40,866 nt of DNA from Alloalcanivorax mobilis (GTDB taxonomy: Bacteria > Pseudomonadota > Gammaproteobacteria > Pseudomonadales > Alcanivoracaceae). Location of the stretch: contig NZ_NMQZ01000046.1 of the NCBI RefSeq assembly GCF_002864685.1, positions 1-40,866 on the forward strand. The letters are read 5' to 3'. Each line of letters begins with the position of its first letter. The stretch's first letter is position 1. The notes under the pieces are model-generated. The model was not told where the DNA came from, ran no database searches, and was given only the letters and a program-made list of their open reading frames with translations. This document shows, one piece after another, positions 1 through 40,866 of this stretch. A program made the translations under genes and the position numbers.

Positions 1-81
1 GGTGCCTGGAGGGAGCTGTTTGGCCAGGGATGGCCAAACAAACAGCGACTAGGGATGGCTTGAGCGGTCCCGGAAGGCACC
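1..81. repeat. Palindromic intergenic repeat (element C), left edge cut by window
   Basis: The ends GGTGCCT (1-7) and AGGCACC (75-81) are inverted copies. Between them lie nested inverted repeats GCTGTTTGGCC and GGCCAAAC...AACAGC around GGGAT. The inner part resembles the cores of the palindromic repeats near 24.9 and 25.2 kb, which carry GTTTGGCCATGGACGGCCAAAC-like hairpins. The left arm may extend beyond the window. From 82 to 212 I see no gene, only a T-run near 158-166. Function unknown; a structured repeat or terminator-like element is an inference. Confidence 0.45.
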
Positions 82-212
82 GCCCTTGTCCCGCGCCCTC
101 AATAGCGCCACCCAGACACAATCCCAAAAGCCAATTCCCGCCAAAGCGCGATGAACCTTTTTTTTGCGGTTGAACACGGAAAACGAAACACCGAAGACAA
201 CCGCGACGGCGA

Positions 213-779
213 TCAATAACTCTGGTACTGGCTCTCAAACTGCGCCCGCTGCACGTAATCCTGATAGGCCGGCACGGCCACCGCCGCCATCACGCCAATC
301 CAGGCCACGGTTAAAACCAGCAGCACCACCAGCGCGGCGATCAGGCCACCGCTGTTGGCGGTGGGTTTAACGCCGTATTTGTTGGCGCCCTTGCTGCCCG
401 GCACGAAAAACAGGATCAGCGCGATCACGAAATTGGCGATCGGTACGAACAGCAGCAGAATCAACCAGCCGCTGGCATTGATGTCGTTCAATCGGCGGAT
501 GCCATAGATGATCGACATCACCGTGGCGAACACACCGCCCACCATCGCCAACAGGCCGACCACGTAAATCAGCGGCCCCGGCTCGCTGGAAAGCATGCCC
601 ACCAGCGCACCGACGACGCCAATGGCCACATAGACCAGCAGCGAAATCGTCATCGCATACACCACATAGCGGACCCGCCCAAGCCGCCCGCTGGCCTGCA
701 TTATGCGCGGTTGATACGTGGTGTGATTGTCACCGCCCTGGGTGAGGTCGGCGTTCGGCGCTTGATAAGGTTGATTCAT
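213..779 (-). CDS. DUF805 family inner-membrane protein with pilin-like C-terminal segment
   Basis: A 188-residue protein with a soluble N-terminus of about 40 residues, then several hydrophobic segments in the DUF805 arrangement (GRLGRVRYVVYAM, then RRLNDINASGWLILLLFVPIANF). The RRLNDINASGW block is the most diagnostic part of the family. Family function is unknown. The last about 45 residues form another hydrophobic segment followed by AVAVPAYQDYVQRAQ, which closely resembles the N-terminal helix of mature type IV pilins. The ATG has a good upstream AGGGGGA ribosome-binding site, directly bordered by the MITE-like element, so the native promoter may lie beyond that element or inside it. Confidence 0.85.
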   Translation of the reverse strand: MNQPYQAPNADLTQGGDNHTTYQPRIMQASGRLGRVRYVVYAMTISLLVYVAIGVVGALVGMLSSEPGPLIYVVGLLAMVGGVFATVMSIIYGIRRLNDINASGWLILLLFVPIANFVIALILFFVPGSKGANKYGVKPTANSGGLIAALVVLLVLTVAWIGVMAAVAVPAYQDYVQRAQFESQYQSY

Positions 780-789
780 GGTTTCCCCC

Positions 790-968
790 TAGGGCCTGTT
801 CACACTAATTTTGATGGTCGCGCCGGAGGCCGCTCGGGTTGCGCCCCAAAGCGGGCCAGGCGGTGTTGCTCGTCGGTCATTTAGCATACTAAACCTCTCT
901 CCTCGCGCCTTGCCTGGCCCGCTTTGGGGCAGCAACGCGGCCGTCTAAATTAGTGTGAACAGGCCCTA
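790..968. mobile_element. MITE-like non-autonomous element, about 175 bp with TA duplication
   Basis: Perfect 20-bp terminal inverted repeats GGGCCTGTTCACACTAATTT lie at 792-811 and (inverted) 947-966, flanked by TA on both sides (790-791 and 967-968), consistent with a 2-bp target duplication. Inside is a second perfect 19-bp inverted pair, GCCCCAAAGCGGGCCAGGC at 843-861 and its complement at 912-930, around a central TTTAG-CATA-CTAAA palindrome. No coding capacity. TA duplication and GGGCC ends suggest mobilisation by an IS5-superfamily transposase, but that assignment is inference. It sits 10 bp upstream of the DUF805 start codon. Confidence 0.8.
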
Positions 969-1043
969 GTGCGAATAATGAATCAGCGGCAGTGTATCCA
1001 TGCGTGCCCGGCGCCGCTGGGAACCGGTACGCGTCTTTTACTT

Positions 1044-1454
1044 TCAAGACGGCAACGACGGCTCCGCGGAGGCCATGGCGGCACGCAAAATATCATTCCG
1101 ATTCAACTGGCCGATCAATCGCTCGCCGCTCACCACCGGCAGGCAGCGACGGTGATGGCGCAAAAAAAGTTCAGCGGCTTCCTGCACCGTGGCCAGGGAA
1201 CTCAGGGTGTGCAGCTCACGGCTCATGTAATCCGCGACGCGGCCCGGGTCGGCGCCATGATAGCCGGCGTCCAACGCTCCTTTCAGGCCGTCGGATTCCG
1301 AGAACATGCCCACCAGCCGGCCCTGCTCTACCACCGGGGCGCTGGAAAGCTTGTGATCAAGCAGCCCATCAATGGCCTGGCGCAAGCCCATTATCGGGGT
1401 CAACGTGAACGGGTCACGTTGCATATAATCACTGATCTGGAGTGTTTTTGGCAT
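1044..1454 (-). CDS. CBS-domain pair protein
   Basis: A 136-residue protein made almost wholly of two tandem CBS motifs: residues about 5-60 (ISDYMQRDPFTLTPIMGLRQAIDGL, APVVEQGRLVGMFSESD) and about 70-125 (VADYMSRELHTLSSLATVQEAAELF, CLPVVSGERLIGQLNRNDILRA). CBS pairs usually bind adenosyl ligands such as AMP, ATP or SAM and act as regulatory sensors; the partner here cannot be told. The start ATG has an AAGGGAAGAA ribosome-binding site. It lies 70 bp downstream of opgH on the same strand, but with no evidence of a shared role. Confidence 0.9.
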   Translation of the reverse strand: MPKTLQISDYMQRDPFTLTPIMGLRQAIDGLLDHKLSSAPVVEQGRLVGMFSESDGLKGALDAGYHGADPGRVADYMSRELHTLSSLATVQEAAELFLRHHRRCLPVVSGERLIGQLNRNDILRAAMASAEPSLPS

Positions 1455-1524
1455 GGCTTCTTCCCTTGAAGCTTATTGTTCTTCCGTGCAATCGGCGTAA
1501 CAAAGCCTAACGGCAAACGGGCGG

Positions 1525-3660
1525 CTATTCCAGGCCGCGCGCCGTGTCGTGAGATCGCCGCTCACTTTGGTGAGCCATCCATATCGCCAACCGGCCGCCC
1601 CAAAAGCCGCGCGCCGATGCCTGCCAGGCATGCTCATGCAAAATGGCCAGACTGTCGGCATCGTGGGCCAACAGGTTCAACTGCCGGCGATTGAGCGCGG
1701 CGGGGCCGAGGTCACGACAGCGCTCCCGGCAGTGCGCCAGCTCGTCTTGGTCCAATACCCGGCGGCGGCGCGCATGATGCCGATGCAGACGGTTCAGGGA
1801 CGGGTCGATCACCGCCGCTTCAAAGCCGTTGAGAACAACGTCCTCCAATTGCACCGGCTCGGCGATGGCACTGACCAGCACTGAACGCTGCTGCTCCTCC
1901 GGGGTGATCAACAGACGCCGCCGGCGCAGCCAATCACCGATCGCCACCCGGCTCAGCAACACCGAGGTGGGCGCGGCGAAAATCAATGGCAGAGCCACGG
2001 GCAGGGACCAGAAAAAAAACATCCGGTCCAGCCACCAGGCGAACGCCGCCCACCCCAAGGCCAGCACGGTGCCCGGCGCCTGGCTGAGCAGAGCCTGGCG
2101 CCAGCCGGTCTCTTCGTCGCGGTTTTGCCCACCCCAGTGCAGCGACATGTTGGCCAGCGCTTCCAGCACATAGCGGCTGTGAGCGAGCATGCGAATCGGC
2201 GCCAGCAAGGTGGACACCAACAGCTCGCCCAGCACCGATACCAGCAAGTGGGGGAAACCCCCAAACTGACGACGCCGGCCAGTCAGAAGCACATCGACGA
2301 TGGCCAGCAGTTTGGGAAAGAACAACAGAAACACGGTGCTCAGAATCAACCCCACCGCCCAATGCGGATGCCACTCCGGCCAGACCGGGAACATGCTGCT
2401 TTGCCGGTCGGGAAAATAGTTGATCGGCCACAGTGTCAGCCGCGTCGCTTCGATACTGGTGAGAATCAGGAACACCAGCCAGATCGGCGACGCCAGATAG
2501 GAGAGGATGCCATTGAGAAACGCCATGCGATGGGCGAAACGCAGCTTATGGCCGACCAGAAACAACCACAGATGTTGCAGATTGCCCTTCGCCCAGCGCC
2601 GGTCCCGGGTCAGCTCGTCCACCAGCGTGGGCGGCGATTCCTCATAACTTTCACCCAGCTCCGGCTCCATCCACACTTCATAACCGGCGCGCCCCATGTA
2701 GGCCGCTTCGACGAAGTCATGGCTCATGATCGAGCCCCGAAACAAACCCAGGCCGGGCAAACGGCGCAACCCGCAGTGCGCCATGAAGGCGTCGCAACGG
2801 ATGATCGCGTTATGGCCCCAATAGGCGGCCTCCCCCAGTTGGATCGCCGCCAGGCCGGTGCTGAACAGGGGGCCATAGATCTGGTTGGCGAACTGCTGAA
2901 AGCGGGCGAACGCGGAGCGGGCATTGACCAGCGTTGGGTTGGTTTGCAGGATCCCCACCCCGGGCTCCAGCTCCATATGGCGCACCAGCCTGACCAGGGT
3001 GTCGCCGCCCATCAGGCTGTCCGCGTCGAGCACCACCATGTAACGATAATCACGGCCCCAGCGGCGCAGAAAATCCGCCACGTTGCCGCTTTTGAAATTC
3101 AGATTGACCGGCCGGTGACGATAAAACAGCCGGCCCTGCACACCCAGGTCGTCGCACAAGCGCTGCCAACCACCACGCTCGGCCAGCCACACGTCGGCGT
3201 CGCGGCTGTCCGAAAGCACGTAGAAATCGAAATAATCCAGCTCGCCGGTGGCGCGCAGGGATTCGATGGTGGCACGCAGGCCGGCCAGCGTGCGCGACAC
3301 TGGTTCGTTGTAGATCGGCATCACAATGGCGGTGCGCGCCAGGGGCGTGGCACGCAGGCGCGCGGCATCGTGACGGCGCACCAGGGAAAATCGATCGCCA
3401 CCAAAACGACGCACCACGAAACCCAGCATGGCGGTCCAGAAGCCCACCGAAATCCACGCGAACAGCACCGCGAACAACACCACGATGCTCTGCTCCAGAT
3501 AATTGCTGGCGTGATAAGGCAGCACCGAGATCATCACGTAGACCCCGGCCAGGGTCTGGCTCAACACCAGCAGGCTAAGCAGGGAGCGACGCCACACCGC
3601 CGCGCGCTTCCAATGGCGACGGCGGCGTTCAAGCCGGGTGTCGTGGGGTACGTCGTTCAT
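1525..3660 (-). CDS. opgH: Glucans biosynthesis glucosyltransferase H (OpgH), short form
   Basis: Membrane glycosyltransferase that polymerises the beta-1,2-linked backbone of osmoregulated periplasmic glucans from UDP-glucose. At 711 residues it lacks most of the cytoplasmic N-terminal region of about 140 residues seen in Escherichia and Pseudomonas OpgH (about 850 residues). Two membrane segments lie near residues 25-48 and 58-82. The GT2 catalytic domain follows, with VMPIYNEP (113-120), DADS (212-215), SHDF (313-316) and RDRRW (352-356), then several C-terminal membrane helices. The start ATG overlaps the stop of the small upstream gene (ATGA). The missing N-terminus is the region implicated in FtsZ control in E. 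coli, so that activity is probably absent here. Confidence 0.95.
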   Translation of the reverse strand: MNDVPHDTRLERRRRHWKRAAVWRRSLLSLLVLSQTLAGVYVMISVLPYHASNYLEQSIVVLFAVLFAWISVGFWTAMLGFVVRRFGGDRFSLVRRHDAARLRATPLARTAIVMPIYNEPVSRTLAGLRATIESLRATGELDYFDFYVLSDSRDADVWLAERGGWQRLCDDLGVQGRLFYRHRPVNLNFKSGNVADFLRRWGRDYRYMVVLDADSLMGGDTLVRLVRHMELEPGVGILQTNPTLVNARSAFARFQQFANQIYGPLFSTGLAAIQLGEAAYWGHNAIIRCDAFMAHCGLRRLPGLGLFRGSIMSHDFVEAAYMGRAGYEVWMEPELGESYEESPPTLVDELTRDRRWAKGNLQHLWLFLVGHKLRFAHRMAFLNGILSYLASPIWLVFLILTSIEATRLTLWPINYFPDRQSSMFPVWPEWHPHWAVGLILSTVFLLFFPKLLAIVDVLLTGRRRQFGGFPHLLVSVLGELLVSTLLAPIRMLAHSRYVLEALANMSLHWGGQNRDEETGWRQALLSQAPGTVLALGWAAFAWWLDRMFFFWSLPVALPLIFAAPTSVLLSRVAIGDWLRRRRLLITPEEQQRSVLVSAIAEPVQLEDVVLNGFEAAVIDPSLNRLHRHHARRRRVLDQDELAHCRERCRDLGPAALNRRQLNLLAHDADSLAILHEHAWQASARGFWGGRLAIWMAHQSERRSHDTARGLE

Positions 3661-3911
3661 CGTTGCGCGGCGTAGCGAATGCTGCCACGGTGCAACGCCG
3701 GCACCGCCGATGGCAGCGGCGGCGCCGGCAGGTCGAAGTGGTCGGGCAACCGTTGCATCACCCGCGCCAGCAATCGCTGCGGGTCATCCATAAGCGCCTG
3801 CCCGATCAGCCGCAGCACGTCGGCGGTGACCGCCGGTGTGATGTCCACGCCGGCGCCGTGCAGATAGGAGAGAACCCGCGCCAGCGCCTGTTCCGCCAGG
3901 GTGCCTGACAT
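3657..3911 (-). CDS. Small unrecognised protein coupled between opgG and opgH
   Basis: An 84-residue ORF that fits exactly between opgG and opgH: its ATG overlaps the opgG stop (TGATG) and its stop overlaps the opgH start (ATGA). Such tight coupling on both sides strongly supports translation. The protein is predicted helical and soluble (ALARVLSYLHGAGVDITP, VLRLIGQALMDDPQRLLARV), with a proline-rich, basic tail. I do not recognise a family. It may act with OpgG or OpgH, or replace part of the N-terminal region missing from OpgH, but that is speculation from position only. Confidence 0.75.
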   Translation of the reverse strand: MSGTLAEQALARVLSYLHGAGVDITPAVTADVLRLIGQALMDDPQRLLARVMQRLPDHFDLPAPPLPSAVPALHRGSIRYAAQR

Positions 3912-5461
3912 CAGCGGCGGCCGCCGAGGATGTCGTTGTTGACGGGAATTTCGTAGGACCAGGTCTCGGACACTGTGTCCTCGCCTTTCTTGAGGAAAGC
4001 GCGCAGCTGCAGGGGCTGGCCTTCCGCCGGCCTGGCCAGGATCGACAGGCGCCAGCGCTTGACCGGCGCCAGGTATTCCACGAAGTGTTCAATCACCTCG
4101 CCGTCGCCGCCCGCGGTGACGTTGCTGGTCACCGCGGCGTCCGCGGACAGACTGTCCAATACGCCATCACCGAAGTCGATAATGACCCGGTACGCCCCTT
4201 CGCTGTTGCCGCCGCCCACCTTGTTGCCATCGCCCACGTAGGTGTCCAGCGCCTGGCCGGTTTGAATACCGGCGATGTCACGGTCGCCAAACGTCAGCCG
4301 GTAATCAAAGCTCAGCGTCTGATTCTTGGTAACCGGTTCCATGGGGGTCCAGAAAGCGACAATATTGTCGTTGGTCTCGGTCCGGGTGGGCAGTTGCACC
4401 AGGGTGATTCGGCCCTTACCCCAATCGCCCTGGGGTGCCACCCAGGCGCTTGGACGATCCTGATATTTGGCGCCGAAGTCGGCGAAATCCTCGAAGCGTT
4501 CCTGGCGCTGCATCAGCCCGAAGCCGCGCACGTTTTCGGTCAGGAAATAATCCATCTTGAGCCCGGCCGGGTTCAATAAAGGCCGCCACAGCCATTCCCC
4601 ACTGCCGCCGTTCTGAATCAGCAAACCGTCGGAATCGTGCACCCGGGGCCGCCATTCGCCCAGTGGCCGGCCGGTGTTGCTGCCGTAGAAAAACATGCTG
4701 GTGAGCGGAGCGATGCCCAGCATCTGGATGCCATCACGGGGAAACAGCCGCGCCTTTACGTCGATCACCGTGGCGTCGCCGGCGCGCACATCGAACCGGT
4801 AGGCGCCGGTCAGGCGGCGGCCGTCCAGCAACGCATAGATGCTTACCACCTCGTCACCGGCGGCAGGACGCACCAGCCAGAACTCGGTGAAAGAAGGAAA
4901 CTGCTCGCCGGAGGGCAGCCCGGTGTCCACGGCGATGCCCCGTGCCGACAAACCGAAGGCGTTATCGCGGCCCACGGCGCGGAAGTAGCTGGCGCCGGCA
5001 AACACCAGAAACTGGTTCTGGGTGCCCGCGTCGTGCATCGGGTAGGTCAGCTTGAAGCCGGCGTAGCCCAGATCCGCTGGCACCCGGCGGCTCAGTTCTT
5101 CGTTATCGAAGGTGAAATTGCTTTTGTCGTAGTCGATGTCGTGCAGACCCTGCGCATCGATGACATGCATGCGCACGGCGTGTTTGAAGAACAACCCCGG
5201 CGACACCAGCATCACCTGGAAGCGGGATTTGCTCGGCGCCCACAGGCTGTTCTGTGGTTTAAAGCGGATTCCCTGATACTGATCGTAGTTCAGATCCTGG
5301 AGAAACTGTGGCACCGGCGGCGGCGGCTTATACGCCTGATCCGCCAGACCTCGGGCCTCGGCGATCACATCGTCGAAGTCAAACGCCGTCGCCAGCGACG
5401 GCAACATCATTACCAAGACCGTTAACAAGCAGGATGCCAGCGCAAAACGATAACGCTTCAT
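3911..5461 (-). CDS. opgG: Glucans biosynthesis protein G (OpgG), periplasmic
   Basis: Periplasmic protein required for osmoregulated periplasmic glucan synthesis, thought to process or branch the nascent glucan. Starting at ATG 5461 gives 516 residues with a clear signal peptide (MKRYRFALASCLLTVLVM..., cleavage after SLATA). An upstream TTG start would add 20 residues before the signal peptide and is less likely. Family hallmarks include FDFDDVIAEARGLA, YDQYQGIRFKP, LFFKHAVRMHVID, YGSNTGRPLGEWRPRVHDSD and GEWLWRPLLNP. Length matches the MdoG family (about 510-540). It is first in a coupled operon with the 84-residue gene and opgH. Confidence 0.95.
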   Translation of the reverse strand: MKRYRFALASCLLTVLVMMLPSLATAFDFDDVIAEARGLADQAYKPPPPVPQFLQDLNYDQYQGIRFKPQNSLWAPSKSRFQVMLVSPGLFFKHAVRMHVIDAQGLHDIDYDKSNFTFDNEELSRRVPADLGYAGFKLTYPMHDAGTQNQFLVFAGASYFRAVGRDNAFGLSARGIAVDTGLPSGEQFPSFTEFWLVRPAAGDEVVSIYALLDGRRLTGAYRFDVRAGDATVIDVKARLFPRDGIQMLGIAPLTSMFFYGSNTGRPLGEWRPRVHDSDGLLIQNGGSGEWLWRPLLNPAGLKMDYFLTENVRGFGLMQRQERFEDFADFGAKYQDRPSAWVAPQGDWGKGRITLVQLPTRTETNDNIVAFWTPMEPVTKNQTLSFDYRLTFGDRDIAGIQTGQALDTYVGDGNKVGGGNSEGAYRVIIDFGDGVLDSLSADAAVTSNVTAGGDGEVIEHFVEYLAPVKRWRLSILARPAEGQPLQLRAFLKKGEDTVSETWSYEIPVNNDILGGRR

Positions 5462-5560
5462 GGGCAAGCATCCAAAGCAAAACCAGAATGAATAACCGCG
5501 AAACACAGCATTAAAAACCAATCCTTGGCGCCACCGGGCCCAGCGCCCAGCGTTATCGCT

Positions 5561-5589
5561 ATCATCGGCCAGGGACCCGAATGTGACAA
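5561..5589 (-). promoter_or_regulatory. Possible sigma-70 promoter for opgG operon
   Basis: On the minus strand TTGTCA (5584-5589) is separated by 17 bp from GATGAT (5561-5566), a 5/6 and a 4/6 match to the consensus boxes. It lies about 100 bp upstream of the opgG ATG. The rest of 5462-5640 holds an AT-rich stretch near 5610-5630 and no gene. Prediction by eye only. Confidence 0.35.
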
Positions 5590-5640
5590 CACCGGGACGA
5601 TCTCAGCAACGTATTAAAATATAAAATGGGAGGGGTGGCA

Positions 5641-5788
5641 GGCGCTAGACGCCGGACGCCGGACGCCGGACGCCAAACCCTGGCACCTCAACGATCGGTG
5701 CGCGCAAAGTGCGCTTGCGTAGCCGCAATGCTCGTAATATTGGGTTTTGATCCTAGCGTCCGGCGTCCGGCGTCCGGCGTCTAGCGCC
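5641..5788. repeat. Heptamer inverted-repeat element 1 (GACGCCG type)
   Basis: The left arm (5641-5673) and right arm (5756-5788) form a perfect 33-bp inverted repeat made of GACGCCG units (three full copies plus edge variants GGCGCTA and GACGCCA), separated by an 82-bp core. The core begins with CAAACCC and ends near GGGTTTTG, which can extend the stem, and contains a small GCGC-AAAGT-GCGC hairpin. The right arm ends 1 bp from the rraA stop codon, so the element follows rraA and precedes the opgG promoter. This is the only copy in the window with perfectly matching arms. Confidence 0.9.
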
Positions 5789-5789
5789 C

Positions 5790-6272
5790 CTAAAGCAGCG
5801 CTTTCGGCGCGGTGATCACGCCGTTATTGTCCGCATAGACGTACTCGCCGGAGCGGAATACCACGCCACCGAAGACGATCTCGACATCAAGCTGGCCTTC
5901 GCCCCGGCGCACCGATTTGATCGGTACGCACCCGAGGGTCATGACGCCCACATCCAGCTTGGCCAACTCATCCACATCCCGGCAGGCGCCATGAATAATC
6001 ACCCCTTGCCAGCCATTTTTCACCGCGCTTTCGGCGATCATGTCGCCGATCAGGGCATTGCGCAGGCTGCCACCACCGTCCACCACCAGCACCTTGCCGG
6101 TGCCGTCCGTGGCCAACCGCTCCTTGACCCGGGAATTGTCCTCGAAGCATTTCACCGTGACGATCTCGCCGCCGAAGGCCTTGCGGCCGCCATAGCTGAA
6201 CCAGTTCAGCCCGGTTACCACCGACACCAGATCGGCGTTGTCATCGCACAGGTCGCAGGTGACGAAGCTCAT
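5790..6272 (-). CDS. rraA: RraA family regulator of ribonuclease activity
   Basis: A 160-residue protein matching the RraA/MenG-like fold family: [20 protein letters not shown] at the N-terminus, [19 protein letters not shown] (about 74-92), [15 protein letters not shown] and [10 protein letters not shown] near the C-terminus. In E. coli RraA binds RNase E and dampens its endonuclease activity. Related family members are aldolases (HMG/CHA aldolase type), and the GD...RD motif seen here is shared, so enzyme activity is not excluded. The start was chosen at ATG 6272, preceded by AAGGAGTG; the open frame upstream of it is not coding in style. A heptamer element abuts the stop codon. Confidence 0.9.
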
Positions 6273-6325
6273 GTTCACTCCTTGATTGGGGCCCGCCAAA
6301 GGCGGGCTGATTGGACGATTCAGGA

Positions 6326-7021
6326 TTAGAAGGTTTGCGGATAACGCTGCTTGAACTGACCGGCGAACACCGGGAAATCCCGATAGCGCACCCGGTAAGT
6401 GCCGGTGGATGGCCCAAGCAGGGCCATGCCGACCATCGCCTGCGCCACCAGACTGGCCTGCACCGGCAGCCAGTGGGCGTCGGTCCAGCGGGTCACCGGC
6501 TGCAGCCATTTGGAAAGCCGCGCACCCAGGGCTTCGGCACGGCGTGCCTCGCTGCGCTCTCCGAGCAGCAACGAGGGCTGCATAAACGCCAGCATCGGCA
6601 AGCCCATTGTTTCCAGACGCTGCTCCATTTCGCCTTTCACCCGCGCATAGAAAAACGGTGAGCGGGCCCGCGCATTCACCGCCGAAACCACCAAACACCG
6701 TTGCACGCCGGCCTGCAGAGCGAGCCGCGCGGCGCGCACCACCAGGTCTTCATCGACACGCCGGAATGCCTCCCGGGAACCGGCCCGTTTCATGGTCGTC
6801 CCCAGGGCACAGAACAGGTCATCGACCTGGAACTCATGGTGATGCTGATCCAGGTGATCCGGATCAATCACCGTCTGACGCAGGCGCGGATGTTCAATGG
6901 CCAGCGGCCGGCGTGTCAGCACGCGCACCTCGTCATAGGCCTGGCTGGCCAGCGTCAAGCGCAGGCACTGACCGCCCACCAGGCCGGTGGCACCGAGGAT
7001 CAAGGCTGTACGGGTCATCAT
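6326..7021 (-). CDS. NAD(P)-binding Rossmann-fold protein, TIP30/HTATIP2-like
   Basis: A 231-residue protein with an N-terminal dinucleotide-binding motif ([15 protein letters not shown], residues about 6-20), VRVLTRRPL at the second strand, and [28 protein letters not shown], followed by [23 protein letters not shown], which is the variant SDR active-site region (Y-x3-K-like YARVK). This matches the atypical short-chain dehydrogenase group annotated as NAD(P)H-binding or TIP30-like proteins. Substrate unknown. It lies between rraA and the sensor kinase on the same strand, 54 bp upstream of rraA and 43 bp after the kinase. Confidence 0.85.
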
Positions 7022-7063
7022 CTCTTCCCCTTGCCCGGCGGGCGATGGAGATTGCGCCGATGT

Positions 7064-9310
7064 TCAGCCGCCGACGCCGCTTCCAGGGCCCGCGCCGCTC
7101 TCGCCGGAGTCATCGTCGGTGTCCGGGGGCGGACCCGCCAGCCAGCGCCGCAGTACGGTTTCCAGCTCCTGAAGATGCACCGGTTTGGCCAGAAAGTCAT
7201 CCATGCCAGCGGCCAGACAGCGCGCCTGGACGCCGTCCGCGGTATTGGCGGTAATCGCGATCACCGGGGTGCGCGGCAGACCCTCGCGCTGCTCGCGTTC
7301 ACGCAAAGCGCGGGTGGCGCTGAAACCGTCCAGCTCCGGCATCATGCAGTCCATCAGCACCAGGTCGAACGGCTCCTGCTCCAGCAGCGCCAGGCCGGTC
7401 TCCGCGTTGTTGACGGTTTTCACCGGGTAACCGAGTTTGCCCAACATGCCCCGCGTCACCAGTTGGTTGACTTCGTTGTCTTCCACCAGCAACAGGCGGT
7501 TAAGACCACGCCGGGCACGCTCTTCCGGGGTCTCGGTGGGCATGTCCCGCACCGGCGTTTGCCGTGGCACACCGAGCAGCTTGCTGAGCGCCGTGCGCAG
7601 GCTGGTGCGGTGCACCGGGCGCACCACCGTGACCAGGCCGTGGCGTTCCAGAAGACGTTGTATGGAGGGCTCGGCACGTTCTTCGATGGTGCACATCAGA
7701 ATCAGCTTGACCGGCCGCAAGGCGGGGTCGTTCAGCACGCTGCGACACAGGTTCAGCGCCAGGTCACGGCGCCCCCAGGTGTCCACCAGCAGCAGATCGA
7801 ACGCCACCTGTTCGCGGTGGCCGGCGCGCAGGGCCTGCAGCCCATGGTCGTAATCGCGTGCGCCCTGGCATTGGCTGCCGAGCGCTTCGAACTCCTCCTG
7901 CAAACAGGCCTGGGCGCCGGGCGCGGCGCCCACCACCAGACCCTGCAAACCGCCCATTGCCTTGATCAACTTGTAGGATTCGCTCATGTCCGCCTGCATG
8001 CCCAGACGCACGGTGAACCAGAAGGTCGAGCCCTCGCCCTCCACGCTCTCGGCGCCGATGGCGCCGCCCATCGCCTCGATCAGGCCCTTGCACACCAGCA
8101 GGCCAAAACCCGCGTGGCGCACCGCGAAGGCGTCCTTGCCGCCCTCCAGGAACTGATCCTCGAACAAATGCTTGAGGGTATCCGGGTCCATGCCCTGGCC
8201 CTGATCCGCCACCCGCACCCGCAACACGCCGTCGTTTTCCCCTTCGGCGGTAAAGTCCACGTCGATGCGAATCTCGCCCTGGTCGCTGAACTTGATCGCG
8301 TTGCTGAGCAGGTTGGTGAGCACTTGGAGCAGCCGGTCGCGGTCACCGCGCACCCGGCGCGGCAGCATCTGGTCGATCACCGCGGAGATCTCCAGCCCCT
8401 TGCTCTGGCCCATTGGCCCGAACGCTTCCAGGGTTTGCTCGAGCGCCCCGCGCAGGTCGAAGTAATCCGGGCTCAGGGTGATGCGGCTGGTGAGGATGCG
8501 CGAATAATCGAGCACATCGTCGATCAGCGTCAGCATCAGCTTGCCGCTCTGCCCGGCCACCTGCAGGTATTCCTTCTGCTCGTCGTTCAGCTCGGTCTCT
8601 TCCACCAACGACATCATGCCCATCACCGAATTCATCGGCGTGCGCAGCTCATGGGCGAGCCGGTAAACCAGGCTGAGCTGGATGTCGGTGCTGGCCGGAA
8701 GATCGCGGCGCTGCTCCGGGCTGCCTCGGCGCTCGCGGGTAACGGCGTGCCAGAACAGCTCGTACTGGCCACGGTAAAGGCGGAACAAGTAGAAGGTGTA
8801 AGCGGCGATCAGCAAGCCCAGCAGCCATTCTTCCAACCCGCTGTGCAGCATCAACGACCCGGTCACCGGCAGGAACATCATCAGAATATAGATCTGACGC
8901 AGCCGCAGACCCGCCATCCAGGAACTGCCCAGGGCGGTGGTCACACCCACGTTGTAGAGGATCACCACGAAGAAGTTGAAGCCAGTGCCCACGCGCCACA
9001 CCAGCCACGCCGGGATCACGCCCCACACCAGCGCGTGCATCAGCAGGCCAACGCCGAACAGCCGCCGCCAACGCGCCGGCCCGGCGCCGTACAGAGCGTC
9101 GAAGCGCGCCACCAGCCACAGGCGGTACGCGGTCACCACCACCACCGCGCCACCGGCCAGCATGGTCTCCAGTTCGTAGGCGTAATACACCCCGCCCCAG
9201 GCCGTGACCAGGGCATACACCACAAGGGCCGCCAACACCCCCATCAACGAGTTCTTGGCGGCCCCGAAATCAACGCGCTTAAGGACCTTACGATCTTTCC
9301 GATAAATCAC
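7064..9310 (-). CDS. Hybrid sensor histidine kinase/response regulator
   Basis: A 748-residue membrane kinase. Residues about 20-180 form paired hydrophobic helices with no periplasmic sensor domain. The HisKA box is LAHELRTPMNSVMG with phosphoacceptor His220. HATPase motifs follow: LSNAIKFS (N box), VADQGQGMDPDTL (G1) and GFGLLVCKGLIEAMGG (G2). A degenerate receiver-like segment (VAFDLLLVDTWGRRD) precedes a complete C-terminal receiver: LLLVEDNEVNQ from about 606, DLVLMDCMMPELDG with Asp about 654, and PVIAITANT...FLAKP. No HPt domain was seen, so phosphate probably passes to a separate HPt protein. The start is GTG at 9310, preceded by a purine-rich GAGGGTGAGGG. It is divergent from liuR; signal and target unknown. 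Confidence 0.93.
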   Translation of the reverse strand: MIYRKDRKVLKRVDFGAAKNSLMGVLAALVVYALVTAWGGVYYAYELETMLAGGAVVVVTAYRLWLVARFDALYGAGPARWRRLFGVGLLMHALVWGVIPAWLVWRVGTGFNFFVVILYNVGVTTALGSSWMAGLRLRQIYILMMFLPVTGSLMLHSGLEEWLLGLLIAAYTFYLFRLYRGQYELFWHAVTRERRGSPEQRRDLPASTDIQLSLVYRLAHELRTPMNSVMGMMSLVEETELNDEQKEYLQVAGQSGKLMLTLIDDVLDYSRILTSRITLSPDYFDLRGALEQTLEAFGPMGQSKGLEISAVIDQMLPRRVRGDRDRLLQVLTNLLSNAIKFSDQGEIRIDVDFTAEGENDGVLRVRVADQGQGMDPDTLKHLFEDQFLEGGKDAFAVRHAGFGLLVCKGLIEAMGGAIGAESVEGEGSTFWFTVRLGMQADMSESYKLIKAMGGLQGLVVGAAPGAQACLQEEFEALGSQCQGARDYDHGLQALRAGHREQVAFDLLLVDTWGRRDLALNLCRSVLNDPALRPVKLILMCTIEERAEPSIQRLLERHGLVTVVRPVHRTSLRTALSKLLGVPRQTPVRDMPTETPEERARRGLNRLLLVEDNEVNQLVTRGMLGKLGYPVKTVNNAETGLALLEQEPFDLVLMDCMMPELDGFSATRALREREQREGLPRTPVIAITANTADGVQARCLAAGMDDFLAKPVHLQELETVLRRWLAGPPPDTDDDSGESGAGPGSGVGG

Positions 9311-9380
9311 TGACCCTCACCCTCGGAACCAGCGGGCGCTAAAGGTAACACGGTGTGCGCTGCGCGGCACGCAAACACGC

Positions 9381-9569
9381 TGGACGCTGGACGCTGGACG
9401 CTGGACGCCGGACGCTGGACGCTAAGACCCCTAATCGGAAACTACCGGTGTGTTTCCTGCCAAGCCAGGAAAGCACCCCAGGAAACACGCCAGTGATGTC
9501 CGAACCGGTTTTAGCGTCTGGCGTCTGGCGTCTGGCGTCTGGCGTCTGGCGTCCGGCGTCCGGCGTCTA
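9381..9569. repeat. Heptamer inverted-repeat element 2 (TGGACGC / GCGTCTG type)
   Basis: The left array is six heptamers (five TGGACGC, one CGGACGC; 9381-9422). The right array is eight (five GCGTCTG, two GCGTCCG, one GCGTCTA; 9514-9569). The arms differ at two of seven positions, but both differences become G-U pairs in RNA copied from the plus strand. The core carries GTGTTTCCTG (9450-9459) and CAGGAAACAC (9479-9488), a hairpin shared with other copies, and ends GGTTTTAGCGTC. It fills the divergent region between the sensor kinase and liuR and ends 4 bp from the LiuR operator. It is the only complete copy in a divergent spacer. Confidence 0.9.
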
Positions 9570-9573
9570 GCAC

Positions 9574-9590
9574 TTTACGTTTACGTAAAC
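9574..9590 (+). promoter_or_regulatory. Predicted LiuR operator
   Basis: TTTACGTTTACGTAAAC contains the perfect palindrome GTTTACGTAAAC (9579-9590) 20 bp upstream of the liuR ATG. It resembles the motif I recall for MerR-type LiuR regulators of branched-chain amino acid catabolism in proteobacteria. A TTTACG (9574-9579)/TAGCCT (9597-9602) pair with 17-bp spacing could be the promoter containing it. Autoregulation of the whole liu operon is expected from this position. Confidence 0.75.
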
Positions 9591-9610
9591 TTCCCTTAGC
9601 CTCTCACCCC

Positions 9611-10018
9611 ATGACCATCAAACAAACCTACGGCATCGGCGAGTTGGCGCGGGAATTCGACGTCACCACCCGGACCATCCGTTTCTACGAAGATCAGGGG
9701 TTGCTCAGCCCCCGCCGCCGTGGCCAGACGCGCATCTACACGCCGGCGGATCGGGTGGTGTTGAAGCTGATCCTGCGCGGCAAGCGGCTGGGGTTTTCGC
9801 TGGCCGAGTCCCGTGACCTGATCAGTCTGTACCAGCCAAGCAGCGATAACCGCCATCAACTGGACGCTCTGCTCAACAAGATCAGCGAAAAGCGCGAACA
9901 ACTGGACCAGCAGTTGCGGGATATCCAGGGCATGCGTGAGCACCTGGACGACGCCGAGCTGCGCGCCCGCGAGGCGATGCGGCAACTGGCCGACAACGCG
10001 GAAACCTTCAAAGAATAA
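9611..10018 (+). CDS. liuR: MerR-family regulator of leucine/isovalerate catabolism (LiuR)
   Basis: A 135-residue MerR-type transcription factor. The winged helix-turn-helix lies at residues about 6-45 (YGIGELAREFDVTTRTIRFY, EDQGLLSP), with the second helical block RVVLKLILRGKRLGFSLAES and a C-terminal coiled-coil dimerisation helix (about 90-125, EKREQLDQQLRDIQGMREHL). No cysteine cluster typical of metal sensors is present, which fits a metabolite-responsive LiuR. It is the first gene of the liu cluster, 21 bp upstream of liuA, and has a matching palindromic operator just upstream. Known LiuR proteins repress leucine catabolic genes until pathway acyl-CoAs accumulate; the effector here is inferred. 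Confidence 0.92.
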   Translation: MTIKQTYGIGELAREFDVTTRTIRFYEDQGLLSPRRRGQTRIYTPADRVVLKLILRGKRLGFSLAESRDLISLYQPSSDNRHQLDALLNKISEKREQLDQQLRDIQGMREHLDDAELRAREAMRQLADNAETFKE

Positions 10019-10039
10019 CCACCGGGAGAAACACCGACC

Positions 10040-11203
10040 ATGTTCAACGGCGGCCTGGATTTTCAACTCGACGATACCCTCACCGCCCTGCGCGACAGCG
10101 TGCAGGCGTTCGCCCGCAAGGAGATCGCGCCGATCGCCGCCCGCGTGGACCAGGACAATCTGTTCCCCAACGAGCTGTGGAAGAAGCTCGGTGATCTGGG
10201 CGTGCTGGGCATCACCGTCAGCGAGCAATACGGCGGCGCCGGCCTGGGCTACCTGGCCCACACCCTGGTGATGGAGGAAATCTCGCGGGCGTCGGCGTCC
10301 ATCGGCCTGTCCTACGGCGCCCACTCCAACCTGTGCGTGAATCAGATTTTCCTCAACGGCACCGACGCCCAGCGGGAAAAATACCTGCCCGGGCTGGTCA
10401 GCGGCGAGCACATCGGCGCGCTGGCGATGAGCGAACCGGGCGCCGGCTCGGACGTGGTCAGCATGAGCCTGCGCGCGGACCAGAAAGGCGATCACTATCT
10501 GCTCAATGGCAACAAGATGTGGATCACCAACGGCCCCGACGCCCACACCTACGTGATCTACGCCAAGACCCAGCCGGACGCGGGCCCGCGTGGCATCACC
10601 GCCTTTATCGTCGAGCGCGATTTCCCCGGTTTCTCGCAAGCGCAGAAACTCGACAAGCTCGGCATGCGCGGCTCCAACACCTGCGAACTGGTGTTCCAGG
10701 ACTGCCCGGTGCCGCGCGAAAACATTCTCGGCAAGCTCAACGAAGGCGTGCGGGTTCTGATGAGCGGCCTGGATTACGAACGCACCGTTCTTTCCGGCGG
10801 CGCCACCGGCATTATGCAGGCCTGCCTGGACGTGGTGATGCCTTACGTTCACGAGCGCAAACAGTTTGGCCAGGCGATCGGCGAGTTTCAGCTGATGCAG
10901 GGCAAACTGGCGGACATGTACGTCACCCTGAACGCCAGCCGCGCGTATCTTTATCAGGTGGCGCGCAACTGCGACGCCGGCCGCGGCAGCCGCAAAGACG
11001 CCGCCGGCGCCATCCTTTATTGCGCTGAGAACGCCACGCAAATGGCCCTCGACGCAATCCAATGCCTGGGCGGCAACGGCTACATCAACGACTACCCCAC
11101 CGGCCGCCTGCTCCGCGACGCCAAGCTTTATGAAATCGGCGCCGGCACCAGTGAGATTCGACGCATGCTGATCGGCCGGGAGTTGTTTAATGAGACGGTG
11201 TGA
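10040..11203 (+). CDS. liuA: Isovaleryl-CoA dehydrogenase
   Basis: A 387-residue acyl-CoA dehydrogenase that oxidises isovaleryl-CoA to 3-methylcrotonyl-CoA with FAD, passing electrons to electron-transfer flavoprotein. Visible family motifs: [13 protein letters not shown] (about 127-139), [11 protein letters not shown] (159-169), and C-terminal [20 protein letters not shown], with [12 protein letters not shown]. The catalytic base typical of isovaleryl-CoA dehydrogenase is within [11 protein letters not shown] (Glu247), which separates it from short- and medium-chain enzymes whose base is near the C-terminus. The ribosome-binding site is GGGAGAAA. A heptamer element begins immediately after its stop codon. 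Confidence 0.95.
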
Positions 11204-11364
11204 ACCGCCAGACGCCAGACGCCGGACGCCGGACGCCGGACGCCGGACGCTTTGTCGGCTTTCGCTATGCTCAAGCCGACGTACAAAAACAGCGCTGCAG
11301 GAAACACCGCAACGAATTCCGAATCGGGTTTTAGCGTCTAGCGTCTAGCGTCCGGCGTCCAGCG
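11204..11364. repeat. Heptamer inverted-repeat element 3 (GACGCCG / TAGCGTC type)
   Basis: The left array (11211-11250) holds GACGCCA, four GACGCCG and GACGC. The right array (11334-11364) holds two GCGTCTA, one GCGTCCG and one GCGTCCA. The core has a perfect 8-bp hairpin GTCGGCTT/AAGCCGAC (11254-11261, 11273-11280). It keeps only the right half of the shared hairpin (CAGGAAACACC, from about 11308) plus GAATCGGGTTTTAGCGTC. It starts directly after the liuA stop and ends about 11 bp before the liuB ATG, inside the operon. Arms pair imperfectly even as RNA. Confidence 0.88.
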
Positions 11365-11375
11365 AGGTATAACCC

Positions 11376-12986
11376 ATGCCAAAAATCATCACCCAACTCA
11401 ACAAAAGCGCCCCCGAGTACGCTCAATACCGCGAACACAATCTGGCGTTGCGTGAGCAGTTGCAGGAAAAACTTGAACGGGTTGCCCATGGCGGTGGCGA
11501 GGCGGCGGAGGCGCGGTTGCGCGAGCGTGGCAAGTTGCCGGTGCGCGAACGGATTCTGCGTTTGCTCGATCCGGGTTCGCCGTTTCTGGAAATTTCCGCG
11601 CTCGCCGCCGACGGCGTCTACCCGGGCGAGGATGTGCCCGCCGCCGGTTGCGTCGCGGGCATCGGCCGGGTCAGCGGCGTGGAGTGCATGATCGTCGCCA
11701 ACGATCCCACCGTGAAAGGCGGCAGTTATTATCCGCTGACGGTCAAAAAACACCTGCGCTGCCAGGCCATCGCCGCCGAGAACCGCCTGCCCTGCCTGTA
11801 CCTGGTGGACTCCGGCGGCGCCAATTTGCCGCGCCAGGATGAGGTGTTCCCGGACCGCGACCACTTCGGCCGGATTTTCTTCAACATGGCCAACATGTCC
11901 GCGCGCGGCATTCCGCAGATCAGCGTGGTGCTCGGCTCCTGCACCGCCGGCGGCGCCTACGTGCCGGCCATGGCCGACGAAGTGATCATGGTGCGCAATC
12001 ATTCCACCGTGTTCCTGGCCGGCCCGCCGCTGGTGAAAGCCGCCACCGGCGAGGTGGTCAGCGCCGAAGAGTTGGGCGGCGCCGCGTTGCACGGCGAGCA
12101 GTCCGGCGTCGCCGATCACCTGGCCGACGACGAACCCCACGCCCTGGATCTGGCGCGCCGTTGCGTGGCGCGCCTGAACTGGCGTAAACCCGAGCAACTC
12201 GACGTCAGCGAGCCACGCCCGCCGGCGTTCGACGCGGACGAACTGTACGGCTTGATTCCGCCCACCACCCGTTCGCCGATGCCGGCGCGGGAATTGATCG
12301 CGCGCATTGTCGACGGCTCCGATCTGGACGAATTCAAAGCCAACTACGGCACCAGCCTGGTCACCGGCTTCGCGCGCATTCACGGCTATCCGGTGGGCAT
12401 TCTCGCCAACGACGGCGTGCTCTATTCGGAATCCGCGCTCAAGGGCGCCCACTTCGTGGAGCTGTGCAACCAGCGCGGCATTCCGCTGCTGTTTCTGCAG
12501 AACATCACCGGCTTTATGGTCGGCAAAAAATACGAAGCCGAGGGCATCGCCAAACACGGCGCCAAGATGGTCAACGCGGTGGCCTGCGCCAGCGTGCCCA
12601 AATTCACCGTGATCACCGGCGGCAGCTTTGGCGCTGGCAACTACGGCATGTGCGGGCGCGCCTACGACCCGCGCTTTATGTTCATGTGGCCCAACGCGCG
12701 CATCTCGGTGATGGGCGGCGAACAGGCGGCCAGCGTACTGACCCAGGTGAAGGCCGCCTCGCTAAAGAAAAAAGGCGAACACTGGAGCGACCAGGACGCG
12801 CAACGGTTCCAAGACGACATGACCGCGCAATACGAAACCATGGCGCAGCCCTGGTACGCCAGCGCCCGCCTCTGGGACGACGGCGTCATCGACCCCACCG
12901 ACACCCGCGATGTTCTGGGTCTGGCGATTTCGGCAAGCCTTAACGCGCCGATTGGGGAGACTCGGTATGGGGTGTTTCGGATGTGA
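11376..12986 (+). CDS. liuB: 3-Methylcrotonyl-CoA carboxylase, carboxyltransferase (beta) subunit
   Basis: A 536-residue biotin-dependent carboxyltransferase that transfers carboxyl from carboxybiotin on LiuD to 3-methylcrotonyl-CoA, giving 3-methylglutaconyl-CoA. Length and motifs fit MCC beta: [76 protein letters not shown], and in the second half [40 protein letters not shown] and [13 protein letters not shown]. The start at ATG 11376 follows an AGGTATAAC stretch within the downstream edge of element 3. It is followed after 4 bp by another heptamer element. Confidence 0.96.
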
Positions 12987-12990
12987 CGAT

Positions 12991-13134
12991 AACGCCGGAC
13001 GCCGGACGCCGGACGCTTACACCCGGCTTTGAAAGGATCGGCGTGTTTCCTGTCAGCTCGGCACAGCCTGTCAGGAAACACGTCACACCTGGACGCCCAG
13101 GGTTAAGCGTCTGGCGTCTGGCGTCTGGCGTCCG
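12991..13134. repeat. Heptamer inverted-repeat element 4 (GACGCCG / GCGTCTG type)
   Basis: The left array is AACGCCG, two GACGCCG and GACGC (12991-13016). The right array is three GCGTCTG and one GCGTCCG (13107-13134). The single-position difference between arms is a G-U pair in plus-strand RNA. The core holds a perfect 11-bp inverted pair CGTGTTTCCTG (13042-13052)/CAGGAAACACG (13072-13082), the best preserved copy of the shared hairpin. It lies between liuB and liuC inside the operon. Confidence 0.9.
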
Positions 13135-13160
13135 GCCTCCCCCAAACTTCGGAGAAAACA

Positions 13161-13940
13161 ATGAGCGTGGAAACCACCACCACCGGCCCGGTGACCCGCA
13201 TCACCCTGAACAACCCGGACAAACGCAACGCCTTCGACGACACCCTCATCGAAGCGATGATCGAAGCGTTCGAGCGGGCCGGCACCGACGGCCATACGCG
13301 GGTGATGGTGCTCGACGCCGTCGGCAAACACTTTTCCGCTGGCGCCGATCTCAACTGGATGCGCGCCATGGGCGCGCTCGACGCGCAGCAAAACCGCGAC
13401 GACGCGCTGCGCCTGGCGGCGCTGATGCGCGCCATCGACCGCGCCGCCAAGCCGGTCATCGCGCGGGTGCAGGGCGCCGCTTATGGCGGTGCCCTGGGGC
13501 TGATTTGCGCCGCCGACATCGCGGTGGCCGCGGACGACGCCCGCTTTTGCCTCAGCGAAGTCCGCCTCGGCATTCTGCCGGCGGTGATCGCCCCTTACGT
13601 GGTGCGTGCCCTGGGCGCGCGCCAGGCACGGCGTTATTTCATGACCGCCGAGGTGATCCCGGCGCCACGCGCCCTGGCCCTGGGCCTGGTCCACGAGGTG
13701 GTCCCGGAAGCACAATTGGACGCCACCGTGGAGACCCTGGTCGAGGCATTGCTGGCCGGCGCGCCCGACGCCCAGTTGCGCGCCCGTGAGCTGGCCCACC
13801 GAGCCGACCACAGCGCCGTCGACGACGCCTTGATCGACTACACCGCCGCGCTGATCGCGGAATTGCGCACCGGCCAGGAAGGCCAGGAAGGCCTGGGCGC
13901 CTTTCTGGATAAGCGCGCGCCGAACTGGGTGACCCCATGA
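13161..13940 (+). CDS. liuC: 3-Methylglutaconyl-CoA hydratase (enoyl-CoA hydratase family)
   Basis: A 259-residue crotonase-family protein that would hydrate 3-methylglutaconyl-CoA to HMG-CoA. Motifs: ITLNNPDKRNAFDDTLIEAM (about 12-31), the oxyanion-hole region GKHFSAGADLNWMRAMG (about 55-71), VQGAAYGGALGLICAADIAVA (about 100-120) and CLSEVRLGILPAVIAPYV (about 129-146). The Glu in LSEVRLG is the expected catalytic residue. Assignment as LiuC rather than a generic hydratase rests on its place between liuB and liuD. A short repeat near the C-terminus encodes GQEGQEG. Its start has a GGAGAAAAC ribosome-binding site. Confidence 0.93.
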   Translation: MSVETTTTGPVTRITLNNPDKRNAFDDTLIEAMIEAFERAGTDGHTRVMVLDAVGKHFSAGADLNWMRAMGALDAQQNRDDALRLAALMRAIDRAAKPVIARVQGAAYGGALGLICAADIAVAADDARFCLSEVRLGILPAVIAPYVVRALGARQARRYFMTAEVIPAPRALALGLVHEVVPEAQLDATVETLVEALLAGAPDAQLRARELAHRADHSAVDDALIDYTAALIAELRTGQEGQEGLGAFLDKRAPNWVTP

Positions 13941-13967
13941 CCACCGCCTGCCAACGAGGGTAAACCG

Positions 13968-15908
13968 ATGCCAGCCATCAATACGCTCCTGATCGCCAAC
14001 CGTGGGGAAATCGCCCGACGTATCCTGCGCACCTGCCGGCAACAGGGCATCCGCTCGGTGGCGGTCTATTCCGACGCCGACGCCAGCTTGCCCCATGTGC
14101 GCGAAGCGGATCAGGCGGTGCGTTTGGGCCCGGCCGCCGCCCGCGACAGTTATCTGGACATCGACAAAGTGATCCAGGCGGCGCTGGACAGCGGCGCCGA
14201 TGCGATTCACCCCGGCTATGGCTTTTTGTCCGAGAACACCGCGTTCGCCGCCGCCTGCGAGCGCGCCGGGCTGATCTTCGTCGGCCCCGACGCCAAGGCG
14301 ATCCGGGTAATGGGCGACAAAGCCGCCGCCCGCCAGTTGATGGCCGAGAGCGGTGTGCCGGTGCTGCCCGGCTTCGACCAGGAAGGCGCCGACGACGCCA
14401 CCCTGGCCGCCGAGGCACAACGGGTCGGCTTTCCACTGCTGATCAAGGCGGTCGCCGGCGGCGGTGGCAAAGGCATGCGCGCGGTCAACGAAGCCGCCGG
14501 CTTCGACGAGGCCCTGGCCGCCGCCCGCCGAGAGGCGAAAGGCGCATTCGGCGATGACCGGGTGCTGCTGGAGCGCTACCTGCCCACCGCCCGCCACGTG
14601 GAAGTGCAGGTGTTCGCCGACCAGCACGGCAATGCCGTGCATCTGTTCGAACGGGATTGCTCGGTGCAGCGCCGCCATCAGAAGATCATTGAAGAAGCGC
14701 CCGCCCCCGGCCTCAGTGAAGCGCAGCGCCAGGCGCTGGGTGAGGCGGCGGTCAAGGCCGCCCTGGCGATTGATTATCGCGGCGCCGGCACCGTGGAGTT
14801 TCTGTTCTCCCCCGAGGGAGAATTCTTCTTTATGGAGATGAACACCCGGTTGCAGGTGGAACACCCGGTCACCGAAATGATCACCGGCGAGGATCTGGTC
14901 GCCTGGCAACTGACGGTGGCCCAGGGCCAGCCGCTGCCCAAACTGCAATCCGACATTCACCGCCACGGTGCCGCCCTGGAGGTGCGCCTGTACGCGGAAA
15001 ATCCCTACCAGCAGTTCCTGCCCTCCTCCGGCACGCTGTCGCCGCTGCGCTGGCCCGCCGGCATCCGCGTGGACAGCGGCTTTGAACAGGGCGACACGGT
15101 GTCCGACCACTACGACCCGATGATCGCCAAGCTGATCAGCCACGGCGAGGACCGCGATCAGGCACGGCGCCGTCTGGCCAACGCCCTGGAATCACTGATG
15201 CTGGGCGGGGTTCATCACAACGGCGCCTTTCTGCACCGGGTGCTCAACAGCGACGCCTTCGCCAGCGCCGAACTGGACACCCGCTTGCTGGAGAAACAAC
15301 CGCGACTGATGGAACCGGCGACGCCGCCGCAAGGCGCCATGGCGGTGGCCGCCGCGGCCCTGGTCGCCGAGCGCATCGAGGGCAACGGCCCTTGGCGAAC
15401 ACTGAACAGTTGGCGGCCACTGGGACGGCGTACCACCCTACTGCCAATGCGTCTTGATGAGCGGCTGGTCACGGTGATCCTGGATCGACACAATGCCAGC
15501 GTGGACGGTGAACGCAACGCTTACCAATGGCGCTGGCAAGCGCCGCGCTTCGAGCTGAATTGGGGCGCTCAACACCTGGCCGGCCACGGCCTGCATCACG
15601 ATGGCGTGACCTGGCTGTTTATCAACGGTCAGGGTTACCCGATTCAAACTCATCCCAGCCGCGAGAGCGAACGCGCCGGCGGTCAGGGCGGTTTCAGCGC
15701 GCCGATGAGCGGCACCATCGTCGCCTGCCACGTGCAACCGGGCAGCACCGTCACCGCTGGCGCGGCGGTGATCACCCTGGAAGCCATGAAGATGGAACAC
15801 ACCCTGCGCGCCCCGGCGGCGGGCACGGTACGAAGCTTTGCGGTGAGTGCCGGCGACAGCGTCGCCGAGGGCGCCCTGCTGGTCGATTTTGCAACGGAGG
15901 AAGAATGA
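13968..15908 (+). CDS. liuD: 3-Methylcrotonyl-CoA carboxylase, biotin-containing (alpha) subunit
   Basis: A 646-residue protein containing biotin carboxylase and biotin-carrier domains. N-terminal LLIANRGEIARRILRTCRQQ, then HPGYGFLSENTAFA, the ATP-binding glycine loop AVAGGGGKGMRAVN, FERDCSVQRRHQKIIEEAPAP and FMEMNTRLQVEHPVTEMITG are all biotin carboxylase signatures. The carrier motif EAMKMEH near the C-terminus places the biotinylated lysine at about Lys608. It carboxylates biotin using ATP and bicarbonate and works with LiuB. Its stop overlaps the next gene's start (ATGA), so translation is coupled. Confidence 0.96.
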   Translation: MPAINTLLIANRGEIARRILRTCRQQGIRSVAVYSDADASLPHVREADQAVRLGPAAARDSYLDIDKVIQAALDSGADAIHPGYGFLSENTAFAAACERAGLIFVGPDAKAIRVMGDKAAARQLMAESGVPVLPGFDQEGADDATLAAEAQRVGFPLLIKAVAGGGGKGMRAVNEAAGFDEALAAARREAKGAFGDDRVLLERYLPTARHVEVQVFADQHGNAVHLFERDCSVQRRHQKIIEEAPAPGLSEAQRQALGEAAVKAALAIDYRGAGTVEFLFSPEGEFFFMEMNTRLQVEHPVTEMITGEDLVAWQLTVAQGQPLPKLQSDIHRHGAALEVRLYAENPYQQFLPSSGTLSPLRWPAGIRVDSGFEQGDTVSDHYDPMIAKLISHGEDRDQARRRLANALESLMLGGVHHNGAFLHRVLNSDAFASAELDTRLLEKQPRLMEPATPPQGAMAVAAAALVAERIEGNGPWRTLNSWRPLGRRTTLLPMRLDERLVTVILDRHNASVDGERNAYQWRWQAPRFELNWGAQHLAGHGLHHDGVTWLFINGQGYPIQTHPSRESERAGGQGGFSAPMSGTIVACHVQPGSTVTAGAAVITLEAMKMEHTLRAPAAGTVRSFAVSAGDSVAEGALLVDFATEEE

Positions 15909-17890
15909 CAACACAATCCACACCTCTCCCGACCCCTCTCTGGCAACCGGATCAGGCGCGCCTGAGCCACAGCCAGTTGAGCGACTTCTGGCGCCAGGCC
16001 GAGCAGCACAGCGGCGAACGCTTCGCCGATTACCGGGCCCTGCACCGCTGGTCGGTGAACCAACCAGAAGCGTTCTGGGATCAGGTCTGGCGTTTTTGCG
16101 ACCTGCGCGGCGAACCAGGCGCCCGGGTGCTGGAAGCCTCGGGCACCTTCCGGCATACGCGCTGGTTTCCCGAGGCACGCATCAACCTGGCGGAAAATCT
16201 GCTCGCCCGCCAGGACGACCACCCGGCGCTGGTGAGCATCGGCGAAGGCGGTGACCGCCAGGAAATCAGTTACACCGGCCTGCGCGTGGCCGCCGGTCAG
16301 GTGGCGGCGCAATTGAAAGCCGCCGGCGTGCAGCCCGGCGACCGGGTCGCCGGCTATATGCCCAACCGCATCGAAACCGTGGTGGCGGCGCTCGGCGCCG
16401 CCTGGATCGGCGCGATCTGGTCCTCCTGTTCTCCGGATTTCGGCATCCAGGGGGTGATGGATCGCTTCGGCCAGATCGAACCCAAGGTGTTGTTCGCCTG
16501 CGACGGTTATCAGTACAACGGCAAGTGGATCGAACTGGACGATCGCCTTCACCAGTTGCGTGAACAATTGGCGCCGCAATTGATGGTGGTGATTCCCGGC
16601 AAGGGCGAGCGCACCGCCGTGCGCCAGGCACTCAACTGGAGCGACTGGCTGGCCGCCGCCGAGCCGGCGCCGCCGTTCGCCGAGCTGCCGTTCAATCATC
16701 CGCTGTATATCCTTTACTCCTCCGGCACCACCGGCGCGCCCAAGTGCATCGTGCACGGCACCGGCGGCACCCTGATTCAACACGCCAAGGAACACCGTCT
16801 GCACGGCGACCTGACCCGCGACGACGTGTTGTTCTATTTCACCACCTGCGGTTGGATGATGTGGAACTGGCTGGTCGGTGGCTTGCAGACCGGCGCCACC
16901 CTGGTGCTCTACGACGGCAACCCGGCGTGGCCGGACGCCACCCGCCTGTTCGATCTCGTCGACGCGGAAAACATCACCCACTTCGGCACCAGCGCCAAGT
17001 TTATCCAGGCGGTGGAGAAAGCCGGCGCCGTGCCGCGCGACAGCCATGATCTCGGCACCCTGCGCACTTTGCTCTCCACCGGCTCGCCGCTGCTGCACGA
17101 GAGCTACGATTTTCTTTACCAACAGGTCAAACCGGATCTGCTGGTCAGCTCAATTTCCGGCGGCACCGACATTATCTCCTGCTTCGCGCTCGGCAACCCG
17201 ATGCTGCCGGTGTACCGGGGCGAGTTGCAGTGCCTGGGGCTGGGCCTGGACGTGGCGGTGGTCAACGACGACGGTCAGCCGGTGAGTGGCGAAAAAGGCG
17301 AGCTGGTGTGCCTGTCGCCCTTTCCCGCCTGCCCGGTGGCCTTCTGGAACGACCCCGACGAGCAGCGCTTCCACGATGCCTACTTCGAGCGCTTCGCCTC
17401 GCTGGGCAAGGACATCTGGGCGCACGGCGACTACGCGGAAATCATTGCCCACGAAGGCCACGACGGCTTGGTGATCCACGGCCGTTCCGACGCCGTGCTC
17501 AACCCCGGCGGCGTGCGCATCGGCACCGCCGAGATCTATCGCCAGGTGGAAACCCTGGAACAGATCCGCGAAGCCATCGTGATTGGCCAGCAATGGCAGG
17601 GCGACGTGCGCGTGGTGCTGTTCGTGGTGCTCGCCGACGGTGTTGAACTTACCGATGATCTGCAAAAAACCATTCGCGCCACCATTCGCGCCGGCGCCAG
17701 CCCGCGCCACGTACCGGCGGTGATTCTCACCGTGCCGGAGATTCCACGCACGGTGAGCGGCAAAATCGTCGAGCTGGCGGTGCGCGACGTGGTACACGGC
17801 CGCGAAGTGCGCAACCGCAACGCGCTGGCCAACCCGGACGCGCTGGAGCATTTCGCGGATCGGCCTGAGTTGGGGGCGCGTGACGCTTGA
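15905..17890 (+). CDS. Acetoacetyl-CoA synthetase (acetoacetate-CoA ligase)
   Basis: A 661-residue ANL-superfamily ligase that activates acetoacetate, an end product of leucine breakdown, to acetoacetyl-CoA. Motifs: ILYSSGTTGAPKCIVHGTGG (about 268-287), TTCGWMMWNWLVGGL, SGGTDIISCFALGNP, AHGDYAEI, HGRSDAVLNPGGVRIGTAEI and the catalytic-lysine region RTVSGKIVELAVRD (Lys about 620). Length matches the 650-residue family. The start chosen is the ATG overlapping the liuD stop and preceded by GGAGGAAGA; a longer open frame extends upstream inside liuD but is not coding there. The stop codon lies inside the left heptamer array of element 5. Confidence 0.95.
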   Translation: MTTQSTPLPTPLWQPDQARLSHSQLSDFWRQAEQHSGERFADYRALHRWSVNQPEAFWDQVWRFCDLRGEPGARVLEASGTFRHTRWFPEARINLAENLLARQDDHPALVSIGEGGDRQEISYTGLRVAAGQVAAQLKAAGVQPGDRVAGYMPNRIETVVAALGAAWIGAIWSSCSPDFGIQGVMDRFGQIEPKVLFACDGYQYNGKWIELDDRLHQLREQLAPQLMVVIPGKGERTAVRQALNWSDWLAAAEPAPPFAELPFNHPLYILYSSGTTGAPKCIVHGTGGTLIQHAKEHRLHGDLTRDDVLFYFTTCGWMMWNWLVGGLQTGATLVLYDGNPAWPDATRLFDLVDAENITHFGTSAKFIQAVEKAGAVPRDSHDLGTLRTLLSTGSPLLHESYDFLYQQVKPDLLVSSISGGTDIISCFALGNPMLPVYRGELQCLGLGLDVAVVNDDGQPVSGEKGELVCLSPFPACPVAFWNDPDEQRFHDAYFERFASLGKDIWAHGDYAEIIAHEGHDGLVIHGRSDAVLNPGGVRIGTAEIYRQVETLEQIREAIVIGQQWQGDVRVVLFVVLADGVELTDDLQKTIRATIRAGASPRHVPAVILTVPEIPRTVSGKIVELAVRDVVHGREVRNRNALANPDALEHFADRPELGARDA

Positions 17891-18021
17891 CGCCGGACGC
17901 CGGACGCCGGCCGCTAAAACCCGGCGCGGAAAGAATGGACATGTTTTCTGCAACGCAGACGTAACAGAAAACACGTCACACCAATCCGATTAAGGGTTTA
18001 GCGTCCAGCGTCCAGCGTCCA
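17882..18021. repeat. Heptamer inverted-repeat element 5 (GACGCCG / GCGTCCA type)
   Basis: The left array is GACGCTT, three GACGCCG and a GCCGCTA variant (17882-17916). The right array is three GCGTCCA (18001-18021). The left array includes the stop codon and last codons of acetoacetyl-CoA synthetase. The core follows the shared plan: CTAAAACCCGG after the left arm, TGTTTTCTG (17942-17950)/CAGAAAACA (17965-17973) hairpin, CACGTCACACC, and GGGTTTAGCGTC before the right arm. The hairpin has changed on both sides (CC to TC, GG to GA), so pairing is preserved. Confidence 0.9.
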
Positions 18022-18313
18022 GCTTCCGACGACGTCTTTTGGCCCAATGGCACGGCACTGTTGCCTCGAACCTTACGAGGCCGGGGCGCCAGCGCACGTG
18101 TTAGCGTGCAGGCGTGCTGCGTGTAAGCGCGCCAGGCTATCTCCCACGGCGGCGCTGCAGCGATGCCGGGAACAGGTAGCGCGTCCCGCCGCACCAGCTC
18201 GTCGAAGCACTGCCGCTGTTTTCCTACATTCCAAATCGTTTCTGACGGACAGACCCGCCCTACCTTGCCTGTTAGCGTGATGCACAACAGATTGTTGTTG
18301 TCATTCACTTTTA
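18022..18313. other. Intergenic region without a convincing gene
   Basis: About 290 bp between element 5 and brnT. It contains a small hairpin CCTCG/CGAGG near 18065-18081 and two copies of GTTAGCGTG (near 18100 and 18271). A 110-codon minus-strand frame crosses it but runs into the heptamer array and has no recognisable features. I considered an integron attachment site because of the neighbouring toxin-antitoxin pair, but no paired RYYYAAC/GTTRRRY sites were found. Its origin is unknown; it may have arrived together with brnTA. Confidence 0.4.
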
Positions 18314-18323
18314 TGTAACTACA
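18314..18323. promoter_or_regulatory. Possible BrnA operator
   Basis: The palindrome TGTA-AC-TACA lies 4 bp upstream of the brnT ATG. Ribbon-helix-helix-type antitoxins such as BrnA commonly autorepress through short TGTA/TACA-like inverted repeats. Low-confidence call from position and symmetry. Confidence 0.35.
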
Positions 18324-18327
18324 ATAA

Positions 18328-18639
18328 ATGAATATTAGCTTTGATCGCGCTAAGCGGAAATGGACGCTGGCGGAGCGCGGTTTGGATTTCGCCGAGGCGG
18401 CGGTAGTGTTCCGCGATGTTCATTTCACGTTGATGGACGAACGATGGAATTATCAGGAGCTGCGCTATATCACGATCGGTCATTTACGGCGCCGTCTGGT
18501 GGTTCTGGTGTGGACACCACGAAACGACGGCCGGCGCATTATCAGCATGAGGAAGGCCAATGAGCGGGAAGAAAAACGTTTCCGAAGCGTCCTGGCCGGA
18601 TCGGGACGAAGCCCCGGAGATCACCCGGGAGATGCTTGA
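18328..18639 (+). CDS. brnT: BrnT family toxin (DUF497)
   Basis: A 103-residue protein matching BrnT, a type II toxin with a RelE-like ribonuclease fold that blocks translation. Family pattern is clear: FDRAKRKWTLAERGLDFAEA (about 5-24), AVVFRDVHFTLMD, LRYITIGHLRRRLVVLVWTP and RRIISMRKANEREEKRF (about 68-84), the last being the most conserved block. The C-terminal about 20 residues are longer than in typical BrnT and are read in the region that also encodes the start of brnA (80-bp overlap). The antitoxin follows, the usual order for this pair. Confidence 0.9.
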   Translation: MNISFDRAKRKWTLAERGLDFAEAAVVFRDVHFTLMDERWNYQELRYITIGHLRRRLVVLVWTPRNDGRRIISMRKANEREEKRFRSVLAGSGRSPGDHPGDA

Positions 18640-18808
18640 CCAGGCGGCGCTATACGAGGGTGAGAAACTGGTGCGGCGCGGTCGCCCGCCGGTGCGTAAT
18701 CCGCGCAGGCAGGTGACCATCCGTTTGCCGCAGGACGTGCTGGAAAAATGGAAGGCCACCGGGCCTGGCTGGCAAACGCGCATGGCGGATCGATTATCCG
18801 ATATCTGA
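18560..18808 (+). CDS. brnA: BrnA family antitoxin
   Basis: An 82-residue BrnA-type antitoxin. It shows the acidic DEAPEITREMLDQA segment (toxin-wrapping part, about 16-29), then GRPPVRNPRRQVTIRLPQDV (about 41-60) and ATGPGWQTRMADRL at the C-terminus, the usual DNA-binding ribbon-helix-helix block. It neutralises BrnT and represses the operon. Its ATG lies inside brnT in another frame with an AGGAAGG-like ribosome-binding site. Its 3' end also overlaps the start region of the next gene, an unusual arrangement on both sides. Confidence 0.9.
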   Translation: MSGKKNVSEASWPDRDEAPEITREMLDQAALYEGEKLVRRGRPPVRNPRRQVTIRLPQDVLEKWKATGPGWQTRMADRLSDI

Positions 18809-20049
18809 CGCTGTTCCTCTTTCTGCTGCTGGCGCCGACGGCATGGAGCGCGGTGCTGGAGCTGCACGGCCCGGCCCTGGGCCCGTTGCTGGGCCGTGAT
18901 CCGGCGGCCCTGGAACTGGCGCGCTACGCCAACGGCGGCTTTCAGAGCGTGCCGCACCAGTGGATTGCCTGGTCCGATGGCCGCCAGCCCTACTTCGACA
19001 AAGACAAGGACGCCGAGCGGCAACTGCCGACAAACCGCATCGGTGCTGGCGACCGGCTGCTGTTGCGCGATGAGGACGCCGGCGCGCCCCGGCCCGGGGC
19101 GCTGCCGGACAACGTGGTGGCGACGCTGACACTCGGCGGTGCCGGCCCAAAACGCACCCTGTATGTGCTTGATCGCCCACCGTTTCAGGGCTTCCCCCCG
19201 GCGGTGACGCTGACCCGCTCGCCCCTGGCGATCTACACCGCGCACTACCGGCTCAACCTGGAAGACGACAACCTGTTCCAATGGGGCGACTTCCTCTATG
19301 ACGAGTACCAGCCGCCGGCGGACCACGGCCCGAGCCTGCTCGACAGCCTCAAGCTGCGGCTCAGCGCCGGCGTGTTCAGCGCCGGCGCCCGCCTCACCCT
19401 GACCAACGAGAATCTCGACCCGATCATCCGCGAAGTGATCGAAGGGCCGCTCGCCACCCTGGTCTACGCCACCACCCGGGTGCGCGTGGCCGGCCTGCCG
19501 GTGCTCACCGTGCACAACTATTTCATTCTTATGGACAACGCGGTGGCGGTGCACAGCCGCTTAACGATCCCCGGCTTCGCCGCCGCCGTGCTGCGCGAAC
19601 CCTCGGCGCGGGTTACCGTGGACGGCAATGCTCTGGAAGGCGCGCGGCTGCGCACCAGTTGGACCGGCGACCTGGAAGCACGGGTGGACGGGCGCCTCTC
19701 GGACCCCGAGCGCGACATGATGGAGCAGCCGGTGGGCCGGGAAAACTGGCTGTGGTTCGGCACCGGGCGCGGCTTTGACCTGCTCGCCCGACTGCATTTC
19801 GCGGACGGGTTCGACACCGCCGCGCGCTTTATTTACCAGGACGACCCGGCCCTTGATGATGAGCCCGAGCGTTTTCCCGGCCAGCGCCCGAACGTAGGCT
19901 TTCGCCTGCAAGGGTTGCCGTTCGGCGACGAATTCTATTTCGTCGCCGAACTGTACTTTTCCCGCGACAGCCACGGGCTCTCGGCCGCCGGCTGGGCGCG
20001 GCGGCAATTCGCGCCACCGGCGATCACGGTCAACGCCGTTTCCCGTTAA
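18748..20049 (+). CDS. Predicted secreted/periplasmic protein of unknown function
   Basis: A 433-residue protein whose signal peptide is obvious (RYLTLFLFLLLAPTAWSA), but the only standard start is ATG 18748, inside brnA, giving about 17 extra residues (MEGHRAWLANAHGG...) before the hydrophobic core. Those residues are simply the other frame of the brnA C-terminus. This suggests that the original start was replaced when the brnTA module came to lie upstream, or that a non-standard start (ATT or ATC at the IIRY codons) is used. The mature part is soluble and rich in beta-type segments; I recognise no family. Its stop overlaps by a few bases the convergent thioesterase stop. Confidence 0.75.
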   Translation: MEGHRAWLANAHGGSIIRYLTLFLFLLLAPTAWSAVLELHGPALGPLLGRDPAALELARYANGGFQSVPHQWIAWSDGRQPYFDKDKDAERQLPTNRIGAGDRLLLRDEDAGAPRPGALPDNVVATLTLGGAGPKRTLYVLDRPPFQGFPPAVTLTRSPLAIYTAHYRLNLEDDNLFQWGDFLYDEYQPPADHGPSLLDSLKLRLSAGVFSAGARLTLTNENLDPIIREVIEGPLATLVYATTRVRVAGLPVLTVHNYFILMDNAVAVHSRLTIPGFAAAVLREPSARVTVDGNALEGARLRTSWTGDLEARVDGRLSDPERDMMEQPVGRENWLWFGTGRGFDLLARLHFADGFDTAARFIYQDDPALDDEPERFPGQRPNVGFRLQGLPFGDEFYFVAELYFSRDSHGLSAAGWARRQFAPPAITVNAVSR

Positions 20050-20480
20050 TGAACCAGCTTTTCCAGCGCCGCGCGCAGGGTATCGGGAATCGCCACCGGC
20101 CGGCCGCTGGCGCGATCCACGAACACATGCACCACGAACCCCAGCGCCTTGGCCTGGCCGGTCTCGCCAAACAGAGCCAACCCATAGCGCACCGAGCTGT
20201 TGCCCAGCTTATCCACGCGCATGCCGATGGCCAGGCTCTCCGGGTAAGCGGCCGCCTCGAAATAGTCGCAACCCGAACTGACCACGTAGGCGATCACCTC
20301 GCCTTGGTGGATATCCAGGCCACCGTGGTCGATCAAATAGCGGTTGATGGTGGAATCGAAGTAGCTGTAATAGACCACGTTGTTGATGTGGCCATAGACG
20401 TCGTTGTCCGCCCAGCGGCTGTCCACCGGGCACAGGTAACCGAATTCCTCGCGCGGCGGGCGGGTTTTGGCGTCACTCAT
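20046..20480 (-). CDS. Hotdog-fold acyl-CoA thioesterase (4-hydroxybenzoyl-CoA thioesterase type)
   Basis: A 144-residue hotdog-fold protein. The motif VDSRWADNDVYGHINNVVYY (about 17-36) is the active-site region of the FcbC/YbgC group, with the Asp preceding the GHINN block as the likely catalytic residue. FDSTINRYLI and VVHVFVDRASGRPVAIPD follow. It would hydrolyse an acyl-CoA thioester; the substrate is unknown. The start at ATG 20480 has an excellent AAGGAG site 6 bp upstream; an upstream extension of 23 codons is less likely. Convergent with the preceding gene, sharing 4 bp at the stops. Confidence 0.92.
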   Translation of the reverse strand: MSDAKTRPPREEFGYLCPVDSRWADNDVYGHINNVVYYSYFDSTINRYLIDHGGLDIHQGEVIAYVVSSGCDYFEAAAYPESLAIGMRVDKLGNSSVRYGLALFGETGQAKALGFVVHVFVDRASGRPVAIPDTLRAALEKLVH

Positions 20481-20629
20481 GGGTACTCCTTGGCTGGGAA
20501 GGCATCGCTGCGGGAGTGAGCGGAAACACATCCACACAGCGCCGCGCAATGATAACCTGTGTGTCCCGGTGACAGAACCGCGCTCCGGCCGCCATCGCGG
20601 CTCGTCACGCCAACCGCAAGGATGCCGTT

Positions 20630-21709
20630 ATGAAACGTCGATACCGGATTCCTCTGATCGGCCTGATTACCCTGGCCGTGCTGCTGCTCGCCCTGCACCT
20701 GGCCCTGCCCTGGCTGGTGCTCAACTACCTCAACGACAAACTCGCCGATCTGGGCGATTACCGTGGTCATGTGGAAGACGTGGATCTGGCCTGGTGGCGC
20801 GGTGCTTATCGCATCGAAGGGCTGAGCATCGTTAAAACCAGTGGCAAGGTGCCCGCGCCACTGCTGGATGCGCCGGGCATTGACCTGGCCGTCAGCTGGC
20901 GGGCGCTGTGGTATGACCATGCCCTGGTGGCACGAGTGGTGTTCGAACAGCCCCGGCTCAATTTCGTCGACGGCGGCGACAACCCGGACCAGGGCCAGAC
21001 CGGTGCCGGCACCGACTGGCGCAAGCAGCTTCAGGATCTGGTGCCGATCACGCTCAACGAAGTGCGTGTGGAAAACGGCCGGTTCGCGTTCCGCAACTTC
21101 ACCTCGGAGCCGCCGGTGGCGGTGCTCGCCACCCAGGTCAACGCCAGGGTCACCAACCTCACCAACGTGTCCCAGGGCGAAGGCCAGGGCACCCGGGTAG
21201 CGCATCTGCGCGGCACCGCCCAAGTGCTCGGCGAAGCGCCGCTGGAAACCAGCGCCGATTTCGACCCGTTCGGCGATTTGCGCGATTTCGACTTTCTGCT
21301 GCGTGTCACCGATGTGCGTCTGCCCCGCCTCAATGACCTGTCCCGCGCCTACGGCAACTTCGACTTCGCCGGCGGTCACGGCGACCTGGTGATGGAAGCC
21401 CACGCCCGGGACGGCCAGCTCTCCGGTTACATCAAACCGCTGTTCAAGGACGTTGACGTCTTCAACTGGAAGCAAGACATGCGCAACCCGGACAAAGGCT
21501 TCTTCAGTGGTCTCTGGGAAGCCCTGGTCGGCGGCACCCAGACGCTGCTGAAAAACCAGCGCCAGGACCAGTTCGCCACGCGCGTGGAGCTCAACGGCAG
21601 TGTCGATCAGAGCGAAATCAGCACCTGGCAGGCGTTCGTGGCGATCCTGCGCAACGCCTTCATCAAGGCGTTTAACCCCAACTTCGACAGCGAAGAGCGG
21701 GATCAATAA
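20630..21709 (+). CDS. AsmA/DUF748-like envelope protein
   Basis: A 359-residue protein with one N-terminal membrane anchor (residues about 8-30, PLIGLITLAVLLLALHLALP) and a large periplasmic portion. LGDYRGHVEDVDLAWWRGAYRIEGL and the repeated beta-strand style fit the DUF748 branch of the AsmA-like superfamily, whose long members form lipid-transport bridges in the envelope. This protein is much shorter than those bridges, so its role is uncertain. It is followed after 55 bp by a lipoprotein gene on the same strand, which may be cotranscribed. Confidence 0.82.
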   Translation: MKRRYRIPLIGLITLAVLLLALHLALPWLVLNYLNDKLADLGDYRGHVEDVDLAWWRGAYRIEGLSIVKTSGKVPAPLLDAPGIDLAVSWRALWYDHALVARVVFEQPRLNFVDGGDNPDQGQTGAGTDWRKQLQDLVPITLNEVRVENGRFAFRNFTSEPPVAVLATQVNARVTNLTNVSQGEGQGTRVAHLRGTAQVLGEAPLETSADFDPFGDLRDFDFLLRVTDVRLPRLNDLSRAYGNFDFAGGHGDLVMEAHARDGQLSGYIKPLFKDVDVFNWKQDMRNPDKGFFSGLWEALVGGTQTLLKNQRQDQFATRVELNGSVDQSEISTWQAFVAILRNAFIKAFNPNFDSEERDQ

Positions 21710-21764
21710 AAGCGCCCGCGACCGGCTACACTACCCCGCCGGTTGCGGCTATAAGGAGAACACC

Positions 21765-22262
21765 ATGGCGCGATATCCGGCCTGGCCATTGTTGCTGTTG
21801 CCGTTGCTGCTCAGCGCCTGCGTCAGCCCGCCGGCGTTTCAGCCCACGCCCAACGCCGTGGCGCACAAACGCTGGCAATACCAGTTGCGTATTGATCCGC
21901 CCCTGCCCGCCAGTGAAGTGCGCGTGGATGTGCTCTACAGCGCCGGCAACACCAGTTGCCCGGTCGGTGAAGTGGGCTTTCAGATCGACCCGCGCGAGCA
22001 AGGCCAGAACCTGCGTTTCGACCTGCTGCTTGATCAGTTCCAAGACAGCGAATGCGACTGGCGCGCCAACCAGATCTGGATTGGCCTGGGCCAGGACAGC
22101 GGCTACGCCACCCGCTTCAGCCTGCCCATCGGCAGCGCCCCCCAGGTGCGCTGGTGCCGCCTCAACCCCCAACACGGCGCCTGCATGGCCAAGGAAAGCG
22201 ACATCCGCGCCTACCAGATTCCCGGCAACGTGTATCGGGTAATGATTTTGCGGGGGGAATGA
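21765..22262 (+). CDS. Hypothetical lipoprotein
   Basis: A 165-residue protein starting at ATG 21765 with a strong AAGGAGA site; longer upstream frame overlaps the previous gene and is rejected. Residues 1-22 are a lipoprotein signal ending in the lipobox LLSAC, so Cys is the lipidated residue. The mature part has several cysteines (SCPVGEVGF, SECDWRANQ, RWCRLNPQHGACMAKES), suggesting disulfide bonds. I recognise no domain. A heptamer element starts 15 bp after its stop. Confidence 0.82.
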   Translation: MARYPAWPLLLLPLLLSACVSPPAFQPTPNAVAHKRWQYQLRIDPPLPASEVRVDVLYSAGNTSCPVGEVGFQIDPREQGQNLRFDLLLDQFQDSECDWRANQIWIGLGQDSGYATRFSLPIGSAPQVRWCRLNPQHGACMAKESDIRAYQIPGNVYRVMILRGE

Positions 22263-22276
22263 AGAAGGCAAAACAT

Positions 22277-22433
22277 GTTGAAAGTTAAAGGTTAAAAGTT
22301 GAACGCGATAAAAGCTCAATCGGATTGCTCGCCCTGCCCGCGGTATGCCCCTGCGTGTCGGCGCGGCCGGGCCCTATCGGCAGGCATGGGCTCTCCCGCG
22401 TTTAACTTTTAACTTTCAACTTTCAACTTTTCC
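22277..22433. repeat. Heptamer inverted-repeat element 6 (GTTAAAA/GTTGAAA type)
   Basis: The left array is GTTGAAA, GTTAAAG, GTTAAAA, GTTGAAC then GCG (22277-22307). The right array, read as complement, is GTTGAAA, GTTGAAA, GTTAAAA, GTTAAAC then GCG (22398-22427), with a further degenerate unit. The arms pair over about 31 bp with one real mismatch. The core of about 90 bp is GC-rich. The element lies between two convergent genes, and its right arm encodes the last residues (KVES) and stop codon of the GMC oxidoreductase. Confidence 0.88.
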
Positions 22434-23978
22434 AACTCGCCCAACCATCCTCTCCGCGATCCGCGTAGCCAACGCGTACACCGTGACCTGCGGGTTAACG
22501 ATGATCGAGGTGGGCAACAGGCTGGCGTCGGCGATGTAGAGGCCTTTGACATCGTGGCTTTCGCCGTCCACGTTGACCACGCTGTGCTGCGGGTCGGCGC
22601 CCATGCGGCAGCTCCCCTGCGGGTGATAGCTGACCATGCGCAAATGCTGCGGGGCGTTTTCCAGGGCTTCAACGGTGGCGTCGATGTCCGCCTCGGAGCG
22701 AATTTCCAGGCGTTCGCTGGAGGGCACGTAAACCACCTCGGCGCCGGCGGCCAGGTGCAGGCGCGCGGCGGCTTTAAGCGCACGTTTCATGGACGGGAAA
22801 TCCGCGTCGGCAAGCTGATAATCGATCACCTTGCGCTCGTCGTCCCAGCGGATGGTGCCGACGTTGTGGTCATGAATCAGAGTCACGATGCCGGCCAGAT
22901 AACGGGCGTCGCCCATGAAATCCATAAACGGCTTGCCGGTGCCGGGCTCGGCGCTCATCGCCATTTCCACCACCCCCGCGCCGCCGTCCTCAAGCACGAA
23001 ACCGCCGTTATCCGGGTGCATGAACTGATCCACGTACACCCCCAACATGGCGCCCCGCCAGGCGTGCACCGGCTGCGGATAGCGAGCGGACACGTACAAC
23101 GACGGATGGCAGGCGAAGTTCTTGCCCACCTGCCCGGAACGGTTGGCAACGCCGCTTTTCAGCAACAGCAAAGGCGTTTGCACCGCCCCGGCGGCAACGA
23201 TCACCCGTGGCGCCTTGACGGTCATGTCCGCCACCTTGACGCCATCGTGGCCAATCACTTCGGCACGCACGCCAATCGCCCGGTCGTTGTCGGTAAGCAC
23301 CCGGGTGACCCGCGTATCGGCATAAATGCGCGCGCCGTGTGCCGTCGCCCAGGGCAAATAACTGACCAACATCGATTGCTTGCGCTCGGTCTTGCAGCCA
23401 GACAGGCAATGGCCGGTCAGCGCGCAATCGCGGATATTGCGTTTGAACGGTTTCACCGACCAGCCCAGCTTATTGGCGCCAGCCCGGATCAACTGGCCGT
23501 GGCGGGCGATCTCATGTTCCTTGTTTTCCTCGATGGACAGGTTCTTCTCCACCCGCTCGAAATAGGGCGCCATCGCCTCCGGGGTCAGCTCCGTCAGGCC
23601 GAAATCCCGCTGCCAGTCCTGGAGAATGAAATCCGGAGTGCGGAAGCAAACGCAGGCGTTGACCACCGTCGAGCCGCCCACGCAGGCGCCCTGCAGCACC
23701 AGCAGATCACCACTCTTATTGGTCTGCGCGCCGTGATCCTGATACAGCGTCTCCAGGCTGGTGGCGAAACGTTCGGTGAACGCCCGCGAAGGAATGTACG
23801 GCCCCGCTTCCAGAACGATCACCCGCTTGCCGCGCCGCGCCAGTTCATAGGCGGTCACTGCCCCGCCCGCCCCGGAGCCAACGATCACCACGTCCGCCTC
23901 CAGATTGACTGTGGCCTCGGCAATATCGCTGGCCTGCACCACCGGCAAACCACTGGACTGCCATTTCATCGCGCTCAT
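22416..23978 (-). CDS. GMC-family FAD-dependent oxidoreductase
   Basis: A 520-residue flavoprotein of the glucose-methanol-choline family, oxidising an alcohol or sugar of unknown identity. The ADP-binding motif VVIVGSGAGGAVTAYELARRG lies at about 28-48, followed by KRVIVLEAGPYIP. VLQGACVGGSTVVNACVCFR is the GMC N-terminal signature and RVIVAAGAVQTPLLLLKSGV the second. The C-terminal VSYHPQGSCRMGADPQHSVV contains the active-site His region, then GLYIADASLLPT. The start at ATG 23978 overlaps the stop of the Tat-exported partner (ATGA), showing translational coupling. The protein has no own signal, so it may be exported as a complex or stay cytoplasmic. Confidence 0.92.
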   Translation of the reverse strand: MSAMKWQSSGLPVVQASDIAEATVNLEADVVIVGSGAGGAVTAYELARRGKRVIVLEAGPYIPSRAFTERFATSLETLYQDHGAQTNKSGDLLVLQGACVGGSTVVNACVCFRTPDFILQDWQRDFGLTELTPEAMAPYFERVEKNLSIEENKEHEIARHGQLIRAGANKLGWSVKPFKRNIRDCALTGHCLSGCKTERKQSMLVSYLPWATAHGARIYADTRVTRVLTDNDRAIGVRAEVIGHDGVKVADMTVKAPRVIVAAGAVQTPLLLLKSGVANRSGQVGKNFACHPSLYVSARYPQPVHAWRGAMLGVYVDQFMHPDNGGFVLEDGGAGVVEMAMSAEPGTGKPFMDFMGDARYLAGIVTLIHDHNVGTIRWDDERKVIDYQLADADFPSMKRALKAAARLHLAAGAEVVYVPSSERLEIRSEADIDATVEALENAPQHLRMVSYHPQGSCRMGADPQHSVVNVDGESHDVKGLYIADASLLPTSIIVNPQVTVYALATRIAERMVGRVGKVES

Positions 23979-24637
23979 ACGGACGCCCCCCGGCCGGCTT
24001 GCGGCCGTACCGCATCCGGCGGCTCCGCTGCTGGCGGTTCCACCGGCAGGGGCGCGTTGCCCAGATACGCCAGCCCCCAGCGCTCGGACACCGGGCCATC
24101 GAACTCCACCGCCGCCCAAGTGCTGGGATGCCGCCAATAGGCGCTGTAGGTCAGTTGCTTGATGACCGTGGCCAGGGTGCGCTGCAGGGTGTTGCCCGCC
24201 CCCCACTGATCAAACCAGAGCCGCGCCTGCTGTTCATCCAGATCCACGAAGCGCTTGCCGTGGCTGAACACCGCCGCGTTATCGAACAGCGTGAACGCCA
24301 TGGCCAGATCCTTGCGGGTAGCGGCGTCCACGAACCCCAGCGTCCTCTGCACATTGGCCACCACCGGCACCCGGTCCGCCGGCGTCAAAACGCTGCCGGC
24401 GGTGGGCAGCAACGCCACCCGGGCGCGATCAAACAAATGAAATTCCTGCCGGCTGAGGCCGTCGGCCCACGCCGGCGGCGGGCGCCGGTCCAGCGGCGAG
24501 CGCCGCAACAGCGCAAAACCGCCAGCGGCCACCGCCGCCGCGCCAGCCGCGCCGATCAGCGTCCACTTCAGGAACCGCCGGCGCGTGACGCCGCGCTGCA
24601 GAGTCGCCGCCGCCTGGCGGGCATGATGTTGTGTCAT
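23975..24637 (-). CDS. Tat-signal protein, partner of GMC oxidoreductase (gluconate dehydrogenase subunit 3-like)
   Basis: About 220 residues. The N-terminus carries a twin-arginine signal (TRRRFLKWTLIGAAGAAAVA, then GGFALLRR). The mature part, with FDRARVALLPTAGSVLTPA...VVANVQRTLGF and WFDQWGAGNTLQRTLATVIK...LTYSAYWRHP, resembles the small gluconate 2-dehydrogenase subunit 3-like proteins that accompany GMC oxidoreductases. ATG 24637 was chosen; ATG 24667 is possible and neither has a strong ribosome-binding site. Coupling to the GMC gene supports a complex, where this subunit could carry the flavoprotein through the Tat system. Confidence 0.82.
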   Translation of the reverse strand: MTQHHARQAAATLQRGVTRRRFLKWTLIGAAGAAAVAAGGFALLRRSPLDRRPPPAWADGLSRQEFHLFDRARVALLPTAGSVLTPADRVPVVANVQRTLGFVDAATRKDLAMAFTLFDNAAVFSHGKRFVDLDEQQARLWFDQWGAGNTLQRTLATVIKQLTYSAYWRHPSTWAAVEFDGPVSERWGLAYLGNAPLPVEPPAAEPPDAVRPQAGRGASV

Positions 24638-24853
24638 AGAGGGGCTCGCGGGCTGCCGGGTATACATTTTCAAGCTACTGAAAAAGCCCCATGGGGACAA
24701 TGTGTTTACCCGACAGCGGAACTTGACCGCACAGCACAACCAGCAACACCCCGCGCAAATTTATGGTGCATCGCATTTTAGCGGGAATCCGTTTTTGACC
24801 AGAGGCTTTGCGGTCGGTTTTTTGAGGTGGGGTTGGTCTCTCCATCTGGGGTC

Positions 24854-24962
24854 GGGCAACCGGGTCGGGCTGGCCAGGACACGCAAAAAGACGCCTCCGT
24901 GCGGGCTCGAGTCCGGCCGTCCATGGCCGGACACGGTCCTGGCCAGCCCGACCCGGTTGCCC
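24854..24962. repeat. Palindromic repeat element A (27-bp perfect arms)
   Basis: Perfect inverted arms of 27 bp (24854-24880 and 24936-24962; outer GGGCAACCGGGTCGGGCTGG) enclose a 55-bp core. The core holds the hairpin CCGGCCGTCCATGGCCGG. Read in reverse, the core is clearly homologous to element B (shared GGCCATGGACGGCC, then CGAGCCC), while the arms are unrelated. It lies in the 24,640-25,300 gap, which has no convincing gene; a 113-codon minus-strand frame is made largely of the repeat. Confidence 0.85.
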
Positions 24963-25169
24963 GCCTTGGGTAGCAGGACCCGCCCGGGGTGCCGCCGGGG
25001 GCTTGCTGAAGTCGGGCCCGTCCAGGGTGGCTTGCTGGTGGCGTCTTTAAACCACCGCCCCGCGGGCTTATTCTTACGTTCGATCAGCCGCTGCCCGTTC
25101 ACCGGCGTTTACGACGGTTTCTTTGCAAAGCCTCTATCCAGGACGGCGAGCAACGCCTCAAGTGGCACC

Positions 25170-25285
25170 GAATCGAGGTCAAGGCGGGCCCGCCCGGGAC
25201 CGTGTTTGGCCATGGACGGCCAAACCCGAGCCCACATGGACGTGCTCGTGGCGTGTCCCGGGCGGGCCCGCCTTGTCCTCGATTC
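25170..25285. repeat. Palindromic repeat element B (31-bp arms)
   Basis: Inverted arms of 31 bp with one mismatch (25170-25200 and 25255-25285; inner CAAGGCGGGCCCGCCCGGGA) enclose a 54-bp core. The core contains TTTGGCCATGGACGGCCAAA followed by CCCGAGCCCACATGGACG. Core length and sequence match element A in opposite orientation. It ends about 30 bp before the surviving part of the HigB-like toxin. Confidence 0.85.
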
Positions 25286-25321
25286 GCCCTCAGAACATCA
25301 CCACACCGCCCAGCGAACCCG

Positions 25322-25573
25322 ATAAAACAAAACACTTTCCCGTCAATCCGCGATCGGATCGACCGGCTAAAAGAGGGCCTGGCCGGCGACACCAAGCAAC
25401 TTGGGCATGGTATCAACGAATTGAGAATTCATTATGGGCCCGGCTACCGGGTTTATTTCCATCGCCACGAAGATACGTTGATACTTCTTCTATGTGGCGG
25501 CCGGAAAGCGAGCCAGAACCGTGACATCCGACGTGCCCGGTCGCAGTTGAAAGCATGGAGGGACAACCGATGA
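25322..25573 (+). pseudogene. HigB/RelE-like toxin (addiction-module killer protein), 5' truncated
   Basis: The frame ending at the TGA 25571-25573 encodes IRDRIDRLKEGLAGDTKQLG, then ELRIHYGPGYRVYFHRHEDT and LLLCGGRKASQNRDIRRARS. This is most of a TIGR02683-type killer protein (about 100 residues, RelE/HigB fold, mRNA interferase). The usual N-terminal 20-25 residues before IRDRI are missing and no standard start codon lies in this frame between element B and the homologous part. The open frame continues upstream only through repeat DNA. The toxin is therefore probably inactive. The stop overlaps the antitoxin start (ATGA), the normal toxin-first arrangement. Confidence 0.75.
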
Positions 25574-25866
25574 ACTCAGCCTTCACTACTTTTGATCCCG
25601 CGGAATATCTGGATAGCCGGGAAGCCATTGTCGTATTCATCAGCGACGCACTCGAAACCGGCGACGCAACCTATATCGCCCATGCCATTGGGGTAGTCGC
25701 GAGAGCCCGAGGCATGTCTCAATTAGCCAACGACACCGGCCTTTCACGGGAGCAGTTGTATCGCTCTTTCAGTGAGCACGGCAATCCTACCTTGAAAACG
25801 ATGTTAGCAGTCTTCCGTGCATTCGATATTCATCTGACCGCACAGGCCGGAAACGTTCTCCCCTGA
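25570..25866 (+). CDS. HigA-like antitoxin (addiction-module antidote protein)
   Basis: A 98-residue helix-turn-helix protein of the TIGR02684 antidote type: FDPAEYLDSREAIVVFISDA, then GDATYIAHAIGVVARARGMS (about 40-59), QLANDTGLSREQLYRSFSEH (HTH recognition region) and NPTLKTMLAVFRAFDIHLTA. The start at ATG 25570 overlaps the toxin stop. It appears intact although the toxin has lost its 5' end; it could persist as an orphan that counters related toxins elsewhere, but that is speculation. Confidence 0.88.
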   Translation: MNSAFTTFDPAEYLDSREAIVVFISDALETGDATYIAHAIGVVARARGMSQLANDTGLSREQLYRSFSEHGNPTLKTMLAVFRAFDIHLTAQAGNVLP

Positions 25867-26094
25867 AGATTGGCTGCGCCACCGGTCCAGGTTATCGGGC
25901 GAACTGATCACTACCGATGAGCTGGTTGCGTCGTATAGCCGTTTCGATCTGGTATTTTTTGTCATCGGCCATTCCTTGTTGCGCGCTCAGAAAGAGCGGG
26001 GCCTGAAGTACGCATCCGCAACGTTTTTTCTCCAACCGCCCTTCCAAGCTCCATTGGCAAAGACGTCACGTGCTCTCACTCGCCGGTTGAAACC
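25867..26094. other. Intergenic region with an open frame lacking a start
   Basis: After the antitoxin stop, a plus frame reads PEDWLRHRSRLSGELITTDE, LVASYSRFDLVFFVIGHSLL and RAQKERGLKYASA without a stop. It has no ATG and no ribosome-binding site. Composition is less GC-rich than the neighbours. It may be a gene remnant; I recognise no family. No terminator for the antitoxin gene was identified. Confidence 0.3.
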
Positions 26095-26144
26095 GGCGCC
26101 ACATAGAGGTACTGTTCTTATGTACAGTATCTCTATGTGGCGCC
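26095..26144. promoter_or_regulatory. LexA (SOS) box inside a 21-bp inverted repeat upstream of imuA
   Basis: CTGTTCTTATGTACAG (26112-26127) is a perfect CTGT-N8-ACAG SOS box, 20 bp before the imuA ATG. The symmetry extends well beyond the operator: GGCGCCACATAGAG at 26095-26108 is matched by its complement at 26131-26144, so arms of 21 bp (26095-26115, 26124-26144) have one mismatch. The LexA site places imuA-imuB and probably dnaE2 under DNA-damage control. Confidence 0.9.
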
Positions 26145-26147
26145 TTT

Positions 26148-26900
26148 ATGTGTTCCGACTTCCTGCAACAGCTTCTCGCCCGCCGGGACACCTGGCGCGG
26201 CCGCGACCCGGACGCCGCCATGCGCAGCGGTCGTGCCACCGGTTTCCAGGCCCTGGATGGCCTGCTGGAACAAGGTGGCTGGCCGGATTCCGGGCTGGTG
26301 GAGTTATTGTGCACTCTGCCCTGCCCGCCGCTGATGCACCTGCTGTTGCCGTTGCTGGCCGGCGGCGATGGCGCACGGGTGATCGCCAACCCGCCGGCGC
26401 GCCCGTCGGCGCCGGCGCTGGCCCGTGCCGGGGTCGATCTGCGCCAATTGCTGGTGCTGCAAAGCCGCGAGCGGGCGCCGCTGCTGCGTGCCTGCCTGGA
26501 GGCCGTCGCCAGCGACAGCGTCGGCGTGATGGTGCTGTGGGCCCCGGGCGGGGCCCTGCCCGCTGGCACGCTGCGTCGTTTCCATCTTGGCGCCCAACAG
26601 GGCCGTTGCCTGCTGATCCTGGTGCGCCCCCGGCGGGCCGCCAGCCAGCCCAGCCCGGCACCGTTGCGCCTTGATCTGAGCTGTTCCGCGCCCGGCCAGC
26701 TGACCGTCGCCGTGCACAAGCAGCCGGGCGGGCGCCCGGGCGCCCATTGTCAGGTTACCGTGCTGCCGGAGCATCTGCGCCGGGCGCCGCCGGCTTGCGC
26801 CACCCTGCCGGCGCTTACCCGGCGCCCGCTCGTCGATCACTTGCCTTCGCCCCTGCCCCCGCCGCCCGGCCCCCTGCCGCTGAGCGAGTTGCGCCCGTGA
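26148..26900 (+). CDS. imuA: ImuA, SOS mutagenesis accessory protein
   Basis: A 250-residue RecA/SulA-like protein that begins the ImuA-ImuB-DnaE2 translesion cassette. Typical features are the N-terminal ATGFQALDGLLEQGGWPDSG (about 31-50), VELLCTLPCPPLMHLLLPLL, then ARVIANPPARPSAPALARAG and LLVLQSRERAPLLRACLEAV, corresponding to a RecA-like fold with a degenerate nucleotide-binding loop. The C-terminus is proline-rich. In other bacteria ImuA modulates assembly of the mutasome with RecA and ImuB. The stop overlaps the imuB GTG start (GTGA). A perfect LexA box lies 20 bp upstream. Confidence 0.92.
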   Translation: MCSDFLQQLLARRDTWRGRDPDAAMRSGRATGFQALDGLLEQGGWPDSGLVELLCTLPCPPLMHLLLPLLAGGDGARVIANPPARPSAPALARAGVDLRQLLVLQSRERAPLLRACLEAVASDSVGVMVLWAPGGALPAGTLRRFHLGAQQGRCLLILVRPRRAASQPSPAPLRLDLSCSAPGQLTVAVHKQPGGRPGAHCQVTVLPEHLRRAPPACATLPALTRRPLVDHLPSPLPPPPGPLPLSELRP

Positions 26901-28327
26901 GCGCGCTGTGGGTGGCGCTGCGCTTTCCGCTGTTGCCGTTGGAGGCGGAGGCCGGCCCCAGCACCGCCCCCCGGGCACTGGTGCGCCGCCACCGTATTGA
27001 GCTGGCCAATGGCGCCGCCCTGGCCGCTGGCGTCAGCCCGGGCCTGCGACTGGCCACCGCCCGCGCCCTGTGCGAACACCTGGAAATCCAGGAGGCCAGT
27101 GCCTCCGCCCGGGAGAACGCCCTGGCGCGCCAGGCACGGCATCTGCTCGCCTTGACGCCACAGGTGTGCCCGGCGCCCCCGGACACCCTGCTGCTGGAAG
27201 TGGGCGGCTGTCTGAAGCTGTTCGGCGGCTTCCGCAACCTGCTGGCCCGGATCGACCAGTACCGCCTGCATTGTCCGCTGACCAGCCGCCTGGGGCTGGG
27301 CCACACGCCGCTGGCGGCTTGCCACCTCAGCGAGCTGCCGGCCCTGGACACCCGGCCGGAGACCGCCCGTTTCCAGGCCTGGCTGGCGGAGTTGCCCCTT
27401 GCCGGGTTGGACCTGGAACCGGCTTTGCGGGAGCGCTTGCAAGCGCCCGGCTTCCGCACCCTGGGCGAGCTGTTTCCACTGCCTCGCCCGGCTCTGGGAA
27501 AGCGCTTTGGCGCCGCCTTTCTGGACTGGCTGCAACGGTTGCTCGGCGAGAAAGCGGACCCGCGCCGGCCGATTGCCCCGCCACGGCCGTTCCGCGCCCA
27601 TCGGGAATTCGATCAGCCGATTGAGAACCTGACCCTGCTGGAAACGCCGATGGCCGCCCTGCTGGCGGACTTGGAAGACTCCCTCCGCCGCCACCAGGAA
27701 GAAGTGGCGGCGATCCGCTGGCACCTGATGCTGAACAACCGCCAGCGCGACACCCTGATCGTGCGGCGCGCCCGGCCCGGCCACGATGCCGCCACCTGGC
27801 TGGATCTCAGCCGCCGGCGCCTGGAGCACCATACACTCGGCGCCGGGGTGCTGGGCCTGGCCCTGGACAGCAGCCGTTGCCGGCCGCGCAACCCGGCCCT
27901 GGCCGAGCTGTTCCCCGACCCCGGCGCGCGCCCGCCCCTGGAACGGCTGGTGGAGAAGCTGGCGATGGAGCCGGCGCTCAATCTTTACCAACCCTCCGAC
28001 GGCGGCGAACACTTACCCGAACAGGACGAACGGGCCCTGCCCTTCCTGGGCCGGCCGGCCACCGCTCGTCTGGCGGAGCCCTCCCCCGGCCGCGTCAACG
28101 ACCGTCCGCTGTGGTTGCTCGATCCGCCCCGGCGCCTGGACGACCACAACAACGTGCCCCACTGGCGCGGCCGCCCGCTCACCCTGTTCCCGCAAAGCGA
28201 GCGCTTCAGCCAGCCCTGGCACGGCGCCGCCCCGCGCCGCTACCGCGTCGCCCATCATCCGGATGGCCTGTGTTGCTGGGTCTTTCAGGATGACCAGCAT
28301 GGTTGGTGGTTGCAGGGGTTTTTTTAG
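26897..28327 (+). CDS. imuB: ImuB, catalytically dead Y-family polymerase homologue
   Basis: A 476-residue DinB/UmuC-related protein beginning at GTG 26897 (SALWVALRFPLLPLEAEAG), overlapping the imuA stop. The position of the catalytic DMDxFF motif of Y-family polymerases is occupied by VALRFPLLPLE, and the second acidic motif by LLLEVGGCLKLFGG, so polymerase activity is not expected, as in known ImuB. C-terminal FPQSERFSQPWHG, YRVAHHPDGLCCWVFQDD fits the ImuB tail. ImuB acts as hub binding ImuA, the beta clamp and DnaE2. The stop codon is the first base overlap with the heptamer array of element 7. Confidence 0.94.
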   Translation: MSALWVALRFPLLPLEAEAGPSTAPRALVRRHRIELANGAALAAGVSPGLRLATARALCEHLEIQEASASARENALARQARHLLALTPQVCPAPPDTLLLEVGGCLKLFGGFRNLLARIDQYRLHCPLTSRLGLGHTPLAACHLSELPALDTRPETARFQAWLAELPLAGLDLEPALRERLQAPGFRTLGELFPLPRPALGKRFGAAFLDWLQRLLGEKADPRRPIAPPRPFRAHREFDQPIENLTLLETPMAALLADLEDSLRRHQEEVAAIRWHLMLNNRQRDTLIVRRARPGHDAATWLDLSRRRLEHHTLGAGVLGLALDSSRCRPRNPALAELFPDPGARPPLERLVEKLAMEPALNLYQPSDGGEHLPEQDERALPFLGRPATARLAEPSPGRVNDRPLWLLDPPRRLDDHNNVPHWRGRPLTLFPQSERFSQPWHGAAPRRYRVAHHPDGLCCWVFQDDQHGWWLQGFF

Positions 28328-28443
28328 TTAAAAGTTAAAAGTTAAAAGTTAAAAGTTAAAAGTTAAAAGAAAATGCTCGAGCGCGACGTCGGCGATCCCG
28401 TTGCCACGGCCCTGGATCGCGTTTTAACTTTTAACTTTCAACT
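28326..28443. repeat. Heptamer inverted-repeat element 7 (AGTTAAA type)
   Basis: The left array is six perfect AGTTAAA units (28326-28367), starting on the last bases of the imuB stop codon. The right array is TTTTAAC, TTTTAAC, TTTCAAC (28422-28442), the complement of GTTAAAA/GTTGAAA. The core is about 50 bp. Arms are unequal, six against three units. It separates imuB from dnaE2, which are usually adjacent, within the SOS cassette. Confidence 0.9.
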
Positions 28444-28469
28444 CCCCATCCAGCCCCCTGGAGACGCTT

Positions 28470-31400
28470 TTGCCCTTCGCCGAACTGCACACCACCAGCG
28501 CTTTCACCTTTCTCACCGGGGCGAGTCTGCCTCAGGAGCTGGTGTATCAGGCCCATGCGCTGGGCTACGAAGCGTTGGCGATCACCGACGATGGCTCCCT
28601 GGCCGGGGTGGCGCGGGCCTACCAGGCGCACAAGACGCTAAAAAAACGCCTCGCTGAGGAAGGCGGAACCCTGACGTTGAAACTGATCGTCGGCAGCCAT
28701 TTCCGGCTCAGCGATGAACACGGCGAGCTGCGGTTGATTCTGCTCGCCCGGGACCGCCAGGCCTACGCCGAGATCGCCACGCTGATCACCCGTGGCCGCC
28801 GGCGCGCCGAAAAAGGCCACTACCGGCTGCATTGGCGCGATCTGGCACGGCTGGAGCGCAGCAGCCTGTGTCTGTGGCTGCCCGCCGGCGATGAACGCGA
28901 CCCGCATCACGCGACGCTGCTCAAGGCGCATTTCGGCGAGCGTTTCTGGCTCGCCTGCGAACTGCTGCAAGAAGGGAACGACGCCCTGCATTACCGTTAC
29001 TGCCACCAACTGGCCAGCCGCTTCGATCTGGCTATGACCGCCGCCAACGATGTGCACTACCACGGCCCGGAGCGACAGCCCCTGCAGGAGCTGCTCACCG
29101 CCCTGCGGCTGAACACCACGGTGGCGCAACTGGGCCGGCGCCGGTTCCAGAATGATCAGCGCCATCTGCGCCCGCTGGAGGATCTGCGCGCGGTTTATCC
29201 CGAGGCACTGCTGCGCGAGGCCGCCTGGATCGCCGCGCAGTGCCACTTCGAAATGAACGAAATCAGCTACCAGTACCCCGAAGAGGTGGTGCCACCGGGC
29301 CAGAACGCGGACCAGTATCTGGCGGCTCTGGTACACCAGGGCGCCAGCGCCCGCTACCCCGATGGCGTGCCGGTGTCCGTGAGCCGCTTGCTGGAGCGTG
29401 AACTGGCACTGATCGGCGAGCTGCGCTACGCCCACTATTTTTTGACCGTGCACGACATCGTCGCCTACGCGCGCGGCCAGAACATTCTCTGCCAGGGGCG
29501 GGGCTCGGCGGCCAATTCGGCGGTCTGCTATTGCCTGGGCGTCACCGAGGTGGACCCGGGCCGTAGCCAGTTGCTGTTTGAGCGCTTTATCTCCAAAGAG
29601 CGCGACGAACCGCCGGACATCGACGTGGATTTCGAACATGAGCGCCGCGAAGAAGTGATCCAGTATCTGTACCGCAAATACGGGCGTGACCGTGCCGCCC
29701 TGGCGGCCACCGTGATCCATTACCGCACCCGCTCGGCGGTGCGCGACGTGGGCCGCGCCCTGGGCGTGGACATGGACGTGATCGAGCGCCTCAGTGGCAA
29801 CCTGGCCTGGTGGGACAAACCGGATTCCCTGCTCGAACGCTTCCAGGAGGTGGGCCTGGGCAACTCCACCCTGGGCCGCCAGTACCGCGAGCTGGTGCAA
29901 CAACTGGTGGGCTTTCCCCGCCATCTTTCCCAACACGTGGGCGGCTTCGTGATCACCCGCGATCCGGTGCATACGCTGGTGCCGGTGGAAAACGCGGCGA
30001 TGGCGGATCGCACGCTGATTCAATGGGACAAGGACGATCTCGAATCCCTGGGGCTGATGAAAGTGGATGTGCTGGCGCTGGGCATGCTCACCGCGATCCG
30101 CAAAACGCTGGATCTGATCGGCCTTTACCGGCCTCGCCCGCTGACCATGCAGGCGATCCCCGCCGAAGACCCGGCCACTTACCAGATGCTCTGTAAGGGC
30201 GACAGTCTGGGCGTGTTCCAGGTGGAATCCCGCGCGCAGATGAACATGCTGCCCCGGCTGCGCCCGGAAAAGTTCTATGACCTGGTGATCGAAGTGGCGA
30301 TCGTGCGGCCCGGGCCGATTCAGGGCGACATGGTTCACCCCTACCTGAGACGCCGCGACGGCCTGGAAAGAACCGACTACCCGGATGAAAAAGTGGCAGC
30401 GGTGCTGGAGCGCACTCTGGGCATTCCGATCTTCCAGGAGCAGGTGATTCAGCTGGTGATGGTGGCCGCCGGTTTCTCCGGCGGCGAGGCGGACCAACTG
30501 CGCCGGGCGATGGCCAGCTGGGGCAAAAGCGGCGAGCTGATGCGCTTTGAAAGCAAGGTGATTCAGGGCATGCTCGCCAACGGCTACAGCGCCGATTACG
30601 CACGCCGGTTGTTCGAACAGATGAAAGGCTTCGGCGGTTACGGCTTTCCCGAATCCCACTCCGCCAGCTTCGCGCTGCTGGTCTATGTGTCCGCCTGGCT
30701 TAAGCGTCACCACACCAGCGCCTTTTACTGTGGCCTGCTCAACAGCCTGCCGATGGGCTTTTATTCGCCCTCGCAGATTCTTCAGGACGCCCAGCGCCAC
30801 GGCATCGAAACCCGGCCAGTCGACGCTCTGCACAGCCACTGGGACCACACCTTGGAGCAGACGCAGCGGCAAAAGCTGGGCGTGCAACCGGCCCTGCGGC
30901 TGGGGCTGCGGCAAATCAAAGGCTTCAACGAAGAGGCCGCCCTGCGGCTGGTCGCGGCCCGCTCACAGCAGCCGTTCAGCAGCGTGCGCGATCTCTGCGA
31001 ACGGGCGCGCCTGAACCGCCGCGAACGCGAAGCCCTGGTGGCCGGCAATGCCCTGCGCGGGCTCAGCGGCCACCGCCACCAGGCACACTGGGAAGCGCAG
31101 GCGCTGGAAGCCAGCCGCCCGCTGCTGCCCGATGCCCAAGGCCCCCGCGATGACCACGATGGTGTCTATCTGGACGCGCCCTCGGAGCGCACCAGCCTGA
31201 TCGAAGACTACCGCCACCTGGGCCTGACCCTGGGCCGCCACCCGATGGCGCTGGTGCGCCATTTGCCCCGCTTCAAGGCCTGTCGGCGCGCCAGCGAACT
31301 CAAGCGCGCCCGTCCCGGCCAGCTGGTGCGCGTCGCCGGCCTGGTCACCAACCGGCAACGCCCCGGCTCCGCCAAGGGCACCCTGTTCATGACCCTGGAA

Positions 31401-31604
31401 GACGAAACCGGCAACACCAACGTGGTGATCTGGAGCGCCATTCAGGCGCGTTTTCGCACCGTGCTGCTGAAAAGCCCCCTGGTCACCGTCACCGGCACCG
31501 TGGAAATCAGCCCCGAAGGCATCGTGCATCTGATGGCTGGCCGCCTCGACGACACCAGCGACGCTCTCGACGAACTGATCGTCCGCTCAAGAGATTTCAA
31601 ATAA
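28470..31604 (+). CDS. dnaE2: Error-prone DNA polymerase DnaE2
   Basis: A 1044-residue C-family polymerase. It has the N-terminal PHP domain (FAELHTTSAFTFLTGASLPQ, ALGYEALAITDDGSLAG), a palm with PPDIDVDFEHERREEVIQYL (about 379-398) holding the catalytic aspartates, VGGFVITRDPVHTLVPVENA, FGGYGFPESHSASFALLVYV, and a C-terminal OB fold (QLVRVAGLVTNRQRPGSAKG, FMTLEDETGNTNVV). Length and absence of a tau-binding tail fit DnaE2 rather than replicative DnaE (about 1160). The likely start is TTG 28470 after CTGGAG. It performs translesion synthesis with ImuB. A heptamer element intervenes after imuB. Confidence 0.95.
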   Translation: MPFAELHTTSAFTFLTGASLPQELVYQAHALGYEALAITDDGSLAGVARAYQAHKTLKKRLAEEGGTLTLKLIVGSHFRLSDEHGELRLILLARDRQAYAEIATLITRGRRRAEKGHYRLHWRDLARLERSSLCLWLPAGDERDPHHATLLKAHFGERFWLACELLQEGNDALHYRYCHQLASRFDLAMTAANDVHYHGPERQPLQELLTALRLNTTVAQLGRRRFQNDQRHLRPLEDLRAVYPEALLREAAWIAAQCHFEMNEISYQYPEEVVPPGQNADQYLAALVHQGASARYPDGVPVSVSRLLERELALIGELRYAHYFLTVHDIVAYARGQNILCQGRGSAANSAVCYCLGVTEVDPGRSQLLFERFISKERDEPPDIDVDFEHERREEVIQYLYRKYGRDRAALAATVIHYRTRSAVRDVGRALGVDMDVIERLSGNLAWWDKPDSLLERFQEVGLGNSTLGRQYRELVQQLVGFPRHLSQHVGGFVITRDPVHTLVPVENAAMADRTLIQWDKDDLESLGLMKVDVLALGMLTAIRKTLDLIGLYRPRPLTMQAIPAEDPATYQMLCKGDSLGVFQVESRAQMNMLPRLRPEKFYDLVIEVAIVRPGPIQGDMVHPYLRRRDGLERTDYPDEKVAAVLERTLGIPIFQEQVIQLVMVAAGFSGGEADQLRRAMASWGKSGELMRFESKVIQGMLANGYSADYARRLFEQMKGFGGYGFPESHSASFALLVYVSAWLKRHHTSAFYCGLLNSLPMGFYSPSQILQDAQRHGIETRPVDALHSHWDHTLEQTQRQKLGVQPALRLGLRQIKGFNEEAALRLVAARSQQPFSSVRDLCERARLNRREREALVAGNALRGLSGHRHQAHWEAQALEASRPLLPDAQGPRDDHDGVYLDAPSERTSLIEDYRHLGLTLGRHPMALVRHLPRFKACRRASELKRARPGQLVRVAGLVTNRQRPGSAKGTLFMTLEDETGNTNVVIWSAIQARFRTVLLKSPLVTVTGTVEISPEGIVHLMAGRLDDTSDALDELIVRSRDFK

Positions 31605-31669
31605 CGGAAAGAGAACGGATCGTTCACGAAAGGATGGCGCCAGCCACTCGGCGCGGCACCAGAGGCCTT

Positions 31670-31963
31670 CTAAAGCCTGCCAAGCCAGTACTGAGGCCGC
31701 CGCCGATCATGCGCAACCGCCAGAATCTGAAGGCCGTCAGACTGTTCTCGATAAACGATGGATAACGGAAAACGATGGAGGGGAGCCCTGCGAATATCCG
31801 GCTCTTGTTCAACCTGCCAGACTTTCGGTGTCTCGCCAATGAAAGTGGCCATCGCCTCCACTTCCTCAATGAAGGCACCACCCAATCCCGGAACTCTCGA
31901 TTCATAATAACCGACTGATTCCAGAAACTCGGCTTCCGCTGCCGGGTGGAAAACATAGTTCAC
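31670..31963 (-). CDS. RelE/ParE family toxin
   Basis: A 97-residue toxin of the RelE/ParE superfamily: FHPAAEAEFLESVGYYESRV at the N-terminus, GLGGAFIEEVEAMATFIGET, then RRAPLHRFPLSIVYREQSDG and LQILAVAHDRRRPQYWLGRL, the standard C-terminal strands. Whether it targets gyrase (ParE) or mRNA (RelE) cannot be told. The start is GTG 31963, overlapping the antitoxin stop (GTGA). It is downstream of the antitoxin, and convergent with dnaE2 with a 65-bp gap. Confidence 0.9.
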   Translation of the reverse strand: MNYVFHPAAEAEFLESVGYYESRVPGLGGAFIEEVEAMATFIGETPKVWQVEQEPDIRRAPLHRFPLSIVYREQSDGLQILAVAHDRRRPQYWLGRL

Positions 31964-32184
31964 TTAATCAGGGCCCGTGCCTTTCTCATGACATCATCCC
32001 CGGGTACAGCCTGAACCGAGCCGTTATCAAGTTCTTCCGCCCTCCGCCGGGCTTCCAACAACCAGTCGGACCGAAGCTCCTCCCCCGAGGGGGCATCCAG
32101 ACTCAATACCAACCGGTGGATTAATTGCGCGCGTTCCTCTTTGGGAAGATGGAGCGCCTCATTCTCGATTTTCTCCAGATTCAT
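31960..32184 (-). CDS. Addiction-module antitoxin (TIGR02574 type)
   Basis: A 74-residue acidic protein, IENEALHLPKEERAQLIHRL, then LVLSLDAPSGEELRSDWLLE and ARRRAEELDNGSVQAVPGDD. The ERAQL...LLSLD and RRAEELDxGxVQxxPGDDV pattern is typical of the putative addiction-module component family paired with RelE/ParE toxins. The ATG 32184 has a GGGAGG site; longer in-frame extension upstream is unsupported. Expected to bind the toxin and repress the operon. Confidence 0.9.
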   Translation of the reverse strand: MNLEKIENEALHLPKEERAQLIHRLVLSLDAPSGEELRSDWLLEARRRAEELDNGSVQAVPGDDVMRKARALIK

Positions 32185-32326
32185 GGGAAACCTCCCGTTC
32201 ACGTAAGCCCGATTTTGACACGGATGGATAGCAGCTGCCACAGAGAAGCGACGGGCCAGGCTAACCAGTCCTATCCTGCTGACCGGACCTGGCCTGCGCG
32301 CGAAGGGCGCCTCATGGCAGGCTCCT

Positions 32327-32455
32327 CTAAAGCTGCCAAAACCCGTGATCGTTACCGCCGAGGATATAAATCGCGAACTTACCGTGAGCAGCCTCATACG
32401 CTGTGCATACGGCGTCCACATCCTCGGATACGATCTCCAGATAGTGAACTTTCAT
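32327..32455 (-). pseudogene. VOC/glyoxalase-family gene with large in-frame internal deletion
   Basis: A 42-residue frame from ATG 32455 to TAG 32327 reads MKVHYLEIVSEDVDAVCTAY, EAAHG, then directly KFAIYILGGNDHGFWQL. The first part is the N-terminus and the second the C-terminus of VOC-family hydroxylase/glyoxalase-like proteins of about 115 residues. About 65-75 residues between are missing, with the frame retained. The remaining peptide cannot form the VOC fold. The preceding ABM gene overlaps its start by ATGA, so an intact two-gene operon existed before the deletion. Confidence 0.8.
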
Positions 32456-32733
32456 GGTCTCTCTCTTATCTCGTAATGCCGCTCCGCATTCACTGATATC
32501 CGTCCCCAGGCTGAATCACGGACACGTTCCTGGTGGCACTGAAACGCGGCCTTATCGACAAACTCCTCGTACACATCAAAGATGTTTTTGTGTTCAGCAC
32601 TTTGAATGACCTCAAATTTCAAACAGCCTTTTTCCTGGCGCGAGAGATCAATATGGGCTGGGAGGGCATCAATAACGCCCTTGAGATCCCCGTCGGGGAC
32701 AATAATCCGGCCCGCTAGGATTACTTTTCGCAT
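32452..32733 (-). CDS. Antibiotic biosynthesis monooxygenase (ABM) domain protein
   Basis: A 93-residue ABM-fold protein: VILAGRIIVPDGDLKGVIDA (about 4-23), LSRQEKGCLKFEVIQSAEHK and NIFDVYEEFVDKAAFQCHQE. The pattern of a strand, a GCLxFxV turn and ...xYExFxDxxAFxxHxE matches the YgiN/ABM family of small dimeric quinol monooxygenases or related. Substrate unknown. ATG 32733 was chosen over an upstream TTG. The stop overlaps the VOC-remnant start. Confidence 0.88.
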   Translation of the reverse strand: MRKVILAGRIIVPDGDLKGVIDALPAHIDLSRQEKGCLKFEVIQSAEHKNIFDVYEEFVDKAAFQCHQERVRDSAWGRISVNAERHYEIRERP

Positions 32734-32925
32734 CGCGCTGCTCTTTTTTAGTCCCGGCAATTAACCAGAAAGGTTAACCACTGACAATACGCCCCTTCAC
32801 CCGCACCGGGAAGAATTCCGCCCACGACTGTCCTGCCCATGAAAAAGCCGTTCCCCACCCTGCCCAGGGGCACCGCGCCGGGTCTATAGTGGGCGCATCA
32901 TTCGCAACAGAACGGATTGCCGGTT

Positions 32926-34104
32926 ATGAGCAACGGGAGAGAGTTCGACATTGTGGTGTACGGCGCCAGCGGCTTTACCGGCCGGCTGGTGGCGGAGTAT
33001 CTGCATCAGCAGTACGGCGCCGATGCCGACCTGAAGTGGGCCATGGCAGGCCGCAGCGAGGAAAAACTGAAAGCGGTGCGCGAGGAAATCGGTGTGCCGG
33101 ATTCGGTACCGCTGATCAGCGCCGACGCGGATCAACCGGCCACGCTGCAAGCTCTGGCGGCACGCACCCGCGTGGTGCTGACCACGGTGGGCCCGTACCA
33201 GCTTTACGGCGAGCCTCTGGTGGCCGCCTGCGCGGAGGCCGGCACCGATTACGTGGACCTGTGTGGCGAGCCGGCCTGGATGCGTCAGATGATCGACGCC
33301 CACGGCGACACCGCCAAACGAAGCGGCGCGCGCATCGTGTTTTCCTGCGGGTTCGACTCGATTCCCTTTGATCTGGGCGTTTTCTTTTTGCAGGAACACG
33401 CCAGAAAAACCCTGGGCGCCACCCTGCCCCGGGTCAAAGGCCGGGTGCGCAAAATGAAAGGCACTTTTTCCGGCGGCACCGCCGCCAGCCTCAAGGCGAC
33501 CCTGGCGGCGGCGAAAAAAGACCCGAAGATCTATCAGCTTCTGGTCGATCCGTTCGCGTTGACGCCCGGTTTTAGCGGCCCCAGCCAACCGGAGCCCAAA
33601 GAGCCCGAGTACGACGACCAGCTCAACACCTGGCTGGCACCGTTCGTGATGGCGGCCATCAACACCCGCAACGTTCACCGTTCCAATGCGTTGCTTGGCC
33701 ATCCCTACGGCGAAGACTTTGTCTACGATGAGATGGTCATCACCGGGCCCGGCGAGAAAGGCAAAGCCACCGCCGAGGCGGTCACCAATGACCGCTCCCT
33801 GGCCGGCGACAGCGCCCCCAAGCCGGGCGAAGGCCCGAGCAAGGAGGAACGCGACAACGGTTTCTACGATGTGCTGTTTATCGGTGAAAGCGCCGATGGC
33901 CAGATACTCAAGGCCAGCGTCGGTGGTGACCGCGACCCCGGTTACGGCTCCACCTCACGAATGATCACCGAAAGCGCGTTGTGTCTGTTGCGGGACGCCA
34001 CCGACACCCCCGGCGGCATCTGGACCACCGCCCCAGCCCTCGGCGACAGGTTGATCCGGCGTCTGCGGGACAACGCCGGGCTGACGTTCCAGATCGAGGA
34101 ATAG
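32926..34104 (+). CDS. Saccharopine dehydrogenase-like, trans-acting enoyl reductase family protein
   Basis: A 392-residue NAD(P)-dependent reductase. The dinucleotide motif IVVYGASGFTGRLVAEYL lies at about 8-25, followed by KWAMAGRSEEKL, TRVVLTTVGPYQLYGEPLVA, CAEAGTDYVDLCGEPAWMRQ and SCGFDSIPFDLGVFFLQEHA. These match the family related to mycobacterial trans-acting enoyl reductases and eukaryotic saccharopine dehydrogenase-like oxidoreductases. The substrate, probably a lipid or acyl chain, is inferred from family. The ATG 32926 is preferred over TTG 32917; the ribosome-binding site is weak. Intergenic 32,740-32,925 holds no gene. A heptamer element follows 7 bp after the stop. Confidence 0.9.
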   Translation: MSNGREFDIVVYGASGFTGRLVAEYLHQQYGADADLKWAMAGRSEEKLKAVREEIGVPDSVPLISADADQPATLQALAARTRVVLTTVGPYQLYGEPLVAACAEAGTDYVDLCGEPAWMRQMIDAHGDTAKRSGARIVFSCGFDSIPFDLGVFFLQEHARKTLGATLPRVKGRVRKMKGTFSGGTAASLKATLAAAKKDPKIYQLLVDPFALTPGFSGPSQPEPKEPEYDDQLNTWLAPFVMAAINTRNVHRSNALLGHPYGEDFVYDEMVITGPGEKGKATAEAVTNDRSLAGDSAPKPGEGPSKEERDNGFYDVLFIGESADGQILKASVGGDRDPGYGSTSRMITESALCLLRDATDTPGGIWTTAPALGDRLIRRLRDNAGLTFQIEE

Positions 34105-34111
34105 TTGCGTC

Positions 34112-34202
34112 AAAGGCGAAAGGCGAAAGGCGAAAGGCGAAAAAAACACGGTGCGTGATCGCTGTGTCTTCCATTTTCGACTTTCGGCCGTTCTCCGATT
34201 TC
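34112..34202. repeat. Heptamer inverted-repeat element 8 (GGCGAAA type)
   Basis: The left array is four perfect AAAGGCG units (34112-34139) and an A-run. The right side (34173-34202) holds ATTTTCG, ACTTTCG, GCCGTTC and TCCGATT, a degenerate set of 7-bp units complementary to CGAAAAT/CGAAAGT-like repeats. The core of about 30 bp has ACAC...GTGT symmetry (34146-34167). The element lies between two convergent stop codons and its right edge overlaps the lipoprotein stop. Confidence 0.75.
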
Positions 34203-34551
34203 AAGGCGCCAGCGTCACCGTCTCCGCATCGATCCAGCGCCCCTTATTCGCGGCGAAGTGAAAGGTGCCGGTGACGCTGACGCGCTCGCCGACATGATCG
34301 GCCACCCGCTCCATGGGCCGGATTTCCACCCGGTTCAGATCCTTATCCTCGACCCAGTAATGGCGCGGCTCGGCAAAGGTGCGCACCACCCCGGTGGTCA
34401 CCACCAGGGTATCCTGGTAGGTCTCGGGGTCACTGGCGAGCAAATGCAAAGGCGCCGCCTGCGGTGCCTCGGAATAATCGCAGCCGCCGAGCACCAGCAA
34501 GGCGAACAGGCCCATCATCAGAGGGTTCATGGCGCGGGCCCTGTCAGTCAT
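34201..34551 (-). CDS. Hypothetical lipoprotein, OB-fold-like
   Basis: A 116-residue protein with a lipoprotein signal (MMGLFALLVLGGC, lipobox LGGC, about residue 17-20). The mature part, LLASDPETYQDTLVVTTGVV, RTFAEPRHYWVEDKDLNRVE and VGERVSVTGTFHFAANKGRW, reads like a small OB-fold similar to other periplasmic nucleic-acid-binding-like domains. Function unknown. The ATG 34551 overlaps the upstream ABM stop (ATGA); an internal start (MNPLMMG) would also keep the signal peptide. Confidence 0.8.
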   Translation of the reverse strand: MTDRARAMNPLMMGLFALLVLGGCDYSEAPQAAPLHLLASDPETYQDTLVVTTGVVRTFAEPRHYWVEDKDLNRVEIRPMERVADHVGERVSVTGTFHFAANKGRWIDAETVTLAP

Positions 34552-34853
34552 GGCAACACCTGCCACTCCGGTTCATCGAATTCACCGACCACGGTGATCT
34601 CGCAGGTGCGTGCGTGTTTCTCCAGAATCGCCTTCACCTTTTCGCTGCGGGTGTCGTCCTTGGCGTCACGCAGTGCCTTGGATTCCCAATGGGCAATCGC
34701 CAGCAGCGTGTCCGGCTCGCCAATCTTGCGGTGCAAATAGGTCCCCAGCGCTCCCGGCGCCTGCTGGATGATCTCGCTGGCTTCAACCCAGGCCTGGGCG
34801 TATTGCTCCACGGTGTAGCCGTGTTTCATGCGCACTTCAAAAATAAATTTCAT
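34548..34853 (-). CDS. Antibiotic biosynthesis monooxygenase (ABM)-like small protein
   Basis: A 101-residue protein, MKFIFEVRMKHGYTVEQYAQ, AWVEASEIIQQAPGALGTYL, then DTLLAIAHWESKALRDAKDD. The ferredoxin-like pattern and W/H-rich strand LLAIAHWESKALRD fit the dimeric alpha-beta barrel ABM superfamily. No catalytic assignment is possible. It lies directly upstream of the lipoprotein gene with overlapping ATGA, and 21 bp downstream of the DUF2244 gene, with a CAGGAGACAGAG ribosome-binding site. Confidence 0.82.
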   Translation of the reverse strand: MKFIFEVRMKHGYTVEQYAQAWVEASEIIQQAPGALGTYLHRKIGEPDTLLAIAHWESKALRDAKDDTRSEKVKAILEKHARTCEITVVGEFDEPEWQVLP

Positions 34854-34874
34854 CTCTGTCTCCTGATCCGTGGC

Positions 34875-35381
34875 TTACCGGCCGGTCTCCCACCAACGGT
34901 CCGAGGTCTCCACCAGACCGGCGCCGAGCAGCGCGTGGCGCGCCTGCTCACGCCCCTCCGCGTTGAGAAAGTCCGCCACCGGCAATTGCAGCTGATCGTC
35001 TTTCAGCCAAAGCAACGCCAGGTGAAAATCATTGACCGGTTTGTTCACATGCAGATGCGCCTGGGGGCGCGTCAGAATCCATTCGCGCTGGGCGCTCTTG
35101 ATGCCGCGCCGGATCACCACTCGTTGCGGCTCAATGATAATCTGCTGGGAAAGGTAACTGAGGCGGTAACAGACGCGGTACATAAAGTACGCGACCAGGC
35201 CAAACTCCAGCCCGGCAAACGGCAGCACCAGCCACAAGCCGGCAGCGCTCCAACCGGCGGCGACCGCGAACACCGCCGTGGCCAGCAACAGCAAAAAGCG
35301 TTTGTTCTCGGGCCAGGTGGCGGACAGGTGCGGCGACAAGGTGACGATGGTCCCCCGCGCCGAGGTTTCAGTAACAACCAT
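34875..35381 (-). CDS. DUF2244 integral membrane protein
   Basis: A 168-residue protein with two adjacent membrane helices (about 28-46 LLLLATAVFAVAAGW and 48-66 GLWLVLPFAGLEFGLVAYF), then a cytoplasmic part with VIRRGIKSAQREWILTRPQA and AEGREQARHALLGAGL. This architecture matches DUF2244, often found beside cytochrome oxidase genes in proteobacteria, but no such genes are nearby. It likely heads a minus-strand operon with the ABM-like gene and lipoprotein. The segment 35382-35496 is the divergent promoter region shared with the next gene. Confidence 0.88.
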   Translation of the reverse strand: MVVTETSARGTIVTLSPHLSATWPENKRFLLLLATAVFAVAAGWSAAGLWLVLPFAGLEFGLVAYFMYRVCYRLSYLSQQIIIEPQRVVIRRGIKSAQREWILTRPQAHLHVNKPVNDFHLALLWLKDDQLQLPVADFLNAEGREQARHALLGAGLVETSDRWWETGR

Positions 35382-35496
35382 GAGCGGGCACTGATCTCCT
35401 CATCGGTCGGCCTTTCACCATAGCACAGCCTCGACGCGCTCATGCACCCGCGCCGCCAGCGCGTTAGCATGGGCCCAACGAAGCACGGAAACCCCT

Positions 35497-36594
35497 ATGG
35501 AACAGGTGGACACAGTAGTGATCGGCGCCGGCGTGGTTGGCCTGGCGGTGGCCCGGTCGATGGCGCGGGCCGGCGGTGACGTGGTGGTATTGGAAGCGGA
35601 GGCACGGTTCGGCGAGCACCTTTCCTCGCGCAACAGCGAGGTGATCCACGGCGGGCTGTACTATCCCCCGGGCTCGCTGAAAGCGGACACCTGCCTGCGC
35701 GGCAACGCCCTGCTGTACCAGTACTGCGCCGCCCGTGGCATCGCCCATCGCCGCTGCGGCAAGCTGGTGGTGGCGGGCCCGGGCCAGCAGCCGCAACTGC
35801 AGGCCCTGTATGACAACGCTCTGGCCGCCGGTGCTCGTGATTTGAGTTTCAAGAGTGCCGCCTGGCTGGGCCGCGAGGAACCCTGGCTCAGCGGCGCCCA
35901 GGCTCTGCACAGCACCCACAGCGGCATCGTCGACAGCCACGCCCTGATGGCGTCGCTGGCCCGCGACGCCGAAGACGCCGGCGCCGTGCTCTGCCTGCGT
36001 CACCGGGTCAGCGCAATCGGCTGCGAATCTCACCGTTTCACTCTGCGTGTCACGCATGCGGAGGGCGAGTTCGACCTGCGCGCGCAAACGTTGATCAATG
36101 CCGCCGGCCTGGCGGCGGTGCCTCTGGTGAAGCGGATGCAAGGGTTTCCCCGGCGGTACTGTCCCGAGCAGCGTTTCGCCAAGGGCAACTATTTCCGGCT
36201 GGCCGGCGCCAGCCCCAGCCGGCGGCTGATCTATCCGCTCCCGGAAGCCCATGGGCTCGGCGTGCACCTGACCGTGGACCTGGCCGGCAAGGCGCGCTTC
36301 GGCCCGGACGTGCAGTGGGTCGAGACGCCCGACTACCAGGTCGACGAGCAGCGCCAGGGCGCCTTCGAAACCGCCATCCGCCGTTACTGGCCGGCCTTGC
36401 CCGCCGCTAAACTGCACCCGGACTACGCCGGCGTGCGCCCCAAACTGATCATCGATGACCAGCCGCACACGGACTTTCTGATCCAGGACAGCCGCCACCA
36501 CGGCGTCGCCGGCCTGATCAACCTGCTGGGCATCGAATCCCCCGGCCTCACCGCCGCCCTCGCCCTCGCCGAACGAATAACCGAACAAACCTGA
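35497..36594 (+). CDS. FAD-dependent oxidoreductase, L-2-hydroxyglutarate dehydrogenase-like
   Basis: A 365-residue flavoprotein. VVIGAGVVGLAVARSMARAG (about 7-26) is the FAD-binding motif, followed by VVVLEAEARFGEHLSSRNSE, VIHGGLYYPPGSLKADTCLR and CGKLVVAGPG. SSRNSEVIHGGLYYP is diagnostic of the LhgO/L2HGDH group, whose members oxidise L-2-hydroxyglutarate to 2-oxoglutarate, here probably delivering electrons to quinone. HYP-like C-terminal DYAGVRPKLIIDD and LINLLGIESPGLTAALALAE complete it. Substrate is inferred by family. The ribosome-binding site is not strong. Confidence 0.9.
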   Translation: MEQVDTVVIGAGVVGLAVARSMARAGGDVVVLEAEARFGEHLSSRNSEVIHGGLYYPPGSLKADTCLRGNALLYQYCAARGIAHRRCGKLVVAGPGQQPQLQALYDNALAAGARDLSFKSAAWLGREEPWLSGAQALHSTHSGIVDSHALMASLARDAEDAGAVLCLRHRVSAIGCESHRFTLRVTHAEGEFDLRAQTLINAAGLAAVPLVKRMQGFPRRYCPEQRFAKGNYFRLAGASPSRRLIYPLPEAHGLGVHLTVDLAGKARFGPDVQWVETPDYQVDEQRQGAFETAIRRYWPALPAAKLHPDYAGVRPKLIIDDQPHTDFLIQDSRHHGVAGLINLLGIESPGLTAALALAERITEQT

Positions 36595-36630
36595 ACATCA
36601 CAAAGCGCGACGCAGGATTCGCAGCGCCCC

Positions 36631-36658
36631 ACTGAAAACTGAACACTGAACACTGATT
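36631..36658. repeat. Heptamer array 9 (ACTGAAC type), single arm
   Basis: Four tandem 7-bp units, ACTGAAA, ACTGAAC, ACTGAAC, ACTGATT, lie between two convergent genes, ending 10 bp before the Anbu stop codon. I could not find a matching inverted array nearby. The unit is the complement of the GTTCAGT array at the end of the window. Confidence 0.8.
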
Positions 36659-36668
36659 CTCCGCGCCT

Positions 36669-37388
36669 CTACCATTCCATCTCCGGCAAGGTATGGAACA
36701 GATTACGCAAACCCTGCGACCAGGCTTCACCGAGCGCGTGAAAGCTCTGGTGGTGCTCGTCCACGTTGAAATGGTGCTCGTCGGTGTAGCTGTCGCGGTG
36801 ATAGCGCAGCACGTCCAGAGGCAGCCCCACCGAGAGGTTGGAACGGATGGTGGAATCGATACTGAGCAAGGCGCATTTGATTGCCTGGTCCAACGGCATG
36901 TCCTGATCCACCACGCGGTCCAGAATCGGCTTGCCGTATTTGGTCTCGCCAATCTGGAAATACGGGGTGTCCGGGGTGCATTCGATAAAGTTGCCCTCCG
37001 GATAGACCAGGAACAGGCGCGGTGGCTCGCCGCGAATCTGCCCGCCAATGATAAAACTGCTGCCGAAGTCCACGTTACCCTGGCTCAGGCCGCCGTCGCG
37101 GCTGACCACCTCCCTTCCTGTGGCGCCGACGATGGCGGCCACGTCGTATAAAGAGTGGGCGGTGAACAGATTGGGGTGGCGGCTGTTCAGCCGCATGCGC
37201 ATCAGGCTCAGCACGCTCTGGGTGGTGGCGAGATTACCGGCGGTCATCATCACGATCACCCGCTCACCGGGCACCACGAATTTGTGCAGTTTTCGGAACG
37301 TGGCGATCTGGTCGACGCCGGCGTTGGTGCGTGAATCCGCCGCGAACACCAGGCCCGCCTTCAGGCACATGGCCACGCAATAGGTCAT
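36669..37388 (-). CDS. Anbu-type proteasome-like peptidase
   Basis: A 239-residue bacterial proteasome homologue (ancestral beta-subunit type). The N-terminus MTYCVAMCLKAGLVFAADSR, then TNAGVDQIATFRKLHKF matches Anbu, with Thr2 becoming the N-terminal nucleophile after methionine removal. DFGSSFIIGGQIRGEPPRLF and YFQIGETKYGKPILDRVVD follow. The start at ATG 37388 is fixed by the nucleophile; upstream frame is spurious. It belongs to the operon of an ATP-grasp protein, alpha-E protein and transglutaminase-like protein. The substrate of Anbu is unsettled; comparative work predicted roles in a peptide modification/degradation pathway. Confidence 0.94.
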   Translation of the reverse strand: MTYCVAMCLKAGLVFAADSRTNAGVDQIATFRKLHKFVVPGERVIVMMTAGNLATTQSVLSLMRMRLNSRHPNLFTAHSLYDVAAIVGATGREVVSRDGGLSQGNVDFGSSFIIGGQIRGEPPRLFLVYPEGNFIECTPDTPYFQIGETKYGKPILDRVVDQDMPLDQAIKCALLSIDSTIRSNLSVGLPLDVLRYHRDSYTDEHHFNVDEHHQSFHALGEAWSQGLRNLFHTLPEMEW

Positions 37389-37419
37389 AACCGATACTCC
37401 GCGCCGGGCGCGTGTTGTC

Positions 37420-38217
37420 TCACTGATGATCGACGCCGGGATTCTGGCTGACCCGGGCCACCGCCTTGAGCGATTCGATGCCGCCTCCGAAACGCACCCC
37501 GCGCACCGGGCAGGCGTCCATGTAATCCAGCCCCACCGCCAGCTTAAGATGACGGCGCGGCAGGCGGGTCTGGTTGGTGATGTCGAAGGTGTGCCAGCCA
37601 TCTTCGTGCCAGACCTCCGCCCAGGCGTGGCTGGCCACGTGCTCGGAATCGTCGGTGTAAAGATACCCGCTTACATAGCGCGCCGGTATGCCCAGCACAC
37701 GGCAGCAGCTCAGAAACACATGGGTGTGGTCCTGACACACCCCCTGCCCGCCGGCGAACGCGGTGATCGCGTCGCTGCCGGAATCGGTGACGCCGGCGGT
37801 GAAAGGCATCCGTTGCAGGATCGATTCGCTCAGCGTTTCCAGGCGTTCCAGCACCGGGCTGCCACGGTGCGCCTCGGCCAGGTCGACCAGGCCGGCGTCA
37901 GGGCGCGTCAAGGGTGAGAAGCGGCTGAACACCAACGGCGAAAGCCGCACGTCATCGTCCTCGCCATCCTCATCGATGATCTCAACCTGGCCGCGCGCGG
38001 TCAGCTCAATGCTCTGGTGCGGCTGATCCAGCGTCAGCACATGCAGAATGTTGTCGAAGCTGTCCGAGGCGCGCGCCGCCTGTTCGGGCAAATCCAGTTG
38101 CCAATGGAGAATGCGCTGGCGCGGCGACGGGCGCGGTGTGAGTCGCAAGTACTGGGTACTGTGGCGCACTGGTTCGGAGTAACGGTATTCAGTGCTGTGA
38201 CGAATCGACAACTTCAT
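37420..38217 (-). CDS. Transglutaminase-like cysteine protease family protein
   Basis: A 265-residue protein with the bacterial transglutaminase N-terminal beta domain (IRHSTEYRYSEPVRHSTQYL, LRLTPRP) and the core domain. The catalytic triad positions are visible: Cys161 in GQGVCQDHTHVFLSCCR, His197 in SHAWAEVW, and Asp212 in FDITNQTR. Members hydrolyse peptide or isopeptide amide bonds. It overlaps the alpha-E gene start/stop by 4 bp and precedes the Anbu peptidase by 31 bp, so the four genes act as one operon. Confidence 0.94.
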   Translation of the reverse strand: MKLSIRHSTEYRYSEPVRHSTQYLRLTPRPSPRQRILHWQLDLPEQAARASDSFDNILHVLTLDQPHQSIELTARGQVEIIDEDGEDDDVRLSPLVFSRFSPLTRPDAGLVDLAEAHRGSPVLERLETLSESILQRMPFTAGVTDSGSDAITAFAGGQGVCQDHTHVFLSCCRVLGIPARYVSGYLYTDDSEHVASHAWAEVWHEDGWHTFDITNQTRLPRRHLKLAVGLDYMDACPVRGVRFGGGIESLKAVARVSQNPGVDHQ

Positions 38218-39140
38218 ACGACCTCCAGATATTCCTCGCGGATGGTGTCCGCCAGTTCGTTAACGCGGCGCAGAAAATCGGTCAGGTATTCGTGCAACCC
38301 GATTTCCACGATGTGCTGCAGATCGCCATATTGCAGGCGCGCGAACTGCACCGCCGCCAGCCGTTTCGATTGCAGCCCGGCCTGCCCCTCAATGGCCGGC
38401 AACAACTCGCAGAGCATTTGCATGCAAGAGTGCAGCGAGCGCGGCACCTCGGGCCGCAGAATCAGCAACTCCGCGACTCGCTCGGCGTTGATCGTTTCGC
38501 TGTAGATTTCCCGATAGGCTTCGTAGGCGCCCACCGAGCGCAGCAGTGCGTGCCAGCGGTAGAAGTCCACGGCGGTGTCGCCGGCCAGGCTGTTCTGGTG
38601 TTTCACATCAAGAATGCGCGCGGTGTTGTCGGCCCGCTCGATAAAGGTGCCCAGGCGCAGAAACCGAAAGGCGTCGCTGCGCATCACGGTGCCGTAGGTC
38701 GCGCCCCGAAACAGGTGCGAGCGGTTCTTCACCCAGTCAAAGAAACTGGTGGCGCCGTAGCCATCCAGGCCCAGCTCACGAATATCGCGCAGCTCCAGCC
38801 AGGTACTGTTGATGCTTTCCCACATCTCAGCGGTGATTTTTCCGCGCACCGCGTGGGCGTTTTCCCGGGCCGAGCGCAGGCAGTGAAAAATGCTGCCCGG
38901 GTTGCTTTCGTCCAGCGTGAAGAAATGCATCACCTGGTTGACTTGAATTTCGCCGTACTTTTCCCGGTACAGCTCCAGCCCGCCGGTGATGATCAGTGGC
39001 GCGCTGATCTCGTCGCGCGCATCCACCGCGAACGGGATCAACGACAGGTTCCAGGCCACGTCCAGCATGCGTGCGATGTTTTCCGCGCGCTCGATAAAGC
39101 GCGACAACCAGTACAGCTCGGCGGCGGTGCGGCTCAGCAT
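38214..39140 (-). CDS. Alpha-E domain-containing protein (COG2307)
   Basis: A 308-residue, largely helical protein with the family opening MLSRTAAELYWLSRFIERAE, NIARMLDV, and a second ER-motif LRLGTFIERADNTARILDVK (about 180-200). TEMWESINSTWLELRDI and LHSCMQMLCELLPAI are also typical. Alpha-E proteins occur almost always beside circularly permuted ATP-grasp proteins and are thought to act with them in making or moving a peptide-like product. The start overlaps the ATP-grasp stop by a few bases, and its stop overlaps the transglutaminase start. Confidence 0.95.
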   Translation of the reverse strand: MLSRTAAELYWLSRFIERAENIARMLDVAWNLSLIPFAVDARDEISAPLIITGGLELYREKYGEIQVNQVMHFFTLDESNPGSIFHCLRSARENAHAVRGKITAEMWESINSTWLELRDIRELGLDGYGATSFFDWVKNRSHLFRGATYGTVMRSDAFRFLRLGTFIERADNTARILDVKHQNSLAGDTAVDFYRWHALLRSVGAYEAYREIYSETINAERVAELLILRPEVPRSLHSCMQMLCELLPAIEGQAGLQSKRLAAVQFARLQYGDLQHIVEIGLHEYLTDFLRRVNELADTIREEYLEVV

Positions 39141-40570
39141 GGCGCATTCTCCAGAACCCAGGTGTCCTTGGTGCCGCCGCCCTGGGAAGAATTCACCACC
39201 AGAGAGCCCGCCGTCATCGCCACCCGGGTCAGCCCGCCGGGCACCAGCCGGATGTCCGGACCGCTGAGCACGAACGGCCGCAGATCAATGTGCCGGGGCG
39301 CGATGCCCTGCTCCACGAACACCGGACACGACGACAACGACAACGTCGGCTGGGCAATGTAGTTGTCCGGCCGCGCGCGCACGCGATCACGGAACGATTC
39401 GATCTCGGCGGCGCTCGCCGCCGGCCCCACCAGCATGCCGTAGCCTCCGGCGCCATGGACTTCCTTGACCACCATTTCCGAGAGGTGCTCGAGCACGTAG
39501 GCCAGATCTTCCGCCTTGCGGCACTGCCAGGTGGGCACGTTCGCCAACATCGGTTCTTCGTCCAGGTAGAAGCGGATCATCGCCGGCACATAGGGGTAGA
39601 TCGACTTGTCGTCCGCCACCCCGGTGCCCACCGCGTTGGCGAGCACCACATTGCCCTGGCGGTACACCGACAGCAGGCCGGGCACGCCGAGCATGGAATC
39701 GGCGCGGAACGCCAGGGGGTCCAGGTAATCGTCATCAATGCGCCGATAGATCACATCGACCCGTTGTGGGCCGGCGGTGGTGCGCATATAGACAAACCCG
39801 TCCTTGACGAACAGATCGGCGCCCTCGACCAGCTCAATGCCCATTTGCTGGGCCAGAAAGGCGTGTTCGAAATAGGCGCTGTTGAAACGCCCCGGGGTGA
39901 GCAGCACCACGCTCGGGTTGGCCACCACGCTGCCCTGTTGCAGGGTCTCCAGCAACAGCGACGGATAGTGCTCCACCGGCGCCACCGATTGATGGCTGAA
40001 CAACTCGGGAAACAGGCGCATCATCATGCGCCGGTTCTCGATCATGTAGCTGACCCCGGAGGGTGTGCGCAGGTTGTCCTCCAGCACATGCCAGGTGCCT
40101 TCGCCATCGCGGATCAGATCCACCCCACTGATCTGCGAATAGATCTGATTATGCAGATCCACGTTCTGCATGCAGGGCTGATACTGGGCGTTGCCAAAGA
40201 TCTGCTCGGCGGGCACCCGGCCATCACGGATGATCAACTGCTCATGGTAAATATCGTGCAGAAAACAATTGAGCGCGCGCACCCGCTGGATCACGCCCTG
40301 CTCCAGGCGCCGCCATTCGTCGCCGGGAATAATGCGCGGCAGGGTATCAAAGGGAATCAGCCTTTCGGTGCCGCTTTCCTCGCCATACACATTGAAGGTG
40401 ATACCGACGCGGTGAAACCGCAGTTCGGCTTCCTTGCGTTTGCGCATCAGCACATCACCGGTCTGGCCGAGCAACCATTGGTGATAGCTGCGGTAATGGG
40501 AGCGCACCTGACCCGCGGGCAACAACATCTCATCGAATCCGGATACCTCCGGCAAGGACAACGATCGCAT
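39134..40570 (-). CDS. Circularly permuted type 2 ATP-grasp protein (COG2308)
   Basis: A 478-residue predicted ATP-dependent amide ligase. The family signatures are RFHRVGITFNVYGEESGTER, LIPFDTLPRIIPGDEWRRLE, GVIQRVRALNCFLHDIYHEQ, VDLIRDGEGTWHVLEDNLRT, PSGVSYMIENRR and VKEVHGAGGYGMLVGPAAS. ATG 40570 with an AGGGA site is preferred to an upstream in-frame TTG. First gene of the four-gene minus operon with alpha-E, transglutaminase and Anbu, a set proposed to ligate and later cleave a peptide tag or metabolite; the product is unknown. Confidence 0.94.
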   Translation of the reverse strand: MRSLSLPEVSGFDEMLLPAGQVRSHYRSYHQWLLGQTGDVLMRKRKEAELRFHRVGITFNVYGEESGTERLIPFDTLPRIIPGDEWRRLEQGVIQRVRALNCFLHDIYHEQLIIRDGRVPAEQIFGNAQYQPCMQNVDLHNQIYSQISGVDLIRDGEGTWHVLEDNLRTPSGVSYMIENRRMMMRLFPELFSHQSVAPVEHYPSLLLETLQQGSVVANPSVVLLTPGRFNSAYFEHAFLAQQMGIELVEGADLFVKDGFVYMRTTAGPQRVDVIYRRIDDDYLDPLAFRADSMLGVPGLLSVYRQGNVVLANAVGTGVADDKSIYPYVPAMIRFYLDEEPMLANVPTWQCRKAEDLAYVLEHLSEMVVKEVHGAGGYGMLVGPAASAAEIESFRDRVRARPDNYIAQPTLSLSSCPVFVEQGIAPRHIDLRPFVLSGPDIRLVPGGLTRVAMTAGSLVVNSSQGGGTKDTWVLENAPC

Positions 40571-40821
40571 GATGCTTTCCCTGATCAAAAGGAGTTCCCA
40601 GCGGGAAACTCCAGGTCATGGGGAGTGTGGCGCGCGTCTTCCCACTCAAGACTGCGCGCCGTCGTCCATCTCACCCTTCAGCTCACCCCTTCAGCTCACC
40701 CCTTCAGCATAAGCAAGGCCTATGCCAGAAAAGGTAAAACTTTGGGGCACAACGGCGCCTCGAAATGGGGCATGGAGGGGGATTCAGGGGGGGTGGTGCC
40801 CCGTTGGGAGGCAGGGGGGGG
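40571..40821. other. Upstream region of the Anbu operon, with short direct repeats
   Basis: No gene seen. Between about 40676 and 40708 the unit CTTCAGCTCACCCC is repeated about two and a half times (14-bp period). From 40750 the plus strand becomes strongly G-rich, with several G-runs of five to nine bases. The operon promoter presumably lies here, but no clear boxes were recognised. Confidence 0.5.
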
Positions 40822-40866
40822 ATTCAGTGTTCAGTGTTCAGTGTTCAGTGTTCAGTGTTCAGTGTT
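40822..40866. repeat. Heptamer array 10 (GTTCAGT type), runs off the window
   Basis: ATTCAGT followed by five perfect GTTCAGT units and a partial one, up to the last base of the window. The unit is the complement of ACTGAAC in array 9. It probably is one arm of an element whose core and other arm lie outside. A contig may end here because of the repeat. Confidence 0.85.

Follow-up and report, generated by a model that had tools for sequence, protein, structure and literature searches.

Arrays of heptamer repeats are known from several bacteria. GGGAATC repeats have been described in Xanthomonas and Nostoc (Rehm et al. 2015, PMC4692102), and according to the cited passages of that study, convergent arrays pair up as inverted repeats 70 times in Xcc and 75 times in Xac. 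In Geobacter metallireducens, the cited passages of PMC2700814 report 49 elements of four heptamers along with a class of 16 putative regulator sites, which are drawn as loops and in 15 cases have five heptamers; the element classes are said there to be mostly paired, and inverted pairs may occur in Geobacter too. TAACTGA repeats of the Beggiatoaceae were direct in 169 sets and inverted in one (PMC4679880, cited passages). Paired heptamer arrays have thus already been described in Xanthomonas, and apparently Geobacter. No description of the present combination of traits was found in the literature searched, which included few subscription journals; two papers that mention both Alcanivorax and heptamers are, to judge by their listing, not about these elements, and none of the terms sought occurred in PMC4060949.

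The window, a 40,866-nucleotide stretch of Alloalcanivorax mobilis DNA comprising a whole contig (NZ_NMQZ01000046.1), carries loci that are probably copies of small, non-autonomous, palindromic mobile elements of foldback type, with arms grown by slippage and cores inverted by way of the arms. Exact 7-bp arrays were present at all ten loci for which they had been predicted, and the expectation of eight paired loci, one of them decayed, was likewise borne out: seven loci were clear inverted pairs, one had a decayed right arm (recognized by eye), one was single, and one lay at the contig end. In a lag scan, 15 period-7 arrays and one period-13 array exceeded the threshold, six period-14 rows being period-7 arrays seen at double lag; no array of another period from 2 to 15 reached it, and none occurred in 50 Markov shuffles of the window at periods 6, 7, 8, 9, and 12. 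Tandem Repeats Finder, which lists the weak left arm at 22277 that the lag scan misses, gave 43 rows overall at its lowest score, including weaker arrays of other periods. Within 400 kb of the same genome outside the window (contigs C1 and C67), 15 period-7 arrays were found, together with six of period 15, three each of periods 9 and 12, and zero to two for each other period from 4 to 30 (multiples of 7 excluded). Array density was far higher in the window (15 in 41 kb) than in this sample.

The GACGC elements of the window lie at 5641–5790, where arms at 5648–5674 and 5756–5781 enclose an 82-bp core of a second type (TTGCGTAGCCGCAATGC); at 9377–9568, with an R1-type core containing GTGTTTCCTG...CAGGAAACAC (an R1 match), GACGCTG dominating the left arm and GACGCCA the right; at 11206–11364, in the gap between an acyl-CoA dehydrogenase gene (10040–11203) and a carboxyltransferase gene (11376–12986), starting 2 bp past the stop codon of the former; at 12992–13136, between the carboxyltransferase gene and an enoyl-CoA hydratase gene; and at 17882–18027, with an R1 core, reaching into an AMP-binding-enzyme open reading frame (15527–17890) at its 3′ end. 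GTTRAAA elements occupy 22277–22431, where inverted arms flank a 99-bp GC-rich core and a GMC oxidoreductase gene overlaps the right arm with its 3′ end, and 28326–28443, flanked by a gene of the impB/mucB family and one for DNA polymerase III alpha, with six units in the left arm and three in the right. At 34112–34200, a GGCGAAA array (34112–34142) is followed downstream by the decayed right arm (TTTTCGACTTTCGGCC). Both array scans also found a single ACTGAAC array at 36631–36656, for which no inverted partner was seen, and an ACTGAAC-family array (TTCAGTG) at 40823–40866, whose partner is not visible because the array reaches the contig end. The window's contig thus ends inside an array, and a small contig, C68, ends a few bases from one. 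The units were correctly predicted to differ between loci insofar as several families were distinguished (GACGCNN, CACGCNN, CAAGCNN, GTTRAAA, ACTGAAC, and GGCGAAA); the six units quoted, however, fell into four families, GACGCCG and TGGACGC being one and GTTAAAA and AGTTAAA another.

Elements of the main, GACGC, family (median 154 bp, n = 51) are laid out as (GACGCNN)n-TAAACCC...GTGTTTCCTG...CAGGAAACAC...GGGTTTA-(NNGCGTC)n. The predicted inverted symmetry with strict period 7 was confirmed by same-family array neighbours at most 400 bp apart, 73 of which were oriented +-, three --, one ++, and none -+. That symmetry had been thought to arise anew at each locus, a view not supported by the GACGC cores, 45 of 51 of which were homologous and fell into one component; the symmetry is therefore largely inherited from a spreading element. 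Homology between aligned GACGC copies stopped at the arms in all five pairs, and homologous cores occurred in both orientations within unrelated flanks. The cores of L026 and L192, for example, were 98.8% identical over 81 bp, with right arms of 5 and 9 units, and their flanks beyond 40 bp agreed at 54% and 56%, compared with 58% and 59% for reverse-complement controls of other loci. As judged from such alignments, spread of whole elements was shown for the GACGC family only, the GTTRAAA cores being mostly unrelated (2/14 linked).

These observations bear on whether the arrays might be ordinary microsatellites that arose in place, their inverted pairing having come about incidentally where selection favoured hairpins in transcripts, for instance terminators or mRNA stabilizers. 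The window elements do lie between genes or at gene ends, and similar Xanthomonas arrays are mostly transcribed and conserved in position, according to the cited passages of PMC4692102. Single-stranded DNA folding, which took in six window elements, placed these ahead of nearly all shuffles, with z values of -10.6 (5641–5790), -3.5 (11206–11364), -8.3 (12992–13136), -6.0 (17882–18027), -4.5 (22277–22431), and -4.1 (28326–28443). An origin in place is, however, hard to reconcile with the homology of the GACGC cores and with aligned copies that share cores and not flanks. Congeners, moreover, mostly lacked elements at the two sites tested: no GACGC array was present in 11 of 12 at the 12992 site, whose element has an orthologue in G012 and in A. 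marinus SY10-13, or in any of 12 at the 11206 site, the two genes that flank the latter being only 3 bases apart in A. venustensis L036. More than 11 GACGCCG matches were found in only 3 of 13 genus members (range 0 to 414). An origin in place is thus decidedly unlikely.

The dispersal of mobile elements was further examined with a covariance model of the core. In the own genome, 118 strand-matches were obtained, possibly a lower bound as the search scored 124 candidates per genome; these correspond to roughly 60 loci, because at most of the loci listed both strands match. Matches elsewhere numbered 36 in G012, 10 in G003, 6 in G008, and 2 each in G005 and G011; of the 34 genomes searched, the remaining 28 gave no match. 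Among 274 evenly drawn Gammaproteobacteria, including the own genome, a triple GACGC pattern occurred in 15 and a triple CAAGC pattern in 12, with at most five and eight matches per genome, respectively, outside the own genome. A reading of the core as a covarying RNA was rejected, as the hairpin was kept mainly in sequence, with two-sided change in 1 of 11 pairs.

Like MITEs, the elements are short, end in inverted repeats, and are present in many copies. No signal of target-site duplication was detected (P = 0.19 for GACGC, P = 0.72 for GTTRAAA; element ends are variable), the flanks beyond the arms were not complementary (P = 0.74 and 0.97, respectively), and no tip outside the arms was strongly conserved. 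Inspection by eye of nearly all of the 101 inner-junction matches in the own genome revealed no evident long element as an autonomous partner, and a search covering PF01797 found no mobilizing enzyme or linked transposase. PF01797 (RAYT-like) genes are present in all 13 genus members, with three in the own genome, and the elements are many-copy palindromes, both of which would suit RAYT-mobilized elements of the REP/REPIN kind, in which the heptamer arms form an unusual stem. The number of PF01797 genes (2–5), however, does not follow that of GACGCCG matches; the check for a linked enzyme that tracks the elements, suggested with the original prediction, came out negative for this gene family. 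Furthermore, the 6.9–7.5 kb around the three own genes held one ACTGAAC array as the sole period-7 array, with no GACGC, and no GTAG tag was seen by eye at element ends; mobilization by RAYTs is considered unlikely. The GTTRAAA...TTTYAAC arm order is the opposite of that of attC sites, and attC-like sites were set aside on this basis.

Within arms, 213 of 337 neighbouring units were identical (34% expected), in agreement with the predicted local expansion of units, and arms differed by whole 7-bp units, left and right independently. At one site shared by G012 and G003 (L207/L208; flanks 87% and 91% identical), the cores were identical over 82 bp and the G003 left arm was the longer, while all nine listed GACGC elements of G008 had 7–18 units in one arm and 2–5 in the other. 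The two arms had also been predicted to carry the same or a nearly identical unit; this was true of the pentamer family, common to both arms in 122 of 127 elements, and not of the last two unit bases, which often differed.

Such sharing would be expected of a directed process in which one arm is copied into the other or both are written from a 7-nt template, as would a core whose arms, on both sides, are GACGC or CACGC depending on the genome. Larger sets also showed a slight excess of unit-variant overlap within elements (0.472 versus 0.421 in 74 elements, P = 0.019; within versus between elements in 100, P = 0.032). In the first 51 elements, however, the overlap of 0.494 was not significantly above the 0.471 of re-paired arms (P = 0.18), and neither mirrored units (permutation P = 0.42 and 0.27) nor the lengths of the two arms were correlated. 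Mixed-arm elements such as L118 also occur; elements with arms of at least three units and cores of at most 130 bp (n = 98) comprised 89 GG, 6 CC, and 3 mixed. Two nominally mixed elements need caution: L141, with a 175-bp core, is possibly not a true pair, and L198, whose core is R1-like, arises artefactually from matches within that core, though it is still counted in the tallies. The pentamer-family match of the arms may reflect plain descent from one parent element. Unit-by-unit copying between arms would thus be at best weak, and a directed process is very improbable; the shared pentamer family and the inversion of the core between species do speak for some exchange between arms.

The core is clearly inverted between species at two orthologous sites with collinear flanks. 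Between L203 of G005 and L204 of G008, 82 of 84 core bases were identical after flipping, with flanks matching at 319/395 and 354/405; for the 24-bp core of L027 (G000) and L264 (G012), the inverted score was 28 versus 16, with flanks at 329/393 and 322/403. Among 11 ranked ortholog pairs, two were clearly inverted, five direct, and three without clear orientation. The ranking set consisted of 10 of 18 printed ortholog pairs plus L207/L208 (picked by eye, then checked); the eight pairs left out had unrelated or short-matching cores or a single matching flank, or belonged to other families. The same pattern could result from excision followed by flipped re-insertion, or from separate insertions into one gap; the second of these is unlikely for L203/L204, where 82 of 84 core bases match.

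Under the preferred reading of foldback-type mobile elements, replication slippage would lengthen the arms while keeping the ancestral period, an enzyme acting in trans would move the elements, and recombination or template switching between inverted arms would flip the core and may hold both arms in one pentamer family. The likeliest cause of period 7 would be the replication machinery, as proposed for heptamer repeats of other bacteria. A more tentative idea, and a rather doubtful one, is that arm-arm recombination is a working part of the element, arms being exchanged, cores flipped, and the heptamer family swapped on both sides as separable modules. If true, L253 of G012 (GACGC arms) and L202 of G003 (CACGC arms), which occupy one orthologous site, would be a before-and-after pair of arm-family replacement; their cores scored 84.5 inverted versus 64 direct, a marginal result given that the next best core elsewhere scored 83.0.

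The elements bear on the question of why so many of the long simple repeats in bacteria are heptamers, as one genome has several unit families, all with a 7-bp period. Because orthologous elements can share an identical core yet differ in how many units they carry, they make it possible to measure how, and how fast, arrays change in 7-bp steps. The elements also illustrate the spread and flipping of palindromes between bacterial genes, and can break assemblies.

Foldback transposons, Drosophila FB among them, are usually far larger than the present elements. Galileo and Tetris, in the descriptions consulted, share with them inverted arms in which short repeats stand in tandem, together with arm lengths and a middle part that vary; the elements described here likewise have terminal inverted repeats made of tandem repeats and dispersed copies in unrelated flanks (GACGC, five pairs aligned), but are bacterial, whereas Galileo and Tetris are eukaryotic. 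REP/REPIN and GTAG- or CGTC-tagged palindromes are similarly dispersed in many copies, but are 20–40 bp hairpins with an unpaired tag, heptamer arms going unmentioned in the cited passages of PMC3733652; CGTC is an unpaired tag in the CGTC-tagged palindromes and lies inside the paired arm here. The Geobacter and Beggiatoaceae repeats resemble the present ones as abundant bacterial heptamer arrays, core homology and inversion being undescribed in the cited passages of PMC2700814 and PMC4679880. The Xanthomonas repeats agree in period 7, variable unit positions, mostly non-coding location, and close inverted pairs. The Xanthomonas genomes studied, however, have one unit type, whereas several families occur here, the G-rich GGGNATC unit being absent. 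A shared core, whole-element dispersal, and core inversion are undescribed in the cited passages of PMC4692102, whereas homologous cores and lineage-specific sites were found here. Each trait has precedent elsewhere, paired heptamer arrays being known in Xanthomonas and apparently Geobacter, and their combination is a useful variant.

Exact 7-bp periodicity was present at all ten loci of the original prediction, which lie between positions 5641 and 40822 of the window, the whole of contig C41 (40,866 bases) of the 4.10-Mb, 92-contig Alloalcanivorax mobilis genome. At threshold, a lag scan of the window over periods 2-15 returned 15 arrays of period 7 (the period-14 rows being the same arrays counted at double lag) and one of period 13, and no array of any remaining period exceeded the threshold. 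No arrays were found in 50 Markov shuffles scanned at periods 6, 7, 8, 9 and 12. At its lowest score, Tandem Repeats Finder also detected weaker arrays with other periods in the window. Contigs C1 and C67 of the same genome, 400 kb together, contained 15 period-7 arrays, six of period 15, three each of periods 9 and 12, and zero to two of each other period that is not a multiple of 7. With 15 period-7 arrays in the window against 15 in 400 kb, the window is therefore unusually dense. The sole other tandem repeat above the lag-scan threshold was the 13-mer CTCACCCCTTCAG, present in three copies at 40670-40708.

The pairing of these arrays as inverted arms extended beyond the window. A census of 0.81 Mb of the A. 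mobilis genome, about half of it long contig stretches and the remainder mostly picked around matches, yielded 198 distinct arrays in six families, named here by unit pentamer (GACGC, 119; GTTRA, 30; CACGC, 24; CAAGC, 17; ACTGA, 7; GCGAA, 1). Same-family neighbours within 400 bp comprised 73 pairs in +- strand order, none in -+, three in -- and one in ++, the +- pairs belonging to GACGC (51), GTTRA (14), CACGC (4) and CAAGC (4). One of five mixed-family neighbours was -+ (ACTGA then GACGC). When two mismatches at most were allowed, a triple GACGCCG pattern matched the genome 414 times, compared with two matches for a reversed control; across 57 genomes it occurred in 18, with 405 matches in the related genome G008, 61 in G012 and at most 11 in the remaining relatives. 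An array of about 80 CAAGCTG units (L182:6972-7605, contig C27) formed one arm of an element with only three units in the opposite arm. At L133:14555-14805 (contig C67), a GACGC element was enclosed by an apparent CAAGC heptamer pair, which suggests one palindrome nested in the loop of another.

GACGC elements measured 70-239 bp (median 154), and 45 of the 51 cores of GACGC pairs formed a single homology component. The commonest core consists of TAAACCC, about 20 bp, GTGTTTCCTG, a loop, CAGGAAACAC, about 20 bp and GGGTTTA; a second type contains TTGCGTAGCCGCAATGC and terminates in GGGTTTTGATCTTA or similar. GACGCTA was the innermost unit of 32 left arms and 29 right arms among the 51 pairs, and the inner-junction pattern GACGCTNAACCC occurred 101 times in the genome, against zero for the control. 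Of the seven paired elements in the window, six were folded as single-stranded DNA, in some cases after shortening to 150 bases, with z-scores of -10.6, -3.5, -8.3, -6.0, -4.5 and -4.1. As GTTRAAA cores were largely unrelated to one another, GTTRAAA arms may have a history other than that of the GACGC elements. At window 26747-31604, an impB/mucB-family gene and a gene for DNA polymerase III alpha make up an apparent imuB-dnaE2 mutagenesis cassette, and one GTTRAAA element sits between the two. Read inward, the 60 bp nearest the element on both sides were G-rich and C-poor in 51 GACGC and 13 GTTRAAA elements; beside GACGC elements the first 30 bp had G at 0.38 and C at 0.20, with composition normal again by 60-90 bp. 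Target preference or another cause may lie behind this bias.

Related cores were found at unrelated sites. In the closest pair, L026 (contig C18) and L192 (contig C47), the cores were 98.8% identical over 81 bp and both left arms had seven units, the right arms having five and nine, and the flanks past 40 bp were unrelated (180/335 and 164/295 positions). Five such element pairs were aligned together with 60 bp of flank, three having both copies in one orientation and two having them opposed, and in every pair homology faded at the arms. Target-site duplications were looked for and not found. With a covariance model built on the core, 118 strand-matches were obtained in A. mobilis, possibly a lower bound since 124 candidates were scored per genome, and 36 in G012, 10 in G003, 6 in G008 and 2 each in G005 and G011; the remaining 28 of the 34 genomes had none.

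Occupancy was compared at the two window sites adjoining the carboxyltransferase gene (11376-12986), the product of which is 94% identical to its Alloalcanivorax venustensis counterpart. In A. venustensis, the intergenic gaps at these sites are only 3 and about 13 bases. In A. marinus SY10-13 the 12992 element is present, and the upstream site is occupied by a short palindrome of another kind. Among the other nine named relatives shown, CACGC-type palindromes were found in L062 and another palindrome at the upstream site of L045; those of L040 and L044 are presumably REP-like. Among 12 congeners of the whole-genome set, the 12992 site carried a GACGC array in G012 only, and short CACGC pairs occurred at the upstream site in G012 and at the downstream site in G008. 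Because the element sequence is identical, G012 is probably A. marinus SY10-13. A minus-strand tRNA-Ala called by ARAGORN within the carboxyltransferase gene (12175-12274) is most likely a false positive.

Positional orthologs were identified by matching 900-bp flanks between genomes, with one extra pair added by eye. The core was direct in five of 11 ranked pairs (L025/L254, L133/L262, window 12997/L161, L260/L205 and L207/L208), clearly inverted in two (L204/L203 and L027/L264) and without a clear orientation call in three, the ranking being one-sided where the partner genome supplied a single core (G005, G011). In L253/L202, the core was marginally inverted and the arm family differed, being GACGC in G012 and CACGC in G003. 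In L207/L208, the core was identical over 82 bp between flanks of 87% and 91% identity, and the left arm differed in length. Once flipped, the core of L203 (G005) matched that of L204 (G008) at 82 of 84 positions, while the 400-bp flanks remained parallel (319/395 and 354/405 positions) and the outermost arm units stayed with them; the L027/L264 core is only 24 bp. Recombination or template switching inside the arms would be expected to leave such an inverted core with flanks and outermost units in place. Palindrome-associated inversions have been described in chloroplast spacers, and core flipping as such is therefore not new.

Adjacent units within an arm were identical in 213 of 337 cases, compared with 34% expected from unit frequencies, an excess which points to arms changing through local duplication. 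For the proposal that one arm is copied into the other, the signal at the level of the unit was at best weak; the pentamers do match between arms. Left/right overlap in variable dinucleotides was 0.494 versus 0.471 for re-paired arms (n = 51, P 0.18), 0.472 versus 0.421 in 74 A. mobilis elements (P 0.019) and 0.459 versus 0.419 in 100 elements from three genomes (P 0.032); mirrored units showed no excess between arms (P 0.42 and 0.27), and left and right arm lengths were not correlated. Pentamers were GACGC on both sides in 101 of 127 elements, CACGC on both in 21, mixed in four and with a mixed right arm in one (84, 7 and 1 for GACGC, CACGC and mixed among common-core elements, the one being an artefact), counts which are not independent events, as the elements share descent. 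In all nine G008 GACGC elements listed, one arm had 7-18 units and the other 2-5. Among 19 long G008 arrays, from loci selected for their matches, 16 adjoined the same core end (starting ATAATG, TAATG, ATAACG or CAATG), the exceptions being L275:962, L284 and L286. By eye, some G008 elements were composite: they extended over several hundred bp and contained palindromic repeats. At several loci among L272-L287 these repeats were about 92 bp and variable in copy number, a long GACGCCG array bounding one side.

A linked enzyme tracking the elements, as originally envisaged, was not borne out by the RAYT-like PF01797 genes, which occurred in 13 of 13 genus members regardless of arrays. Close to the three A. 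mobilis PF01797 genes, the sole period-7 array was an unpaired ACTGAAC array (L157:3195-3217, contig C14), a short distance upstream of a RAYT-like ORF.

Over-represented heptanucleotides, with a proposed polymerase-footprint cause, were reported in an earlier survey, as cited by Rehm et al. (PMC4692102) and MacGregor (PMC4679880). For Geobacter metallireducens (PMC2700814), 49 elements of four heptamers are described, and another class consists of 16 putative regulator sites, which are drawn as loops and of which 15 contain five heptamers; its heptamer classes are said to be mostly paired. Galileo and Tetris are described as foldback-like transposons, the inverted ends of Galileo being internally repetitive. 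Going by these descriptions, what sets the present elements apart from the Xanthomonas, Geobacter and Beggiatoaceae heptamers and from Galileo and Tetris is that they combine several heptamer families with homologous cores, lineage-specific sites and inversion of the core.
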